A stretch of DNA of 64,000 nt, from contig JAGOBB010000001.1 in NCBI GenBank assembly GCA_017983615.1, positions 496,001 to 560,000 of the forward strand, written 5' to 3'. The translations under genes were made by a program, and so were the position numbers. Source of the stretch: Azonexus sp. GTDB lineage: Bacteria; Pseudomonadota; Gammaproteobacteria; Burkholderiales; Rhodocyclaceae. Shown here piece by piece: positions 1 to 64,000 of this stretch (the stretch's first letter is position 1; the number at the start of each line of letters is the position of its first letter). The notes beneath the pieces were generated by a model. It was not told the DNA's origin. It saw only the letters and a list, made by a program, of their open reading frames with translations, and made no database searches.

Positions 1-119
1 TGGAAGCTCGATTCGAGAATCCAGCCGCCGTTGCCGGCGATGAAGCCGGAAACGCGGGCGATGATGCCGACCTGGTCGGGGCAGGACGCGGAGAGCGTGT
101 AGAAACGGTCGCTATGCAT
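1..119 (-). CDS. purU: Formyltetrahydrofolate deformylase, N-terminal fragment
   Basis: The reverse strand from 119 translates as MHSDRFYTLSASCPDQVGII and continues open to the window edge. This is the start of the N-terminal ACT domain of PurU, which hydrolyses 10-formyl-THF to formate and THF to supply formate for purine synthesis and balance one-carbon pools. Only 39 residues are visible; the hydrolase domain lies outside the window. It is downstream of thrH on the same strand, separated by a short repetitive spacer. The ACT-like opening (SCPDQVGIIARVSGFI) is typical of PurU, but another ACT-domain protein cannot be fully excluded. Confidence 0.75.
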   Translation of the reverse strand, partial: MHSDRFYTLSASCPDQVGIIARVSGFIAGNGGWILESSF

Positions 120-123
120 GGCT

Positions 124-183
124 TTTAGTTGTTAGTTGCTAGTTATTAGTTGTTAGCTAGGGTTTGTGGCTAATAACTAACGA
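124..183. repeat. Degenerate TAGTTGTTAG-type low-complexity spacer
   Basis: The gap between thrH and purU consists of iterations of TAGTTGT, TAGTTGC and TAGTTAT, followed by an approximate inverted copy (CTAATAACTAACGACTA). The arms GCTAGTTATTAG and CTAATAACTAAC pair at 11 of 12 positions, so the RNA could fold, but no T-run follows. It looks like a slipped-strand repeat rather than a coding or promoter region. Confidence 0.5.
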
Positions 184-798
184 CTACCGACTAGCAGCTA
201 GAAACGCCTTGTCGATTTCGCTGCGCAGGTCGTCGTAGTTGAGGACGACCGGATACTGCGGAAATTCGCGGATGACGTTTTCCGGCGGGTGGAACAGGAT
301 GCCGCCGTGGGCTTCGCCGAGCATGGCCGTGTCGTTGTAAGAATCGCCGGCGGCGACGATCTTGAAATTCAGTTCCTTGAAGCGCTTGACCGCCTCGCGC
401 TTCTGGTCCGGCATGCGCAGGTGGTAGGCGACCAGCATGCCGTCGGCGTCGTCTTCCAGCGAATGGCAAAACAGCGTCGGCCAGCCGAGCTGGCGCATCA
501 GCGGGTGGGCGAATTCGTAGAAGGTGTCGGACAGAATAACGACCTGGTAATCCTCGCGCAGCTTGTCGAGGAAGGCGCGGGCGCCCGGCATCGGGCCCAT
601 TTCGCCGATCACCTTCTGGATGTCCGGCAGGCCGAGCTTGTGCTGGCGAAGGATGTCCAGGCGGTAAGTCATCAGCTTGTCGTAGTCCGGCTCGTCGCGG
701 GTCGTCCGCATCAGCTCGGGGATGCCCGTGCGCTTGGAAAATTCGATCCAGATTTCGGGGACGAGGACCCCTTCGAGGTCAAGGCAGACGATTTGCAC
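184..798 (-). CDS. thrH: Phosphoserine phosphatase / homoserine phosphotransferase ThrH
   Basis: A 204-residue HAD-superfamily protein. Motif I is CLDLEGVLVPE, with nucleophile Asp7 and Glu9. Motif II is ILSDTFYEF near residue 90, the lysine motif lies in QKREAVKRF, and motif III is GDSYNDTAML near 150. The whole sequence closely resembles Pseudomonas aeruginosa ThrH, which dephosphorylates phosphoserine and can transfer the phosphate to homoserine, linking serine and threonine synthesis. The length is full for the family and ATG is the natural start. Cytoplasmic. It reads toward purU. Its upstream region holds a degenerate copy of the window's repeated element. Confidence 0.9.
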   Translation of the reverse strand: MQIVCLDLEGVLVPEIWIEFSKRTGIPELMRTTRDEPDYDKLMTYRLDILRQHKLGLPDIQKVIGEMGPMPGARAFLDKLREDYQVVILSDTFYEFAHPLMRQLGWPTLFCHSLEDDADGMLVAYHLRMPDQKREAVKRFKELNFKIVAAGDSYNDTAMLGEAHGGILFHPPENVIREFPQYPVVLNYDDLRSEIDKAFLAASR

Positions 799-846
799 GG
801 TTGGCTCCAGCAGCGGATTCGGAAAAACGGGAATTTTACCTTATGA

Positions 847-886
847 GTTTTTGATTTCGGCCTGTTTTGGCGGCCGACCGTAGGGT
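847..886 (-). repeat. ATGCTACGGTCG element, copy 1 (degenerate core)
   Basis: The core on the minus strand (875-886) matches 10 of 12 positions (ACCCTACGGTCG). It is followed at the standard spacing by CCAAAACAGGCC and GAAATCAAAAAC, so the A/T tract and GGCC block are intact although the core has drifted. Intergenic, between the divergent thrH and binding-protein genes. Confidence 0.6.
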
Positions 887-993
887 TTGTGATCGAACGG
901 TGCCATTGCAGGCGATTTGCATATAGCATGGCGGTCCGTTATGCCTCGCCCGATCTGGCGAAGGCCTGTATTCAGCATTTACTGGGGGTTAAA

Positions 994-2118
994 TTGCGAC
1001 GTTTGAGTTTGTACGTGTTGGGATTCGTCTTCGCACTTGGCGGTGGCAGCGTTCAGGCGGCCGATATCGTTGTCGGACAGGCAGCGCCGCTCAGCGGTAC
1101 GCTGGCCAGCACCGGCAAGGAAATGGTGCTCGGGGCGAAAGTCTACTTCGATTCGGTCAATGCCCAGGGCGGCATCGGCGGCCGGCGCATCAACCATGTC
1201 GTCAAGGATGACGGCTACAAGACCGAAGAAACCGTTCGCCTGACCAGGGAGCTGATCGAGAAGGACAAGGCGGTCGGGCTGATCGGCTATGCCGGCACCG
1301 GCAACATCGCCGAACTGCTCAAGCAGGGCGTGCTGGCCGCCGGCAACGTGCCTTTGGTGGCCCCTTACACCGGCGGCGAGCCGCTGCGCAAACCGTACAA
1401 CCCGTACATCTTCCATATCCGCGCCGGCTATGCCGACGAAGCCGAGCGGATGGTCGAGCAGTTCACCGGCGTGGGGCTGAACCGTGTTGCCGTGTTCTAC
1501 CAGAACGACGCCTTCGGCCTGGCCGGGCTGGCCGGTGTCGAAGCCGCGCTGGCCAAGCGGAACCTGAAACTGGCGGCGCGTGGCAGCTACGAAAAAGGCA
1601 GCGAGGACGTGACCAAGGCCGTCGCCAGCATCAATCAGGGGGCGCCGCAGGCCATCGTGATGATCGCCGTCATGCGACCGGCCGCGGCCTTCGTGCGGGA
1701 ATACCGTCGGCAGGACAACGGGGCGCAAATTTTCAGCATTTCGGTGATCAACGGGCCGGACTTGTTTGCGCTGGCCGGCGGGACTGCCGCCCGCGGGGTC
1801 GGGATCACCCAGGTCGTGCCCTCGCCGGTGCGCGGTACGCAGAAGGTGGTGGTCGAGTATCGCGAGGCGCTGCGCAAATACGCCCCACAGGCCCAGCCCA
1901 GCTACACCAGCTTCGAAGAATACCTGGGCGCCAAGGTGCTGGTTGAAGGGCTGAAGCGGATCAAGGGCGAGATCACCCCCGAGGCGCTGCTCAAGGCGCT
2001 GGAAAACGTCGATACCGATCTCGGCGGCTTCAAGGTGCGCTTTTCGCCTAACAACCGGATTGGTTCGAGTTACATCGACGTGACGCTGCTGCGCGGCGAC
2101 GGGCAGTTGAGCAACTGA
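994..2118 (+). CDS. Periplasmic ABC-transporter substrate-binding protein (branched-chain amino acid type)
   Basis: About 374 residues. A signal peptide (LRRLSLYVLGFVFALGGGS ending at VQA-AD) is followed by DIVVGQAAPLSGTLASTGKE, the standard opening of the LivJ/Peripla_BP_6 family. The two-lobed fold continues with YAGTGNIAELLKQG, FHIRAGYADEAE and FYQNDAFGLAGL. The TTG start at 994 is chosen because GGGGG precedes it and it begins exactly at the signal peptide; an ATG at 889 in the same frame would add a non-signal extension. No permease or ATPase gene is adjacent, so the ligand and partner are unknown. It may serve an unlinked transporter or act as a sensor ligand-binding protein. Confidence 0.8.
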   Translation: MRRLSLYVLGFVFALGGGSVQAADIVVGQAAPLSGTLASTGKEMVLGAKVYFDSVNAQGGIGGRRINHVVKDDGYKTEETVRLTRELIEKDKAVGLIGYAGTGNIAELLKQGVLAAGNVPLVAPYTGGEPLRKPYNPYIFHIRAGYADEAERMVEQFTGVGLNRVAVFYQNDAFGLAGLAGVEAALAKRNLKLAARGSYEKGSEDVTKAVASINQGAPQAIVMIAVMRPAAAFVREYRRQDNGAQIFSISVINGPDLFALAGGTAARGVGITQVVPSPVRGTQKVVVEYREALRKYAPQAQPSYTSFEEYLGAKVLVEGLKRIKGEITPEALLKALENVDTDLGGFKVRFSPNNRIGSSYIDVTLLRGDGQLSN

Positions 2119-2124
2119 TCATTG

Positions 2125-2155
2125 GGCGTCATCCGGCCAGTGGCCGGGTGACGCC
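2125..2155. terminator. Perfect inverted repeat between convergent genes
   Basis: GGCGTCATCCGGCCA pairs with TGGCCGGGTGACGCC across a central G, with one T.G wobble. It lies 7 bases after the binding-protein stop and 10 bases before the yheS stop. The stem is long and GC-rich but has no T-run on either strand, so it may be a bidirectional terminator or an RNA-stabilising hairpin. Confidence 0.5.
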
Positions 2156-2165
2156 ATCGCCGGCT

Positions 2166-4085
<1,920 letters not shown>

Positions 4086-4156
4086 GAGGGGGTGAATTAT
4101 AGCGGCCGGCCCTGTCCGCAGGCGAAAAGGAGGGCCCGTGGAGGGAATCTGGCCAA

Positions 4157-4196
4157 ATGCTACGGTCGGCTCCTAAAAATGGCCAAAATCACAATT
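4157..4196 (+). repeat. ATGCTACGGTCG element, copy 3 (full-length)
   Basis: Exact core followed by GCTCCT, then AAAAAT, GGCC, AAAAT and a further A/T tract (ACAATTTTT). This is the best intergenic example. It sits between yheS and the divergent HD-GYP gene, 98 bases upstream of the latter's ATG. Confidence 0.85.
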
Positions 4197-4265
4197 TTTA
4201 CAAACGTTTACCGACGTTTGTTGGGAAATTGGCTACGCTTCGGAAACGCCTGCTAGAATTCCCGA

Positions 4266-5471
4266 ATGATCAAGCAGATTCGCACCGAACAGCTCAAGCC
4301 GGGCATGTACATCCACGACCTCAATTGTGGCTGGCTGGATCATTCCTTCGTTTCCAACGCCTTTGCCGTGCGCGACCAGGCAACGGTGAACAAGATCGTC
4401 GAACTCGGCATCCGCGAGCTCTACATCGACACCCTCAAGGGCGCTGATGTCTGGGAAGCCCGGCCGCAGTCCGATGTTAATGCCGAGCTCGAAAAGCGCC
4501 TGCAGGAAATCGCCCAGAAGCGGGCAGAAAAGCCGGTCGTCGTTGAGCTGAAGGACGAAGCGGCACGCGCCCGTCGGCTGCATACCGAAGCCAACAAAAT
4601 GGCCCGGCTGGTCCTCGACGACATCCGGCTTGGCCAGAAGATCCAGATCGACCGCGTCGAGCCGCTGGTCGACAACATGGTCGATTCAGTCTTCCGCCAT
4701 CAGGACGCATTGCTGCCGATGGCCCGGCTGAAGAACATCGACGACTACACCTTCGAGCACTCGGTCGGTGTCGCTGCGCTGCTGATCGCCTTTGGCCGCA
4801 CACTCAAACTGCCCAAGGAAGCCATCCGCGAAATCGCCCTCGGCGGCCTGCTCCACGATATCGGCAAGGCCCACGTGCCGGAAAGCATCCTCAATAAGCC
4901 GGGCAAGCTGACCGACGACGAATTCGCCAAAATGCAGTCGCACGTCAATGCCAGCCTGAGTCTGCTGCAGGGCGTGCCGGGCATCAGCGAGGTGACCCGA
5001 CAGGTCGTCGCCGAGCATCATGAACGTATCGACGGCAGCGGTTACCCGAACCGCCTGGCCGGCAAGGCCATCTCGCTGCACGGGCAGATGGCGGCCATCG
5101 TCGATGTTTACGACGCGATCACCTCCGACAAGGTCTACAACCGCGGCATGCCGCCGACCCAGGCGCTGAAGAAGCTGCTCGAATGGAGCAAGCACCACTT
5201 CGACCCGCAACTGGTCCAGACCTTCATCCGCGCCATCGGCATCTACCCGACCGGCACGCTGGTCAGGCTGGAAAGCAACCGCATGGGCGTCGTCGTCGAA
5301 CAGAATGAAGGCAGCCTGCTCGAACCGGTCGTCCGCATTTTTTACCATGCTGGCCAGCAGCACTACATTCCCCCGGAGGTCGTCGATCTTTCCAAGGTGC
5401 AGGACCGTGTCGCCAGTTGCGAGAATTACGACAAATGGAAAATCGACCCCTACCAGTGGCTGCCCTCCTGA
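4266..5471 (+). CDS. DUF3391 / HD-GYP domain cyclic-di-GMP phosphodiesterase
   Basis: A 401-residue cytoplasmic protein. Residues 1 to about 125 form the DUF3391 domain (IRTEQLKPGMYIHDLNCGWL), which commonly precedes HD-GYP. The HD-GYP domain (about 150-345) keeps its key elements: HSVGVAALLIAFG, HD at 197-198 within LLHDIGKAHVPE, EHHERIDGSGYPN with GYP at 259-261, and DVYDAITSDKVY. These supply the metal ligands for hydrolysis of c-di-GMP to GMP, so this copy is predicted active. It begins an apparent operon with a small exported protein and a second, degenerate HD-GYP paralogue. Confidence 0.9.
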   Translation: MIKQIRTEQLKPGMYIHDLNCGWLDHSFVSNAFAVRDQATVNKIVELGIRELYIDTLKGADVWEARPQSDVNAELEKRLQEIAQKRAEKPVVVELKDEAARARRLHTEANKMARLVLDDIRLGQKIQIDRVEPLVDNMVDSVFRHQDALLPMARLKNIDDYTFEHSVGVAALLIAFGRTLKLPKEAIREIALGGLLHDIGKAHVPESILNKPGKLTDDEFAKMQSHVNASLSLLQGVPGISEVTRQVVAEHHERIDGSGYPNRLAGKAISLHGQMAAIVDVYDAITSDKVYNRGMPPTQALKKLLEWSKHHFDPQLVQTFIRAIGIYPTGTLVRLESNRMGVVVEQNEGSLLEPVVRIFYHAGQQHYIPPEVVDLSKVQDRVASCENYDKWKIDPYQWLPS

Positions 5472-6031
5472 GCCTGCTGCTCGCCGTGCCGTTCGCGGCG
5501 CTGGCGGCCGATGCCGGGCAGGATGCCTCGTGGCAGGAGCGCCTGGGCCGGTCCGCGGCGATGCAGGACGAGAGCAAGCGCCTGCAGTCGGCAGCGAGCC
5601 AGCGCCGGGATCAGAAATTCCTCGATTGCGAGCAAAAATTCCTGGTCAATGATTGCCGCGACGAAGCCAGCAAGGAGTATCTGCAGACCACCCGCGAAGC
5701 CCGTCGCCTGGAAATCGATGGCAAATCCATTGAGCGCGCGGTGAAAAAGGAGGAGTTGGAAGCCAACCGTCAGCATCTGGCCGACGAGGCGCCGCGCCGC
5801 GAGGCCGCGCTGCGGGAGCGCGAGGCGGAAACGGCGGCTGCCCGCCAGTCTGCAGCGCAAAAGGCGGAGGCGGCGCGCACCGACAAGGCGCGCCAGGCCG
5901 TCGACGGCGAGCGACGCAAAGCCAGGGAAGCGGAACGCCTGCGCAAGAAGCAGGCCGCACACGATGCCCGGGTGGCCACCCAGAAGCGCGAAGCCGAGCA
6001 ACGCGCCGCCCGGGCCAGGCCAGGAAAATAG
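5435..6031 (+). CDS. Exported coiled-coil protein of unknown function
   Basis: About 198 residues. The ATG at 5435 opens a signal peptide (PVAALLSLLLAVPFAALAAD), overlapping the HD-GYP gene by 37 bases in another frame. The mature part is highly charged, Ala/Arg/Glu/Lys-rich and predicted helical and coiled coil, with two cysteines early (DCEQKFLVNDC) that may form a disulfide. It is probably periplasmic. Its placement between two HD-GYP paralogues suggests translational coupling, but no function can be assigned. The overlap and composition argue for a genuine gene, because the signal peptide would not arise readily as a shadow frame. Confidence 0.65.
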   Translation: MENRPLPVAALLSLLLAVPFAALAADAGQDASWQERLGRSAAMQDESKRLQSAASQRRDQKFLDCEQKFLVNDCRDEASKEYLQTTREARRLEIDGKSIERAVKKEELEANRQHLADEAPRREAALREREAETAAARQSAAQKAEAARTDKARQAVDGERRKAREAERLRKKQAAHDARVATQKREAEQRAARARPGK

Positions 6032-6041
6032 GCTGCCGCCG

Positions 6042-7256
6042 ATGATCCGCAAGCTCGCCATCGACCAGTTGCTGCCCGGCATGTATGTCGTGGACCTGCA
6101 CAAACGCTGGCTCGATCATTCGCTGTGGATCAAGCGCTTCGCCGTGCGCGACGAGGCGCACGTCTGGAAGCTGAAGGAAGAAGGTATCACCGAGGTCAGC
6201 ATCGACACCGACAAGGGCATCGACCTGCCGCCGACACCGATCGCCCGCATCAACGCGGTCGAGCGGCGGATCAAGTCGCTGGCCGACATCAAGGCCGAAG
6301 TGCCGCGCAAGGTCTCGCTCGGTGAAGAGCGGCGGCGCGCTACCCGGCTGCTCGGCGAAGCCAGCGGCACGGTCAGTCTGTTGATGCTCTCCGCCAAGGC
6401 CGGCCAGCACGTCGATGCGGCCCATCTGGAGCCGGTCATCAGCAAGATGATGGAATCGGTGATCCGCAACCCGGATGCCCTGGTGCCCCTGGCCCGTCTC
6501 AAGCGGCAGGAAGCCTACGCCAGCGAACACGCCGTGGCGACGGCCGCGCTGATCATCGCCTTCGGCCGCCAGCAGGGCCTGCCCGAACCGGAAATCGAAA
6601 AGCTGGCGCTCGGCACCATGGTCAAGGACATCGGCCACTCGGCCCTCGATTCCCGCCTGATCACCAAGCCCGGCATGCTCTCCAAGGCCGAGTATTCCAT
6701 CGTCCAGAGCCACGTCGAGGAAGGGCTGGCGGTGCTCGAAGCTACCTCGCGGCTGGCCGAGACGTCGGTCGCCGTCGTCCTCGAACACCACGAACGCTAC
6801 AACGGCTGCGGCTACCCGTACCGCATGGCTGGCGACGAAATCTCGGTGGCCGGCCGCATGGCCGCCATCGTCGACACCTACGACGCGATGACCTCGGCGC
6901 GCCCCTACCGGGCCGCCATGGCGCCATCGCACGCGCTGCGCCAGCTCTACGACGAGAGCGGCACCCAATACGATCCGGCACTGGTCGCCGCCTTCATCAA
7001 GACCGTCGGCATCTACCCGGTCGGCACCCTGGTCCTGCTCGAAAGCGGCCATCTTGCGGTCGTCGAGCAACTCCACCCAGAGAACATGCTGACTCCGGTC
7101 GTCCGCGTCATTTACCACACCGGCCGCCGGCAATACGTCACGGTGCCGGTCGAAGTCGACCTGGCGCGCAAGATCGGCAACCACTACGGGCTGATCGTCC
7201 GCGCCGAAAACTACGAAACCTGGGGCATCAGCCCCCTGCGCTGGCAACCTGCCTGA
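6042..7256 (+). CDS. HD-GYP paralogue with lost HD pair (probable non-catalytic c-di-GMP-related protein)
   Basis: A 404-residue paralogue of the gene at 4266, with DUF3391 (MIRKLAIDQLLPGMYVVDLH) and an HD-GYP-like domain. At the position of the catalytic HD the sequence is VKDIGHSALD: His is replaced by Lys195, and the following conserved Lys is His. The GYP motif survives at 257-259 but its lead-in is YNGCGYP instead of DGSGYP. The missing metal ligand makes phosphodiesterase activity unlikely, so a binding or scaffold role is more plausible. The ATG at 6042 is 10 bases after the previous stop, and the domain begins there. The 3' end overlaps the convergent mutY by 29 bases. Confidence 0.88.
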   Translation: MIRKLAIDQLLPGMYVVDLHKRWLDHSLWIKRFAVRDEAHVWKLKEEGITEVSIDTDKGIDLPPTPIARINAVERRIKSLADIKAEVPRKVSLGEERRRATRLLGEASGTVSLLMLSAKAGQHVDAAHLEPVISKMMESVIRNPDALVPLARLKRQEAYASEHAVATAALIIAFGRQQGLPEPEIEKLALGTMVKDIGHSALDSRLITKPGMLSKAEYSIVQSHVEEGLAVLEATSRLAETSVAVVLEHHERYNGCGYPYRMAGDEISVAGRMAAIVDTYDAMTSARPYRAAMAPSHALRQLYDESGTQYDPALVAAFIKTVGIYPVGTLVLLESGHLAVVEQLHPENMLTPVVRVIYHTGRRQYVTVPVEVDLARKIGNHYGLIVRAENYETWGISPLRWQPA

Positions 7257-8295
7257 TCAGCTTCCGGATCGGCGTCGGCACCCCGGCGTCGGCGGCACGG
7301 CCAATCTCCACCCACTCGAAACCGCTTTCGGCCACACCGGCCTGGTGCGAAACCCGGCACAGCACCGGCTCCAGCGTCAGCCGGAAATGCGTGAAAGCGT
7401 GTTTGAGCGGCGGCAGATTTCGCGTTTCCCCAACCTGCAGGCCTAGCCGGGCAGCCACCGCGGCCGGTTCGCCTTCCGGCGGCACCAGCAGGCCGCCCCA
7501 CAGCCCGGCTGGCGGGCGGCGTTCGAACAACAGGCGCTGGCCGTCGGTGAACAGCACAAAGGTCGCGCTGCGTTCCGGCACCTTGGCCTTTGGCTTGGCC
7601 GTCGGCAATTCGGCCTGCCGGCCATTGCGGCGGGCGATGCAGCCTCCGGCGACCGGGCAATCGGTGCAGCGCGGCCGGCTGCGCGTGCATAAGGTCGCGC
7701 CGAGGTCCATCAGGCCCTGCGTATAGACCTCGATGTCGTTGTCCGGCAGCAGCGACTCGGCCAAGGTCCAAAGGCTACGGTCGATGGCCGTGGAACCGGG
7801 AAAACCATCGACGCCGAAATGGCGGCACAGCACGCGCTTGACGTTGCCGTCGAGAATCGCAGCCCGGCGGCCGAAAGCGAAAGCCGCGATGGCCGCCGCG
7901 GTGGAGCGGCCGATGCCGGGTAGTTCGGCAAGCAACTCCGGCGAATTCGGGAAATTCCCGGCATAGACCGTAGCAATATGCTGCGCGCAGCGATGCAGGT
8001 TGCGCGCCCGGGCGTAATAGCCCAGCCCGGCCCAATGCTCGATCACCACCTCGATCGGCGCCGCCGCCAGCGCCTGCACATCGGGAAAACTGTCCAGAAA
8101 GCGCGCGTAGTAGGGGATCACCGTGCTGACCTGCGTCTGCTGCAGCATGATCTCCGACAGCCAGATGCGATAAGGATCGCGCGTCCTCTGCCAGGGCAGG
8201 TCGTGGCGGCCGGCGACCTTCTGCCATGCAATCAGTTGTTCGGTAAAGGGGGTAGGGGCGGGCAAATTCTGTCTCGACGCAAGCTGCGGGAGCAC
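7228..8295 (-). CDS. mutY: Adenine DNA glycosylase MutY
   Basis: About 355 residues (E. coli MutY is 350). MutY removes adenine mispaired with 8-oxoguanine or G. The helix-hairpin-helix is LPGIGRSTAAAI, followed by the catalytic Asp in AILDGNVKRVL. The substrate-recognition Glu lies in LSEIMLQQTQV. The [4Fe-4S] ligands are CTRSRPRCTDCPVAGGC. The C-terminal NUDIX-like domain (FVLFTDGQRLLFERRPPAGL) that reads 8-oxoG is present. A GTG start at 8295 is preferred (AGAGG about 10 bases upstream); a TTG at 8265 is possible. Two variant copies of the repeated element lie within it. Confidence 0.93.
   Translation of the reverse strand: MLPQLASRQNLPAPTPFTEQLIAWQKVAGRHDLPWQRTRDPYRIWLSEIMLQQTQVSTVIPYYARFLDSFPDVQALAAAPIEVVIEHWAGLGYYARARNLHRCAQHIATVYAGNFPNSPELLAELPGIGRSTAAAIAAFAFGRRAAILDGNVKRVLCRHFGVDGFPGSTAIDRSLWTLAESLLPDNDIEVYTQGLMDLGATLCTRSRPRCTDCPVAGGCIARRNGRQAELPTAKPKAKVPERSATFVLFTDGQRLLFERRPPAGLWGGLLVPPEGEPAAVAARLGLQVGETRNLPPLKHAFTHFRLTLEPVLCRVSHQAGVAESGFEWVEIGRAADAGVPTPIRKLIRQVASAGG
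7772..7783 (+). repeat. ATGCTACGGTCG element, copy 4 (11/12 core)
   Basis: AGGCTACGGTCG inside mutY, antisense to it (codes DRSL). No A/T tract follows. It lies 182 bases from copy 5 in opposite orientation. Confidence 0.6.
7965..7976 (-). repeat. ATGCTACGGTCG element, copy 5 (10/12 core)
   Basis: On the minus strand TTGCTACGGTCT inside mutY in the sense direction, coding IATVYAG. It shares the extended word CTACGGTCTATGCCG with copy 7. Confidence 0.5.
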
Positions 8296-8337
8296 GGATA
8301 ATACGGCCTCTTTTCTTCCCGGCCTACGCCCGCCCCG

Positions 8338-8838
8338 ATGACCCAGCCGCAACACGACAGCCGCGCCCTGCGCAATGCCCTCGGCCGCTTCGCCACCGGC
8401 ATTGCCGTCGTCACGGCCATCGACCCGGACGGTCACCCGATCGGCCTGACCGTCAATTCCTTCTCGGCCGTCTCGCTCGACCCGGCGCTCGTCCTCTGGT
8501 GCCTGGACAATAACTCGCACAACCTCGAAGCCTTCCGCCGCGCCAGCCACCACGCCATCAACATCCTGGCCGCCGACCAGCAGGATATTTCCAACCGCTT
8601 CGCCACCTGGCCAGCCGACCGCTTCGCCGGCCTGCCCTGGCACCCCGGCGCCGGTGGCGCACCGCTGTTCCCCGGCTGCTGTGCCACCTTCGAAGTCGCC
8701 AACGAAACCGCCCACACCGGCGGCGACCACACCATCTTCGTCGGCCGCATCGAACGCTTCGGCGAACGCGTCGACCTCGCCCCGCTGCTCTACCACGCCG
8801 GCCGCTACGCCTTTCTCGCCGACGCGCAGGACGATTGA
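8338..8838 (+). CDS. Flavin reductase-like domain protein
   Basis: A 166-residue single-domain protein of the FMN-binding split-barrel flavin reductase family (HpaC/RutF-like). Typical blocks are LGRFATGIAVVTAIDPDGHP, GLTVNSFSAVSLDPALVLWC, HAINILAADQQDIS and the late GDHTIFVGRIE. Members reduce FMN or FAD with NAD(P)H for a partner monooxygenase or oxygenase, or bind flavin. No monooxygenase gene is adjacent, so the partner is unknown. It is divergent from mutY, 42 bases apart, and is followed by tRNA-Gly. Confidence 0.85.
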   Translation: MTQPQHDSRALRNALGRFATGIAVVTAIDPDGHPIGLTVNSFSAVSLDPALVLWCLDNNSHNLEAFRRASHHAINILAADQQDISNRFATWPADRFAGLPWHPGAGGAPLFPGCCATFEVANETAHTGGDHTIFVGRIERFGERVDLAPLLYHAGRYAFLADAQDD

Positions 8839-8880
8839 ACCGGCCGCCGTCTGCGCTTAGAATGCAGCCTTTCGCCCAGA

Positions 8881-8954
8881 GCGGGCGTCGTATAATGGTA
8901 ATACCCTAGCTTCCCAAGCTAGAGCCGTGGGTTCGATTCCCATCGCCCGCTCCA
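8881..8954 (+). tRNA. tRNA-Gly (CCC anticodon)
   Basis: A complete cloverleaf. The acceptor stem GCGGGCG pairs with CGCCCGC, and the CCA is encoded. The anticodon stem CTAGC/GCTAG encloses loop TTCCCAA, giving anticodon CCC, which reads GGG. The T arm is GTGGG-TTCGATT-CCCAT. Confidence 0.95.
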
Positions 8955-8987
8955 ACAGAACTCCGGAAATCTTCAGTATTTCCAGCC

Positions 8988-9018
8988 AAAAAGGCCAACC
9001 ACATCGGTTGGCCTTTTT
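8988..9018 (+). terminator. Intrinsic terminator after tRNA-Gly
   Basis: AAAAAGGCCAACC pairs with GGTTGGCCTTTTT across a short ACATC loop. The 8-bp GC-containing stem with A and T tails fits a strong rho-independent terminator for the tRNA transcript. Confidence 0.88.
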
Positions 9019-9272
9019 GCTGTTTGCTCGCTCTCTGCGCGCCTCAGCCTGTCGCATTTGTAGTGCTAAAGACTTATGACTTTAGTATTGATACAAGTGT
9101 ATTAATTTGCCCGAATTACATATAAAGTGCGTGGCGGAGATGCTGGCTGGTTCTCGCGGCTGACTGTTTTTGCAGTTCGTTGCCTGGACCGTTTGCATAC
9201 AAAAAAATTAAATAAACCGGGCTGTTGGCAGGTGTTTCTTGCCATACAAGCTACCAAACCAGAGGGTGCAGC
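9019..9272. other. Intergenic region upstream of the chemoreceptor
   Basis: AT-richer stretch containing a small palindrome (CTAAAG at 9066, CTTTAG at 9080). No convincing sigma-70 or sigma-28 promoter stands out, and no gene is visible. Confidence 0.3.
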
Positions 9273-10895
9273 GTGAATTTGAGTTCTATCCGGGGCAAGC
9301 TTTTTGCCGTGTTGTTTGTCGCCTTGGCCGGCATCGTGACCGTATCGGTCATTTCCCTTACAGCGGAACGCAATAGTCTGATTGAAGACCGCAAGCTGAA
9401 GACGCGTCATCTGGTCGAATCGGCTAGCGGGGTTTTGCAGCATTTTTATGGTCGCCAGCAAAAAGGTGAGTTGAGCGAAGCCGATGCGAAGGCGGCTGCT
9501 TTGGGCGTCCTGAAAAGCCTGCGCTATGAAAAGACCGAGTATTTCTGGGTCAACGACATGCATCCGCGGGTGGTGATGCATCCGATCAAGCCGGAGCTGG
9601 ATGGCAAGGATGTGTCTGATTTCAAGGATCCGACCGGAAAGCCGCTTTTTGTCGAGTTTGTCGCTACGGTGAACAAGTCGGGAGCTGGATTTGTCGAGTA
9701 TCTGTGGCCAAAGCCGGGCTCGGAGGCGCCGCAGGCGAAGGTGTCGTATGTCAGCGGATTTGCGCCTTGGGGCTGGATTGTCGGTTCAGGCATTTATCTC
9801 GACGATGTGGATCGCATTTTCCGCGAACACGCCTTGCTGACGGCCGGGGTGGATCTGGTGATCATCGTGCTGATTGGCGCCTTCCTGCTTGTCCTGATTG
9901 GCCGGGTGTCGCGGCCAATCAACGCCATCCAGCGCGCGGTCCAGGAAATCCAGCAAACGCATGATCTTTCCCGCCGCATCGATATTTCAGGGAACGACGA
10001 AATCAGTTCGGTGGCCCGGTGTTTCAACGATCTCCTGGGCAGCTTCCAGGAGTTGATCGGCCATGTGTCGGTCAGTTCACGCGCGCTCCTGACGCTGACC
10101 TCGCGTTTGTCGCAGTCGGCCGATCACGTTGCCCAAGGGTCGATGCAGCAGAGCGAGGCGTCGTCAGCCATGGCGGCGGCGATGGAAGAAACGCGGACCA
10201 ATATCCAGCATGTGGCCCAGAATTCCGATGAGGCCCATCGGATTGCCGAGGATGCAGGTCGTATTTCTAGCCATGGCGAAGCGGTCGTGGATCGTGCCGC
10301 AGGGGAAATGGCACGGATTGCGGATTCGGTTAACGCGTCGGCGCATCATATCGAGGCGTTGGGGCAGATGTCGGCGCAAATTTCTTCGATTGCCAATGTG
10401 ATCAAGGAAATCGCCGACCAAACCAATCTGCTGGCATTGAACGCGGCGATTGAGGCGGCCAGGGCAGGAGAGGCCGGCCGGGGATTTGCCGTGGTGGCTG
10501 ATGAGGTGCGCAAGTTGGCGGAGCGTACGACTCAGTCGACGCAGGAAATCACCCTGATGATCGGGAGTATCCAGTCCGGAACGGTCAACGCGGTATCCAG
10601 CATGCAGGAGGGCAGTGCGCGGGTTGCCGACGGGGTGACGCTGGCCCGTGAAGCGGGGCAATCGATGGCCAGTATTCGCGACGGCGCGAGCCGGGTGATC
10701 AGCGCAGTCAGCGATATTTCCGCCGCGCTGGCTGAACAAAGCCAGGCGACCCACACCGTGGCCTCGAATGTCGAGCGGATTCTCGACATGGCTGAGCGCA
10801 ACAGCGTGGAAACTCGGGAAATTGCCGGGGCTGCAGAACATTTGGAACAGCTGGCGCGCGAGCTGCAGACTACGGTGGATCGTTTCCGGGTTTGA
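9273..10895 (+). CDS. Methyl-accepting chemotaxis protein with single-Cache sensor
   Basis: About 540 residues. The first membrane helix is around residues 10-30 ([20 protein letters not shown]). A periplasmic sCache_2-type domain follows, with typical [18 protein letters not shown] and [13 protein letters not shown]. The second helix ([18 protein letters not shown]) leads to a HAMP and a cytoplasmic signalling domain whose hairpin tip reads [20 protein letters not shown]. It relays small-ligand sensing to CheA/CheW; such Cache domains often bind carboxylates, but the ligand here is unknown. The GTG start at 9273 has AGAGGG upstream. No C-terminal CheR-binding pentapeptide is seen. Confidence 0.92.
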
Positions 10896-10910
10896 TGTCG
10901 GCTTCCAGAA

Positions 10911-10941
10911 TGAAAAAGGGCCGCTTCGCGGCCCTTTTTCA
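10911..10941 (+). terminator. Intrinsic terminator after chemoreceptor gene
   Basis: TGAAAAAGGGCCGC pairs with GCGGCCCTTTTTCA over a TTC-type loop, with A and T tails, so it can work in both directions. It separates the convergent chemoreceptor and LON-domain genes. Confidence 0.9.
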
Positions 10942-10965
10942 TGTGCTGGCGATAGATGGGGGCAC

Positions 10966-11601
10966 CTAGCCTCCCAGCAGTTTCCGCTGGCTCAGATACT
11001 TTTCCAGAATTTCCAGCCGCGCCACCGGGTCGTCCAGTTCGAGCAGCTTCTGCTTGGCCAGGTTCTGGATGGGCAGGACTTCGGTGATCCGGTAGCCGAC
11101 CCATTCGGCTTCGTCGTAGCGGTGCGGCTCGGGCATGCGTTCGTTGCCGAGGTCGCCGACGACGCGGCGGAGCAGGGGGAGCAGGCGTTCGCGTTCAGGG
11201 GGTAGCGGCGTCGGGCCGGTTTCGGCGAGTAGCTCGACGGTGGCTTCAAGGAGGTTGCCGGGGCCGGGCTGGCTGTCAAGGATGCGAAAGCGCCGGCTGC
11301 CCTGGGCGGTGATCATAAGGATGCCGAGCTGTTCCATTTCCCAGCTGGCGATGTTGGCCAGCGTGCCGACCTTGTGCGGCAGGGCGGCGTCGCCGACTTC
11401 GCTGCCCTTTTCGATCAGACAGATGCCGAAGGGGGCGTTGTCCTTCAGGCAGGCGGCAGCCATGTCGAGGTAGCGTTGCTCGAAGATTTTCAGCGGCAGC
11501 AGGCTGCCCGGGAAGAGTACGGTGTTGAGCGGGAAGAGCGGGATGCGCAGCGTTTCGACGCTGGTGCCGGCCGGCGAGCGGACGAAGTCGAACCAGCCCA
11601 T
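10966..11601 (-). CDS. LON peptidase substrate-binding (LonN) domain protein
   Basis: A 211-residue stand-alone LON substrate-binding domain: LRIPLFPLNTVLFPGSLLPL, KIFEQRYLDMAAACLK and FGICLIEKGSEVG. It has neither the AAA+ ATPase nor the Ser/Lys protease domain of Lon. Such proteins occur widely in proteobacteria and their role is not established. Last gene of a four-gene minus-strand operon; its ATG overlaps the ubiX stop by one base (TGATG), suggesting coupling. Confidence 0.85.
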   Translation of the reverse strand: MGWFDFVRSPAGTSVETLRIPLFPLNTVLFPGSLLPLKIFEQRYLDMAAACLKDNAPFGICLIEKGSEVGDAALPHKVGTLANIASWEMEQLGILMITAQGSRRFRILDSQPGPGNLLEATVELLAETGPTPLPPERERLLPLLRRVVGDLGNERMPEPHRYDEAEWVGYRITEVLPIQNLAKQKLLELDDPVARLEILEKYLSQRKLLGG

Positions 11602-12206
11602 CAGGCGCCCCAGCGCTGCATCAGCGTGTGCGGTACCGCGAGCTGGTCGAGGATACGGGCGACGACGAAATCGACGATGTCCTGGACGCTCTGCGGGTGG
11701 TGGTAGAAGCCGGGGCTAGGTGGCAGGATGACCGCGCCGGCCCGCGACAGGCGCAGCATGTTCTCAAGGTGGATGGCCGAGAACGGCGTTTCACGTGGAA
11801 CCAGCACCAGTTTGCGGCCTTCCTTGAGTACCACGTCGGCGGCGCGTTCGATCAGCTTGTCGGCCAGGCCCTGGGCGATGGCGGCCAGGGTGCCCATCGA
11901 GCAGGGGCAGACGACCATGGCATCGGGCGGGTTGGAACCGGAGGCAACCGGGGCGAACCATTCCTCGCGGCCGAAAACAGCCAGTTTTTCGGGGGGGACC
12001 GTAAGAAAGCGGGCGAGCAGGGCGGCCTTGACCTCGGCCGGGCGCGACGACAGTTCGACATCCATTTCCTGCTTGGCGACGATCTGCGCCGCCTGCGAGT
12101 ACAGCAACTGGACGGTGCAGCCGGCTGCCAGCAGGCACTCGAGCAGGCGCAGGCCGTAGGGCATGCCCGAGGCACCGGTCAGCGCGAGGCAAATGGTTTT
12201 AGACAT
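11601..12206 (-). CDS. ubiX: Flavin prenyltransferase UbiX
   Basis: About 201 residues. UbiX attaches dimethylallyl phosphate to FMN to make prenylated FMN, the cofactor of UbiD decarboxylase in ubiquinone synthesis and of related decarboxylases. Diagnostic blocks are CLALTGASGMPYGLRLLECL, VVCPCSMGTLAAIAQGLADK, RAADVVLKEGRKLVLVPRET and FYHHPQSVQDIVDFVVARIL. Start ATG at 12206 (MSKTICLAL); an upstream in-frame ATG would add nine poorly supported residues. Overlaps the neighbours on both sides, so it is co-transcribed with the Gx transporter gene and the LON-domain gene. Confidence 0.93.
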   Translation of the reverse strand: MSKTICLALTGASGMPYGLRLLECLLAAGCTVQLLYSQAAQIVAKQEMDVELSSRPAEVKAALLARFLTVPPEKLAVFGREEWFAPVASGSNPPDAMVVCPCSMGTLAAIAQGLADKLIERAADVVLKEGRKLVLVPRETPFSAIHLENMLRLSRAGAVILPPSPGFYHHPQSVQDIVDFVVARILDQLAVPHTLMQRWGA

Positions 12207-12735
12207 GGGATGTTTCCGATGGCGCAGGTTCATTCATCAGTTTAGCCGCGATCAGGCCGTTGATGGTGCCGAACACCAGTGCCGCCGTGGCAAAGACCGG
12301 AGTGAGCAGGAAGACACCATCGTGCGGGATCAACCAGGCGCGGGCAAGCAGCAGTTGGCCGCCGATGTGGGCGAAGGCGGCGAGGATGGACAGGCTGACC
12401 GGGCCGAACCAGCGCTTCGGCAGGTGGCGGGCAACGCCCAGCGTCAGCAGGCTGAGCGTGGTACCAGTCAGCGACAGGAAGAAGCCGGGGGCGAGAAAGA
12501 AGCCGAGCAGCAGGCTGCCGGCCAGCACGCGCAGGCCGCTGACCCAGACCGCGGTGCCCCAGCCGTAGCGGGCCAGCACGACCAGCGTGACGATGTTGGC
12601 CAGCCCCGGCTTGACGCCGGGCAGCGGCGAGGGGATCGCCGCATCGACTAGCGACAGGCCGACGGCCGCGGTGGCCAGCCAGGCGACGCGGCGGTCTTCC
12701 TCGGTGACGGTAAGTTTAATAACTGATCGAGTCAT
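12199..12735 (-). CDS. Gx transporter family membrane protein
   Basis: A 178-residue integral membrane protein with about five to six hydrophobic helices (VAWLATAAVGLSLVDAAI; IVTLVVLARYGWGTAVWVSG; VLAGSLLLGFFLAPGFFLSL). It belongs to the Gx transporter / heptaprenyl-diphosphate-synthase component I family (PF07456-like), whose members resemble ECF-type S components. The substrate is unknown. It overlaps the NusG-domain-II gene upstream by 20 bases and ubiX downstream by 8. That pairing with a NusG-II protein recurs in bacteria, often near flavin-transfer genes, which fits ubiX as neighbour. Confidence 0.8.
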   Translation of the reverse strand: MTRSVIKLTVTEEDRRVAWLATAAVGLSLVDAAIPSPLPGVKPGLANIVTLVVLARYGWGTAVWVSGLRVLAGSLLLGFFLAPGFFLSLTGTTLSLLTLGVARHLPKRWFGPVSLSILAAFAHIGGQLLLARAWLIPHDGVFLLTPVFATAALVFGTINGLIAAKLMNEPAPSETSHV

Positions 12736-13093
12736 AGACCTTGGTCCGCCCGGTGATTTGGACGCTGACGCGGTTGGGGGCGCAGATGGCGATTTCGCCG
12801 GGGCGCATCAGCCAGCCTTGCTTGACGCAATACTGGCGCGGGCTGGGGTCGGAAACGACGCGGGCGCGGCCGGGTTCGACAGCGATCAGCGTGGTGCCGA
12901 GCGGCCCGGCCACTTCAACCTGCTTGCGCGCCTTGAGGTCGATGTCGGCGTAGACGTGACCTTCCTGACGGATGATGGCGCGGTCGGCCAGCCCGCCCTG
13001 CCAGAACATCGGGATGCTGGCGCCGACCAAGAGGGCGCTCGTCAGCATGACCAGCCAGTCGCCGGGGCGGATCAGCGGGAGCCAGGACTTCAC
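12716..13093 (-). CDS. NusG domain II-containing membrane-anchored protein
   Basis: A 125-residue protein with an N-terminal hydrophobic anchor (WLVMLTSALLVGASIPMFW) and a compact domain resembling NusG domain II (YCVKQGWLMRPGEIAICAPNRVSVQITG). It is not the transcription factor NusG: the NGN and KOW domains are absent. It is probably periplasmic and anchored. First gene of the operon with the Gx transporter, ubiX and the LON-domain gene. Function unknown. Confidence 0.8.
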   Translation of the reverse strand: MKSWLPLIRPGDWLVMLTSALLVGASIPMFWQGGLADRAIIRQEGHVYADIDLKARKQVEVAGPLGTTLIAVEPGRARVVSDPSPRQYCVKQGWLMRPGEIAICAPNRVSVQITGRTKVYDSISY

Positions 13094-13125
13094 GGGTTGG
13101 CAACCCGGTTAGCACCGGCCGGCCG

Positions 13126-13165
13126 GATTTCGATTTTGGCCATTTTTTCGGGGCGACCGTAGCAT
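13126..13165 (-). repeat. ATGCTACGGTCG element, copy 6 (full-length)
   Basis: Exact core (minus strand, 13154-13165) followed by CCCCG, AAAAAAT, GGCC, AAAAT, CG, AAAT. Nearly identical to copy 3 over 33 bases apart from the five-base spacer. Intergenic, upstream of the NusG-II operon. Confidence 0.85.
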
Positions 13166-13204
13166 TTGGAGGCCATGTAGCCCCGACGCGGACGCCGGTT
13201 CACG

Positions 13205-14050
13205 TCAGTTACAGGCCAGCGTGCGGTGGCGGACGAGAACCCGGACCCGGTCGCCGAAGGCGCGGGCCAGCCATTCGGCGATGTAAACCGAGCGGTGCTG
13301 GCCGCCGGTGCAGCCGATGGCGACCGTCAGGTAGTTGCGGTTGTCGCGGATGTAGCCAGGCAGCCAGGTGGCGACGAAGCGGTGGATGTCGTCGCGCATC
13401 AGGATGACTTCACCTTGCGCTTCAAGGAAATCGACGACCGGTTGGTCCTTGCCGGTCAGGGGGCGGAGATCGGGGTCGTAGTGCGGGTTGGGCAGGCAGC
13501 GGACGTCGAAGACGAGATCGGCGTCGAGCGGAATGCCGTGCTTGAAGCCGAAGGACTCGAACATCAGCGTCAGGCCCCGGCCGGGCTCGACTTCAATGAA
13601 CTGGCGTACCCATTCGCGCAGGCCACTGGCCTTCATGCCGCTGGTGTCGATGCGGTGACCAAGGGTGGCGATCGGTTCGAGCAAGGCCCGTTCGGCGCGG
13701 ATGGCTTCGTCCAGCGTCTGGTCCACCGTGGCCAGCGGATGGCGGCGGCGCGATTCGGAGTAGCGCTTGAGCAGCGTTTCCTCGTGCGAAAACAGAAACA
13801 GGAAGGTGACGTCGATGCCGACCGCTTTCAGCTTCTCGATCTTCGATGGCAGCAGGTCGATGCCGTGGCCGGAGCGGGCGTCGATGGCGACGGCAACCTT
13901 GGTGACGTTCTCGTCGCGGAGCATGCGAGCGAGCACCGTCAGCATGACGACCGGCAGGTTGTCGACGCAGTAATATCCGGAGTCTTCCAGCAGGTTCAGG
14001 GCGACAGACTTGCCGGAGCCGGAAAGGCCGCTGATGAGAACGAGTTTCAT
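13205..14050 (-). CDS. rapZ: RNase adapter / nucleotide-binding protein RapZ
   Basis: About 281 residues. The N-terminal P-loop is ISGLSGSGKSVALNLLEDSG, followed by YYCVDNLP. The C-terminal domain carries the conserved block NYLTVAIGCTGGQHRSVYIAE. In E. coli RapZ guides RNase E to the GlmZ sRNA and senses glucosamine-6-phosphate; in betaproteobacteria the same target is not proven. The start at 14050 (MKLVLISG) is chosen; an ATG two codons earlier is equally possible as neither has a clear Shine-Dalgarno sequence. The usual ptsN/hprK neighbours are not in the window. Confidence 0.9.
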   Translation of the reverse strand: MKLVLISGLSGSGKSVALNLLEDSGYYCVDNLPVVMLTVLARMLRDENVTKVAVAIDARSGHGIDLLPSKIEKLKAVGIDVTFLFLFSHEETLLKRYSESRRRHPLATVDQTLDEAIRAERALLEPIATLGHRIDTSGMKASGLREWVRQFIEVEPGRGLTLMFESFGFKHGIPLDADLVFDVRCLPNPHYDPDLRPLTGKDQPVVDFLEAQGEVILMRDDIHRFVATWLPGYIRDNRNYLTVAIGCTGGQHRSVYIAEWLARAFGDRVRVLVRHRTLACN

Positions 14051-14120
14051 GGGCATGCAGCATAATCAAGGCAGCGCCCGGTATCAACAGCGGCATAATA
14101 TAAATAAACAGGAGACCCCC

Positions 14121-15293
14121 ATGCCCCCCCAATTTCCCCTGCTCGAACTGCCCTTCCTGGCCGAACTGACCGCGCTGCGCCGCGACATTCACGCGCACCC
14201 GGAACTGGCCTTCGCCGAGAACCGCACCGCTGACATCGTTGCACGCGAACTGGCGCGTTACGGCTTGGAAGTCCATCGTGGTATGGCCAAGACCGGCGTC
14301 GTCGGCGTGCTGCGTGCCGGCACCTCGCCGCGCATGGTCGGCCTGCGTGCCGACATGGATGCGCTGCCGCTCTGCGAAATGAACGAATTCCCGCACCACT
14401 CCAAACATCACGGCAAGATGCACGCCTGCGGCCACGACGGCCACACCGCGATGCTGCTCGGTGCGGCGCGCTATCTGGCCGAAAATCCGGATTTCGATGG
14501 CATAGCCGTATTCATCTTCCAGCCAGCCGAAGAATCGGAAGGCGGGGCGGCGGTGATGATCGAGGACGGGCTGTTCGAAAAATTCCCTGTCGAAGCGGTG
14601 TTCGGCCTGCACAACTGGCCGGGCATTCCGGTCGGCGAGCTGGCGGCGATGCCGGGGCCGGTGATGGCCGGTACCTGCGCCTTCGAGATCACCGTGCGCG
14701 GTCATGGCTGCCATGCGGCGATGCCGCATCAGGGCGTCGATTCCATTGTCGCCGGGGCGCAACTGGTCCAGGCATTGCAAACGGTTGTTTCGCGCACGCT
14801 GCATCCCTGTGAATCGGCCGTCGTCAGTGTCACCCAGTTTCATGGCGGCGAGGCGTGGAACATCATCCCGGAAGAGGTCGTTCTACGCGGCACCATTCGC
14901 ACCTTCAAGCCGGAGGTGCAGGAAGCGGTCGAGCGAGCCATCGAACGCCTGTGCAGCGGCGTTGCGGCGGCCAACGGGGCGCAGATCGGCGTCAAGTTCG
15001 ACCACCGTTACCCGCCGACGGTTAACAGCGTCTCGGAAGCGAAGTTCTGCCAGCAGGTCGCAGCAGAAGTCTTTGGAGGCGAGCAAGTGCTTACTGACAT
15101 CCTGCCGTCAATGGGCGCGGAGGACTTTGCGTACATGCTGAACGAAAAGCCGGGCTGCTACGTCTGGCTTGGTAACGGCCCGGGGACCGGCGGCTGCACG
15201 CTGCACAACCCGCACTACGATTTCAACGACGAACTGCTGACCCTGGGCGCCAGCTATTGGGTACATCTGGTTCGCCGCTGGCTGGCGGCCTGA
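14121..15293 (+). CDS. M20-family amidohydrolase (hippurate hydrolase / N-acyl-amino-acid deacylase type)
   Basis: A 390-residue cytoplasmic zinc peptidase-fold enzyme. Family blocks are LRRDIHAHPELAF, VGLRADMDALPL, MHACGHDGHTAMLLGAARYL (metal-binding His/Cys), FQPAEESEGGA (catalytic Glu region) and LPSMGAEDFAYML. Members hydrolyse N-acyl amino acids such as hippurate or N-acetyl-amino acids; the substrate cannot be told from sequence. ATG at 14121 follows GGAG by 6 bases. Its stop abuts the stop of the convergent MBL-fold gene within a shared TGATCA. Confidence 0.9.
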   Translation: MPPQFPLLELPFLAELTALRRDIHAHPELAFAENRTADIVARELARYGLEVHRGMAKTGVVGVLRAGTSPRMVGLRADMDALPLCEMNEFPHHSKHHGKMHACGHDGHTAMLLGAARYLAENPDFDGIAVFIFQPAEESEGGAAVMIEDGLFEKFPVEAVFGLHNWPGIPVGELAAMPGPVMAGTCAFEITVRGHGCHAAMPHQGVDSIVAGAQLVQALQTVVSRTLHPCESAVVSVTQFHGGEAWNIIPEEVVLRGTIRTFKPEVQEAVERAIERLCSGVAAANGAQIGVKFDHRYPPTVNSVSEAKFCQQVAAEVFGGEQVLTDILPSMGAEDFAYMLNEKPGCYVWLGNGPGTGGCTLHNPHYDFNDELLTLGASYWVHLVRRWLAA

Positions 15294-16208
15294 TCAGCCA
15301 GCGACGATCATCCCGTCCTCCAGGCGAAGGGCGCTGACCAGCAGCAGTTCGCGTTCAACGCCGGCGACCAGTCGGTCCTCGGAGAGATTGAGGAAGCGGG
15401 CATTGACGTCGACGGCAAAGGGCAGTCCGAGCACGAAGGCAGGGAACTCGGCCCGGGCAATCTGTCGTTTTTCGAGCATGGCGAACGAGACGATGACCTT
15501 GATCGCATGCCAGGCCAGTTGGCCGGTGTTGTCGCGGAACTGGTTGAGGCGGCGGAAGGCGCGTTCAAACGCGGCATCTACCTCGCCGAACGGCCGGCCA
15601 TGGCCGGGAATGACTGTGTCGATGGGCAGCCGGGAGAGCATCTCCAGCGTCGCTGCCGTACTCGCGATGCCATCCGCTTCGCCGAGCAGTTCCGGGAAGA
15701 TGACGCCGAAACCGTTTTCCCAGAAGGCGTCGCCGGAAATCAGGATGCGCTCGTCCGGGCTGTAGTAGGCCAGCGCCTCCATGTCGTGGCCGGGAACGCC
15801 CAAAGTCTGCCAGACGATGCCGCCCATTTCGATCTCGCTGTCGGCACGGAGTACCCCGTCATGCTGGAAACGGGCGCCTTGCTGGCCGAGCGGCGAAAGC
15901 AGCAGCGCGTCTTCGTCCCATTCGGCGATGGTGGCATGGAGGCCGGACGGGACGATAATTTCGCAGCCGAAAGCCGCTTTCAGCGCCGCATTTCCGCCAA
16001 TGTGGTCAGAGTGGGAGTGAGTATTCACTAGTCTTGCCAGGCTTTTACCGTTTAGGGTGTGGCGGACCAGTTCGACCGTTTGCGCGGCATGGGTGACGTA
16101 GCCGCTGTCCACTATCGTCGCCTGATTTCCGTCGAAACACAGAATGTTGTTGGCCGATAGCCAGCCGCGTTCGAGGACGTGCAGGGAGGCCGGCAGGCGG
16201 GCGGTCAT
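15294..16208 (-). CDS. MBL-fold metallohydrolase
   Basis: About 304 residues with the metallo-beta-lactamase metal motif THSHSDHIGG, a later LISGDAF Asp and VIPGHGRPFG His. The protein starts directly with LPASLHVLERGWLSANNILC and lacks a signal peptide. The glyoxalase II/RNase Z-like fold hydrolyses thioesters, lactones or phosphoesters; the actual substrate is unknown. The start ATG at 16208 overlaps the preceding DUF1289-like gene by 4 bases (ATGA), implying an operon with it. Confidence 0.85.
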   Translation of the reverse strand: MTARLPASLHVLERGWLSANNILCFDGNQATIVDSGYVTHAAQTVELVRHTLNGKSLARLVNTHSHSDHIGGNAALKAAFGCEIIVPSGLHATIAEWDEDALLLSPLGQQGARFQHDGVLRADSEIEMGGIVWQTLGVPGHDMEALAYYSPDERILISGDAFWENGFGVIFPELLGEADGIASTAATLEMLSRLPIDTVIPGHGRPFGEVDAAFERAFRRLNQFRDNTGQLAWHAIKVIVSFAMLEKRQIARAEFPAFVLGLPFAVDVNARFLNLSEDRLVAGVERELLLVSALRLEDGMIVAG

Positions 16209-16387
16209 TCGGGGGCGTCCGTTTCCTTTTTGCGGGCTTCCTGCAGGTCGACCTGCGGGTTGATTGCTTCGGCGACGATACCCGGCTCGCCCATCGGCGG
16301 CCTGCCGCAACCAAGGCAGTAGCCGGAATCGGGATCGGCCATGCAGACGCCGACGCAGAGATATTGGTCTTCTTCGTGGTTTTCCAT
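16205..16387 (-). CDS. Small cysteine-cluster protein, DUF1289-like
   Basis: 60 residues, beginning MENHEEDQYLCVGVCMADPD and continuing SGYCLGCGRPP. The four cysteines follow the C-x3-C, C-x2-C layout of DUF1289-type proteins and may bind a metal. It sits between another DUF1289 gene and the MBL-fold gene, with a 4-base overlap to the latter. Function unknown. It is short, but the cysteine spacing and tight packing support it. Confidence 0.7.
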   Translation of the reverse strand: MENHEEDQYLCVGVCMADPDSGYCLGCGRPPMGEPGIVAEAINPQVDLQEARKKETDAPE

Positions 16388-16392
16388 GTTTT

Positions 16393-16596
16393 TTACCGGT
16401 CGCAGTCGCCGCGTAGTTCGCCTTCCCACGGGTCGTGGTCCTGGCGGCGCCGGGTGGCTGCGTGAATGATGGTGACGCGTTCCGAATCGTCGATCCGCGT
16501 CCACCTGGTGATTTCGTCGAGCGTGCGGAAGCAGCCGCGGCACAGGGCGGTGGCCGGGTCCATTTGGCAGATGTTGATGCAGGGCGAGGCGATCAT
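16393..16596 (-). CDS. DUF1289 family protein
   Basis: 67 residues. The opening SPCINICQMDPATALCRGCF followed by RTLDEITRW is a textbook DUF1289 sequence: C-x3-C and C-x2-C with a conserved Arg-Thr-Leu-Asp-Glu-Ile. The function of the family is unknown; the cysteines could ligate iron or zinc. Only 5 bases separate it from the second, divergent DUF1289-like gene, so this is a tandem pair. Confidence 0.85.
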   Translation of the reverse strand: MIASPCINICQMDPATALCRGCFRTLDEITRWTRIDDSERVTIIHAATRRRQDHDPWEGELRGDCDR

Positions 16597-16604
16597 TGGA
16601 TCAA

Positions 16605-17594
16605 TCAGATGAGCATGAAGCGATGTTGCTGGTCGCGGACCATTTCGACGGCTTCGAGGGCTTCGTCACGGTTGATCCGGGCCAGCATGGCGAGGTGTAG
16701 ACGCCGGTCGCGGGCCGTGAGTTCGGGGAAATTCAGCGTGTGGGCGTCGAGATCCCCATCGGGTTCGTCGCGGACGACACCCAGGCGGTTGACGGTGATG
16801 CTGACCGGCGTCAGGTGCAGTGCCGGTTCGGGTGCTTGCAGGTACTCGGCCAGGGCGGCGAGCAGGTGCTCCGGTAGCAGCGATTCAGCACTTTGGCGCA
16901 AGCGGTTTGAGAGTTCAGAGAGGTGGCGAGTGCTCACTTCGTATTCGCGTCCGCCACTGCTGCCGCGCAAGACGGTCAGGTGGGCGCGCTCGGCCGAGAC
17001 GTCGGCACGCAGGCCTTCGCGTTCGTGCCTCAGGGCTTCGACGTGGGCGTGAAAGGTGTGGAGAAGGCTTTCCAGCGCCTTGCAGCGCAGGCCCTGCAGC
17101 GTCGTGTCGAGCTGGCAACTGGGCTCAATCAGCGTTTGCCCGGAGAAATAGAGCACCAGCTGAGGCACATCGTTGCGGATAACGTCGCCTTGCCGGGCCA
17201 TGCCCAACTGCCTTTTCTGCTGGCGGCGGGCGGCAAACATCGCATAAAAATAGTCGCTGTCCCAGCTGCATGGTTCGGCCAGATAGTCGCGTATCGCCTG
17301 GCTGCGGCCGAGCATCTGGTCGATGTCGTCGGCCGTGGCGAAGAGCGCATGGACCAGCGGGTCGGTGGCGAAAGCCTGGCGGTTGATGTCGACCGGGCCG
17401 GGCAAGGCGGCGACCAGGCCGTCGCAATAGCCGAGGGCGTGCTGGAGCGGTCCGCTCAACTGCCTTTCGAAGCCGGGCGCCAGCCTGAGCAGCGGGTCGA
17501 CCAATTCGGCGACCCGGTCCAGCGCCTTGTGCACCGCCGGGTCGGGCGGTGGCGCGGGCTTGAGGAAATCGGCAACGGCGGAAAGTAGGCTCAC
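16605..17594 (-). CDS. Conserved hypothetical protein, 329 aa
   Basis: I do not recognise a domain. It is a soluble, mostly helical protein with no signal peptide or membrane span and an amphipathic helix-rich centre (LHTFHAHVEALRHEREGLRA). The C-terminus RRLHLAMLARINRDEALEAV is charged. The start ATG overlaps the stop of the HMG-CoA lyase gene by 4 bases, and 8 bases separate its end from the DUF1289 gene, so it belongs to the same long minus-strand transcription unit. Confidence 0.75.
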   Translation of the reverse strand: MSLLSAVADFLKPAPPPDPAVHKALDRVAELVDPLLRLAPGFERQLSGPLQHALGYCDGLVAALPGPVDINRQAFATDPLVHALFATADDIDQMLGRSQAIRDYLAEPCSWDSDYFYAMFAARRQQKRQLGMARQGDVIRNDVPQLVLYFSGQTLIEPSCQLDTTLQGLRCKALESLLHTFHAHVEALRHEREGLRADVSAERAHLTVLRGSSGGREYEVSTRHLSELSNRLRQSAESLLPEHLLAALAEYLQAPEPALHLTPVSITVNRLGVVRDEPDGDLDAHTLNFPELTARDRRLHLAMLARINRDEALEAVEMVRDQQHRFMLI

Positions 17595-18492
17595 GACGCT
17601 TTGGCGCAGAGTGCCCGGCCGGCTTTGGCACCGTTCGGGCGGTTGATGGCGCCGGAAATCCAGTCGCCGACGACAGCCAGTTTAGCCAGATCGACGCCGG
17701 TTTCGATGCCCAGGCCGTTGAGCAGATAGACCACGTCCTCGGTTGCCACGTTGCCGGAGGCCCCCTTGGCGTAGGGGCAGCCGCCCAGTCCGGCGACCGA
17801 GCTGTCGAAGGTGGCCAGGCCCAGCTGCAGCGAGGCGTAGATGTTGGCGATGGCCATCCCGTAGGTGTCGTGGTAGTGGCCGGCCAGCTTGCTGACCGGG
17901 ATCGTGGCGGCGCAGGCATCAACCAGGCGGCTGATGCTGGCCGGGGTGCCGACGCCGATGGTGTCGCCTAGCGAAACCTCGTAGCAACCCATTTCATGCA
18001 GCGTCCGGGCGACGGCGGCGGCCTGTTGCGGATCAACGTCGCCTTCGTAAGGGCAGCCGACGACGCAGGAAACGTAGCCACGGACCGGGATTTCCAGCGA
18101 GCTGGCTGCGGAAAGAATGGGTTCGAAGCGTTTCAGGCTCTCGGCAACCGAGCAATTGATGTTTTTGCGCGAAAAAGTCTCGGAAGCGGCCGCAAAAATG
18201 GCCACTTCGCTGGCGCCAGCCTCGACGGCGGCGTCGAAACCCTGCAAATTGGGGGTCAAAGCGGCATAGACCGTAGCATTCTGCCGTTTTATGCCGCGCA
18301 GGACGGCGCTGTTGTCGGCCATCTGCGGCACCCACTTGGCTGAGACGAAAGCGGTTGCCTCGATGGCGCGCAGGCCGGCCGCGGCGAGGCGCTCGATCAG
18401 CTCGATCTTGGTCGCCGTCGGCACGACTTCTTTCTCGTTCTGCAGCCCGTCGCGCGGGCCGACTTCGACGATCCTGACGCGTTTTGGCAGGT

Positions 18493-18496
<4 letters not shown>
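17591..18496 (-). CDS. mvaB: Hydroxymethylglutaryl-CoA lyase
   Basis: About 301 residues of the DRE-TIM metallolyase family. VEVGPRDGLQNE carries the metal-binding Asp and catalytic Arg, FVSAKWVPQMAD is typical, GHYHDTYGMAIANIYASL holds the His pair, and the signature loop Cys lies in GLGGCPYAKGASGN. It splits HMG-CoA to acetoacetate and acetyl-CoA in leucine degradation. No isovaleryl-CoA or methylcrotonyl-CoA genes are adjacent, so the pathway must be completed elsewhere. Start at 18496 (MNLPKRV). Contains repeat copy 7, coding NATVYAA. Confidence 0.92.
18268..18279 (-). repeat. ATGCTACGGTCG element, copy 7 (11/12 core)
   Basis: ATGCTACGGTCT on the minus strand inside the HMG-CoA lyase gene, in the sense direction. 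The downstream A/T tract is weak. Confidence 0.6.
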
Positions 18497-19092
<596 letters not shown>

Positions 19093-19094
19093 GC

Positions 19095-19700
19095 TCAGAA
19101 GCCTCCGGTGGCCAGCCAGTGTTCGATCTGCGGCAGGCGGTCGGCACCGAAGAATGGCTCGCCGTCGATGATCACGGTCGGCGAGCCGAAAACGCCCCGG
19201 GCCATGGCCTGATCGATTTCGTCCTTAAGACGGGCCTTGATTTCCGGGGTCTGCACCGCCGCTTCGAGAATGCTACGGTCGATGCCATTTTTTGCCGAAA
19301 TTTCAAAAATCGCTTCCGGGTCGGAAACGTCCCGGTCGTCGATAAACAGGGCGCGGTAGACGGCATGGGCGAATTGCCGGGCCAGCGCGCAGTCCTGGCC
19401 GTGCAGCCAGTAATAGGCGCGGGCGGCGATCTGGGTCGGCAGCGGAAAATGGCTGGGCGGCTTGAACGGCACACCGAGGAAACGCGCCGAACGGGCGAAA
19501 TCGCGTGTGTAGTAGGCCGCTTTGAGCGGTCCCTGAAGGGTCAGTGGCGCGCTGCCGGTGGTCTTGAAGATGATGCCGAGCAGGATCGGGTGCCAGCGCA
19601 CCTTGCGCTCGTATTGCGCCGCGAGGGCGTCGATCTTCTCGCTCATCAGGTAGCCGTAGGGGCTGGAGAAATCGAAGTAGAAATCGATCGGTTCGGCCAT
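19095..19700 (-). CDS. 2-hydroxychromene-2-carboxylate isomerase-like (DsbA/kappa GST fold)
   Basis: 201 residues. The opening IDFYFDFSSPYGYLMSEKID is the kappa-class GST / HCCA isomerase motif, with Ser replacing the thioredoxin cysteine pair and binding glutathione. The C-terminal GVFGSPTVIIDGEPFFGADR is also typical. HCCA isomerases act in naphthalene-type degradation, but many homologues occur without such pathways and nothing here shows aromatic catabolism, so only the family is assigned. Contains an exact copy of the repeated element antisense, coding DRSI. Confidence 0.85.
   Translation of the reverse strand: MAEPIDFYFDFSSPYGYLMSEKIDALAAQYERKVRWHPILLGIIFKTTGSAPLTLQGPLKAAYYTRDFARSARFLGVPFKPPSHFPLPTQIAARAYYWLHGQDCALARQFAHAVYRALFIDDRDVSDPEAIFEISAKNGIDRSILEAAVQTPEIKARLKDEIDQAMARGVFGSPTVIIDGEPFFGADRLPQIEHWLATGGF
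19270..19309 (+). repeat. ATGCTACGGTCG element, copy 8 (exact core with T/A tracts)
   Basis: Exact core within the HCCA isomerase-like gene, followed by ATGCC, ATTTTTT, GCCG, AAATTTC and AAAAAT. The second block uses T instead of A, so the shared feature is A/T content at fixed spacing. Confidence 0.8.
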
Positions 19701-19711
19701 GCCGGGTCTCC

Positions 19712-20608
19712 TCAGGAAGATTGACGGGTGGTCATCCAGACGCCGCCAATGACGAGCATACCGCCGAACAATACCGGCAGGCCAAGATGTTCATCAAGCA
19801 GCAGCGCCGCCTGCAGCACGGCGAAGACCGGCACCAGGTTGATGAATACCGAGGCCTGGCCGGCGCCCAGGCGATGCACGGCTTCGGTGAACCAGGTGTA
19901 GGCGATGGCCGTGCCGAACAGGGCGAGGAACAGCATGCTCGCCCACACCCGCCACGACCAGTCGGCCGGCGCGATGTCGCCCTGAACCAGCGCCGCCAGA
20001 CCGAGCAACAGGGCGCCGGCCAGGCTGGCGTAGAGCGTCGTGGCCAGCGGCGACAGGAATTCGGTTGCCCGGCGGCCGATGAAGGTGTAGGCCGTCCAGG
20101 TCAGCACGCAGCCGACGATCAGCCATTCGCCGAGGCCGACCGTGCCGCGCAGCAGGGCCAGCGGGTCGCCGTTGCCGAGCACGGTCAGGCAGCCGGCCAG
20201 CGCGACGGCACAGCCCAGCGCCTTGCGGCTGTTCATTTTTTCCTGGCCGAGCAGCCAGGCGACCAGCACGACGACGACCGGGTTGAGGGCGACGACCAGC
20301 GCCGCGCGCCCGGCCGGCAGGTGCTGCAGACCGAAGAAGAAGCACAGGCCGTAGAGAAAGATGCCGAAGAAGCCCAGCCCCCAGATCACGCCCCAGGCCT
20401 TGCCGCCCTGCGGCAGAGGAATCCGGCCGCTGCCCAGGCGGGCGACGATGGCCAGCGCCAGGGCGGCGACGAAGAAACGAATCGAGGCGACGGCGAGCGG
20501 CGCCGTGAGTTCGCGGGCGATGATCCGCCCGGCAATCCAGGTGCCACCCCACATGAACATGGCGCTGACCAGCTTGGCGTAGGTCAGCGACCGGGCTGTT
20601 TCGGGCAC
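19712..20608 (-). CDS. DMT-superfamily (EamA) transporter
   Basis: About 298 residues with ten hydrophobic helices in two EamA repeats, starting YAKLVSAMFMWGGTWIAGR and including ALVVALNPVVVVLVAWLLG at the end of the first repeat and SVFINLVPVFAVLQAALLL in the second. Exports metabolites or amino acids; substrate unknown. The GTG at 20608 puts the first helix close to the N-terminus; an in-frame ATG at 20686 would add 26 hydrophilic residues and cannot be ruled out. It is 11 bases upstream of the isomerase gene on the same strand. Confidence 0.85.
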   Translation of the reverse strand: MPETARSLTYAKLVSAMFMWGGTWIAGRIIARELTAPLAVASIRFFVAALALAIVARLGSGRIPLPQGGKAWGVIWGLGFFGIFLYGLCFFFGLQHLPAGRAALVVALNPVVVVLVAWLLGQEKMNSRKALGCAVALAGCLTVLGNGDPLALLRGTVGLGEWLIVGCVLTWTAYTFIGRRATEFLSPLATTLYASLAGALLLGLAALVQGDIAPADWSWRVWASMLFLALFGTAIAYTWFTEAVHRLGAGQASVFINLVPVFAVLQAALLLDEHLGLPVLFGGMLVIGGVWMTTRQSS

Positions 20609-20694
20609 TAGTGGCCTGCTTCGTAATTGGCGGAACTGAATGAAAGCGATGGATTTGGGCCGCTGGCTAGGCGCCGAATTTTCCAACCCCGGCA

Positions 20695-20714
20695 GCGATA
20701 GCCGAAGCTATCGC
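20695..20714. terminator. Perfect 8-bp hairpin between carbonic anhydrase fusion and transporter genes
   Basis: GCGATAGC pairs with GCTATCGC around a stable CGAA tetraloop. No T-run follows on either strand. It lies just downstream of the GNAT/carbonic anhydrase gene, so it may be a weak terminator, processing site or RNA stabiliser. Confidence 0.45.
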
Positions 20715-20785
20715 GAGGATGAGCAACAACGCCAGCGGGGCAAAGACAAGCTTTCATGTTCCGGTGATTGCGAAGCAGACCACCG

Positions 20786-21934
20786 CTAGGCGTCCAGCGC
20801 CTTGAGCGCCGCGTCGTAGCGGGTCGGCAGGTCTTCCGGACAGTCGACGGTGATGCCCAGGTCGTGCATCAGACCATCCTTGAGGCCGTAGATCCAGCCG
20901 TGAATGGTGACCTTCTGGCCGCGCGCCCAGGCATCCTTGACCACCGGCGTGTTGCACAAGCTGACCACCTGCTCGAGGACGTTCAGTTCGCACAGGCGGT
21001 CGTGGCGCAAGGCCTCGGGCAGACCATCGACCATCGCCTGGTGGCGGGTATGCACCTGCTGCACGTTATGTAGCCAGAAATCGACGATGCCGACGCGCGC
21101 CTTCTGCAGCGCAGCGCCGACGCCACCGCAGCCATAGTGGCCGACGACCATGATGTGTTTGACTTTGAGGACGTCGACGGCGTACTGGATGACCGACAGG
21201 CAGTTGAGGTCGGTGTGCAGCACCAGGTTGGCCACGTTGCGATGGACGAAAACCTCGCCCGGCAGCAGGCCGACGATCTGGTTGGCGGGCACCCGGGAAT
21301 CCGAACAGCCGATCCACAGGAATTCCGGCGTCTGCAGCTTGGCCAGCTTGTCGAAATAAGTCGGGTCGACTTCCTGCATGCGTTGCGCCCAGGCGCGGTT
21401 GAAATCGAACAGGTGGAAGAGGTTTTCGGTCCGGATTTCCTCTTCCGACCAGTTTTCAAGGTCGAGGGCGAGGAACATCGTGCCTTCGATCGGGGTCTGA
21501 TAATAGCTCGGCGCCTCGGTGAAGCCCAGTTCGCGATAGAGCTTCACGGCCATGCGCATGTTGGGCAGGGTGTCGATGATCAGCTTGCGGTAGCCAATTT
21601 CCTTGGCGGCCTTGATCGCCAGCAGGGCCAGCTGGCGGCCGACGCCGGTGCCGCGGAAGGCCGGTTCGACGTAGAGGCGCTTCATTTCGCAGACGCCTTC
21701 GGTGTCGCTCAGCGGCCGGACGCCGACGCAACCGGCCGGCTGGCCATCGACCTCGGCGTAAAACAGGCGGCCTTGCGGCATCGCGTAGGCGGCCGGCAGC
21801 GATGCCATTTCCTGCTCGAAGTTCTGGTAGGACAGATCGACACCCAGCCAGCCCGCGTAGTTGCGAAAGAACTGGCGGACGTGCTCAATGGCTTCGGAAT
21901 CGGCGGCAGAAAGGGGGCGCAGGGTCAGGGACAT
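20786..21934 (-). CDS. GNAT acetyltransferase fused to beta-carbonic anhydrase
   Basis: About 382 residues in one uninterrupted frame. Residues 1 to about 155 are a GNAT N-acetyltransferase with the acetyl-CoA loop VEPAFRGTGVGRQLALLAIK and a late KLYRELGFTEAP. From about 170 a complete Can-type beta-carbonic anhydrase follows: WIGCSDSRVPANQIVGLLPG (Zn Cys, Asp-Arg dyad), VFVHRNVANLV and VGHYGCGGV (Zn His and Cys). It should hydrate CO2 reversibly; the acetyl acceptor is unknown. The ATG at 21934 has GGAG 9 bases upstream; an ATG five codons earlier is the alternative. Databases label some proteins as bifunctional GNAT/carbonic anhydrase, but I know of no described function for the fusion. Confidence 0.9.
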   Translation of the reverse strand: MSLTLRPLSAADSEAIEHVRQFFRNYAGWLGVDLSYQNFEQEMASLPAAYAMPQGRLFYAEVDGQPAGCVGVRPLSDTEGVCEMKRLYVEPAFRGTGVGRQLALLAIKAAKEIGYRKLIIDTLPNMRMAVKLYRELGFTEAPSYYQTPIEGTMFLALDLENWSEEEIRTENLFHLFDFNRAWAQRMQEVDPTYFDKLAKLQTPEFLWIGCSDSRVPANQIVGLLPGEVFVHRNVANLVLHTDLNCLSVIQYAVDVLKVKHIMVVGHYGCGGVGAALQKARVGIVDFWLHNVQQVHTRHQAMVDGLPEALRHDRLCELNVLEQVVSLCNTPVVKDAWARGQKVTIHGWIYGLKDGLMHDLGITVDCPEDLPTRYDAALKALDA

Positions 21935-22152
21935 GCTGTACAGCTCCATATTGCTTGCCCCGGTTCGGTATGGCGGCGGGGCGTGTCGTGCGGGTCAGTC
22001 GAAGGTTTCGCGCGGCCAGCCGACATTTTACGGATTTCGGTCGGCTTGGCCGCGGTTTCTCGGACCTTGTCGTTGCCGGAAAATTCCTTGCGCGGCATTT
22101 TTCAATTCGCTACCGTATGGTAACTTGTTCGCCCTCCGATCAAGAATCGACC

Positions 22153-23178
22153 ATGTCCCTGCATTTTCCCCACGCCCATCCGCCGGCCGCCGGCGAACTG
22201 ACCGAAGTGGCGCCCGGCGTCTTCTGGCTGCGCATGCCGCTGCCGTTCCAGCTCGATCACATCAATCTCTGGCTGCTCCGGGACGGCGCCGGATGGACCA
22301 TAGTCGATACCGGTTTTGCCGACGAAGCAGTGCGCGAAAGCTGGTCTACGATTATCGACCGGCTCGACGGCCCGGTGACGCGCCTGATCGTCACGCACTT
22401 TCACCCCGACCATCTTGGCCTGGCGACTTGGCTGATGGAAAAGACCGGTGCGCCGCTGGTCATGACGACCGGCGAATTTCTGACTGCCCACGCAGTCTGG
22501 CAGGAGGTGGGAGGGCACGGCGCACGCTTCATGGTCGAACAATTCCGCCAGCACGGGCTGGATCAGGCGCGGCTGGACAAGTTCGCCGCCCGCGGTTCGG
22601 GCTATCGCAAGGCGGTGCCGGCCCTGCCCGAGCACTACCAGCGCCTGAAGGCCGGGGACAATGCTACGGTCGATGGCAAAAAATGGCAGATTTTGATCGG
22701 CCACGGCCACTCGCCCGAACACATGGCGCTTTACTGCGCCGAACTCGGCGTGTTAATTTCGGGCGACATGCTTTTGCCGAGAATTTCCACCAATATCAGC
22801 GTTTTTGCAGCGACGCCCGAGGCAGACGCGCTGCGCTGGTATCTGGATTCGCTGGACGACATGGCGCGGGAATTGCCGGAATCGACACTCGTGTTGCCCT
22901 CGCACGGGTTGCCCTTCACGGGTGTGCAGGAGAGGGTCCAGGCTTTGCAGACGCATCACGAAGAGCGTCTGCAGGTGCTGGAAAGTAGCTGTGAACAAGC
23001 GCCACAGAGCGCAGCCGGGTTGCTCGATGTACTTTTCAATCGGGCGCTCGATACACACCAAACCATGTTCGCGATGGGCGAGGCGATTGCCCATCTGAAC
23101 TATCTAGAAAAAGCTGGTCGGCTATCGCGCAACCGGGGCGCCGACGGTGTGATTCGCTATTCGCGGTTGAAGCAATAA
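22153..23178 (+). CDS. MBL-fold metallohydrolase
   Basis: 341 residues. The metal motif THFHPDHLGLA, then GHGHSPEHMALY, LISGDMLLP and LPSHGLPF give the full glyoxalase II-like ligand set. The C-terminal 60 residues are helical (LLDVLFNRALDTHQTMFAMG). The large helical insert (FMVEQFRQHGLDQARLDKF) resembles the thioesterase-type hydrolases found near fatty-acid or polyhydroxyalkanoate genes, and phaC follows 31 bases downstream on the same strand. A role in PHA or acyl-CoA metabolism is inference. Contains an exact repeat copy coding NATVDGKK. Confidence 0.87.
   Translation: MSLHFPHAHPPAAGELTEVAPGVFWLRMPLPFQLDHINLWLLRDGAGWTIVDTGFADEAVRESWSTIIDRLDGPVTRLIVTHFHPDHLGLATWLMEKTGAPLVMTTGEFLTAHAVWQEVGGHGARFMVEQFRQHGLDQARLDKFAARGSGYRKAVPALPEHYQRLKAGDNATVDGKKWQILIGHGHSPEHMALYCAELGVLISGDMLLPRISTNISVFAATPEADALRWYLDSLDDMARELPESTLVLPSHGLPFTGVQERVQALQTHHEERLQVLESSCEQAPQSAAGLLDVLFNRALDTHQTMFAMGEAIAHLNYLEKAGRLSRNRGADGVIRYSRLKQ
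22661..22700 (+). repeat. ATGCTACGGTCG element, copy 9 (full-length)
   Basis: Exact core inside the MBL-fold gene, in the sense direction, followed by ATGGC, AAAAAAT, GGC, AGATTTTG. Codes NATVDGKKWQIL. Confidence 0.82.
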
Positions 23179-23209
23179 CCCGCCACGTACTGACAGAGGG
23201 AGTTTCAAG

Positions 23210-25045
23210 ATGTCGCAGCAAACCGAAAATCAGGGCATGAACCTGCCGAATCCGGCTGACATGGCCAAGACCTATGCCGAAGTTGCGCAGCGCGCTTCGC
23301 GAGTGATCACTCACTACATGGAAAAGAAGGCCAAGGAAGGCGTCGATGCGCCGGCCGACGAACTGGGTGTCGCCAAGGCCTTCATGGACCTGTCTGCCCG
23401 CCTGATGGCCAATCCGTACAAGATGGCCCAGACCCAGATGAACATGATGTGGGACTACTTCTCGCTGTGGCAGGGTTCCATGATGAAGATGATGGGCATG
23501 CCCGGCGCCGGTCCGGTCGCAGCTCCGAAGAAGGGCGACAACCGCTTCAAGGACGAAGATTGGGAACAGCATTTCCTGTTCGACTTCGTCAAGCAGTCCT
23601 ACCTGATCGCTGCCCGTCACATCCACGACACCGTCAGCGGCACCGAGGGGCTCGACGAAGCGACCCAGCAGAAGGTCAACTTCTTCACCCGCCAGTACAT
23701 CGACGCCCTGTCGCCGTCCAATTTTGCCCTGACCAACCCGGAAGTCTTCCGTGAAACCGTCAAGAGCCACGGCCAGAACCTGATCAAGGGCCTGAACAAC
23801 CTGCTGCACGATGTTGAAGCCGGCGATGGCCAGCTGCGCATCCGGATGACCGACACCTCGGCTTTCGAAATGGGCAAGAACGTTGCCACGACCCCGGGCA
23901 AGGTGGTCTTCCAGAACGAGCTGTTCCAGCTGGTCCAGTACAACCCGACGACGCCGGAACAGAACAAGAAGCCCTTCCTGATCGTCCCGCCGTGGATCAA
24001 CAAGTACTACATCCTCGACCTGCGCGAGAAGAATTCGATGGTCAAGTGGGCCACCGATCAGGGCCACACCACCTTCATCATGTCCTGGACCAACCCGGAC
24101 GAGAAGCTGGCCGCCAAGTCCTTCGAGAACTACCTGCTCGAAGGCTCGCTGGAAGCCATCAACCAGGTCTGCGCCCATACCGGCGAGGACAGCGTCAACC
24201 TGGCTGGTTACTGCCTGGGCGGCACGCTGACCATGACCACGCTGGCCTACATGGCCGCCAAAAAGGACAAGCGCGCCAATTCGGCGACTTTCTTCACGAC
24301 CATGCTCGACTTCTCCGAGCCGGGCGAACTGGGCATCTTCCTTGATGAAGGCGCGGTTTCTGGCCTGGAAAAGAAGATGGCCGAACGCGGTTTCCTCGAA
24401 GGTTCCGAAATGGCCAGCACCTTCAACATGCTGCGTGCCAACGACCTGATCTGGTCCTTCGTGGTCAACAACTATCTGATGGGCAAGGATCCGTTCCCGT
24501 TCGACCTGCTCTACTGGAACTCCGATTCGACCCGCATGCCGGCTGCCATGCACAGCTTCTACCTGCGCAACATGTACCTCGGCAACCAGCTGAAGGAACC
24601 TGGCGGCATCACCCTGGGCGGCGTCAAGATCGACCTTTCCAAGGTCAAGACCCCGTGCTACTTCATCTCGACCATCGAAGACCACATCGCACCGTGGAAG
24701 AGCACCTACATGGGCGCCCGCCTGCCGTCCGGCAACACCAAGTTCGTCCTCGGCGGCTCCGGGCACATTGCCGGCATCGTCAATCCGCCGGCCGCCAACA
24801 AGTATGGTTTCTGGACCAACGACGCGACCGACGGCAACCTGCCGGAAAGCCCGGAAGACTTCCTGGCTGGCGCGACGCAGAATGCCGGTTCGTGGTGGAC
24901 CCACTGGAACCAGTGGGTGACCAGCCTGCCGGGCGGTTCCGCCAAGGTCAAGGCACGCAAGCCGGAAGACGGCGCGCTGAAGGTCATCGAAGATGCACCG
25001 GGCAGCTACGTCAAGTTCCGTCTGGATACCCAGAAGAAGGCCTGA
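23210..25045 (+). CDS. phaC: Class I poly(3-hydroxyalkanoate) synthase
   Basis: A 611-residue cytoplasmic, granule-associated enzyme that polymerises (R)-3-hydroxyacyl-CoA. The lipase-box-like GYCLGG places the catalytic Cys at residue 335; the partner Asp and His lie in ISTIEDHIAPW and GGSGHIAGIVNPP. The N-terminal domain (MNMMWDYFSLWQGSMMKMM) and the PPWINKYYILDL block are typical of class I, and length is right for the class. ATG at 23210 has GAGGGAG upstream. A terminator follows. phaA, phaB and phasin genes are not nearby. Confidence 0.95.
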   Translation: MSQQTENQGMNLPNPADMAKTYAEVAQRASRVITHYMEKKAKEGVDAPADELGVAKAFMDLSARLMANPYKMAQTQMNMMWDYFSLWQGSMMKMMGMPGAGPVAAPKKGDNRFKDEDWEQHFLFDFVKQSYLIAARHIHDTVSGTEGLDEATQQKVNFFTRQYIDALSPSNFALTNPEVFRETVKSHGQNLIKGLNNLLHDVEAGDGQLRIRMTDTSAFEMGKNVATTPGKVVFQNELFQLVQYNPTTPEQNKKPFLIVPPWINKYYILDLREKNSMVKWATDQGHTTFIMSWTNPDEKLAAKSFENYLLEGSLEAINQVCAHTGEDSVNLAGYCLGGTLTMTTLAYMAAKKDKRANSATFFTTMLDFSEPGELGIFLDEGAVSGLEKKMAERGFLEGSEMASTFNMLRANDLIWSFVVNNYLMGKDPFPFDLLYWNSDSTRMPAAMHSFYLRNMYLGNQLKEPGGITLGGVKIDLSKVKTPCYFISTIEDHIAPWKSTYMGARLPSGNTKFVLGGSGHIAGIVNPPAANKYGFWTNDATDGNLPESPEDFLAGATQNAGSWWTHWNQWVTSLPGGSAKVKARKPEDGALKVIEDAPGSYVKFRLDTQKKA

Positions 25046-25070
25046 TCGCGGGTAGTTTGGCGATCAATGC

Positions 25071-25095
25071 AAGGGAGGCTTCGGCCTCCCTTTTT
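25071..25095 (+). terminator. Intrinsic terminator after phaC
   Basis: GGGAGGC pairs with GCCTCCC across a TTCG tetraloop region, followed by TTTTT. Strong rho-independent form. Confidence 0.9.
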
Positions 25096-25156
25096 ATTTG
25101 CCGAACCGGGGCGCATTCCGGAGGTCTTATGGATACAGACTGAAAGGAGGCCTGTC

Positions 25157-25441
25157 ATGTTCGATTCTCCCGTTGTCTCCGTTCATATTCCCCTGGCTCT
25201 GCGCAGCTATTCCGGCGGCCATGATGCCATTACCGCCAGCGGCGATACCGTGGGCGAAGTCCTTGATGCGGTTGGTCATGAATTCCCGGCCATTCGCAGT
25301 TACTTGATGTCGCCGGCCGGTGATCTGCAACCGGGTATTTCCGTTTTTCTCGGGCCGCGTAGCATCGTTGAATTGCAGGGACTGAAGACGCCCATCGATC
25401 TCGAGGAAGTGCTGAGCATCGTGCCGGTTGGCAAGGTTTAA
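25157..25441 (+). CDS. MoaD/ThiS-like ubiquitin-fold protein lacking C-terminal Gly-Gly
   Basis: 94 residues. SVHIPLALRSYSGGHDAITA, TVGEVLDAVGHEFPAIRSYL and PGISVFLGPRSIVELQGLKT match the MoaD/ThiS sulfur-carrier fold. Functional carriers end in Gly-Gly for adenylation and thiocarboxylation; this one ends SIVPVGKV. Either the tail is lost and the protein has a non-carrier role, or the family member acts by interaction only. A very strong Shine-Dalgarno (AAAGGAGG) precedes the ATG at 25157. No moaE, moeB or thiS-pathway gene is adjacent. Confidence 0.78.
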   Translation: MFDSPVVSVHIPLALRSYSGGHDAITASGDTVGEVLDAVGHEFPAIRSYLMSPAGDLQPGISVFLGPRSIVELQGLKTPIDLEEVLSIVPVGKV

Positions 25442-25445
25442 GCGC

Positions 25446-25485
25446 GAATTTGATTTTGGCAAGAAATCCGGCCCGACCGTAGCAT
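25446..25485 (-). repeat. ATGCTACGGTCG element, copy 10 (exact core)
   Basis: Exact core on the minus strand followed by GGCCG, GATTTCT, TGCC, AAAAT, CAAATT. The first A/T tract is partly replaced, the second is intact. Intergenic between the MoaD-like and PAS/PP2C genes. Confidence 0.8.
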
Positions 25486-25578
25486 TTGCCCCTAGGGGTA
25501 ATGCCAGGGAGCGGAATCGTTCGCCATCAGGTATGCTTCGCCCATAATTATGGATATCGCGCCAGACGGGAGAAAGGC

Positions 25579-26817
25579 ATGACTGAAAGGACGAGCGACA
25601 GGATTGCTCAGGCGCTGGAGCGCAACGAACATCACATTTCCTTCGCGATTACGCTGATGGAGCATCTGGTCGTCCCGACTTTCGTTCTTGACGCCGAGCA
25701 GCGGGTCCTGATCTGGAACCGCGCCTGCGAACGCCTGACCGACATCCCGGCGGCCGAGGTTATCGGTACCCGCGACCACTGGCGCGCCTTCTACGAAGAG
25801 CCGCGGCCCTGTCTGGCAGATCTGGTGGCGACCAAGGGCTACGAGCAGATTGCCGGCCTCTATACGGTCTTCGAAGATACAGCCGAGCCCAGCTTCGGCG
25901 TTCATGCCGAGAACTGGTGCTGGATGCCGCGGCGGCGTCAGCGACTCTACCTGGCCGTCGACGCCGGGCCAGTCTTCGACGAATCCGGCAAACTGATCGC
26001 CGTGGTCGAAACCCTGCGCGACATCACGGAAAAGCACGTGGCACAGACCAAGGTGGAAGAGCAGGCCAGCTTGCTCAAGGCGCATTTCGACGAACACCAG
26101 CGTGAAACCGAACTCGCCCGGCGCATTCTTGACCACCAGATCCGCAGTGACCTGATGCAACAGGCGGGCGTCAGTTACTCGGTCATTCCGGCCACCAACT
26201 TCTCCGGTGATATGGTGCTGGCGGCCCGGGCGCCTTCCGGCCGTCTCTACGCCATCCTGGCCGATGCTACCGGCCACGGCCTGTCCGCGGCCGTCAGCGT
26301 ACTGCCTATGGTGCAGGAGTTCTACCGGCTGGTTGAACTGTCCTCGCCGCTGAACACGGTCATCGAGTCGATCAACTTCCTGCTCGCCAATTCCCTGCCG
26401 CTCGGACGTTTTGTCGCCGCATCGTTCGTTTCGCTCGACGAAGCCGGTCGTTCGGGAGAGATCTGGGTCGGCGGCGTGCCCGATGTATTGATGTTCGACG
26501 GTGCTGGCCGTCTCGAACGCCGGTTTGCATCGAGTAATTTGCCGCTCGGTATCATGCGCTCGAATGACGGCGTGCGCGGTATCGAAAGCTTTGCCTGGGA
26601 GTCGCGCGCCCAGCTGTTGCTGACGTCCGACGGCTTCGCCGAGGCCAGTGATACCGATGGCGTGCAGTTTGGCGAAGATCGGCTGATCGAGACGATTGGC
26701 CGCAAGGCACCTGAGGCAACGCTGATCGAAGCGCTACAGCAGGCCCTGGAAGCTCATCTCAAGGGCGGCCATGCCCACGACGACATGTCGATGCTGGTCA
26801 TCGACTGTCCGGTCTAG
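25579..26817 (+). CDS. PAS domain / PP2C (SpoIIE/RsbU-type) serine phosphatase
   Basis: 412 residues. The N-terminal PAS sensor (about 20-150) reads LVVPTFVLDAEQRVLIWNRA and ends with the PAC-like VVETLRDITEKHV. A coiled linker joins it to a PP2C-type phosphatase: FSGDMVLAARAPSGRLYAIL, ADATGHGLSAAVSVLP, TSDGFAEASD, and DDMSMLVID, supplying the metal Asp residues. RsbU-type enzymes dephosphorylate anti-anti-sigma factors in partner-switching systems. No STAS gene is adjacent; a response-regulator/ATPase at 29478 could belong to the same kind of pathway. The ATG at 25579 is chosen because GGGAGAAAGG precedes it. Confidence 0.88.
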   Translation: MTERTSDRIAQALERNEHHISFAITLMEHLVVPTFVLDAEQRVLIWNRACERLTDIPAAEVIGTRDHWRAFYEEPRPCLADLVATKGYEQIAGLYTVFEDTAEPSFGVHAENWCWMPRRRQRLYLAVDAGPVFDESGKLIAVVETLRDITEKHVAQTKVEEQASLLKAHFDEHQRETELARRILDHQIRSDLMQQAGVSYSVIPATNFSGDMVLAARAPSGRLYAILADATGHGLSAAVSVLPMVQEFYRLVELSSPLNTVIESINFLLANSLPLGRFVAASFVSLDEAGRSGEIWVGGVPDVLMFDGAGRLERRFASSNLPLGIMRSNDGVRGIESFAWESRAQLLLTSDGFAEASDTDGVQFGEDRLIETIGRKAPEATLIEALQQALEAHLKGGHAHDDMSMLVIDCPV

Positions 26818-26823
26818 CCCAGC

Positions 26824-27279
26824 CTATTGGTGCAGTAGCGGCAGCGCGACCGGCCATTTCGGCCATTCGACGGCATCGAGCATGTTCTTGACGATCAGGC
26901 CAAGCTCGGTGTCGCCGGTGATTTCCAGCTCGCGGTTAAAGAACAGCGTGTCCGGGTCTTCCTGGCGGGCCAGCAGCTGCAGGTAGGCTGACAGATTGGC
27001 TGCAAAGGCCAGGTCGGGTTCGCGCTGCGGACTGAAGACCGGGCGGAACAAGCCGTTGCGGTAGGTGTAGCAGGCCTCGCCGCCGGTATCGAGGACGCGG
27101 ACACGGAACAGCTTGTCTTCGAGCAGGGCCAGTTCGCTTTCCGGCAGCAGCTTCATCTTCAGCGCGGCGTTCAGCCCGCCGACCAGGGCCAGCGCATGCG
27201 GCCATTGCGGCAGCTTGTGGCCGAGACTGGCGACGAAGTCTGGGAGGCGGAATTTCGGGATGGTGAAGCTGCCATTCAT
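26824..27279 (-). CDS. ubiT: Ubiquinone biosynthesis accessory factor UbiT (SCP2 domain)
   Basis: About 151 residues with an SCP2 lipid-binding domain (PHALALVGGLNAALKMKLLP; FFNRELEITGDTELGLIVKN). UbiT supports O2-independent ubiquinone synthesis with UbiU and UbiV, probably by binding isoprenoid quinone intermediates. The start at 27279 is favoured because AGGAG lies 8 bases before it; ATGs at 27285 and 27294 are alternatives. Third gene of ubiU-ubiV-ubiT, 11 bases after ubiV. Confidence 0.88.
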   Translation of the reverse strand: MNGSFTIPKFRLPDFVASLGHKLPQWPHALALVGGLNAALKMKLLPESELALLEDKLFRVRVLDTGGEACYTYRNGLFRPVFSPQREPDLAFAANLSAYLQLLARQEDPDTLFFNRELEITGDTELGLIVKNMLDAVEWPKWPVALPLLHQ

Positions 27280-27290
27280 GTTCATGCTCC

Positions 27291-28193
27291 TCATGTGCCC
27301 AATTGGGCCAGCGCCCGGGTATGGTGCTGGACGATGCCGGCATCGCCGAACCAGTAGCCATCGACCAGGCCGCTGGCGCTCCACGTGCTGCTGTCGACCG
27401 GCACCGCCTCGCCACGCCGGGCGGCGTCGAAGGCGGCAATGATTTCGTTGATCTGCTGCTTTTGCGGACTGATCCGTACGATGTCGATACCCATCTGCAA
27501 CATGCCCGGAATCTCGTGCAACAGATTGTAGCTCTGCGCCGACATGGTCTGGATGCCGTTGATGGTCAGGAAATCCTGTCCCTCGCGCGTTTTTAGCGTC
27601 AGACCTTCGCTATGCTCGAGGCACTTGAACTGGCAGTCGTCCTTGTTCAGGTTGTAGTGGCGGGCCGTGAAGCACCGGGCCGAGAAGGCGAGCGGAATCT
27701 TGCCGAAGGCGAACACTTCGGTCTCGACACCGGCCGGACGGCTCCGGTGCAGCGTTTCGACCAGGGTGCGCGTCGCTTCCAGCGGCGGCACCCAGCGCTT
27801 CAGGCCGAAGCGGGCGAAGGAGGCCAGTGTCGCCTCGTTGTAGATGTTCAGGTGCGGGCCGGCGACGAAATCCTGGCCATGCGCCAGATTGACCGCGCCA
27901 AGGTCGTTGGCTTCCAGCATGCAGCCGGCTTCGTCGATCAGCCGGCGGAGCGCCTTCAGGTCGCTCTCCGATTCGAGCAGGGCCTGGGCCGAGACGACGA
28001 CCTGCTTGCCGGCATCGCTCAGGTCCCGGGCCAGGCCGATCCAGTCGGCAGTGCGCAGCTGCTGGCGGCGCGAGCAGACAACCTCGCCGACGTAAATGAT
28101 GTCGAGGGCGGGGTTCTCCGACATTTCGGCGTAGAAATCCATGACTTCGGCCTTGGGCCAGAAATAGAGCAGGGGGCCTAGCGACAGTTTCAT
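27291..28193 (-). CDS. ubiV: O2-independent ubiquinone hydroxylation protein UbiV
   Basis: A 300-residue U32-peptidase-family protein. In E. coli UbiV pairs with UbiU to hydroxylate ubiquinone precursors without O2, each carrying a [4Fe-4S] cluster. Candidate ligands here are VVCSRRQQ and the group [11 protein letters not shown] and [17 protein letters not shown] and [14 protein letters not shown] at the C-terminus are family features. It sits 13 bases after ubiU and 11 before ubiT, so all three are one operon, suited to making ubiquinone for anaerobic respiration such as denitrification. Confidence 0.93.
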
Positions 28194-28206
28194 GCGGTGT
28201 TTTCCT

Positions 28207-29214
28207 TCAGCGCCACGGCCGGCTGTAGGCGCCGAGCGTTGCCTGGCTGCCTTCCGATACCTTGGCCAGTTCAGCCTGCCAGGCCGGTTTCACGTGGAAC
28301 CGCTCGTCCCCGGCGGCCAGTGAGTCGAGCGCGGCGCGCAGCGTGCGGGTCACCTGGGTCACGTAGGCCGGGCTGCGCTGACGGCCTTCGACCTTGATGG
28401 CGCGGACGCCGATTTTCAAAATATCGGGCAGGATTTCGAGGACGTTGAGGCTGGTCGGCTCTTCCAGTGCGTAATAGGTCTCGCCCTGCACTTCGAAGCG
28501 GCCCTTGCACAGGGTCGGGTAGCCGGCCGGCTCGTCGTCGCCGAAACGGTCGATCAGAATGCCGTTGAGCCGCGTTTCCATGGCCCCTGGCTTTTTGTCC
28601 CACTTGACGTACTTGGCCGGCGAGCAGGCGCCGACGGTGTTTGGCGATTCACCGCAGGCGTAGGAGGACAGCCAGCAGCGCCCCTCGTTCATCACGCACA
28701 GGCTGCCGAAGCCGAAGACTTCGATCTCGACGCTGGTGTTTTTGATCACGTGTTCGACCTGGGCCAGCGTCAGCACGCGCGGCAGCACAGCGCGGCGGAC
28801 GCCGAATTCGCGCTGGCAGAAGTTGATCGCCTCGTAGCTGGTAGCCGAGCCCTGGACCGACAGGTGCAGCCGCTGCTGCGGATGGCGGTTGCGGGCGTAG
28901 TCGAGCAGCCCGATGTCGGCCAGGATGATCGCATCGACGCCCTGGTCGACGGCGGCGTCGACCGCCTTTTGCCAGTCGGCGACGCGGCCGGCCTGGGCGA
29001 AGGTGTTGATCGCCAGCAGCACCTCGCGGCCCTTGGCGTGGGCGTAACGGATGCCTTCGGCCATGGTCTTCGGGTCGAAATTGAGGCCGGCGAAATTACG
29101 GGCGTTGGTGTCGTTCTTGAAGCCGAGATAGACGGCATCGGCACCGTTGTCGATGGCGGCCTTGAGAGCCGGCAGGCTGCCGGCCGGACAGACGAGATCG
29201 GGCAGGGAGGTCAT
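28207..29214 (-). CDS. ubiU: O2-independent ubiquinone hydroxylation protein UbiU
   Basis: About 335 residues (E. coli UbiU 331). U32 family: [55 protein letters not shown] with [14 protein letters not shown] contributing Fe-S cysteines, and a final CKGRFEV. Partner of UbiV in anaerobic ubiquinone hydroxylation. ATG at 29214 is chosen, and an ATG three codons upstream is possible. The promoter carries an FNR-type box about 62 bases upstream of the start (separate entry), which explains anaerobic control. Confidence 0.93.
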
Positions 29215-29233
29215 GGCAGACATCCGGAATATC

Positions 29234-29283
29234 AAGCGCCGGAGTATAGCCAGCGCCGAAATTTCGCCATTGATCCTAGTCAA
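29234..29283 (-). promoter_or_regulatory. FNR/ANR-type class II promoter of ubiUVT
   Basis: TTGATCCTAGTCAA (29270-29283) matches the FNR consensus TTGAT-N4-ATCAA at 9 of 10 specified bases. On the minus strand a -10 hexamer TATACT (29243-29248) predicts a start near 29236. The box centre is then about 40-41 bases upstream, the class II activator position (-41.5). The arrangement predicts O2-repressed, FNR-activated transcription of ubiUVT. Confidence 0.75.
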
Positions 29284-29477
29284 AGGGGGAATGGGTAGCG
29301 ACGGATGGCGGTACGGAAAGCCCTATTACTAAAGTAACAAAAGTCAAATTAATAAAAACTATGTTAGCATCTATGCAAAACTGAAGGCTGGGCGGCTAAA
29401 CTTTCGGCGGCATGTTGTCGACTGAATGGAAGTGTCGGAAAGCCGATCTGGCGATTTGGAAAGAAGAGGTTGGCGCA

Positions 29478-30368
29478 ATGGACAAGGAACGGGTTCTCGT
29501 TGTCGACGATGAGCAGTTGAACCTGTACATCATCGAGGAATTTCTCGAGAACGAAGATATCGAGCTGGTTTTGCACCATAAGCCGCTGGAGGCGTGGGCC
29601 AGCCTGAGCGCGCCGGACAGCAATTTTTCGCTGGTCGTTCTTGACCGCATGATGCCAGATCTCGATGGTATGGAATTCCTGCGCCGGATGAAGCGCGAGG
29701 CGCGGTTTGTCGATATTCCCGTCATCATGCAGACCGCGGCGTCCTCGCCGGATCAGGTTCGCGAGGGCCTGGAAGCGGGTGCCTATTATTACCTGACCAA
29801 ACCCTACGAGCCGGAAGCGCTGATTTCCATCGTGCGGGCCGCCATGGACGATCGCCGCTCGCGCAGCCAGTTGCGCAGCCGCGCGGCGCGCCTGGAAGTG
29901 GTGCAGAAGCTGATCAACAGCGTCGAGTATCGCTTCGTCACACTGGATGATGTGAGCACTCTGGTGCCGGTGCTGGCCGGCATGTGCCCGGTGCCGGATG
30001 TGGTGGCGCCCGGATTGTCCGACCTGATGGTCAACGCCGTGGAACATGGGAACCTGGGCGTCAGCTATCAGGAAAAATCGCTGCTCAAGTGGGAGGGCGA
30101 TTGGGATGCCGAGATAGCCAGGCGCTTGGCTCTTCCGCAGTTCAGCGGTCGCGTTGCGACGGTCCGCGTCGAGCGCAACGCCGACGCCATCGTGTTCACT
30201 ATCGCCGACGAAGGTGATGGTTTCGAATGGAATCGGTTCCTGACCTTCGATCCCGACCGCGCTTTCGATCCGAATGGCCGGGGCATCGCGATGGCGAAGA
30301 TGATGAGTTTTTCGACCTTGGAGTACCAGGGGCGCGGCAACGTGGTGGTCGCCCGCGTCAATATCTGA
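29478..30368 (+). CDS. Response regulator with C-terminal HATPase (anti-sigma-like) domain
   Basis: 296 residues. The receiver domain (about 1-125) has VLVVDDEQ, phospho-acceptor Asp in VVLDRMMPDLDG, and YYLTKPYEP Lys. The C-terminal half is an HATPase_c domain of the RsbW/anti-sigma kind: DLMVNAVEHGNLGVSY (N box), IADEGDGFEW (G1) and RGIAMAKMMSF (G2). There is no DNA-binding domain or dimerisation/phospho-His domain, so it is unlikely to be a normal kinase; a switchable anti-sigma or serine-kinase role is plausible. The ATG at 29478 has GAAGAGG upstream. It is divergent from ubiU. Confidence 0.85.
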   Translation: MDKERVLVVDDEQLNLYIIEEFLENEDIELVLHHKPLEAWASLSAPDSNFSLVVLDRMMPDLDGMEFLRRMKREARFVDIPVIMQTAASSPDQVREGLEAGAYYYLTKPYEPEALISIVRAAMDDRRSRSQLRSRAARLEVVQKLINSVEYRFVTLDDVSTLVPVLAGMCPVPDVVAPGLSDLMVNAVEHGNLGVSYQEKSLLKWEGDWDAEIARRLALPQFSGRVATVRVERNADAIVFTIADEGDGFEWNRFLTFDPDRAFDPNGRGIAMAKMMSFSTLEYQGRGNVVVARVNI

Positions 30369-30374
30369 GGTGCG

Positions 30375-31373
30375 TCAGCGGCTGACGACTGTCGGCCGGT
30401 AGCCCAAGGTAGCACGGATCTTCTCGGCCACCCGATCGGCATCGCCCCGACTGGCGTAGGGACCGAGATGCAGGCGGTGAATGCCGCCGGCAGGATTGAT
30501 GCGTATTGCCTCGGTCAGCCAGTCCAATTCGCGCAGCAGATGGTTTTTCAGGTTCTCGGCATTTTCGGCGCTCGAAAAGGCGCCGAGTTGCAGGTAGATC
30601 CCCTTGGTGCCGGGGTCGCCATTTGGCCCCGCGCTGCTCGCCGACGGCTGCGGCTTCTCCTCGGCGGCCATGCGGCGGGCCAATTGTTCAATGTCGTCGG
30701 CTTCAGCACTGGCAACTACCCGTGGCGGCGGGCTGACCTGGGCATAGGTGGTGCCGCCCGGCTCACCCGGGATAATCGCCTCGACCTCAACCTGGCCGCT
30801 GCCCCCATTGATCAGCCCGAGCTTGTAGGCTGCGGTGTAGGAGAGATCGATGACGCGGTCGGCGTGAAAGGGGCCGCGGTCGGTGACGCGGACAATCACC
30901 GACTTGCCGCTCTGCTGGCTGGTCACCCGGACATAGGACGGCAGAGCCAGCGTTGGGTGGGCGGCGGTCATCGCAAACATGTCGTAGGGTTCGCCGATCG
31001 AGGTCTTCTGGCCGTGGAATTTCTTGCCATACCAACTGGCGATGCCGCGCGCCCGGTAGGGCTTGACCGCGGTATTCGGGACGTATTCCTTGCCGAGCAC
31101 GACGTAGGGTTTGGTTGCAGGCTTGTGCAGCGGCTCCCATTTCGGTTCGGCATCGGGGATGTCGTCGAGGCCGTCCGGGATGTCGTCGGCGGGACCGTCG
31201 TCCTTATAGAAGCCGCCGCCGCGTTTGAGGACGGCAGTCGGCTTTTTGGTCGGCGTCGGCGATTTTGAAATTGGTTGTTTTTCAGGGCCGACCGTAGCAT
31301 CGCGCACCGGTGCCGGTCCGCCGCAGGCCGCGAGCAGCAGGGCAACGGTCAGGGGCGCGACGAGCCGCTTCAT
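30375..31373 (-). CDS. rlpA: Septal-ring lytic transglycosylase RlpA family lipoprotein
   Basis: 332 residues. Lipobox LLLAACGG gives a lipidated Cys near 17. The double-psi beta-barrel RlpA domain reads ARGIASWYGKKFHGQKTSIG, PYDMFAMTAAHPTLALPSYV and VRVTDRGPFHADRVIDLSY. A C-terminal SPOR domain (KGIYLQLGAFSSAENAENL) binds denuded peptidoglycan at the septum. The enzyme cleaves peptidoglycan lacking stem peptides during division. The ATG overlaps the rodA stop (ATGA). Repeat copy 11 lies within the early linker, coding RDATVGPEK. Confidence 0.92.
   Translation of the reverse strand: MKRLVAPLTVALLLAACGGPAPVRDATVGPEKQPISKSPTPTKKPTAVLKRGGGFYKDDGPADDIPDGLDDIPDAEPKWEPLHKPATKPYVVLGKEYVPNTAVKPYRARGIASWYGKKFHGQKTSIGEPYDMFAMTAAHPTLALPSYVRVTSQQSGKSVIVRVTDRGPFHADRVIDLSYTAAYKLGLINGGSGQVEVEAIIPGEPGGTTYAQVSPPPRVVASAEADDIEQLARRMAAEEKPQPSASSAGPNGDPGTKGIYLQLGAFSSAENAENLKNHLLRELDWLTEAIRINPAGGIHRLHLGPYASRGDADRVAEKIRATLGYRPTVVSR
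31261..31300 (-). repeat. ATGCTACGGTCG element, copy 11 (full-length)
   Basis: Exact core on the minus strand followed by GCCCTG, AAAAAC, AACC, AATTT, CAAAATC. Lies in the disordered linker just after the RlpA lipobox, sense direction. Confidence 0.8.
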
Positions 31374-32482
31374 TTCTTGACCAGCATCCGGTGGGTGTGG
31401 ATCGACATCAGCATGCCGATGCCGAGGAACAGCGTGACCAGCGCCGTGCCGCCATAGCTCATGAAAGGCAGCGGAACACCAACGACGGGCAGGATGCCGC
31501 TGACCATGCCCATGTTGATGAAGGCGTAGGTGAAGAAGCCGAGCGTGATGGCCCCGGCCAGCAGGCGGGAGAAGGTGGTCGGCGCGGCCGAGGCGATGAT
31601 CAGGCCGCGCCCGATCAGCAGGGTGTAGAGGAAGAGCAGCAGGGCATTGCCGAGCAGGCCCCATTCTTCGGAATAGACGGCGAAGATGAAGTCGGTATGT
31701 TTCTCGGGGATGAATTCGAGATGGGTCTGCGTGCCGTTCAGGTAGCCCTTGCCGAGGGTGCCGCCGGAGCCGATGGCAATGGTCGCCTGGATGATGTGGT
31801 AACCGGCACCGAGCGGATCGGTCGTCGGGTCGAGCAGGGTCAGGATGCGCTTGCGCTGGTAGTCGTGCATCATGCCCCAGAGAATGGGGGCGGCCGAACC
31901 CGCGGCGACGGCCAGACCGGCGATGATTTTCCACGGCAGGCCGGCGAAGAAAATCACGTAGAACCCGGCTGCACCAACCAGCAGCGCGGTGCCGAGGTCG
32001 GGCTGTTTGGCGATCAGCGCGAAGGGAATCAATAGCAGCAGCGCGGCGCCGAAGTAATGCTTGAGTTTCAGGGTTGCTTCGTATTTGTGGAAGTACCAGG
32101 CGAGCATCAGCGGCATGGCGATCTTCATGATTTCCGAGGGCTGGATGCGGGTGAAACCGAGCGAAAGCCAGCGTTTGGCGCCGTTAACCTTGACTCCGAA
32201 CAGGAAAACGGCGATGAGGAGAAGGACGCCGACGACGTAGAGCGGAATGGCGAAGCTCATCAGCTTTTGCGGCGGCAGGCGGGAAACGAACCACATGACG
32301 ACCATGGCGATACCCATGTTGCCGGCCTGGGAGAGCATGCGGTGGCTGCTGTCCCAGGTTGCCGAATTGACCGTGGCCAGCCCGACGGCCATGATCGCCA
32401 GGGTGATGAAAAGAAGCGGGAAGTCGATGTGGGCGATCAATTGCTGCCAGCCACGACGGAGGGTTCCGGCAATGTCGATCAT
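31370..32482 (-). CDS. rodA: Rod-shape peptidoglycan glycosyltransferase RodA
   Basis: 370 residues, the same as E. coli RodA, with about ten membrane helices of the SEDS family. Typical blocks are GVKVNGAKRWLSLGFTRIQP, SEIMKIAMPL, KQPDLGTALL, the catalytic-Asp loop LDPTTDPLGAGYHIIQA, and the C-terminal LPFMSYGGTALV. It polymerises glycan strands with PBP2 (mrdA) in the elongasome. The start at 32482 overlaps the mrdA stop by 4 bases. Part of mreB-mreC-mreD-mrdA-rodA-rlpA. Confidence 0.95.
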   Translation of the reverse strand: MIDIAGTLRRGWQQLIAHIDFPLLFITLAIMAVGLATVNSATWDSSHRMLSQAGNMGIAMVVMWFVSRLPPQKLMSFAIPLYVVGVLLLIAVFLFGVKVNGAKRWLSLGFTRIQPSEIMKIAMPLMLAWYFHKYEATLKLKHYFGAALLLLIPFALIAKQPDLGTALLVGAAGFYVIFFAGLPWKIIAGLAVAAGSAAPILWGMMHDYQRKRILTLLDPTTDPLGAGYHIIQATIAIGSGGTLGKGYLNGTQTHLEFIPEKHTDFIFAVYSEEWGLLGNALLLFLYTLLIGRGLIIASAAPTTFSRLLAGAITLGFFTYAFINMGMVSGILPVVGVPLPFMSYGGTALVTLFLGIGMLMSIHTHRMLVKK

Positions 32483-34389
32483 TCCTCGCGCTCCTCTTCG
32501 ACCGCCGCGCTGTCTTCGGGAGCGGCGCCAGCCGGCAGTTTGCCGAGCAGGTAATAATCGATGACCATGCGGGCGATCGGCGCCGCCGACTGGGCGCCGA
32601 AACCACCGTTTTCGACCAGCACGGCCAGCGCGATCTTCGGATTGTCGGCTGGCGCGTAGGCGATGAACAGCGCGTGGTCGCGCAATTCCTTCTTCGTGCT
32701 GCCTTCCTTGTACTGCGCACCCTTCAGCGAGAAAACCTGGGCCGTGCCAGTCTTGCCAGCCGCTTCGTAGGGGGCGCCGGCAAAGGCGCGGGCACCGGTG
32801 CCTTCCTTGTTGACGCCGACCATGGCCCGGCGGATGACTTCGATGTTCTGCGGCTTCAGTTGCAGGTCCCGGATCGGTTGCGGCTCGACCGGGCGTTTCT
32901 CGCCGGTTTTCGTGTCGACCAGGTAATGTACCAGGTGCGGACGGAACATCACGCCATTGTTGGCGATCGTTGCCGTGGCCTGGGCCAGCTGGATCGGCGT
33001 GTAGGCGTTGTAACCCTGGCCGATGCCGATAGAAATGGTTTCGCCGGCATACCACTTCTGTTGCTCCGGCTTCTTGAAGCGCTGCTTCTTCCACTCCTGC
33101 GAGGGCAGCACGCCCTTCGATTCGCCGGAATCATCCTTGCCGAGATCGACGCCGGTGCGCTGGCCGAGTCCCAGCGAGCCCATGAACTTGGCGATATTGT
33201 CGATCCCCATGTCGTTGGCCAGCATGTAGTAGTACGTGTCGCAGGAATGGACGATTGATTTGTACATATCTACGCTGCCGTGACCGCCCTTCTTGTCGTC
33301 GCGGAACTGGTGGTTGCCGAAGTTGTAGTAGCCCGGGTCGCTGATTGCCTGGTTCGGCGTGCGCTTGCCCATTTCCAGCGCAGCCAGTGCCATGAAGGGT
33401 TTGAAGGTCGAGCCAGGCGGATAGGCACCGTTGATCGCCCGGTTGACCATCGGTTTGCTCGGATGCTCGTTCAATTCCTTCCAGTTGTCTGGCGTAATGC
33501 CATCGACGAACAGGTTGGGGTCGTAGGTCGGTGTCGACACCAGGGCCAAGATGCCGCCGGTCTGCGGGTCGATGGCAACCAGGGCGCCCTTGCGGTCGCC
33601 GAAAGCCTGCTCGGTTATCTGCTGCAGCTTGGCATCCAGGGTCAGGGCCAGATTGTTGCCGGAGACTGGCGGAATCCGCTTCAGGCTGCGCAGGGCACGG
33701 CCGCCGGCATCGATTTCGACCTCCTCATAACCGGTTTCTCCGTGCAGTTCGAATTCGTAATGCTGCTCAAGGCCGGTCTTGCCGACGTGGTCGGTGCCCT
33801 TGTAGTTGGCCTGCTTCTCGGCATCCTCAATCCACTTCAGATCGCGGTCGGTGATCCGGCCGATATAGCCGACGGCGTGCGAAGCGATGTCGCCCAGCGG
33901 ATACTGGCGGAAGAGTCTGGCTTTGACTTCGACGCCGGGAAAACGGTAGCGGTGGGCGGCAAACTTGGCGACTTCGGCGTCGGTCAGGCGGGTCCGGATG
34001 GGGATCGACTCGAAATTCTTCGCCTCGTCGAGCAGTCGCTTGAAACGCTTGCGGTCCTTGGGCTGGATGTCGATGACCTCGGCCAGGGCATCGATAGTCT
34101 CGTCGAGCTTGCCGGCCTGCGAGGGGGTAATTTCCAGCGTGAAGGCCGAATAGTTGTGGGCCAGCACAACGCCATTGCGGTCGGTGATGACGCCGCGGTT
34201 GGGTACGATGGGGATCAGTGCGATGCGGTTGTCTTCGGCCCGCGTCTGGTAAAAATCATGCTGGATGACCTGCAGCCAGATGAAGCGCCCAAGCAACAGG
34301 GCGAAGGCGAGCAGGACGGCGATCGCAGCGAAACCCAGACGAAAGCGAAAGCGGTCGACATCGGCTTCCGGATTGGTGAAGTTGCCCAC
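32479..34389 (-). CDS. mrdA: Penicillin-binding protein 2 (elongasome transpeptidase)
   Basis: 636 residues. One N-terminal membrane helix (LGFAAIAVLLAFALLLGRFI) is followed by the PBP dimerisation/pedestal domain (IPNRGVITDRNGVVLAHNYS-type block at about 60-80) and the transpeptidase domain. The active-site Ser lies in YPPGSTFKPF, the SxN-type motif is SCD in IVHSCDTYYY, and the KTG motif is in AAGKTGTAQVF. It crosslinks peptidoglycan for lateral wall growth with RodA. Between mreD and rodA in the cell-shape operon. Confidence 0.95.
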   Translation of the reverse strand: MGNFTNPEADVDRFRFRLGFAAIAVLLAFALLLGRFIWLQVIQHDFYQTRAEDNRIALIPIVPNRGVITDRNGVVLAHNYSAFTLEITPSQAGKLDETIDALAEVIDIQPKDRKRFKRLLDEAKNFESIPIRTRLTDAEVAKFAAHRYRFPGVEVKARLFRQYPLGDIASHAVGYIGRITDRDLKWIEDAEKQANYKGTDHVGKTGLEQHYEFELHGETGYEEVEIDAGGRALRSLKRIPPVSGNNLALTLDAKLQQITEQAFGDRKGALVAIDPQTGGILALVSTPTYDPNLFVDGITPDNWKELNEHPSKPMVNRAINGAYPPGSTFKPFMALAALEMGKRTPNQAISDPGYYNFGNHQFRDDKKGGHGSVDMYKSIVHSCDTYYYMLANDMGIDNIAKFMGSLGLGQRTGVDLGKDDSGESKGVLPSQEWKKQRFKKPEQQKWYAGETISIGIGQGYNAYTPIQLAQATATIANNGVMFRPHLVHYLVDTKTGEKRPVEPQPIRDLQLKPQNIEVIRRAMVGVNKEGTGARAFAGAPYEAAGKTGTAQVFSLKGAQYKEGSTKKELRDHALFIAYAPADNPKIALAVLVENGGFGAQSAAPIARMVIDYYLLGKLPAGAAPEDSAAVEEEREE

Positions 34390-34406
34390 GAACTACCGTC
34401 CCAGTC

Positions 34407-34928
34407 CTAGATCGGGCGGTTGGGATCCTGTTCGACCGGACGGTACTGCGGCAGAAGCAGGATGAAGGTGGCGGGAATCCAGAGCAGGGTGGCGACGAGC
34501 GGACCGACGAAATAGCCCCAGCCCGGGAAGTCGGCACCGACGGCCAGGCGCATCAGCGCTTGCAACACCTGCGTGGCGATCAGCAGGGGCATGACCTGTA
34601 GCGCTTGCTGGACCAGCGGAAACCACAGGATGCGGCGCGACAGCGACGAAGCAAAATAGGCGAGCAGCACATAGGCGAAGCAATGCTGGCCGAGCACGGC
34701 GCCATCGGCGACGTCCATCAACAGGCCGAGAACGAAAGCCCAGCCCATGCCGACGCGCCTGAATTCGCGAATGCTCCAGAAACAGAGGACCAGCGCGACC
34801 CAATCAGGCACGCCCGGCCAATGGGCGGTCGGCAGGAAATTGAGTAGAGCTGCCGCGATCAGGCTGAAGAAAATGAACCACGGCCGGACCGGCAACAGGA
34901 TGCGCGAAGAAGTAAAAGTCGGTTGCAT
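34407..34928 (-). CDS. mreD: Rod shape-determining protein MreD
   Basis: 173 residues with about five membrane helices (PWFIFFSLIAAALLNFLP; WVALVLCFWSIREFRRVG; FVLGLLMDVADGAVLGQH). The AFVLGLLMDVADGAVLGQHC block is characteristic. Links MreB/MreC to the wall-synthesis enzymes. Starts in a 1-base overlap with the mreC stop and ends 17 bases before mrdA. Confidence 0.93.
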   Translation of the reverse strand: MQPTFTSSRILLPVRPWFIFFSLIAAALLNFLPTAHWPGVPDWVALVLCFWSIREFRRVGMGWAFVLGLLMDVADGAVLGQHCFAYVLLAYFASSLSRRILWFPLVQQALQVMPLLIATQVLQALMRLAVGADFPGWGYFVGPLVATLLWIPATFILLLPQYRPVEQDPNRPI

Positions 34929-35866
34929 TAGTTGTCCTTGCCTGCCGTTTTTTTCTTCTTCCCGCGCAGATTGGGCTTGTCGCTGCTGCCCGGGCGGCCG
35001 GTGGATTCAGGCGGCGCCGGCGGCAGCGCCTGACGCGGGTCGAGGACCATGACTTCGCCGAAGTTCTCGACGCCAGCGATCGGCACGCAGAAAATGCGGG
35101 CGAAGGAGTAGGCGCTGTCGCGCTCGATATTGACCACCTTGGCGACCGGGAAGCCGGGCAGGTAGATGCCGTCTAGACCGGAAGTGACCAGCACATCGCC
35201 GACCTGGATGTCGGCGTTGGCCGGCATGTAGCGTAATTCGAGCTGGCCGTTGCCCAGGCCGAAAACCACCGAGCGCTGGCCGCTGCGCACGATCTGGACG
35301 GGAACGACCTGGTCCTTGTCGGTGATCAGGGTGATTTCGGCCGAGAATGGAAAGACCCGGGTGACCTGGCCGACGACGCCGGTTTCGTCGATGGCCGGCT
35401 GCCCGGCCACGATGCCGGCCTGCTGGCCCTTGTCGACGATGATCTTGCGCGAGAAGGGGTCGCGGGCCGTGTAAAGAATCTGAGTGACCTGGCCGCCTGC
35501 CTTTTCGCGTTCCTTGACTGCCAAAAGCTTGCGTAGCCGTTCGTTTTCGACCTCCAGCTGGGCCAGTCGCTGAAGGTTGGGGGCGGTGGCAAGCTGGTTG
35601 TGCTTCAGTTCGCTGTTCTCCTGCTGCAGTGCACGCAGGCCCTGTAGATAGGTTGCTGCATAGTCGACCAGGCTGCCCGGTGTCTGGGCAATGCGCTGAA
35701 CCGGGTCGATAACCAGGGCGATGCTCTGCCGCAGCAGATCAAGGCTCTTGAAGCGCAGGTCAACGACAAAAATCGCCAGAGAAACGGCGATATAGAAAGT
35801 CAGAAGGGCCAGCGGTGCTGGCCCTCGCTTGAAGAACGGTGGAGGCGCGTGGTCGATGCCGGCCAT
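34928..35866 (-). CDS. mreC: Rod shape-determining protein MreC
   Basis: 312 residues. A short cytoplasmic N-terminus precedes one membrane helix (APLALLTFYIAVSLAIFVVD), a periplasmic coiled coil (LRALQQENSELKHNQLATAP) and the MreC beta domain (ARDPFSRKIIVDKGQQAGIV; LVTSGLDGIYLPGFPVAKV). It activates PBP2/RodA. The C-terminal 35 residues are Pro- and Lys-rich (PPAPPESTGRPGSSDKPNLR), a low-complexity tail. Thirty bases after mreB, with a repeat copy in the gap. Confidence 0.94.
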   Translation of the reverse strand: MAGIDHAPPPFFKRGPAPLALLTFYIAVSLAIFVVDLRFKSLDLLRQSIALVIDPVQRIAQTPGSLVDYAATYLQGLRALQQENSELKHNQLATAPNLQRLAQLEVENERLRKLLAVKEREKAGGQVTQILYTARDPFSRKIIVDKGQQAGIVAGQPAIDETGVVGQVTRVFPFSAEITLITDKDQVVPVQIVRSGQRSVVFGLGNGQLELRYMPANADIQVGDVLVTSGLDGIYLPGFPVAKVVNIERDSAYSFARIFCVPIAGVENFGEVMVLDPRQALPPAPPESTGRPGSSDKPNLRGKKKKTAGKDN

Positions 35867-35880
35867 CGCTCAATCCCGGA

Positions 35881-36940
<1,060 letters not shown>

Positions 36941-37044
36941 CTATAGCTCCGCGTTGGGGGGGTGCGGTAAGGAAAACTTTTATGATACCTTATAACGCTT
37001 TCCATTTTAAGACTTTGTGCACTGCAAAAAAGTCTTTGGCTCCC
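36941..37044. promoter_or_regulatory. Divergent mreB / gatC promoter region
   Basis: AT-rich spacer in an otherwise GC-rich region. It contains TATGAT and TATAAC hexamers suitable as -10 elements and an inverted repeat with 8-bp arms (AAGACTTT at 37009, AAAGTCTT at 37029) near the gatC start. Individual promoters cannot be assigned safely. Confidence 0.45.
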
Positions 37045-37332
37045 ATGTCGCTCACCTTAGAACAGGTTAAACGCATCGCCCATCTCGCCCGTATCGAGAT
37101 ATCCGATGACGATGCCCTGACCACCCAGGGCCACCTCAATGGCATTTTCCAGCTGATCGAACAAATGCAGGCTGTCGACACTTCAGGTGTTGAGCCGATG
37201 GCCCATGCTCAGGATGTCAGTCAGCGCCTGCGCGACGACGTCGTCAGCGAAGGCGATCGCCGTGCTGCCTATCAGGCCGTCGCGCCGGAAACCGAAGCCG
37301 GGTTGTACCTTGTGCCGAAGGTGATCGAATGA
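37045..37332 (+). CDS. gatC: Asp/Glu-tRNA amidotransferase subunit GatC
   Basis: 95 residues. [20 protein letters not shown], the central [14 protein letters not shown] and LRDDVV are the standard GatC pattern. GatC stabilises the GatA-GatB complex that amidates Glu-tRNA(Gln) and Asp-tRNA(Asn). The ATG at 37045 is preferred to one 63 bases upstream, which would add residues not found in the family. A 4-base overlap (ATGA) couples it to gatA. Confidence 0.95.
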
Positions 37333-38786
37333 TCAACAAGAGCCTGAAGGAACTGTCGCAGGCCTTGGCCGCCCGGCAGATTTCCAGCGTCGAACTGAGC
37401 ACGCTGTTCCTTGATCGCATCGAGCGCCTGAACCCGACCCTCAACGCCTTCGTGACGCTTGACCGCGAAATGAGCCTGAAAATGGCCCGCGACGCCGATG
37501 TCCGCATCGCCGCCGGTACGGCCGGTCCGCTGACCGGTATCCCGATCGCCCAGAAGGACATTTTCTGCGCCGAAGGCTGGCGGACCACCTGTGGCTCGAA
37601 GATGCTGGCCAATTTCGTGTCTCCGTATGATGCGACGGTGATCCACAAGATGCACGCCGAAGCCGGCCTGGTCTCGCTCGGCAAGACCAACATGGACGAA
37701 TTCGCCATGGGTTCGTCGAATGAGACCTCGTTCTTCGGCCCGGTGCGGAACCCGTGGGATACCAGCCGGGTGCCTGGTGGTTCCTCCGGTGGTTCGGCCG
37801 CGGCGGTGGCTGCCCGTCTGGCGCCGGCGGCGACCGGCACTGATACCGGCGGTTCGATCCGCCAGCCGGCCGCTCTGTGCAACTTGACCGGCCTAAAGCC
37901 GACTTATGGCGTCGTTTCCCGCTACGGCATGATCGCCTTCGCCTCGTCGCTCGACCAGGGCGGCCCGATGGCGGCCAGTGCCGAAGATTGCGCGCTGCTG
38001 CTCAACACTATGGTCGGCTTTGACGAGCGCGATTCGACCTCGCTGGATCGCCCGGTCGAGGATTACACCCGCGATCTGGACAAACCGCTGAACGGCCTGC
38101 GCATCGGCCTGCCCAAGGAATTCTTCGGCGAAGGCTGCGATGCCGAGGTGATGGCCGCCGTTCGCGCCGCGATCGCTGAATACGAGAAGCTCGGCGCGAC
38201 GACAGTCGAGGTTTCTCTGCCCAATTCGCACCTTTCGGTGCCGGCTTACTACGTCATCGCGCCGGCTGAGGCCAGTTCGAACCTCAGCCGTTTTGACGGC
38301 GTGCGCTACGGCTACCGCGCCCCGGACTACGGCAACCTCGACGACATGTACATGAAGACCCGCGCCCAGGGCTTTGGCGCCGAGGTCAAGCGCCGCATCA
38401 TGATCGGCGCCTACGTGCTGTCGCACGGCTATTACGATGCCTACTACCTGCAGGCCCAGCGCATCCGTCGCTTGATTGCCAACGATTTCGTCGAGGCTTT
38501 CAAGTCCTGTGACGTGATCATGGGGCCGACCTCGCCGTCGACCGCCTTCAAGCTCGGCGAAAAGGCCGCCGATCCGGTGCAGATGTACCTTTCGGATATC
38601 TATACCATCGCCGTCAACCTGGCCGGCCTGCCTGGCATGTCGGTGCCCTGCGGTTTCGTCGGCGGTTTGCCGGTGGGTCTGCAACTGATCGGCAACTATT
38701 TTGCCGAGGGGCAGCTACTCAACGTGGCGCATCGCTACCAGCAGGCGACTGACTGGCATCAGCGCCGTCCTGCCAGCGCTGTGTAA
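37329..38786 (+). CDS. gatA: Asp/Glu-tRNA amidotransferase subunit GatA
   Basis: 485 residues of the amidase-signature family. The catalytic Ser-cisSer-Lys triad is visible as [20 protein letters not shown] (Lys) and [20 protein letters not shown] (Ser pair), with [20 protein letters not shown]. Releases ammonia from glutamine for the GatB kinase site. Middle of the gatC-gatA-(lipoprotein)-gatB operon. Confidence 0.96.
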
Positions 38787-38788
38787 GC

Positions 38789-39322
38789 ATGCGTTTTGTT
38801 CTTGTCCTGCTGATCGCCGCGCTGGCGGCGGGTTGCGCGGAAACGCCCAAAGTGCCGGAAGAACTGCCCATCGAGCCGGTGGTTGAGGCGCCAGAGCCTG
38901 TGCCGGAAGCAGTGCCGAAATTCAAGAACTCGACGCTGAAGCATCTGGCAAACCGTAACCTGAAGCCCCAGCCGACTCGGCCCCTCAATGTTCGTTCGCG
39001 ATGTTCGCACCGCGATGCCATCGGCACGCAGACACGTCTCGACCTGCTGGTCAAGGAAGCGACGGTCAAGACCTTCAGTGCCCAGGTCAGCATGAAGGGC
39101 CACGGCACCTGCAGCTTTAACTTGAACGAGTTCGAGCAGGTCGAGAAAATGCCGCAGGCCCTGTTGCGGCACAAGAAACAATCGGATTGCCTGGTCCGTA
39201 TGTGGGAGCAGGGGCCGAAAGTGACGATTGCCTTTAACAGTTGTCCGAAGTCCTGCGATGGCAAGGCCTTCGACTATCTCTGGCCGATCATGGTCGAGGC
39301 GAAGAGCGGACAGTGTTTCTGA
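38789..39322 (+). CDS. Hypothetical lipoprotein inserted between gatA and gatB
   Basis: 177 residues. The signal [20 protein letters not shown] has lipobox LAAGC, giving a lipidated Cys. A Pro/Glu/Val-rich linker ([20 protein letters not shown]) precedes a domain with five further cysteines, including [24 protein letters not shown] and terminal QCF, probably disulfide-bonded in the periplasm. It starts 2 bases after gatA and ends 13 bases before gatB, so it is co-transcribed. I do not recognise the family. Confidence 0.8.
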
Positions 39323-39335
39323 AACGGATGAAGTT

Positions 39336-40790
39336 ATGACACAGTGGGAAGTAGTGATCGGTATCGAGACGCACGCGCAACTGGCGACGGTTTCGAAGAT
39401 ATTTTCCGGTGCTTCGACGGCCTTTGGCGCCGAGCCGAACACGCAGGCCTGCGCGGTCGATCTTGCACTGCCCGGTGTATTGCCGGTGCTCAACAAGAAG
39501 GCGGTCGAATGCGCCATCCGTTTTGGCCTGGCGATCGGTGCCGAGGTGGCGCAGAAGTCGGTCTTCGCCCGCAAGAATTATTTCTACCCCGATCTGCCCA
39601 AGGGATACCAGATTAGCCAGATGGACCTGCCAGTGGTCGTCGGTGGCCGGATCGTGTTGCAGATTGGGCAGGGTGACAAGGCTTACGAAAAAATTGTCCG
39701 CCTGACCCGCGCACACCTCGAAGAGGATGCCGGTAAGTCCCTGCATGAGGACTTTCACGGTAAATCGGGCATCGACCTCAACCGGGCCGGTACGCCGCTG
39801 CTTGAGATCGTTTCCGAACCGGACATGCGGTCGAGTGACGAAGCCGTCGCCTACGCCCGCGCGCTGCACGCGCTGGTGCGCTGGATCGGGATCTGCGACG
39901 GCAACATGCAGGAAGGCTCGTTCCGCTGCGACGCCAACGTCTCGGTGCGTCCGAAAGGCCAGGCCGAATTCGGCACCCGGCGCGAGATCAAGAACCTCAA
40001 CTCCTTCCGTTTCCTGAAGGAAGCCATCGATTTCGAAGTCCAGTGGCAAATCAACGAGATCGAGGAAGGCCGCAAGATTCAGCAGGCGACCGTGCTGTTC
40101 GATCCGGATAGCGGTGAAACGCGGATGATGCGGAGCAAGGAAGACGCGCACGACTACCGCTATTTCCCCGATCCCGATTTGCTGCCGCTGGTCATTTCGC
40201 CTGATTGGATCGCCCGCGTCCAGGGCGAACTGCCTGAACTGCCCGGCCAGAAGCGGGAACGCTTCGTCAGCGAACTCGGCTTGTCGACCTACGATGCTGC
40301 TGCCCTGACCGCCGGTCAGGAAATTGCCGATTTTTTCGAGGCGACCGTAGCATTGGCCGGCAAGAGCAACGTCAAGCCTTGCGCCAACTGGGTCATGGTC
40401 GATCTGGCTGCCCGCCTCAACAAGGAAGGCAAGGACATCGCCGAATCCCCTGTATCAGCGGCCCAATTGGCAGGACTGATCCTGCGCATCGCCGACAACA
40501 CGATTTCCAACAATATCGCCAAGAAAGTTTTTGAGGCGTTGTGGAATGGCGTAGGTGCAACGGCCGACGAGGTCATCGACAAGCAGGGCCTGAAACAGAT
40601 TACCGATACCGGCGCCATCGAAACGCTGGTCGATGAAGTGCTTGCTGCCAATGCTGCCAATGTCGCCGAATTCAAGGCTGGCAAGGAAAAGGCGTTCAAC
40701 GCGCTGGTCGGTCAGGTGATGAAGGCGGCGAAGGGCAAGGCCAACCCGCAACAGGTCAACGACCTGCTGAAACAGAAACTGACCGGTTGA
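39336..40790 (+). CDS. gatB: Asp/Glu-tRNA amidotransferase subunit GatB
   Basis: 484 residues. [48 protein letters not shown], the [19 protein letters not shown] block and [11 protein letters not shown] are classical GatB/PET112 sequence; the C-terminal GatB/YqeY tail ([20 protein letters not shown]) binds the tRNA. Phosphorylates the misacylated Glu/Asp for amidation. The ATG at 39336 follows GATGAAG. Its stop abuts that of the convergent DUF4124-like gene. Contains an exact repeat copy, coding EATVALAG. Confidence 0.96.
40314..40353 (-). repeat. ATGCTACGGTCG element, copy 13 (full-length)
   Basis: Exact core on the minus strand, antisense to gatB, followed by CCTCG, AAAAAAT, CGGC, AATTT. 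The last copy before a gap of about 14.8 kb. Confidence 0.82.
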
Positions 40791-41432
40791 TCAGCGCCCC
40801 GGCGTCGCCGTGCCCGACGCGGCCGGCGGGCGCCGGGTCAGTTCGAAATAGCGCTTGCGGTCGGCGTCGTACTTGGCCTTAATTGTTTCGAAATCCTTCT
40901 TCTTGATGTCGAGCAGCTCTTGCTGCAGCCTGATTTCGTGGTCGAGCGCGCGCAGTTCGCGTTCCAGATCTGGCGGCAGCGTCTTTTTCTTGTAGAACTC
41001 GGCCTCATCGGCGAATTTCTTGCGTTTGGTTTGCACCGCGTCGATTCGCGAAATGGTCGCCAGGATCGCGAAATTGACATCGGCTTCGGCCTTCTTTTGT
41101 GCCAGGTCGATATCTTCCGGTGTGGTGTAGGTGTCGAGTAGCGCCTGGTCGCGTCGCCGCAATTCCCTGTCCGCCTCTTCCTGCTTTTTCTTCTTGCGGT
41201 TTTCCAGAGCCTGTTCGGCTTTTTGTTCGGCAGTCAGTGGTGGCCCCACCTCCTTGACGATGTTGCCACCGCTGTCTAGAACCCTATAGGCTCGACCGCG
41301 GCACTGTTCGGGCAAGGTGTCGCCACAGACGCGGCGCCCACTGTTGGGGTCATGGCAGCAATAGAATTCGTTGGCCCCCTGCGCCGAGGTTGCCAACAAC
41401 ACGAAAATGGGGACAAGGAGGCGACTACGCAT
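40791..41432 (-). CDS. Exported coiled-coil protein with DUF4124-like N-terminal domain
   Basis: About 213 residues. The signal peptide [20 protein letters not shown] is followed by [20 protein letters not shown] and a cysteine-bearing segment resembling DUF4124 domains, then long charged coiled coil ([40 protein letters not shown]). Periplasmic, function unknown. Start at 41432 chosen for a clean signal peptide; an ATG three codons upstream is possible. It overlaps the end of pyrE by 8 bases, so both are co-transcribed. Confidence 0.8.
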
Positions 41433-42066
41433 CGACGCCATACTGCTCGCGATAATTGGCTACGGCGGCGCGATGGGCTGCGAAATCCGGGCGCCCAGAC
41501 AGGAATGCCATCAAATCCTTGAGCCCCGCTACGGCGACGACCGGAATACCGTAGTCACGTTGCACTTCCTGAACGGCGGAAAGCTCACCTTGGCCGCGTT
41601 CCTGGCGGTCCAGTGCAATCAGCACACCGGCCGGGATAGCGCCGGCCGCACGGATCAACTCCACAGATTCGCGCACCGAGGTTCCTGCGGAAATCACATC
41701 GTCTACGATCAGCACGCGACCGGTTAGCGGCGCACCGACGATGGTGCCACCCTCGCCGTGGTCCTTGGCTTCCTTGCGGTTGTAGGCAAAGGGGTAGTTG
41801 CGGCCGCGCTGGGCGAGAGCGATGGCGATGGCGGCGACCAATGGAATGCCCTTGTAAGCCGGGCCGAAAAGCATGTCGAACTGTACGTCGCCAGCTTCGG
41901 CGGCTTTGGCGTAGAATTCGGCGAGACGGCCAAGCGAGTTGCCGTCATTGAACAACCCGGCGTTGAAGAAGTAAGGCGACAACCGGCCGGCCTTGGTCTT
42001 GAATTCGCCAAAGCGCAAAACCTGGCAGCTAACCGCGAATTCGATGAAATCCTGACGAAAGTCCAT
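41425..42066 (-). CDS. pyrE: Orotate phosphoribosyltransferase
   Basis: 213 residues. PRPP-binding motif [20 protein letters not shown] and the flexible loop with [14 protein letters not shown], plus [20 protein letters not shown], are diagnostic. Converts orotate and PRPP to OMP in pyrimidine synthesis. The ATG at 42066 (MDFRQDFI) is the family start. Divergent from xth with 47 bases between them. Confidence 0.96.
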
Positions 42067-42113
42067 ATTTTCCCAATCTGCATGGCCAGGACAACACGGC
42101 CAATTTGAGCACA

Positions 42114-42893
42114 ATGTTACGCATCATCTCCCTGAATCTCAATGGTATCCGCTCGGCCTGGAGCAAAAATGTGCTGCCCTGGGCGGCAGCGCAGAACGCC
42201 GACGTTGTTTGTTTGCAGGAACTGAAAGCGCAATTGCCTGATCTGACGCCGGAAATGATGGCGCCGGATGGTATGCGGGCCTATTACCACTGTGCCGAAA
42301 AAAAAGGCTACAGCGGCGTCGGGATCTGGTGTCGCCGTGAGCCGGATCGTGTCGTCGAAGGGTTTGATGGCGGCGAATTCGACGCCGAGGGGCGCTACAT
42401 CCGGGCTGATTTCGGCAACCTGTCGGTAATCTCTTTATATTTGCCCTCGGGCTCTTCGTCGCCGGAGCGTCAAGAAGCCAAATTTCGCTTCCTTGATGCG
42501 TTTTTCCCCCAGATGCTGGCGCTGCGTGCTGAGGGGCGGGAAATCGTTCTGTGCGGTGACTGGAATATTGCCCATCAATCGATCGATCTCAAAAACTGGA
42601 AGTCGAATCAGAAAAACTCCGGTTTTTTGCCCGAGGAGCGCGCCTGGCTGACCCAGGTATTCGACGAACTGGGTTGGGTCGACGTCTACCGTCGCCTGCA
42701 CCCCGACGCAACCGAGGCCTGCTACACGTGGTGGAGCAATCGCGGCCAGGCCTGGGCCAAGAATGTCGGGTGGCGGATTGACTACCAGATCGCTACGCCT
42801 GGCATTGCTGAGACGGCGATGCGATCCGAAGTCTACAAGGCGGAGCGTTTTTCGGATCATGCACCGCTGATCGTCGATTACGACTATAAATAA
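42114..42893 (+). CDS. xth: Exodeoxyribonuclease III (AP endonuclease)
   Basis: 259 residues of the EEP superfamily. [12 protein letters not shown] (Asn metal site), VVCLQELKA (catalytic Glu), [18 protein letters not shown] (Asp/Asn), and the C-terminal [11 protein letters not shown] and [13 protein letters not shown] complete the active site. Cuts at abasic sites and has 3'-5' exonuclease activity in base-excision repair. ATG at 42114; a TTG three codons upstream is the alternative. Confidence 0.93.
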
Positions 42894-42970
42894 GTATCCA
42901 ATGCGAATTGATTTCGCTGCGTGCTAGGGATACTCTGTAGTTCTGCTTAACCGTCAAACGAGGTTGAAAA

Positions 42971-43285
42971 ATGTCTGAACAAATGACTGCTGCCAACAAG
43001 GAAAAACTGGTTTCCGATCTCAAGGTCGTGATTTCCGATACCGAAGAATTGCTGCGTGCCACGGCGGGTGCGGCTGGCGAAAAAGTGGGCGAACTGCGTG
43101 AACGTCTGGGTGTTCGTCTGCGCGACGCCAAGGAGCGTGTCATCGATCTCGAAGTGGCGTTGATTGACAAGACCAAGGCTGCTGCCCGTGCGACTGACGA
43201 TTTCGTGCATGAGGAGCCCTGGAAGGCCGTCGGCGTCGCTGCCGCATTGGGTCTCGCTCTCGGTGTGCTGATCGGCCGTCGTTAA
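42971..43285 (+). CDS. DUF883 family (ElaB/YqjD-type) membrane-anchored protein
   Basis: 104 residues. A helical, charged N-terminal part (KLVSDLKVVISDTEELLRAT) with DFVHEEPWKAVGVAAALGLA forms the C-terminal membrane helix ending GVLIGRR. E. coli YqjD/ElaB are tail-anchored inner-membrane proteins that associate with ribosomes in stationary phase. Followed by yqjE- and yqjK-like genes, the same order as E. coli yqjD-yqjE-yqjK. ATG preceded by a GAGG-type site. Confidence 0.88.
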   Translation: MSEQMTAANKEKLVSDLKVVISDTEELLRATAGAAGEKVGELRERLGVRLRDAKERVIDLEVALIDKTKAAARATDDFVHEEPWKAVGVAAALGLALGVLIGRR

Positions 43286-43289
43286 GCGA

Positions 43290-43700
43290 ATGGCACAGCA
43301 GGCAGGCGGAGAGGGGCGCCGCGAAGGCCTCTTCTCTGCCTTGAAAAACATAGTCGCGACACTGATCGCGATTGGCAAGACGCGTGCCGAGCTTTTCGTT
43401 ACGGAGTTTGAAGAGGAAAAAATCCGCCTTCTTTCGCTCTGGTCGAAAGCGATAGGCGCTGCATTCCTGCTGGCGATCGGGACGATCATGGCCGTCTGTT
43501 GCCTCGCCCTTGCCTTCTGGGAACAGCGGGTGGTCGTCTTCGGTGTTTTTGCCATCCTCTTTATCGGTGGCGGATTGTTCCTGGTTGGTTCGCTCAAACA
43601 CCATGCCAATCAGCCCAGCCGGCTGTTCAGGGCCAGTCTGTCCGAACTGGAAGAGGACATGGCGCAGTTGCGGCGTTATCGCGACAAACCCGACGAATGA
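43290..43700 (+). CDS. YqjE-like phage-holin-family membrane protein
   Basis: 136 residues with two membrane helices (AIGAAFLLAIGTIMAVCCLA; VVFGVFAILFIGGGLFLVG) between amphipathic ends, matching the Phage_holin_3_6/YqjE family. Not a phage gene here: it lies in the conserved YqjD/E/K operon, 4 bases after the DUF883 gene and overlapping the next gene by 4. Function in the envelope is unknown. Confidence 0.85.
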   Translation: MAQQAGGEGRREGLFSALKNIVATLIAIGKTRAELFVTEFEEEKIRLLSLWSKAIGAAFLLAIGTIMAVCCLALAFWEQRVVVFGVFAILFIGGGLFLVGSLKHHANQPSRLFRASLSELEEDMAQLRRYRDKPDE

Positions 43701-43990
43701 ATCCGAAGCTGCTGGAACTGGCGACGCGGCATGGCGCTCTCAAGGCCCGCATCGATGAGCAGAGGCGTGTGTTGGTGCAACATGCTGTTCCGCTTGAGGC
43801 GGCATTGATCAAGGGCGATACGGTTCTCAAGGGGGTCGACTGGCTGAAACATCATCCAGCCGCTGTCGGGATCGCCGTTGCGGTGGCCGTCATTGCGCGG
43901 CCAAAGCGTGCCTGGCGATGGGCTCAGCGCGGCTTCTTCCTCTGGCGAGGCTGGCGGGCCGTCAAGAACGCGCTGTCCGGAGCCGGTTGA
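43697..43990 (+). CDS. YqjK-like protein
   Basis: 97 residues. NPKLLELATRHGALKARIDE, with a central WLKHHPAAVGIAVAVAVIAR, resembles the YqjK family, a small envelope protein encoded after YqjD and YqjE. One weak membrane helix. The start overlaps yqjE by 4 bases. Confidence 0.78.
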   Translation: MNPKLLELATRHGALKARIDEQRRVLVQHAVPLEAALIKGDTVLKGVDWLKHHPAAVGIAVAVAVIARPKRAWRWAQRGFFLWRGWRAVKNALSGAG

Positions 43991-43992
43991 TC

Positions 43993-44301
43993 GTGGCAGA
44001 AGGTCAATCGCGAGAGGCGGCGCTACCTGGCTGGTGGCGACAGATCATCTCGTCGCAGCGCCTAGAAGCGCGACGCATTCTCACCGAACTGATGGCAACG
44101 CGCGGCATCATGCCGCTATTGATGAAGGCTCGAAACGGCGAACGCTGGACGCCTGCCGAAAAGGAACAACTACTCGTCCATTTGCGTCGGATGGCCCACC
44201 TTTCACCCTATCTGATTGCCCTGTTGTTGCCGGGGTCGGTGCTATTGTTGCCGATCTATGCGTGGTGGCTGGATCGTCGGCGTCTCAGGCGGGGTGAGTA
44301 G
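43993..44301 (+). CDS. Small membrane protein of unknown function at the end of the yqjDEK-like operon
   Basis: About 102 residues. A soluble part (WWRQIISSQRLEARRILTEL, then GERWTPAEKEQLLVHLRRMA) precedes one membrane helix (LSPYLIALLLPGSVLLLPIY) with a basic end WWLDRRRLRRG. The helix-plus-basic-tail pattern recalls LETM1-like small proteins, but this is weak. GTG at 43993 is 3 bases after the previous stop; TTG at 43987 is possible. The 3' end overlaps the convergent ampG by 17 bases. Confidence 0.65.
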   Translation: MAEGQSREAALPGWWRQIISSQRLEARRILTELMATRGIMPLLMKARNGERWTPAEKEQLLVHLRRMAHLSPYLIALLLPGSVLLLPIYAWWLDRRRLRRGE

Positions 44302-45553
44302 CCTCGACGTGCTTGGCGTTCCAGGGGGCGATTTTCAGTAGCAGGAGCATTCCGGGAACGGCCAGTCCTGCGCACAGCCAGAAAAAGCTGAACCAACCTA
44401 GCGTTTCGACCAGCCAGCCAGCCGAGGCATTGATGAAGGTGCGCGGTACGGCCGCCAGGCTGGTGAAAAGCGCCATTTGTGTTGCCGTATAGGCGGGATG
44501 GGTCGAGCGCGCGATGAACGCGACAAAGGCTGCGGTGCCGAGACCGACGCCCAGCGCTTCGAGGCCGATGACGAAGGCCAGCGCGATGCGCTCGGTGGCG
44601 CCGATGCTGTCGTAGTGTCCCTGTGCCGCCAGCCAGGCAAAACCGAAAATCGACACCAGTTGCACCACGCCGAACAGCCAAAGCGCCCGGTTGATTCCCA
44701 GTCTGACCATCCATAAGCCGCCGAGCAGTGCGCCGATCACCGCCGGCCATAGTCCGGCGTGTTTGGCGATCAGGCCGATGTCGGTCTTGGTGAATCCCAT
44801 GTCGAGGTAGAACGGTGTGGCCAAAGCCGTGCACAGGCTGTCGCCAAGCTTGTAGAGAAAGATGAAGCCGAGAACCATGGCTGCACCACGCCAGCCCTGG
44901 CGGCCGACGAATTCGTGGAAGGGTTCCGTAACGGCCTGACGCAAGGTTTTTGGCGCACCCTTGATGTGCGGCTCGCTGACCAGCCAAGCCATGACCATGC
45001 CCGGAATCATGAAGGCACTGGTGATCCAGAAAACCTCGTTCCACGGCAGGCGGTCCGCAAGGATCAACGACAGCGATCCCGGGACCAGGCCAGCAATCCG
45101 GTAGGCGTTGACGTGCACGGCGTTGCCCAGGCCAAGCTCATGGTCTTCCAGAATTTCCCGGCGGAAGGCGTCGACTGCAATATCCTGTGTTCCGGACAGA
45201 AAAGCGAGCAGCGCGGCAAGCCACAGGATGGGCCAGATGCTTTCCCTGGGATTCAGGCCGCCGAGGAAACCAATGGCGAATAGCAAGCCGACTTGCGTGA
45301 CCAGCATCCAGCCCCGCCGGCGGCCGAAGCCGGGTACGCTGAAGCGGTCGAGCAAAGGCGACCAGAGGAATTTCCAGGTGTAGGGGAACTGGATCAGCGC
45401 GAAGAAGCCAATGGTCTTCAGGTCGACGCCTTCACTGCGCAGCCAGGCGGGCAGCAGGTTGAGCAGCAGGTAGAGCGGCAGGCCGGAAGAAAAACCGGTG
45501 AAGATGCAGATCAGCATCTTCCGGGTGAGCAGGGCCGCTAGCCAGGCCGGCAT
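44285..45553 (-). CDS. ampG: MFS muropeptide permease AmpG
   Basis: 422 residues with 12 membrane helices. Family blocks include GFSSGLPLYLLLNLLPAWLR, FALIQFPYTWKFLWSPLLDR, FLSGTQDIAVDAFRREIL and PAYTATQMALFTSLAAVPRT. Imports GlcNAc-anhydroMurNAc peptides for cell-wall recycling. It starts at the metW stop with a 1-base overlap and so appears co-transcribed with metX-metW from a SAM-II-controlled promoter. Confidence 0.93.
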   Translation of the reverse strand: MPAWLAALLTRKMLICIFTGFSSGLPLYLLLNLLPAWLRSEGVDLKTIGFFALIQFPYTWKFLWSPLLDRFSVPGFGRRRGWMLVTQVGLLFAIGFLGGLNPRESIWPILWLAALLAFLSGTQDIAVDAFRREILEDHELGLGNAVHVNAYRIAGLVPGSLSLILADRLPWNEVFWITSAFMIPGMVMAWLVSEPHIKGAPKTLRQAVTEPFHEFVGRQGWRGAAMVLGFIFLYKLGDSLCTALATPFYLDMGFTKTDIGLIAKHAGLWPAVIGALLGGLWMVRLGINRALWLFGVVQLVSIFGFAWLAAQGHYDSIGATERIALAFVIGLEALGVGLGTAAFVAFIARSTHPAYTATQMALFTSLAAVPRTFINASAGWLVETLGWFSFFWLCAGLAVPGMLLLLKIAPWNAKHVEATHPA

Positions 45554-46164
45554 CAGCGCTTTTGCGTCAGGCGATAGACCGCCAGGCTGCCGAGGAAATT
45601 GACCTCGCGATTGTCCGTCGCCTGAACGATATTTCCTTCCTCATCGAGAACGTGGCGCTCCCGTATGATCAGCCCCATCTGTTCACACAGCGCTTCGAAG
45701 TCGAGCAGCGTGAAGAAGCGGACATTCGGCGAGTCGTACCACTGGTAGGGTAGATCTTCGGATACAGGCATGCGCCCGTCGAGGACAGAGCGCAGGTTCT
45801 TCCAGTATGCAAAATTCGGGAAGGAGACCACTGCTTCGCGACCGACGCGCAGCATTTCGCGCAGGATACCCTCAGTGTGTCGTACGGTTTGCAGGGTGCG
45901 CGACAGGACAACATGATCAAATGCCTGGTCAGCAAACTCGTCGAGACCTCGTTCGAGGTTGCCCTGGATGACGTTGATACCTTTGCGGATGGCGGCGAGG
46001 ATGTTGGCATCCTCAATCTCGACGCCCCAGCCCTTGACGCCGCGGGTGTCGATCAGGTGCTTGAGCAGGGTGCCGTCGCCGCAGCCGAGGTCCAGCACGC
46101 GATGTCCCGGTTCAATCCAGCCGGCGATGACTGCAAAATCCGGGCGGTCCAAGGTATGAGTCAT
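45553..46164 (-). CDS. metW: Methionine biosynthesis protein MetW
   Basis: 203 residues. SAM-methyltransferase-like fold: [37 protein letters not shown] and [20 protein letters not shown]. MetW genes are consistently linked to metX in proteobacteria and stimulate MetX activity. Overlaps the metX stop by 4 bases (ATGA). Confidence 0.93.
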
Positions 46165-47285
46165 AGCTTGATATTCCGCAGGTAGGCATCGACCACACCA
46201 TGATAATGCGGGTCGGCCATCAGGAATGAGTCGTGGCCAAAGTTGAGATCGCTTTCGGCGTAAGAGACGTTGCGGCCGTTGGCCAGAAGGGCAGCGACGA
46301 TTTCCTTTGAGCGGGCTGGCGTGAAACGCCAGTCGGTACTGAAGGATACGATCAGGAAATTGGCCTGCGTACGCGCCATAGTTGCGGTCAGATCGCCATT
46401 GTCTTCCCTGGACGGGTCGAAATAATCGAGCGCCTTGGTCATCAGCAGGTAGGTATTTGCGTCGAAGTAGCCAGCGAACTTGTCGCCTTGATAGCGCAGG
46501 TACGATTCAACTTGGAATTCAACATCGAAGTCGAATGAAAAAGAACCATTTCTTAGTTCCCGTCCGAATTTCTCTCCCATCTGGTCGTCGGACAGGTAGG
46601 TGATATGGCCGAGCATGCGGGCGAGTCGCAGGCCGCGTAACGGTCGGGTGTTGTGTTCGTAATAGTGCCCGCCGTGGAAATCAGGGTCGGTCAGGATGGC
46701 CTGGCGAGCCACATCGTTGAAAGCGATATTTTGCGCTGACAGTTTGGGCGCGGCAGCAATCACGATGGCGTGGCGAACCCGCTCGGGAAAGGTGATGCTC
46801 CAGCGCAGCGCCTGCATGCCGCCCAGGCTGCCACCCATGACCGCTGCCCAGGCGTCAATGCCGAGCCGGTCGGCGAGTCTGGCCTGTGCATGGACCCAGT
46901 CATTGACGGCAACAATGGGAAAATCTGCGCCCCAGGGTTTGCCAGTCCCCGGATTGATTGAGGATGGGCCAGTCGAACCATGGCAACCGCCCAGGTTGTT
47001 CAGGCAAACGATGAAAAACCGGTCGGTATCGAGCGGGCGTCCTGGTCCGACGATATTGTCCCACCACCCGATGTTGTCGGGTTGGTCTGCATAGTGGCCA
47101 GCAAGGTGATGGTGGCCGGACAGTGCGTGGCAGACGAGGATGGCATTCGATTTGGCGGCATTGAGTGCGCCATAGGTCTCGTAGACCAGATCGTAAGCCG
47201 GTAGTACGCTGCCGCTGCGCAAATGCAGCGGCTGGTCGAAATGGGCGTGCTGTGCGGTGACGATGCCGACGGATTGTCCTGACAT
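46161..47285 (-). CDS. metX: Homoserine O-acyltransferase MetX (probably succinyl type, MetXS)
   Basis: 374 residues of the alpha/beta-hydrolase family. The oxyanion/nucleophile elbow is [16 protein letters not shown] (nucleophile Ser), with [20 protein letters not shown], and the catalytic Asp and His lie in the C-terminal [10 protein letters not shown] and [11 protein letters not shown]. It activates homoserine for methionine synthesis. Many gamma- and betaproteobacterial MetX proteins use succinyl-CoA; the acyl specificity is inferred. ATG at 47285 (MSGQSVG). Upstream: SAM-II riboswitch, leader terminator and promoter. Confidence 0.93.
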
Positions 47286-47298
47286 GCTGTTCCTGAAA

Positions 47299-47345
47299 CA
47301 AAAACCCAGTTGGCCTGAAACGCGAACTCGTCGGGCGAACTGGGT
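47299..47345 (-). terminator. Leader terminator between SAM-II aptamer and metX
   Basis: On the minus strand ACCCAGTT pairs with AACTGGGT over a 26-base loop and is followed immediately by TTTTTG. It ends about 14-20 bases before the metX ATG, so it would stop the leader transcript rather than the end of a gene. Confidence 0.7.
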
Positions 47346-47349
47346 GGTT

Positions 47350-47402
47350 CCCGTTTTAGCGGTATTTGTACGCGCCCGCAATCAGAGCTCAAATCGGCGC
47401 GG
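47350..47402 (-). promoter_or_regulatory. SAM-II (SAM-alpha) riboswitch upstream of metX
   Basis: The minus strand matches the SAM-II architecture base for base at the conserved sites: CGCGCC-GATTTG, TTGCGGGCGCG closing the first stem, and an A-rich segment ending GCTAAAACGGG. The same words in the same order occur in the crystallised Sargasso metX aptamer (known from memory: CGCGCUGAUUU, UUGCAAGCGCG, GCUAAAAAGGG). SAM binding should repress metX, metW and ampG. Confidence 0.82.
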
Positions 47403-47425
47403 CTGGATGTTTCCAGCGTTTTCGG

Positions 47426-47454
47426 ACAATACCGAGCAGGGGGGCAAAAGTCAA
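47426..47454 (-). promoter_or_regulatory. Sigma-70 promoter of metX-metW-ampG
   Basis: On the minus strand TTGACT (47449-47454), a 17-base spacer and TATTGT (47426-47431). The predicted start near 47419 leaves a leader of about 135 bases containing a small hairpin (GCTGGA-AACA-TCCAGC), the SAM-II aptamer and the terminator. Confidence 0.75.
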
Positions 47455-47529
47455 TGAAGCGAAACGCTTATGCAATTGGTGGTAGGGTTGCGAAGTTTTG
47501 TTAAACTCCCGAAAAATCAATTTTCTAGA

Positions 47530-48144
47530 ATGCATATGGCGCACATCCAGGAACAAAGGCGACATCAGCGAATTCGTTTTTCTTGTTCTCCAACGGTCAG
47601 GATCGGATACGGTGGAGCGGTTAGCGAAGGAACGATCGAGAACCTCTCCCTGTCTGGGTTGATGGTTCGTACCGAGCTACCTCTCGAGATCTCGCGCAAC
47701 ATCGGTTGTGAATTCCGTGTTTTCGACTCGCCGGTGATTGATGTGCCGGCAAACGTGGTCAGTCGTGTCGGGAATCTGTTCGGCGTACGTTTTCAGCCGG
47801 GGCCGATCAGTCAGATACTGATCGAGGACGCCATCAATGCAGCCTTGGCTTCCGGCAAGGCCTCAATTCTTGCTATGCGTGAACTGGGTGGCAAAAAGAT
47901 CATGCGTATTTCGGGCGGCCTGTCCGGAGCATTGCGCAACGATTTCATGCATGCCCTGACCCGTGTAGGTGTCGACGAAATTGACGTCGAAGGGGTTACA
48001 TCGGTCGATCAGGCGGGTTTGGCCCTATGCCTGGTTGCTTCAAGCCGACATGGCGTTCCCATCGGCGCCCAATCCGCGTGTTTTTCGGATGCCTGGAAGC
48101 TGGCACTGGCCATTCCCGGTGATGCTTCGGCGCAGGGGTTTTGA
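47530..48144 (+). CDS. PilZ domain protein with STAS-like C-terminus
   Basis: About 204 residues. The PilZ c-di-GMP signature is EQRRHQRIRFSC (RxxxR) and ENLSLSGLMVRT (N/DxSxxG). From about residue 115, GGKKIMRISGGLSGALRNDF and VDEIDVEGVTSVDQAGLALC resemble a STAS domain. It should bind c-di-GMP and pass on the signal by protein contact. No Shine-Dalgarno sequence is clear; ATG 47530 or 47536 is the start. Directly upstream of, and nearly touching, the TonB receptor gene. Confidence 0.78.
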   Translation: MHMAHIQEQRRHQRIRFSCSPTVRIGYGGAVSEGTIENLSLSGLMVRTELPLEISRNIGCEFRVFDSPVIDVPANVVSRVGNLFGVRFQPGPISQILIEDAINAALASGKASILAMRELGGKKIMRISGGLSGALRNDFMHALTRVGVDEIDVEGVTSVDQAGLALCLVASSRHGVPIGAQSACFSDAWKLALAIPGDASAQGF

Positions 48145-48147
48145 TCG

Positions 48148-50172
48148 GTGAAAGCAAAATTTTGGCTTTCATTGCCGTGGGTCGCGTTGTCGCTTGGAGC
48201 GAGCTTCAACGGAGGGGCCTTGGCGGCCGACGAGGACATCTATTTCAGTGAATTGCCGGTGGTGGCTTCAGTCAGCCGCCTGCCGCAACGCCTTGCCGAT
48301 GCGCCTACTGCCGTGACCGTCATTGATCGTGACATGATCAAGGCGTCCGGTGCCCGGGATCTCAACGACGTCTTCCGTCTAGTGCCAGGTTTTCAGACCT
48401 ATCCGAACAATACCGAACCTGCGAAGGTGACCTACCATGGCATGGGGGATGGCGATTATTCCTCTCGCGTGCAGGTATTGATCGATGGACGTTCGATGTA
48501 TTCGCCGCTGTTTGACGGTGGCGTAAATTGGGCGACATTGCCGGTGGCGCTGGAGGATATCGAGCGCATCGAAGTGGTGCGCGGAACCAATGCGGTTTCA
48601 TACGGCAGCAATGCATTCCTTGGTGTCATCAATATCATTACCGTCGATCCGGCCTTGGTGCGCGGGGTTTCGGTATCGACGAGCTACGGAAACCAGAATG
48701 TCCGCGATTATTCTTTGCGAACAGGGGGGCGAATTGGTGATGTGGGGGACTTTCGCTTTACCTTCAAACAGCAAAATGACGATGGCTTGGCTAACAAGTA
48801 CGACTGGATAGATTCGTATTTTTCCCGGCTGTTTGATTTCCGCGCCGATTTTGCACTCTCGGAAAGGGACAGTCTGCAATTCAGCTTGGGCAAGGTTGAT
48901 GGAATAACGCAGGCTGGCAGGTTGTATGCGGACGAGTTGTTTGGTCAGTCGACCAATCCGATCCGTGACGTACGTCAGACAAATACCTATGCCCAATTCG
49001 TGTGGCGCCGGGTGCTGTCGCCGGCTTCGGATGTGCAGATACGCTATTCGTACATGACGGATCGTTCATCGGATGCGTTCAATGTCGTTATCCCTATCCT
49101 TCCTCCCGGGCAGCAGGTTATCCATGTCAACCAGACAGGGGACGAGGGGGCTCGCCATGAGATCGAGTTGCAGCACAGCCTCAAGTTGGCCGCCGCAACG
49201 CGCCTGGTTTGGGGGGCGAGTTGGCGAGACGACTCAGTGCGATCAGCCTGGACATTTCCGGGACAAGGGACAGTCCATCGGGAGATTTCTCGGCTGTTCG
49301 GCAATATCGAGTGGAAGCCCACGCATTGGTTTACGGGGAATTTGGGTCTTGCGGGGGAGAACGATTCAATGGCGGGTTCTCATGCATCGCCGCGGGTTAG
49401 TACCAATTTTCACCTGAATCAGGAAAATACCATTCGCTTGGGTTATTCGCGGGCGAATCGGACGCCAAGCACGGCCAATTTTCGGGGTGATCAGAAAACG
49501 CCCTTTGAGCAGTTGTATAGCGGCGTGAGAGATTTGCCGTCTGAGCGCCTGGATACCTTGGAAATTGGCTATCTCGGGGATTGGCGCGAGCAGAGGGCAA
49601 GCCTGGATATGCGCCTCTTCAGTGAAAAAATCTATAACCGATTGTTCAGAATTGACATGTCTTTCGATGGGGATCCCAGTACCCAGGGGGATTCGACCAT
49701 TCCCATCCAGGATGTCAGTATCAAGGGCTTGGAGTACCAATTCAAATGGCAGCCTTTCGACTCGACTCGGGTGCTCGTCAATCAGACGTTCAGCAAGATC
49801 GATAGCGAATTCCTGCCCGGAAAACAGGCAATTATTAATAACTGGTGGAGAGTCCTGACCTTTACAGAGGCTTCGATGCCGCGTCGCTCTACATCGATGT
49901 TGCTGATGCAGAAATTGCCGTATGGAATGGAGTTTTCAACGGCTGTTTATTGGCAGGACTATATGAAATGGTCTGGAATTACCTGGTCAGAAAAATATTA
50001 TCGTGTCGATGCACGTCTGGCCTATCCCTTCCGCGCCGGCAGTCTGGGCGGAGAAATAGCGTTGATGGTTCAGTCGCTGAATGGGTCGCACAATGAATAC
50101 AAATCCCACCACAGCCCCGCCAATCGAGTTGTCGATCGTCGTCAGTGGATTACCCTGCGCCTCGATTTCTGA
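48148..50172 (+). CDS. TonB-dependent outer-membrane receptor
   Basis: 674 residues. A signal peptide (MKAKFWLSLPWVALSLGASF ending GALAADED) is followed by a plug domain (VIDRDMIKASGARDLNDVFR, LVPGFQ, VQVLIDGRSMY, LEDIERIEVVRGTNAVSYGS, NAFLGVINIIT) and a 22-strand barrel ending in WITLRLDF with the typical terminal Phe. Transports a ligand using TonB energy; substrate unknown. GTG start, 4 bases after the PilZ gene stop. Convergent with a GGDEF/EAL gene, so this looks like a receptor of a signalling locus rather than a nutrient operon. Confidence 0.9.
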   Translation: MKAKFWLSLPWVALSLGASFNGGALAADEDIYFSELPVVASVSRLPQRLADAPTAVTVIDRDMIKASGARDLNDVFRLVPGFQTYPNNTEPAKVTYHGMGDGDYSSRVQVLIDGRSMYSPLFDGGVNWATLPVALEDIERIEVVRGTNAVSYGSNAFLGVINIITVDPALVRGVSVSTSYGNQNVRDYSLRTGGRIGDVGDFRFTFKQQNDDGLANKYDWIDSYFSRLFDFRADFALSERDSLQFSLGKVDGITQAGRLYADELFGQSTNPIRDVRQTNTYAQFVWRRVLSPASDVQIRYSYMTDRSSDAFNVVIPILPPGQQVIHVNQTGDEGARHEIELQHSLKLAAATRLVWGASWRDDSVRSAWTFPGQGTVHREISRLFGNIEWKPTHWFTGNLGLAGENDSMAGSHASPRVSTNFHLNQENTIRLGYSRANRTPSTANFRGDQKTPFEQLYSGVRDLPSERLDTLEIGYLGDWREQRASLDMRLFSEKIYNRLFRIDMSFDGDPSTQGDSTIPIQDVSIKGLEYQFKWQPFDSTRVLVNQTFSKIDSEFLPGKQAIINNWWRVLTFTEASMPRRSTSMLLMQKLPYGMEFSTAVYWQDYMKWSGITWSEKYYRVDARLAYPFRAGSLGGEIALMVQSLNGSHNEYKSHHSPANRVVDRRQWITLRLDF

Positions 50173-50187
50173 CCGGTCTCACGTACC

Positions 50188-52272
50188 TTAACGGGAGCGC
50201 ATGACCGCCCCCTCCAGCCAGACTTCGAAAGGCTCACTGGGGGCAACGGCTTTTCCTTGAGCGTAGTCGATGCCCAGATCACGCAACTGCTCGAGAATTT
50301 CCTGATCGTCGACGCCTTCGGCAATCGACTGTATCTGCTGGTCGGCGGTAATTTCCTGCACGGCCCTCAATAGGGCGGTCGACGCTCGGTTGCCGCCCAT
50401 TTCCCGAGTCAGGCTACGGCTGAGTTTGACGTAGCTCGGACAAACGCTGCGCAAATGGCTGAACGAGGATAGTCCGCCACCGAAATCGTCGAGCCCGATT
50501 TGGCAGCCGAGTTGGCGGACTTGCCGGGAAAATTCCATGGCTTGGCTGGTCAGGTGGGTCAGGACGTCTTCAGAGAAAATGAAGCAGAGCCCATTTCCGG
50601 TCAGATTCAGGCTAGCTAGGCTGCGTGTCAGGTAGTCGATGGTCTCTGGGCTGCCCAGCGAGGCCCGGGAGAGCGGCACGATGCAAAGCAGGGCCTTCTG
50701 GCGGCGCTTGGCCTGGGATTGTGCCGCGATCGCGGTGTCGATCAGTCGTTGATCGATCGATTGGGCGAGATCGTAGCGTTCTGCCGCATCGGTCAGCGCG
50801 GCCAGGGCGACTGGAGGCTGGCCTGGCTCGTTGAGTCGGGCAGTCAATTCGACAAGGTGTCTGGTGATGCTGTGCTGCAGGGCGCGCAATGGCAAGGCCT
50901 CGATCATCAGCTTGTCCTCGGCCAGCGCGCTGGCGATCCGGCTGGCCCAGTTGCTGGACTCCTGGCGTCGATCGGTCGTCTGGATCGCTTCCTGCTCGCA
51001 CACGCGATTGCGGCCGGATTCCTTGGCCCGGTGGCAGGCGGCATCTGCGGCGGCGACGATCTCGTTGATATTGCGCACCTTGCGGGTGACGGTGGCGAGG
51101 CCGACACTGGCACCAATGGCGAAGACCTTGTCCTGCCAGATGAAGCGATAGGCAGCCGCCAGGCCGCAGATGTCTTCGGCAACCTGGCGTGCACGAGGGC
51201 CGGTGCAACCGGGCAGCATGATGCTGAACTCGTCGCCGCCTAGCCGGGCCAGCGTGTCGTCCTCGCGCAGCCGCCCTTGAAAGAGCAGTGCCATTTGCCG
51301 TAGCAGTTCGTCGCCGGCGAGATAGCCGCAAGTGTCGTTGACCTGCTTGAAGCGGTCGAGGTCGAGAAACAGTACGGCAAACTCGTCGCCGCCAGCCTGC
51401 ACGCCAGCCAGGGCCTTTTCCAGCATGCGTTCGAATTCCCGCCGGTTGAGCAGGCCGGTCAGCGCATCGTGTCGGGCCTGGAAGGCGAGTTGGGCGGTGG
51501 CTTCCTCGATGCGGGTCTGCATGGAGAGGTGGACTTCCTCGATATGGGTGGCCATTTCGTTGAAGCCTTTCTCAAGGACGCCGAGTTCTCCGCTGGAGAC
51601 TGCCGGAACGCGTGCGCCGAGATTGCCTGAGGACATGCCATGCACGGCATGGACGAGGCGCATGACGGGCCGGGCGAGATTATCGGCCATGGCGATGGCC
51701 AGGGCTGCGAGCAGTATCATGCCGACAAGCACGATCATCAGGCCGCGCTGCAGTAATTGCCGTTGCTTGTTCACAAGTTCGGTTTTGTCGAATTCGACAA
51801 AAACGTGGCCGATGATTTCAGGCGCGTTGGCCAGGGGGGCGTCACCTTCGAATAACTGGTCGGTTTCGCTGGTTGTTCGTTTGACCGGGGCGGCGAAAGC
51901 AATCCATTGCTCGGATTCGGCAATTTGCCCCGGGCTCTTCAAGGTTTCGCGGAGCTGCTCGGCTGCCAGTGACACGCGGCCACTGACGGCGATGGTCCGG
52001 CCTTTCTGGTTGACGATTATGGTCGCCTTGACCCCCGATTCCTGGACCGTTGCCTGGGCCAGGCCGTGCAGGCTTTCAATCTGCCCGGCGATGATGCCGT
52101 ATTCGCTGATGGGCGCCAGATATCGCACCGTGGCCAGGCCCTTGGCGCGTAACTCGCCTTCCAGGGTCTTGATCCCGCTGTACGTGAAATAGGCGACCAG
52201 CGCAATGGCGATCAGTGCGCTTGGCAGGAGGGTCAGGAACAGCAGGCGATGACGCAGGGTGAGGCGATTCAT
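50188..52272 (-). CDS. Membrane GGDEF protein with degenerate EAL domain
   Basis: 694 residues. Two membrane helices (LLFLTLLPSALIAIALVAYF and GLMIVLVGMILLAALAIAMA) enclose a periplasmic sensor domain, followed by HAMP. The GGDEF domain has intact LARLGGDEFS and an RxxD inhibitory site (REDD, 5 residues upstream), so it should make c-di-GMP. The C-terminal EAL domain is altered: EALLR reads ELTAR, the metal-binding Asn of the NLS motif is Pro (VPLS), and KID reads KLS, although DDFGGGLSS, AEGVD and AQG remain. Phosphodiesterase activity is doubtful. Follows the periplasmic binding-protein gene with a 4-base overlap. Confidence 0.9.
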   Translation of the reverse strand: MNRLTLRHRLLFLTLLPSALIAIALVAYFTYSGIKTLEGELRAKGLATVRYLAPISEYGIIAGQIESLHGLAQATVQESGVKATIIVNQKGRTIAVSGRVSLAAEQLRETLKSPGQIAESEQWIAFAAPVKRTTSETDQLFEGDAPLANAPEIIGHVFVEFDKTELVNKQRQLLQRGLMIVLVGMILLAALAIAMADNLARPVMRLVHAVHGMSSGNLGARVPAVSSGELGVLEKGFNEMATHIEEVHLSMQTRIEEATAQLAFQARHDALTGLLNRREFERMLEKALAGVQAGGDEFAVLFLDLDRFKQVNDTCGYLAGDELLRQMALLFQGRLREDDTLARLGGDEFSIMLPGCTGPRARQVAEDICGLAAAYRFIWQDKVFAIGASVGLATVTRKVRNINEIVAAADAACHRAKESGRNRVCEQEAIQTTDRRQESSNWASRIASALAEDKLMIEALPLRALQHSITRHLVELTARLNEPGQPPVALAALTDAAERYDLAQSIDQRLIDTAIAAQSQAKRRQKALLCIVPLSRASLGSPETIDYLTRSLASLNLTGNGLCFIFSEDVLTHLTSQAMEFSRQVRQLGCQIGLDDFGGGLSSFSHLRSVCPSYVKLSRSLTREMGGNRASTALLRAVQEITADQQIQSIAEGVDDQEILEQLRDLGIDYAQGKAVAPSEPFEVWLEGAVMRSR

Positions 52273-53174
52273 CGGGACTCCCTGTCGGCTAGCATGGCAC
52301 GCCTGATGGCGGACTCGTCGGGAATATTCAGACCGAGCGCCTGGGCGACGGTCGGGTTGATGGCGATGGCAAACTGGCTTGGTCCGACCGGCTGCGCCAG
52401 GGTGGTCCCGTTGTTGATGATGGTATCGGCCGTTTGGCGGGCAATCTGCGCGGGTGTCGTGTGCAGCGCGGCAAGTGCCCCGGCGTTGACAAAGGCGGGG
52501 GAGTATCCGATGACCGGCTTCTGGTGGCGGAAGGCGGTGATCAGGATGGCTTTGATGTTGGCCCGCTGGTAGATCGTTGCATCCGGTATGGCGAGCAGGA
52601 AGGCGCTACGGCCAAGGAGTGCGTTCAGGGCGGGGAGGAGGGCTTCGCTCCGCTCGCTTTCCTCGCTTTCGAGTGTCAGGCCGCTATTGGCGAAGGCGTG
52701 CCGATACTGGTTGAACAGACTCTTGGTTTCGCTGCTGAGCAGAATGCCGGCCTGTTTGTGGCCGGGAAGTAGCTGGCGCAGGAACAGCGCTTGGCGGGCA
52801 GGGGGTTGGTCGAGATAGATGGCGGTGATTCTGGGGGCGCCACGACGGGGTTGGCCGACGATTCGTTCGTAGCTGAGCTTGGGAATCAAGGTGGCGACGA
52901 TGGGTGTGGGATCGCCCTTGGCCCAGGTCTTTTTCAGGGCCTCGACACCGACGGTGACGATCAGGTCGGGTGGTGGGCCGGCGATTGCCGGGTTGTCCGC
53001 CAGTAGCGTGGCTGCGATGTTCCAGTTCGAGCCACTCAGCGAGTCCTCAAGGCCCTTCGAGAACTCCGCGTAAACGCCCTCTTTGTCGCTCAGGACGACC
53101 ACAATGCTGCCGGCCATTGCCGGCAATGCAAAGGTCATCAAGAAGAAGAGGGCAATTCGGGCAAGCCTACGCAT
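52269..53174 (-). CDS. ABC-type periplasmic substrate-binding protein (ABC_sub_bind family)
   Basis: 301 residues. A signal peptide (RIALFFLMTFALPAMAGS) is followed by a two-lobed fold of the PF04392 family (VTVGVEALKKTWAKGDPTPI; QAGILLSSETKSLFNQYRHA; PVIGYSPAFVNAGALAAL). The ATPase and permease genes normally beside such proteins are absent; instead it overlaps the membrane GGDEF gene by 4 bases. It probably senses a small ligand and feeds the signal to that protein. The ligand is unknown. Confidence 0.85.
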   Translation of the reverse strand: MRRLARIALFFLMTFALPAMAGSIVVVLSDKEGVYAEFSKGLEDSLSGSNWNIAATLLADNPAIAGPPPDLIVTVGVEALKKTWAKGDPTPIVATLIPKLSYERIVGQPRRGAPRITAIYLDQPPARQALFLRQLLPGHKQAGILLSSETKSLFNQYRHAFANSGLTLESEESERSEALLPALNALLGRSAFLLAIPDATIYQRANIKAILITAFRHQKPVIGYSPAFVNAGALAALHTTPAQIARQTADTIINNGTTLAQPVGPSQFAIAINPTVAQALGLNIPDESAIRRAMLADRESR

Positions 53175-53183
53175 TGCCGGAAT

Positions 53184-53211
53184 ATTGCCTTAGCAACTAT
53201 GCCAAAGCAAT
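53184..53211. repeat. Imperfect inverted repeat upstream of the binding-protein/GGDEF operon
   Basis: ATTGCCTTAGC and GCCAAAGCAAT are inverted at 9 of 11 positions around AACTAT. It lies 10-37 bases upstream of the binding-protein ATG, a position suitable for a repressor operator. No similar site was noticed elsewhere. Confidence 0.4.
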
Positions 53212-53229
53212 GCGATTTTTTCACATTGT

Positions 53230-53820
53230 CTAGCGATTTTTTATGATTTCGCTTATTTGTCTGGAAATGTCCGGGATGGGGGTGGCAAAAGCGAATTTCT
53301 TGATGAATGCGCCGTCAGGTCCAAGCAGAAATATGCCTGCGGAATGATCGACGGCGTAGTGCCGCGGGTCCCTGTCCTGCGCAGGCACCTTGGCGTAGCG
53401 GATTCTGAAATTGTCGGCGGCGCGGCGGACCAGGGCAGGCGACGCGGTGAGGCCGAGGATGCGGGGGTCGAAGAACTCCGTATAGGTCTTGAGCACCTTG
53501 CCGGTATCGCGTTCGGGATCGACCGAGATGAAAATTGGCTGAATGGTTGCGGCCCGGTCGCCGAGTTGCTTGAGGATTTCGGCCATCTCGACCAGCGTGG
53601 TGGGGCAGATGTCAGGGCAATAGGTGTAGCCGAAGGCGATCAGCTGGTAGCGGCCGCGGAAATCCTCGCTGCTTACGGCGCGGCCGTTCGGGTCCTGTAG
53701 CAGGTAGCGCGGGATGATGCCGGTTTCCTCGCCTCTGAGCAGTTCCAGACTGCGCGTCGCCTGGGCGGCGACCGGGCCGACGCAGAGCAGCAGGGCGAGC
53801 AGCGCGGCGAGACGGATCAT
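53230..53820 (-). CDS. SCO1/SenC family copper chaperone-like protein
   Basis: 196 residues. Signal peptide (LAALLALLLCVGPVAAQA), then a thioredoxin-like fold with the CxxxC site TYCPDICPTT and the copper His in VDHSAGIFLL. SCO proteins deliver copper to the CuA centre of cytochrome c oxidase or act as thiol reductases. No oxidase genes are near. Overlaps the stop of a small exported-protein gene, so it is the second gene of a pair. Confidence 0.9.
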   Translation of the reverse strand: MIRLAALLALLLCVGPVAAQATRSLELLRGEETGIIPRYLLQDPNGRAVSSEDFRGRYQLIAFGYTYCPDICPTTLVEMAEILKQLGDRAATIQPIFISVDPERDTGKVLKTYTEFFDPRILGLTASPALVRRAADNFRIRYAKVPAQDRDPRHYAVDHSAGIFLLGPDGAFIKKFAFATPIPDISRQISEIIKNR

Positions 53821-54152
53821 TTGGTGGCCGGGAAGGCTGCCTGCAGGCGTTTTTCGGCAGCGGCGACGTTGCTGGCCAGCATTGCGGCATCCGGGCAGGC
53901 GCCGCCCTTGCCTTGTTCCAGATAGGCGGCGTTGGTGGCGTTTTCGAAGGCCTCGCCGATTTCCCGGGTCTTCGGGGCGGTGGTGACGACACTATTGCGG
54001 GTTCGGCTGACCAGCGCCGGCTGTTTGCAGGCTAGGGCGATGCCGTTGAGGCGACCGATGGCCTGGACGGCGGCGGAGCCTTCGTCGATGGCCAGGGCGG
54101 AATGGCTGAGGGTGGCGAGCGCCAGGGCAAGGATGGGGGCAGCGAATTTCAT
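53817..54152 (-). CDS. Small exported protein of unknown function
   Basis: About 111 residues with a signal peptide (KFAAPILALALATLSHSALA) and a small mature domain with two cysteines (ALACKQPAL and GGACPDAAML) probably disulfide-linked. Start at 54152 is preferred because GGAGG lies 8 bases upstream. Encoded directly before the SCO protein, with a 4-base overlap, so it may be a partner in periplasmic redox or copper handling; this is inference. Confidence 0.8.
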   Translation of the reverse strand: MKFAAPILALALATLSHSALAIDEGSAAVQAIGRLNGIALACKQPALVSRTRNSVVTTAPKTREIGEAFENATNAAYLEQGKGGACPDAAMLASNVAAAEKRLQAAFPATK

Positions 54153-54246
54153 GATCATTTCCTCCGGGGATGGCTGCCGATTATAGGCAGCCATCCGGCA
54201 GACACTTTCTTACAGATCAAAAATGCGGCGATACGGCGCGAATGCG

Positions 54247-55134
54247 TCACTTGGGACGGCGGCTGCGGGCGATGTCGAGTTGGGCGCAGAGTTTTTCGGT
54301 GCCATCGAGGATGCGCGGGGTGTGGCGTTGCATCAGGTCCGGATTGATGTGGAAGAGGTTGCCGCGCTGGACGGCGGTCATTCGCGTCCAGCGGTCCCAG
54401 TCGTGCAGCCAGTCCGGGCGTGCATCGCCCATGCCGGTAGCGACGATGGCCTCGGGATTGGCTTCGAGTACGGCCTCGACGCTGACCGTCGGCGCCATCG
54501 GCTTGAGGTGGCCGAAGACGTTTTCGCCGCCGCACAGCTTGATCGCATCGCTGATGATCTGCGGGCCGCCGATGGTCATCAGCGGCGACTTCCAGATCTG
54601 GTAGAAGACGCGCACCTTCGGCTTGCCGGCATTGGCCGCGCGCAATTCTGCGAGGCGCTGGCGGAAGCGCGTGGCGGCCGTGTTGGCCACCCCTCCGGTG
54701 CCGGCCAGCTGGCCAAGGCGTTCGAGCTGGTCGGCGACATTGTCCATGGTGTTCGGCTGCGAGACATGGACCGTCAGGCCGAGCGCCTTCAGCTTGTTGA
54801 CCTGCGCCATATTGTTGCCACTCTCCCAGGCCAGCACGAGGTCGGGCTTGAGGGCGGCGACAGCTTCCAGGTCGATGCGGTCGTAGCTGCCGATGCGCGG
54901 GATTTTCTTCGCTTCCGGCGGGTAGTCGCTGTAGTCGACAGTGCCGACCAGCCGGTCGCCGGCGCCGGCCGCGTAGAGATTTTCAGTGGCGTGCGGGGCG
55001 AGGGTGACGATGCGCCGGGCCGGTGCCTTGAGGCGGATTTCCTGTCCCGTGTCATCCTTGACCACGAGGTCGGCCCGGGCCGGAGTTCCGATGGCAAATG
55101 CTACGGTCAGTGCCAAAAAAGAGGCAATTTTCAT
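54247..55134 (-). CDS. btuF: Cobalamin-binding periplasmic protein BtuF
   Basis: 295 residues. Signal peptide [20 protein letters not shown]; BtuF/FepB-type fold: PARRIVTLAPHATENLYAAG, VGTVDYSDYPPEAKKIPRIG, LKPDLVLAWESGN and KLCGGENVFGHLKPMAP. Binds vitamin B12 or cobinamide for the BtuCD importer. Overlaps the cobD stop region by 4 bases. A repeat copy overlaps the signal-peptide codons. btuC and btuD are not visible in the window. Confidence 0.88.
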   Translation of the reverse strand: MKIASFLALTVAFAIGTPARADLVVKDDTGQEIRLKAPARRIVTLAPHATENLYAAGAGDRLVGTVDYSDYPPEAKKIPRIGSYDRIDLEAVAALKPDLVLAWESGNNMAQVNKLKALGLTVHVSQPNTMDNVADQLERLGQLAGTGGVANTAATRFRQRLAELRAANAGKPKVRVFYQIWKSPLMTIGGPQIISDAIKLCGGENVFGHLKPMAPTVSVEAVLEANPEAIVATGMGDARPDWLHDWDRWTRMTAVQRGNLFHINPDLMQRHTPRILDGTEKLCAQLDIARSRRPK

Positions 55135-55137
55135 CGG
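55098..55137 (+). repeat. ATGCTACGGTCG element, copy 14 (11/12 core, full tracts)
   Basis: ATGCTACGGTCA followed by GTGCC, AAAAAA, GAGGC, AATTTT. Antisense to btuF, coding LTVAFAIG inside the signal peptide. Confidence 0.75.
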
Positions 55138-56123
55138 GCAGTCCAGACGGACAGGGCATCGGTCAGCCGTTGCCAGCCGGTTTCGTGGCCGGGCAGGCCG
55201 AAGCGCAGCAGTGGCTGCTGGTCGAAGCGTCGGGTCAGGATTCCGCGGTGGGCGAGGAACTCGTGCAGTTCGCCGGCTTGCGGTGTGGTCAGCGTGGAGA
55301 ACAGCGCCGTCGCCTTGACTTCGCCAAGCTGCGCCAGCAAGGAGTGCAGACGTCCGCTGGCGGTGAGCAGGCGCTTTCGGGCGGCGGCTTGCCAATCGGT
55401 GTCGAGCAGGGCCAGCCGGGCCGCTTCGCGCGCCGGGCCGCTGATCGTCCACAGGCCCATCGCGGCCTCCATCCGGGTGAGGATGTCCGGGGCGGCGAAA
55501 ACGAAGCCGACGCGGGCGCCCGGCAGGCCGAAGAACTTGCCCAGCGAGCGCAGCACAATCAGATTGGGCGCCGCCTCGGTGCCTGCCAGGGGGGTCAGGC
55601 TCTCTTCCGGCGTTGGGTCGATGCAGGCTTCGTCCACAATCAGCCAGCCCCCCCGCTTTTTAAGCTGCCGGGCCGCATCGACCGCGATGTCGTACGGATG
55701 GTGGTCGCCGGTCGGATTGTTCGGGTTGCACAGCAGGACGTAAGGCGTCGCTACCGCCAGCGCACGCGGCAGTGTGGCGTTCTGCAGGAAGCGCAGCTTG
55801 TGACCGGCGCGCTGCCAGGCCTGCGGGTGCGCGCTGTAGATTGGCGAAATGCAGGCGACGACGGCGCGTGGCAGCAACGTCGGCAGCCAGTGGATGGCGG
55901 CTTGGGCGCCAGCCACTGCCAGCAGGTTGGCGTTGCCGTAGTACGCCGCCGCTGCGGCTTCCAGTCCGTCGCCGGCTTCCGGCAAGCGTTGCCAGGCAGT
56001 TTGCGGCAGCGCTGGGACCGGCCACGGCTCGGGGTTGAAGCAGGTGGACAGGTCCAGCCAGTCGGTTAGCGGAATGTTGTATTGAGTCGCCGCGTTGTGA
56101 AGACTGCTGCCGTGTTCGGCCAT
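55131..56123 (-). CDS. cobD: Threonine-phosphate decarboxylase CobD (CobC-type aminotransferase fold)
   Basis: 330 residues of the class I/II PLP aminotransferase fold. The Schiff-base Lys is in [19 protein letters not shown]; the PLP-binding blocks include [16 protein letters not shown] and [17 protein letters not shown]. The AAAAYYG and FNPEPWP opening match CobD, which makes (R)-1-amino-2-propanol phosphate for the nucleotide loop. The start is ATG at 56123; a longer frame to 56504 runs antisense to the cobQ leader and is not supported. Confidence 0.88.
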
Positions 56124-56229
56124 ACGGATTTCCAGGGAATGGGGGCGGTTGACGGATCGCCCGATGCTATGCGAGCCGCTGGGTGGAGGCAAGTGCGATA
56201 ATCGCGCACTTTTTCGACGGTCGATTGCC

Positions 56230-57705
56230 ATGTCCTGTAAGTCGCTGATGGTCCAGGGAACCACGTCCGATGCCGGCAAGACGACGCTGGTCGCAGCGTT
56301 GTGCCGTATCCTGAAGCGCCGTGGCGTTTGCGTCGCGCCGTTCAAGCCGCAGAACATGGCACTCAATTCGGCGGTCACTGTCGATGGCGGCGAGATCGGC
56401 CGCGCCCAAGCGCTGCAGGCGCTGGCCGCCGGCGTGCCGGCGCATAGCGATTTCAATCCGGTGCTGTTGAAGCCGACCACCGACATGACGGCCCAGATCA
56501 TCATCCACGGCCAGGTGGCGATGGATCTCGACGCCCGTGACTACCACGCCTACAAGCCGCGCGCGATGGGCGCCGTGCTCGAATCCTGGGCGCGCTTGAC
56601 GGCTGCCTACGACTGCGTCGTCGTCGAAGGCGCCGGGTCGCCGGCCGAGATCAACCTGCGCGACCGCGACATCGCCAACATGGGCTTCGCCGAGGCTGTC
56701 GACTGCCCGGTGATCCTGATCGCCGATATCGACCGTGGCGGCGTCTTTGCCCATCTGGTCGGCACGCTGGAACTGCTCTCGCCATCCGAGCAAAACCGCG
56801 TCAAGGGCTTTGTGATCAACCGCTTTCGCGGCGACATCGGCCTGCTCGAACCCGGCCTCGACTGGCTGGAACAACGCACCGGAAAGCCGGTGCTCGGCGT
56901 TTTGCCCTATCTGCACGGCTTGATGCTCGATGCCGAGGATGCGATCGCAAATGCTACGGTCGAGGGTAAAAAAAGGCCAAAACTGAAAATCGTCGCGCCG
57001 GTTTATCCGCGCATTTCCAATCACAACGACCTCGATCCGCTGCGCCTGCATCCGGACGTCGATTTCCGCTGGATCGGACCGGGCGAGGCGCCGCCGGCGG
57101 CCGACCTGATCGTCCTGCCCGGCTCCAAGGCGGTGCGCGCTGACCTCGACTGGCTGCGGGAACAAGGCTGGGCGACGGCCATTCACAAGCACCTACGCTA
57201 CGGCGGCAAGGTGATCGGCCTATGCGGCGGCTACCAGATGCTGGGGCGGACGATCGCCGATCCGCTCGGCCTGGAAGGCCGGCCGGGCTCAACGCCGGGG
57301 CTGGGCGTGCTGGACGTCGATACGACGCTGGAAGCTGCCAAGCAGTTGCGGAATGTGAGCGGTCACTTGTCGCTTGTTGGCCGGCCAGCCATGACTGGCT
57401 ATGAAATCCACCTTGGGGTCACGAGCGGCGAAGGTCTGGCGCGGGGTGCCGTTGAACTGGCCGATGGCCGTCGCGACGGGGCGATTTCAGCCGACGATCA
57501 GGTGTTCGCCACTTACTGTCATGGCCTCTTCGATCACCCCGAAGCCTTGACCGCGCTGCTCGCCTGGGCCGGCATCAGCGAAAGCGCGCCAGTCGATTTT
57601 GCCGCCCGCCGCGAAGCCGATCTAGAGCGCCTGGCCGATGCGGTCGAGGCGGCGCTGGACTGGCAGAAAATGGCGGTCCTTTTGCCCGGTCAGGCCTCGG
57701 TCTGA
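56230..57705 (+). CDS. cobQ: Cobyric acid synthase CobQ
   Basis: 491 residues. P-loop-like [20 protein letters not shown] and [33 protein letters not shown] and the amidotransferase domain with [12 protein letters not shown] (catalytic Cys) and [15 protein letters not shown] (His). It amidates adenosyl-cobyrinic acid a,c-diamide at four positions. ATG at 56230; an earlier in-frame ATG is not supported by the family start. Contains an exact repeat copy in the linker, coding [12 protein letters not shown]. Divergent from cobD. Confidence 0.94.
56951..56990 (+). repeat. ATGCTACGGTCG element, copy 15 (full-length)
   Basis: Exact core in cobQ, sense direction, followed by AGGGT, AAAAAAA, GGCC, AAAAC, TGAAAATC. 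Confidence 0.84.
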
Positions 57706-59051
57706 GTCTTCTCGGCCTCAATCTGGTGGATACGCTTGAGCGCCACCTGCTTCTGAATTTCGCGGAAATCCTTCTCCCGACCATACAGGGCATATTGCGT
57801 GCGAAGCGCACCAAAGACCTTTTTCGCATCGCTGCCACCCATCATGATTTCAGCGTGGCGGTCAGCCAGTTCGTGGTCACCGATCGAGAGTGCAGCGCGC
57901 AGGACGTCGATGCGCGTCGTGGGTTCGAGGTCGGTTTCAAGCAGGGCAGGGCGCAAGCCGACGAAGCGGGCCTTGCCACGTTCCGGTGAGCAGATGGCCA
58001 GCAGCGCGGCGAATCCGGCCTGCTCGTCCAGCGTCATAGCCTGCACCTCGGCATCGCGCATGGTGACCAGGACCTTCTCGCCGGAGATCTTGTCGTTGGC
58101 GTCGACATGGCTGCGTGCCATGGCCAGTCTGTCCTTCGCCGCAATGGCGCCAGGCATGGTGTCGTTGGCAATGACGTCGGCCAATGCAGCGCGGGCGGTT
58201 TCGGCGTCGCCGTTCAGGGTTGCGGCCTCGGCCAGCAAGCGCTTGCGCAGGTAGTTGCGCGGAGTTTTCTTGGCGATTTCGTCGAGAATCTGCTGCGCTT
58301 CGGCGTGTTCGCCCAGGGCCATGCAGATATTGGCCTTCAGATCTGCAGCATCGAAAAAATGGGGGGTGGATGCGACCACCCGGTCGATTTCCTGGCGCGC
58401 CTCGGTCAGCCGGTTCTGCCGATGCAGGGAACGGGCGACGCCGGCTCGTGCCCAAGGAAATTCGTAGTCTTCCAGAATGCTCCGGTAAGCCGTTTCCGCG
58501 GCCTTGGCGTCGCCGTTGCGCAGCAGCACTTCGGCCTGCTGGCGCATGATCTCGAAGCGGTAGGGGCGGCCGGCTTCGCTTTGGCGCTGGGCTTCGAGAA
58601 TATCCAGGGCATTGGCGAATTCCTGCTTCCGCTTTTCCCGATAGTAAGCGGCGAAGAAATTTTTCTTGGCGACGATGCGGTCGAGTCGCATGACCAGTTT
58701 GTCAGGTGAAAACGGCTTGATGATGTAGTCGTCGGGCACCAGTTCGACGGCCGAGACCACCTGCTCGTAGGACTGCTCGCCGGTGACCATCATGAAAATG
58801 GTTTCATCGGGCAGCAGGTTGAAGCGGCGCAGTTCTTCCAGTAACTGCTGGCCGGACCGCCCGTCGCCCAGCATGTAGTCGCAGAGGATGATGTCCGGCG
58901 CATTGTTGCGGATGCGGTAGATCGCATCCTGATAATTGGAGCCGAACTCGACCGCGAAGGCGCCGATGGTCTGGGCAACGGTGCGCAGCGCATCGCGCGC
59001 CTGCGGCTGGTCGTCGACGACGAGAAAACGCTTTTTGCTGTAGTTGCTCAT
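57690..59051 (-). CDS. Response regulator with TPR-like C-terminal repeats
   Basis: 453 residues. Receiver domain about 1-130: [10 protein letters not shown], phospho-Asp in [21 protein letters not shown] and IIKPFSPDK. The remaining 320 residues are helical repeats of TPR type ([40 protein letters not shown]), a protein-binding output without DNA-binding or enzymatic domain. Encoded with a histidine kinase by a 1-base overlap, and lying between cobQ and cobU. Overlaps the convergent cobQ end by 16 bases. Confidence 0.88.
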
Positions 59052-59659
59052 TACGGCAGCCGGAGTTCGAAACGGGCGCCGCCCAGACTGGCATCGTTGC
59101 TCAGATGCAGGCTACCTTCGCGTCCCTTGCGAACATGCAGCGCGGCCAGGCGATGGGCGACCATCAGGCCGGTCCCGTAGGGCGGGGGGAGGCTTGGGAA
59201 GCCAGGGCCGTCGTCCTCGATGCGGATGAGCAACCAGCCATCCTCGACATCGGCCTGCAGATGGACCTTGCCTTGCGCATAGCGTCCGGCATTCTGGATG
59301 GCGTTGTTCAGCATGTCGGCGACCAGGTCGCGGTCGAGCAGCCATTCGTCGATTACCTGGCAATCCATGCTCAGGGTGATGTTGGCGAGCGCCAGATGGC
59401 GCTGCTGGGCCATGACCACCTCGTCGCACAGATCGCCGACGATGACCGGCGTGACGGCGGGCGCCGCGTCCTTGCGCAGGACCTGGTAAGCGGCCAGCGT
59501 CCGCGACAGGCGGTTGGCGGCTGATTCGATGGCGTAGCGCGCTTCGCCCATGGCAATGCCGTGCTCGGCCTCAAGGGCGGCAATCACCGATTCGGCGACG
59601 AAAAGTTGGTTCTTTGCGTCGTGCACGCCCGACGCCAGAATGTCCAGCAAATGATGCAT
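59051..59659 (-). CDS. Small histidine kinase-like protein
   Basis: About 202 residues. A helical dimerisation segment with a candidate phospho-His in ASGVHDAKNQLFVAESVIAA is followed by an HATPase_c domain: VADMLNNAIQNAGRYAQGKV (N box), IRIEDDGPGFPS (G1) and YGTGLMVAHRLAALH (G2). It has no sensor or membrane domain, so it is a minimal soluble kinase, probably controlled by a partner. ATG at 59659 has GGGAACGGG upstream. Its stop (TAATG) overlaps the response-regulator ATG. Confidence 0.85.
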   Translation of the reverse strand: MHHLLDILASGVHDAKNQLFVAESVIAALEAEHGIAMGEARYAIESAANRLSRTLAAYQVLRKDAAPAVTPVIVGDLCDEVVMAQQRHLALANITLSMDCQVIDEWLLDRDLVADMLNNAIQNAGRYAQGKVHLQADVEDGWLLIRIEDDGPGFPSLPPPYGTGLMVAHRLAALHVRKGREGSLHLSNDASLGGARFELRLP

Positions 59660-59711
59660 GTCCCGTTCCCCTCCAATGACATCTGTTGTGTCTTCAGTGG
59701 CAAGCATACCG

Positions 59712-59748
59712 CTGTTTGGCGGGAAACAGACAGCCCGATGCTATCGGG
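59712..59748. other. Two small hairpins between cobU and the histidine kinase gene
   Basis: CTGTTT-GGCGGG-AAACAG (59712-59729) and CCCGAT-GCT-ATCGGG (59734-59748, reaching the cobU stop codon). No T-run follows, so these could be weak terminators after cobU or simple chance structure. Confidence 0.4.
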
Positions 59749-60307
59749 AGGGAGGTGCGCAGCCCTTGAGTGCGAGCGGTAGCCCGGCGGCAACCAGCGT
59801 TACCTGCTCGCACACCGCGGCGACGCGCTGGTTCAGTCGGCCCTGCTCATCGGCAAACAGGCGCGAGACCGGGTGCATCGGCACGATGCCCCAGCCGACT
59901 TCGTTGGAAACCAGGATGGCTCGGCCGGGTAGTGTCGGCAGCGTGTCGACTAGCGCTGCCGTCTCGTCACGCAGCAACGGGCAGGCGATGGCGTTGCCGG
60001 CCTCGGCCTGTTGTGCGGCCTGGCCGGCGAAGAGCAGGTTCGACAGCCAGAGCGTCAGGCAATCGACCAGAATGCAAGTGTCCGGCGCCGCCAGTTCGTG
60101 CAGTCGGTCGGCCAGGTGCAGTGTTTCGACCACACAGCCCCAGTCAGCCGGGCGGCGTTCGCGATGATGGGCGATGCGCCGGGCCATCTCGTCATCACAA
60201 GCTTCGGCTGTGGCGACGTAGATGACCCGCAGGCCGGAATCGCGGGCGCGGCGCTCGGCCAACAGGCTTTTGCCCGAACGTGCGCCGCCGATGATCAGTT
60301 CGTTCAT
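59741..60307 (-). CDS. cobU: Adenosylcobinamide kinase / phosphate guanylyltransferase CobU
   Basis: 188 residues. P-loop [56 protein letters not shown] and [20 protein letters not shown] with [11 protein letters not shown] match CobU/CobP. Phosphorylates and then guanylylates adenosylcobinamide. ATG at 60307; one at 60316 is possible. Divergent from the riboswitch-controlled cobT. Confidence 0.93.
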
Positions 60308-60347
60308 GGCCGCCATTCTGGGTGAAGGCAGGCGGGCCGGCAACCGC

Positions 60348-60353
60348 TATAAT
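60348..60353 (+). promoter_or_regulatory. Candidate -10 element upstream of the cobalamin riboswitch
   Basis: TATAAT at 60348-60353, a perfect -10, lies just upstream of the riboswitch. The -35 region (GAAGGC-type) is poor, so an activator or extended -10 may be needed. Confidence 0.55.
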
Positions 60354-60361
60354 TTTCGCTT

Positions 60362-60503
60362 CGACAATACGGAACCCGGTGCGAATCCGGGGCGGGCCCG
60401 CCGCTGTAACCGGGGACCGATGCCGCAACAGCCACTGCCAACGGGAAACAGACCGGGCGGGAAGGCGCGGCAAAGGGACGATCCGAAAGCCAGAAGACGT
60501 GTC
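60362..60503 (+). promoter_or_regulatory. Adenosylcobalamin riboswitch upstream of cobT-cobS
   Basis: Conserved cobalamin riboswitch blocks in order: GGAACCCGGTGCGAATCCGG, CCGCTGTAACCGGGGACC, GCCACTG, ACGGGAAACAG, GGCGGGAAGG, and CCGAAAGCCAGAAGAC. It ends about 90 bases before the cobT ATG and should repress cobT (and co-transcribed cobS) when AdoCbl is abundant. Confidence 0.92.
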
Positions 60504-60591
60504 GGGAAAATCATGGAAGCCTGTGGACAGGGCTTCGCGGCAGCGTTCGGAAAGACGCCGCCGCGAGGCCCTTTTGCTTTTGGAGAATCGG

Positions 60592-61641
60592 ATGCATTCG
60601 TTTGAAATTTCAGCCCCGGATCGTGGCCTGGAAAACGCCCTGAGAAACAAGGTCGACCGCAAGACCAAACCGCTCGGTGCGCTCGGTCAGCTTGAACGTC
60701 TCGCGGTACAGATCGGCTTGATCCAGCAGTCGCTGACGCCGCAACTGAACAGCCCGCAGATACTGGTTTTCGCCGGCGACCACGGCGCGGCCAAGGCCGG
60801 CGTCTCGGCCTATCCGCAGGAAGTGACCTGGCAGATGGTCGAGAATTTCCTGGCCGGCGGTGCGGCGATCAATGTCTTCGCGCGCCAGAACTGCCTCGGC
60901 TTGTCGGTAGTTGACGCCGGCGTGGCGCACGATTTTGGCGACGAGCGTGAAGGGCTGATCGACCTGAAAATCGCCCCGGGGACGGCCAACTACCTCGAAC
61001 AGCCGGCCATGAGCGTTGCCCAGTGTGCCCAGGCCATCGAACAGGGCGCCGGCGTCGTCCTCGGGCTGGCGGTGGCTGGCTGCAATGTCGTCGCCTTTGG
61101 CGAAATGGGAATCGGCAACACCGCTTCAGCCTCGCTGGTCACCCATTGCCTGACCGGCACGCCACTGGCCGAGTGCGTCGGTCGCGGCACCGGGCTGGAC
61201 GTTGCCGGACTGGCTCGCAAGGAGGCGCTGCTGACGCAGGCGCTGGCGCGCTATCGGGGTGCGGGTGGCGACGACGATGCTTTCAAGGTGCTCGCCGAGT
61301 TCGGCGGCTTCGAGATCGCGACCATGGTTGGTGCCATGCTGGCGGCGGCCGAGGCGAAGATGGTCCTGCTCATCGACGGCTTCATCGTCGGCGCTGCAGC
61401 GCTGGTCGCCAGCCGGATGGCGCCGGAGCTGCTTGACTACTGCGTCTTCTGCCATCGCTCGGCCGAAGCCGGCCATGCCGCCCAGTTGCGGGCGATGCAG
61501 GCCGAGCCGCTGCTCGATCTCGGCCTGCGTCTGGGCGAAGGAACCGGCGCTGCGCTGGCCTACCCGTTGCTCCAGGCCGCGGTTAATTTCCTGAACGAGA
61601 TGGCCAGCTTCGAATCGGCAGGCGTCTCCGACAAGACATGA
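60592..61641 (+). CDS. cobT: Nicotinate-nucleotide--dimethylbenzimidazole phosphoribosyltransferase CobT
   Basis: 349 residues. [63 protein letters not shown] and GRGTGLD are diagnostic; the catalytic Glu lies in the C-terminal [13 protein letters not shown]. Activates the lower ligand base as alpha-ribazole phosphate. The ATG at 60592 is preceded by TGGAGAATCGG. Longer upstream reading would run through the riboswitch and is rejected. A 4-base overlap couples it to cobS. Confidence 0.95.
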
Positions 61642-62396
61642 TCCGTCGCGAAATGGAATATTTCTTCGGTGCCGTCCGTTTCTTCACGCGCCTCCCCGTG
61701 CCGGCCTGGGTCGGCCACTCGGCCGAGGCACTGAACCGCTCGGCCCGATACTTTCCGGCAGTCGGTCTGCTGGTCGGCGGCATCGGCGCCCTGGTCTATC
61801 TGGCTGCCCTGAAATTGTGGCCGCAGCAGGTGGCCGTGCTGCTGTCGATGGCGGCGACCATCTACGCCACCGGCGCTTTCCATGAAGACGGCTTGGCCGA
61901 CACCGTTGACGGCCTCGGCGGCGGTTGGGACAGGCTGCGCATTCTGGAAATCATGAAAGATTCGCGGGTCGGCAGCTACGGCGTGGTGGCGACGGTGCTG
62001 GCGCTGCTCGGCAAGTTCGTGCTGCTCTCGGCACTTGATGCAGCCCTGGTCCCGTGGGCGTTGATCGCCGGCCACGCACTGTCCCGTTTCTGCTCGACGG
62101 TGCTGCTGGCGACCATGGATTATGTCCGCGAAGATTTGCTGGCCAAGGCTAAACCGCTGGCGACGCGCCTGACCGCGGGCGAAATGCTGGTCGCGCTGGC
62201 TTTCGTGCTTGCCGGGTTGGCGCTCCTGCCCATGCACAACGCCGTCGCCGGCTGCGCCATGGCCATCCTCGCCACCCTCTGGCTGGCCGCCAAATTCAGG
62301 CGCTGGCTCGGCGGCTACACCGGCGACTGCCTCGGGGCGACGCAGCAGCTTAGCGAAATTGCCTTCTACCTCGGCCTGCTTGCCCAATGGATTTAG
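61638..62396 (+). CDS. cobS: Adenosylcobinamide-GDP ribazoletransferase CobS
   Basis: 252 residues, integral membrane. [56 protein letters not shown] and [11 protein letters not shown] are the standard CobS features, with the Asp-rich [10 protein letters not shown] binding metal. Joins alpha-ribazole to adenosylcobinamide-GDP, the last step to cobalamin. Confidence 0.95.
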
Positions 62397-62581
62397 CCGG
62401 CCAGCCCAGGCAATGCGATTTCGAATTGGTAAATTTATTGATAAGTGTCATTTAATTAGTCATCTGGTAAAAATTACAATTGGCTGCGGATTTGTGAGCG
62501 AGGGGCTGAGCGGCGACGGGACAAGCAAGTTCGCGATCAGGCCTGGATGATGACTTTGCCAAGACTGGCGACGGAGGCAGC
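62397..62581. promoter_or_regulatory. Intergenic region with weak FNR-like site
   Basis: An AT-rich island (62425-62485) holds TTGATAAGTGTCAT, matching the FNR consensus at 8 of 10 positions, about 137 bases before the next ATG. It may place the downstream small gene under O2 control, but this is weak. Nothing else is seen. Confidence 0.3.
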
Positions 62582-62794
62582 ATGACGGAAGCGACAAAAT
62601 TGGAAGCCTCTGGCAGCGATAGCTTTGAGAGGCGCAGACGGCCGATCGGCCGCTTGTTGTTCTGGCTGCGGAGCCTGGTCATTCAGGAGGTGCCGGGTAA
62701 CATGGCACATTGCGAATTTGGCTGCCGGCAAGGCGAATGTGGTCGGGAACAGTGGGAAAGCTGCGGGAACCGCATTGATGCGGCGCGGCGCTAG
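62582..62794 (+). CDS. Small cysteine-rich protein, conserved hypothetical type
   Basis: 70 residues. After a basic segment (FERRRRPIGRLLFWLRSLVI), VIQEVPGNMAHCEFGCRQGE and CGREQWESCGNRI contain four cysteines in C-x3-C and C-x6-C spacing, matching small proteins I recall in other proteobacteria with CEFDCR-like cores. A strong GGAGG lies 4 bases before the ATG at 62582, supporting translation. Function unknown; a metal- or Fe-S-binding role is possible. It sits alone between cobS and cobC. Confidence 0.65.
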   Translation: MTEATKLEASGSDSFERRRRPIGRLLFWLRSLVIQEVPGNMAHCEFGCRQGECGREQWESCGNRIDAARR

Positions 62795-62917
62795 CTCGAC
62801 GTACCCAGCCAAATAGGGGCGATTTCCAGCGAGACGCGTTGGTCGCCTCGGGGGAAAGCGCTGGGGGATTGGTCGTATGATGGCGGTCGCGCTCGCCCGG
62901 AATTCTGTCCTGCCCTC

Positions 62918-63448
62918 ATGATCCTGCACCTGATCCGTCATCCCGAACCCGTAATCAAACCGGGCATTTGCTACGGTCGGCTCGATATTTTGGCCAAAAA
63001 TGCAGAAGCGGCTGCAGAGCGCTTGCGGGCTGAACTGCCGCCGGATCTCCCGGTCTGGAGCAGTCCGCTGCGCCGATGTCGGGAACTAGCAGAACTGCTG
63101 CACCCGGCACCAAGGTTCGACCAGCGTCTGGCCGAAATGGATTTTGGCCTGTGGGAAGGCCGACCGTGGGATTCGATACCGCGCACCGAACTGGATGCCT
63201 GGGCTGCTGACATCGCCGGCTACACCCCGCCGGGCGGCGAGTCGCCGCGGGATGTCCAGCGCCGCGTGCTTGATTTTATCAACGAACTGGCGGTGCCGCA
63301 GGCCGTGCTGGTGACGCACGCCGGGGTGATCCGGCTGCTCCTGGCGGCCCATCACGATCTGCCAGTTGAACGGTGGCTGGAGCAGTCGGTTGCCTACGCT
63401 GCCCGCCTCGTGCTCGATCTTGGTCGCCCCGGAAGCGGCGACGTATAA
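62918..63448 (+). CDS. cobC: Alpha-ribazole phosphatase CobC (histidine phosphatase family)
   Basis: 176 residues. Phosphoglycerate-mutase-like fold with the phospho-His motif LIRHPEP near residue 6, WSSPLRRCRELAELL, AEMDFGLWEGRPWDSI (catalytic Glu) and VLVTHAGVIRLLLA (second His). Typical CobC features are the GICYGRLDI segment and length near 180. It removes the phosphate from alpha-ribazole phosphate or adenosylcobalamin 5'-phosphate. Contains a repeat copy near its start. Confidence 0.87.
   Translation: MILHLIRHPEPVIKPGICYGRLDILAKNAEAAAERLRAELPPDLPVWSSPLRRCRELAELLHPAPRFDQRLAEMDFGLWEGRPWDSIPRTELDAWAADIAGYTPPGGESPRDVQRRVLDFINELAVPQAVLVTHAGVIRLLLAAHHDLPVERWLEQSVAYAARLVLDLGRPGSGDV
62968..63007 (+). 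repeat. ATGCTACGGTCG element, copy 16 (11/12 core, full tracts)
   Basis: TTGCTACGGTCG in cobC, sense direction, coding ICYGRL, followed by GCTCG, ATATTTT, GGCC, AAAAATG. Confidence 0.75.
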
Positions 63449-63449
63449 T
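63420..63449 (+). promoter_or_regulatory. Candidate promoter of msbA inside the cobC end
   Basis: TTGGTC (63420-63425), an 18-base spacer and a perfect TATAAT (63444-63449) lie just before the msbA GTG at 63477, overlapping the cobC stop codon. Confidence 0.5.
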
Positions 63450-63476
63450 CTGCGCCCCGTCTCCGGCCAAATTTCA

Positions 63477-64000
63477 GTGACTCCGCTACCCGCCAATCCG
63501 ACCAGTCGCCAGATCTATTTCCGCATGCTCGGCTACGTCCGGCCGTACTGGAAGATGCTGGCACTCGGACTGGCACTGAGCGCCCTGGCCGCGGCCATGG
63601 AGCCGCTGCTGCCGGCGCTGATGAAAGCCCTGCTCGACAATGGCTTTTCACCCAAGGGCGATGGCTCGCTGACCGACAACCTGTTGCACGGTTCGCCGTG
63701 GGTCGTCCCGGCCTTCATCGTCGGCATCATGACCCTGCGCGGAATCGTCACCTTCTCAGCCAGCTATGCCATGTCCTGGGTGCAGATCCGCCTGCTCAAC
63801 AACATCCGCCGCCAGATGTTCGAACACATGGCGCGCCTGCCGATGGCCTATTTCGAGGGTAATCCGTCGGCGAGGACGATCACCCGGGTCACCAACGACG
63901 TCACTGCCATCGGTACGGCCTCGACAACAGCTGGACTGACCATTATCCGCGAAACGCTGACCATCATCGGCCTGCTCGCCTGGCTGCTCTACCTGAACTG
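63477..64000 (+). CDS. msbA: Lipid A/ABC exporter MsbA, N-terminal part
   Basis: The 524 visible bases encode the first transmembrane segments of a type I ABC exporter: IYFRMLGYVRPYWKMLALGL, ALMKALLDNGFSPKGDGSL, VPAFIVGIMTLRGIVTFSAS, MSWVQIRLLNNIRRQMFEHM and YFEGNPSARTITRVTNDVTA. It flips lipid A-core across the inner membrane. GTG start at 63477 is chosen, with no competing ATG before the first helix. The ATPase domain is beyond the window. Confidence 0.87.
   Translation, partial: MTPLPANPTSRQIYFRMLGYVRPYWKMLALGLALSALAAAMEPLLPALMKALLDNGFSPKGDGSLTDNLLHGSPWVVPAFIVGIMTLRGIVTFSASYAMSWVQIRLLNNIRRQMFEHMARLPMAYFEGNPSARTITRVTNDVTAIGTASTTAGLTIIRETLTIIGLLAWLLYLN

Follow-up and report, generated by a model that had tools for sequence, protein, structure and literature searches.

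A dispersed 40-bp element of Azonexus and Dechloromonas with the features of a DNA uptake signal

Results and Discussion

The genome of the present Azonexus sp. (G000; other G-numbers are other genomes compared) carries an asymmetric element of about 40 bp in hundreds of copies, which, judged from its sequence and distribution, very probably serves the Azonexus/Dechloromonas lineage as a DNA uptake signal. To our knowledge, self-DNA uptake signals have been reported from two other families only, Pasteurellaceae (USS) and Neisseriaceae (DUS). The present element is likely, though we hold this with somewhat less assurance, to represent a third case in which self-DNA recognition in natural transformation arose independently, one that converged on the Pasteurellaceae plan of a C-G-G-T core with downstream phased A-tracts, with several dialects and repeated loss within one genus, and with two oppositely oriented signals sharing one palindromic core in G101. 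The likeness to uptake signals proposed by the first-pass annotation is supported, as nearly every genomic hallmark checked was found: genome-wide excess, no orientation bias, regular spacing, intergenic preference, copies made by substitution, dialects among relatives and competence genes; the role in uptake itself is what we infer from them. G000 lacked two features of known uptake signals, namely close inverted pairs and a density of around one copy per kb.

Sequence and structure of the element

The exact 12-mer ATGCTACGGTCG occurred nine times in the window (the whole stretch of 64 kb that was analysed). All 16 places listed by the first-pass annotation were present, nine of them exact, five with one mismatch and two with two, and further two-mismatch matches were found at 2288, 11912 and 63161. 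The claimed excess over chance was borne out, since the 19 matches with up to two mismatches compare with a mean of 5.5 and a largest value of 12 in 100 dinucleotide shuffles. The genome-wide count proposed as a check gave 391 exact copies in 2.92 Mb and 0 copies of the backward control, and a position matrix detected 95 sites above 16 bits in 464 kb of the genome and 0 in simulated sequence; chance is rejected by these controls. The 16 places in the window, with their matrix scores, are as follows.

848..887, minus strand: element, core ACCCTACGGTCG (two mismatches), good A/T tracts, intergenic; 39.5 bits
3105..3144, plus strand: exact core, no real A/T tracts, within predicted gene 2166-4085; 14.2 bits
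4156..4195, plus strand: element, exact core, between divergent predicted genes; 56.7 bits
7771..7810, plus strand: one-mismatch core without tracts, intragenic, weak; <14 bits
7938..7977, minus strand: two-mismatch core without clear tracts, intragenic, weak; <14 bits
13127..13166, minus strand: element, exact core, intergenic; 62.8 bits
18241..18280, minus strand: one-mismatch core, partial tracts, intragenic; 18.3 bits
19269..19308, plus strand: element, exact core, intragenic; 46.1 bits
22660..22699, plus strand: element, exact core, intragenic; 43.0 bits
25447..25486, minus strand: element, exact core, intergenic; 44.0 bits
31262..31301, minus strand: element, exact core, intragenic; 45.2 bits
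35880..35919, plus strand: core ATGCTACGGTCA, partial tracts, in a 30-bp intergenic gap; 22.4 bits
40315..40354, minus strand: element, exact core, intragenic; 39.8 bits
55097..55136, plus strand: element, core ATGCTACGGTCA, spanning a predicted gene start; 41.4 bits
56950..56989, plus strand: element, exact core, intragenic; 54.2 bits
62967..63006, plus strand: element, core TTGCTACGGTCG, in a stretch without predicted gene; 35.6 bits

The unit reads AATGCTACGGTCRgcc, A6, GGCC, AAAAT and AAA. In 68 copies, counted from the core start, A6 lies at positions 17-22, GGCC at 24-27, AAAAT at 28-32 and a third tract at 35-38, and no conservation was found in the flanks beyond 40 bp. The centres of the first two tracts (19.5 and 30) are 10.5 nt apart, about one helical turn, and the third is centred at about 36. 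The A/T-tract plan of the first-pass annotation was therefore right, and is sharper than it had been drawn; tracts had been noted in 12 of the 16 copies, in close agreement with the 11 window sites above 35 bits. Altogether 14 window sites scored above 14 bits; the places with cores at 7772 and 7965 fell below this value, and at 3106, 18268 and 35881, which scored 14-22 bits, the tracts are weak or missing. Because the last base was changed in 19 of the 24 one-mismatch cores found in the 464 kb (to A in 16 of them), the core is better given as ATGCTACGGTCR. Apart from these last-position variants, decayed cores were nearly absent from the 464-kb scan, a strictness beyond what a simple drive model might lead one to expect, which counts against the uptake reading. 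A scan that started from the tracts also returned a class with 10-11 core mismatches, which we take for the same elements in shifted register.

Distribution and dialects in the genus

We surveyed 76 genomes of the genus, meaning Azonexus/Dechloromonas, with the pattern CGGTCRRC-N15-WWWW, consisting of the shared core and an A/T tract 23-26 nt on, which replaced an earlier two-tract fixed-distance pattern that under-counted dialects such as those of G101 and D. denitrificans. In 43 of the 76 genomes the shared core exceeded control at least 7-fold, with 306-1,821 copies each, and in 25 it was less than 3-fold over control. The motif-bearing genomes showed several dialects and included type strains; named strains were matched to numbered genomes, by inference, where forward, reverse and control counts agreed exactly. 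Outside the genus, the shared core did not exceed 102 copies in any of the 393 genomes of the order that were searched. The motif is genus-wide and genus-limited in the samples searched.

The dialect is AATGCTACGGTCGGC in G000 and G029, TGCTACGGTCAACCGG in G052, TGCCACGGTCAAC in G002, a form with GCGGTCGAC in G034 and D. denitrificans, and ACGGTCGAC in A. fungiphilus, while G101 has a palindromic core that was perfectly palindromic in 35 copies in 240 kb. The 20-kb loci of named strains held too few copies for dialect typing. The 12-mer ATGCTACGGTCG, taken as the core by the first-pass annotation, is too narrow as a universal one, missing most dialect copies outside G000 and G029. Absence from related genomes, which that annotation had named as evidence against its reading, is true for the exact 12-mer only, whereas dialect forms are present in the relatives.

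Placement and spacing

Placement was analysed on 97 sites in 464 kb of G000 (three stretches, 24 segments). The spacing was more even than random, with a coefficient of variation of 0.66 versus 0.97 and 1.03 for two null models (0 of 5,000 simulations each). Intergenic DNA, 11.5% of the total, held 46 of the 97 sites, an about four-fold enrichment, and these lay in 46 different gaps, one per gap. No pair lay less than 150 bp apart among the 97 sites, and the lack of close inverted pairs counts against the uptake reading; single inverted pairs were seen in G002 and G058. Of the intragenic exact copies on the same strand as the gene, 14 of 16 used one reading frame.

Evenly spaced sites that occur singly in the gaps, and a long, asymmetric, unpolarised motif with phased A-tracts, would also suit the site of an intracellular chromosome-organising protein (nucleoid-associated, condensin-loading or domain-forming), spaced for compaction. 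Such a reading has a precedent, as Karlin and colleagues, by the account in PMC1939737, once took the even spacing of USS and DUS as chromosome-organising. We regard it as unlikely here, because a third of the genus (25 of 76 genomes) stays below 3-fold over control, the dialect switches between species at the same sites, and the consensus is far stricter than that of usual regulatory protein sites, an argument made for USS in PMC1626085. Motif-poor congeners, dialect change and strict consensus are all expected of an uptake signal and fit it.

A transcription terminator or RNA element at gene ends is much less probable still. Exact copies were denser in convergent gaps (11 in 7.2 kb) than in tandem (20 in 31.0 kb) or divergent ones (6 in 12.9 kb), and the palindromic core of G101 could favour it as well. 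However, 29 of 68 exact copies are wholly within genes, divergent gaps also carry copies, and the lack of close pairs leaves no paired hairpin in G000; it was rejected on the many intragenic copies and the missing pairs.

Origin of the copies

Eight window places were compared with relatives, two of them (cores at 875 and 19270) being comparable with G029 only; in this sole relative whose alignment covers them, the elements at 848..887 and 19269..19308 are present. A clean 40-bp empty site was seen at none of the eight places. The site at 3105..3144 was absent in ten relatives with gap-free alignment, while G029 has a full element at the same place in opposite orientation, and the site at 18241..18280 was gap-free in nine of ten relatives. 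Gaps in some ortholog alignments (cores at 7772, 7965, 4157 and 13154, and one, in G048, at 18268) count against the uptake reading.

At two intergenic sites the relatives carry their own dialect in place. The site at 4156..4195 has a dialect form in G029, G056, G003, G055, G053, G052 and G002, and in G048 the tracts are kept and the core is broken; the site at 13127..13166 has the own dialect of G056, G002, G052, G055 and G003, and G029 retains the tracts there, with changes in the upstream half of the core. The motif-poor G048 shows relics at positions that are occupied by elements in its motif-rich relatives. Judged from these alignments, the copies appear to arise mostly by substitution in place, not by insertion.

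A dispersed insertion element (MITE or REP-like repeat) would explain the many near-identical copies and the alignment gaps, but the gap-free sites with cores at 3106 and 18268, the other dialects standing in place at intergenic sites and the flanks without conservation outside the 40 bp make it highly improbable; it was rejected on the ortholog alignments and the lack of a clean empty site at the eight places. KOPS and Chi are strand-polar over-represented short words, and the present element resembles them as a fixed word in genome-wide excess, but it is non-polar: the claimed occurrence on both strands holds with 195 forward and 196 reverse copies in the genome and 20,831 versus 20,821 over the 43 motif-rich genomes, no relation to local GC skew is visible in the 24 segments, and every segment of the three scanned stretches has at least one site, so that the strand-bias check proposed earlier excludes a KOPS/Chi-type role and a polar replication or segregation motif or terminus-region site (matS) has next to no probability.

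Competence genes and candidate receptor

The search for competence genes suggested by the first-pass annotation found ComEC in 10 of 10 genomes searched, ComEA above the cut-off in 67 and DprA in 73 of the 76 genus genomes, and a minor-pilin operon beside rpsT with one ComP_DUS-family and one GspH/FimT-like pilin. The ComP_DUS-family pilin occurred in 53 of 60 genomes, counting the present one, irrespective of whether they bear the motif. Motif-poor congeners have the competence genes just as motif-rich ones do, so that these genes do not discriminate between the two; that neither the genes nor the ComP_DUS-family pilin are tied to motif presence counts against the uptake reading. The minor pilins varied strongly among species, and among those compared no receptor linked to motif presence or dialect was found. 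Queries from G029 detected the minor-pilin operon next to rpsT/parA at some of the named loci only; in the others it either sits elsewhere or is too diverged. A literature search, which was not exhaustive, surfaced no report of competence in Azonexus or Dechloromonas.

Comparison with known uptake signals

As described in PMC1626085, PMC1939737 and PMC12616744, USS and DUS have no orientation bias, more regular spacing than random, an intergenic preference and a very strong consensus, and are not insertions; USS also have A/T segments 3' of the core. The present element matches these properties. The present element is closest to the Pasteurellaceae USS (Hin AAGTGCGGT, Apl ACAAGCGGT; total length up to about 32 nt), sharing the asymmetric core with A/T segments 3' about one turn apart, unbiased strands, regular spacing, intergenic preference, point-mutation origin and subclade dialects. 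The two A/T segments of the Hin type, with centres about 12 nt apart (PMC1626085), are found here at 10.5 nt, and a kinking role has been proposed for the tracts of USS (PMC12616744, PMC7811141). The USS inner core GCGG is contained in GCGGT of the G034, G030 and D. denitrificans dialects. Unlike in USS, the core here runs on as CGGTCR(A/G)C and differs in its remaining sequence, the G000 dialect has three tracts instead of two, and the lineage is betaproteobacterial.

With the Neisseriaceae DUS (GCCGTCTGAA and its dialects) the element shares the several dialects in one clade and the presence of ComP-family minor pilins in the genome, but it has flanking A/T tracts, which DUS lack according to PMC1626085. 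The DUS inner core CTG (PMC12616744) is absent from the G000 core, although the D. denitrificans form has a CTG upstream of its CGG. The first-pass annotation was correct that the core differs from the Haemophilus and Neisseria signals: the 464 kb contained 0 copies of AAGTGCGGT and 3 of ACAAGCGGT, with 3.4 expected each, and 0 of GCCGTCTGAA, with only 1.1 expected. Close inverted pairs are formed by some USS and DUS; such pairs and a density of about one per kb are common among them (PMC1626085). Neither feature is essential to the class. The same source gives a density of roughly one per kb for USS and DUS; the lower density of about 0.2 per kb in G000 counts against the uptake reading.

Proposed mechanism

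If the element is an uptake signal, a minor pilin of the type IV pilus at the cell surface, as putative receptor, would bind the core, and the downstream A-tracts would bend the helix or loosen it, allowing the DNA to be kinked and drawn through the secretin; ComEA, ComEC, DprA and RecA would complete transformation. We propose that motif-bearing DNA is preferentially taken up and recombined, so that the motif accumulates where the genome tolerates it (molecular drive). A shift in receptor preference might then be followed by the genomic motif, producing dialects, and lineages that cease transformation or lose the bias would let the motif decay.

Significance

If uptake is shown by experiment, this would be a third self-recognition system after the Haemophilus and Neisseria types, found in environmental bacteria of which type strains are in culture, and asks whether such systems arise repeatedly and whether CGGT with phased A-tracts is a mechanical solution to which evolution returns. 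It also raises the questions of how a receptor and hundreds of genomic sites switch dialect in concert, and of which pilin recognises the DNA. Within this one genus, the dialects, the genomes of intermediate state and the apparent losses form a comparative series for such questions, and if these bacteria prove competent, element-tagged DNA could ease genetic work on them.

Structure and copy number of the repeat

All nine exact 12-mer cores that the first-pass annotation had reported in the window were recovered at the same places, together with its five one-mismatch copies; its two two-mismatch copies are also present, but that list was incomplete, as five exist. The genome-wide count that it proposed gave 391 exact 12-mers in G000, the genome containing the window (an incomplete draft of 2.92 Mb in 34 contigs, 85.66% complete), versus 0 for the backward pattern, and the strands were almost equal (195 forward, 196 reverse).

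Alignment of 68 exact copies from 464 kb of G000 gave the consensus r-A-ATGCTACGGTCG-gccc-n-AAAAAA-n-GGCC-AAAAT-C-n-AAA. The A/T tracts and GGCC claimed 3' of the core do stand at fixed positions, with the core at 0-11 and tracts at 17-22, 28-32 and 35-38; the motif strand carries most of the A-runs, and there is little conservation past about -2 and +38. A position matrix found 97 sites above 14 bits when applied to the 464 kb on which it had itself been built; scans gave 95 sites at 16 bits and 97 at 12 bits, versus 0 and 1, respectively, in simulated sequence. Cores of the 97 sites were exact in 68 and had one mismatch in 24, two in four and three in one. Since 19 of the 24 single mismatches fell at the last base (16 A, 3 T; the first base had four and the fifth one), the core can be written ATGCTACGGTCR. 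Broken-core elements are few: scanning by tracts alone revealed 14 sites above 18 bits with 1-6 mismatches, nine of them differing at the last position alone. The copies are very strictly maintained.

Two other features were observed in the window:
60303-60520, cobalamin riboswitch; the predicted proteins around it presumably belong to cobalamin biosynthesis
63161-63172, two-mismatch core ATCCCACGGTCG, then ...GGCCAAAATC near the usual place (score below 14 bits); it is similar to the CCCACGGTC dialect of relatives

Genomic context and spacing

With genes called by a simple hexamer model in the 464 kb, 37 of the 68 exact cores were intergenic, 29 wholly intragenic and two straddled a gene end. 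Intergenic DNA (11.5%) held 46 of the 97 sites, an enrichment of about four-fold, and these 46 lay in 46 separate gaps. Spacing of the 97 sites was more even than random: the coefficient of variation was 0.66 versus 0.97 under random placement and 1.03 when gene or intergenic class was kept, and 0 of 5,000 simulations was as even in either case. No pair among these sites was closer than 150 bp, and no relation between GC skew and site orientation was visible in the 464 kb. Same-strand exact copies in genes mostly shared a single reading frame, (x)AT-GCT-ACG-GTC-G (14 of 16).

Dialects of the core in related genomes

As an exact word the 12-mer is common in just two genomes, G000 and the MAG AG28 (G029); what extends to other congeners is the element in dialect forms, found by unbiased word counts and alignments. 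Among 59 congeners, G029 had 209 exact copies, three more had 19-26, and the rest had seven or fewer.

Core dialects in Azonexus/Dechloromonas genomes
G052: TGCTACGGTCAACCGG
G002: TGCCACGGTCAAC
G034, G030 and D. denitrificans ATCC BAA-841: GCGGTCGAC types
A. fungiphilus DSM 23841: ACGGTCGAC types
G101: CACGGTCGAC

The part common to the dialects is CGGTC-R-R-C and an A/T tract 23-26 nt after the first base. G018, G048 and A. hydrophilus DSM 23864 showed no dialect signal in the 80-120 kb examined. In G101 (L164-L175), 35 cores in 240 kb form the perfect palindrome CGGTCGACCG. Many of these are flanked left and right by A/T tracts and look like two signals in opposite directions built on one common core. 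This genome also has two further repeats (L164-L169, L170-L175), around GAGAGGCGGAGAGGCGG and AGCAGATTCAACCGGGACAAC, each present in about 13-15 copies. In several congeners, G018, G029 and D. denitrificans among them, words around CCTGCTCG and CGAGCAGG are several-fold over expectation. Genomes lacking the element show this excess too, and it may reflect codon usage (Leu-Leu-Asp/Glu) or a different motif that is possibly polar.

Distribution and history

Nine genomes served to derive the shared pattern, which was then applied to 76 of the genus and to 399 drawn evenly from the order (six belonging to the genus), mostly unseen. It was at least 7-fold over the backward control in 43 of the 76 (306-1,821 copies; controls 20-84), 3- to 7-fold in eight and less than 3-fold in 25. 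Summed over the 43 genomes, the strands carried 20,831 and 20,821 copies. Outside the genus, the order sample reached at most 102 copies, in a genome of 7.8 Mb whose control was 55, and counts in seven genomes from other genera in the same family were near the control level.

Copies of the shared pattern (backward control); species and strain names assigned to the genomes by matching counts
Azonexus sp. R2A61: 1,821 (33)
A. fungiphilus DSM 23841: 1,411 (22)
A. hydrophilus ZS02: 1,267 (27)
D. denitrificans ATCC BAA-841: 1,040 (44)
D. hortensis: 1,035 (57)
A. hydrophilus DSM 23864: only 127 (35)

A quick tree built on four linked proteins comprised 36 rows: 17 motif-rich (>4.5-fold), 11 poor (≤3-fold) and, left uncounted, two intermediate and six outside rows. 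The deepest genus row (L194) was intermediate and the next branches were motif-rich; seven motif-poor rows formed one clade, and the minimum number of changes was five. The motif likely arose close to the root of the genus, with several losses afterwards. In agreement with this, motif-poor G048 has one well-formed element (L103, reverse strand near 9112), whose 3' flank shows 92-94% identity over 286 bp to elements' flanks in G053, G055 and G002, and which is probably a relic. Two contigs filed as viral (L273, L274) carry one element each; they may represent prophage, host DNA beside one, or host DNA filed in error.

Origin of the copies

Eight copies from the window's first 20 kb were compared with the orthologous DNA of ten congeners. 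Intergenic site 4157 was occupied in all seven aligning motif-rich relatives (G029, G056, G003, G002, G052, G055, G053), six of them with a dialect different from that of G000; in motif-poor G048 the core was broken (GGATCAACCGG), with GGCC and the A/T tracts retained, and no core was recognisable in the alignment of motif-poor G018. Intergenic site 13154 had dialect forms in G052, G002, G056, G055 and G003; G029 had the tracts there, and its core was altered in the upstream half. Coding copy 3106 aligned gap-free in ten relatives, with a full element in reverse orientation in G029, and coding copy 18268 in nine of ten. Copies 875 and 19270 were conserved in G029, the only relative comparable there. 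Gaps occurred in some alignments of the two intergenic sites and at the weak coding copies 7965 (three of nine relatives) and 7772 (four of nine). On these eight copies an inserted repeat is rejected, because gap-free coding copies and different dialects at the same intergenic sites are not its behaviour.

Competence genes

Of the competence genes proposed as a check, ComEC, ComEA and a minor-pilin operon are present, as is DprA. ComEC was found in 10 of 10 genomes tested, and ComEA and DprA were above cut-off in 67 and 73 of the 76 genus genomes. In G029 the operon adjoins rpsT and encodes PilW, PilY1, a GspH/FimT-like pilin and a pilin matching ComP_DUS (PF16732) at 38.9 bits against a cut-off of 27.3; two more proteins, in the PilV and PilX positions, matched no Pfam family. 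A ParA-like protein adjoins the operon, and a scan with it placed the genus as Azonexus/Dechloromonas and G029 as the MAG AG28. G000 has the same operon start at a contig end. Among PDB sequences, pilins such as PilA and PilE were closest to the ComP-family pilin, and none of 18 matches was named ComP. Since motif-poor congeners also have these genes, they make uptake possible and do not prove it.

A probable uptake signal

Membership of the uptake signal sequence (USS) family of Pasteurellaceae or the DNA uptake sequence (DUS) family of Neisseriaceae is rejected, since their cores were searched for in 464 kb of G000 and not found above expectation. According to two papers (PMC1626085, PMC1939737), the hallmarks of USS and DUS are unbiased orientation, spacing somewhat more regular than random, intergenic preference, very strong consensus and origin by point mutation, with A/T segments 3' of the core in USS. 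The element shows all of these, including the USS-type 3' segments. G000 lacks two further traits named in PMC1626085: the occurrence of close inverted pairs, and roughly one copy in every kb. Oppositely oriented core pairs about 40 bp apart, with the tract region in common, were observed in L046 (G002:C1:71-3092) and G058:C48:37156-37207, like those of some USS and DUS.

A 2025 paper counts only two families known to discriminate at the uptake step (PMC12616744), and no earlier report of the element surfaced by title in open-licence literature on uptake sequences or competence in Rhodocyclales, Dechloromonas, Azonexus and betaproteobacteria. Since the hallmarks hold and no third family is described there, the genomic patterns make it very probable that the element would serve as a third uptake signal, one whose core sequence is independent and whose plan resembles that of USS.
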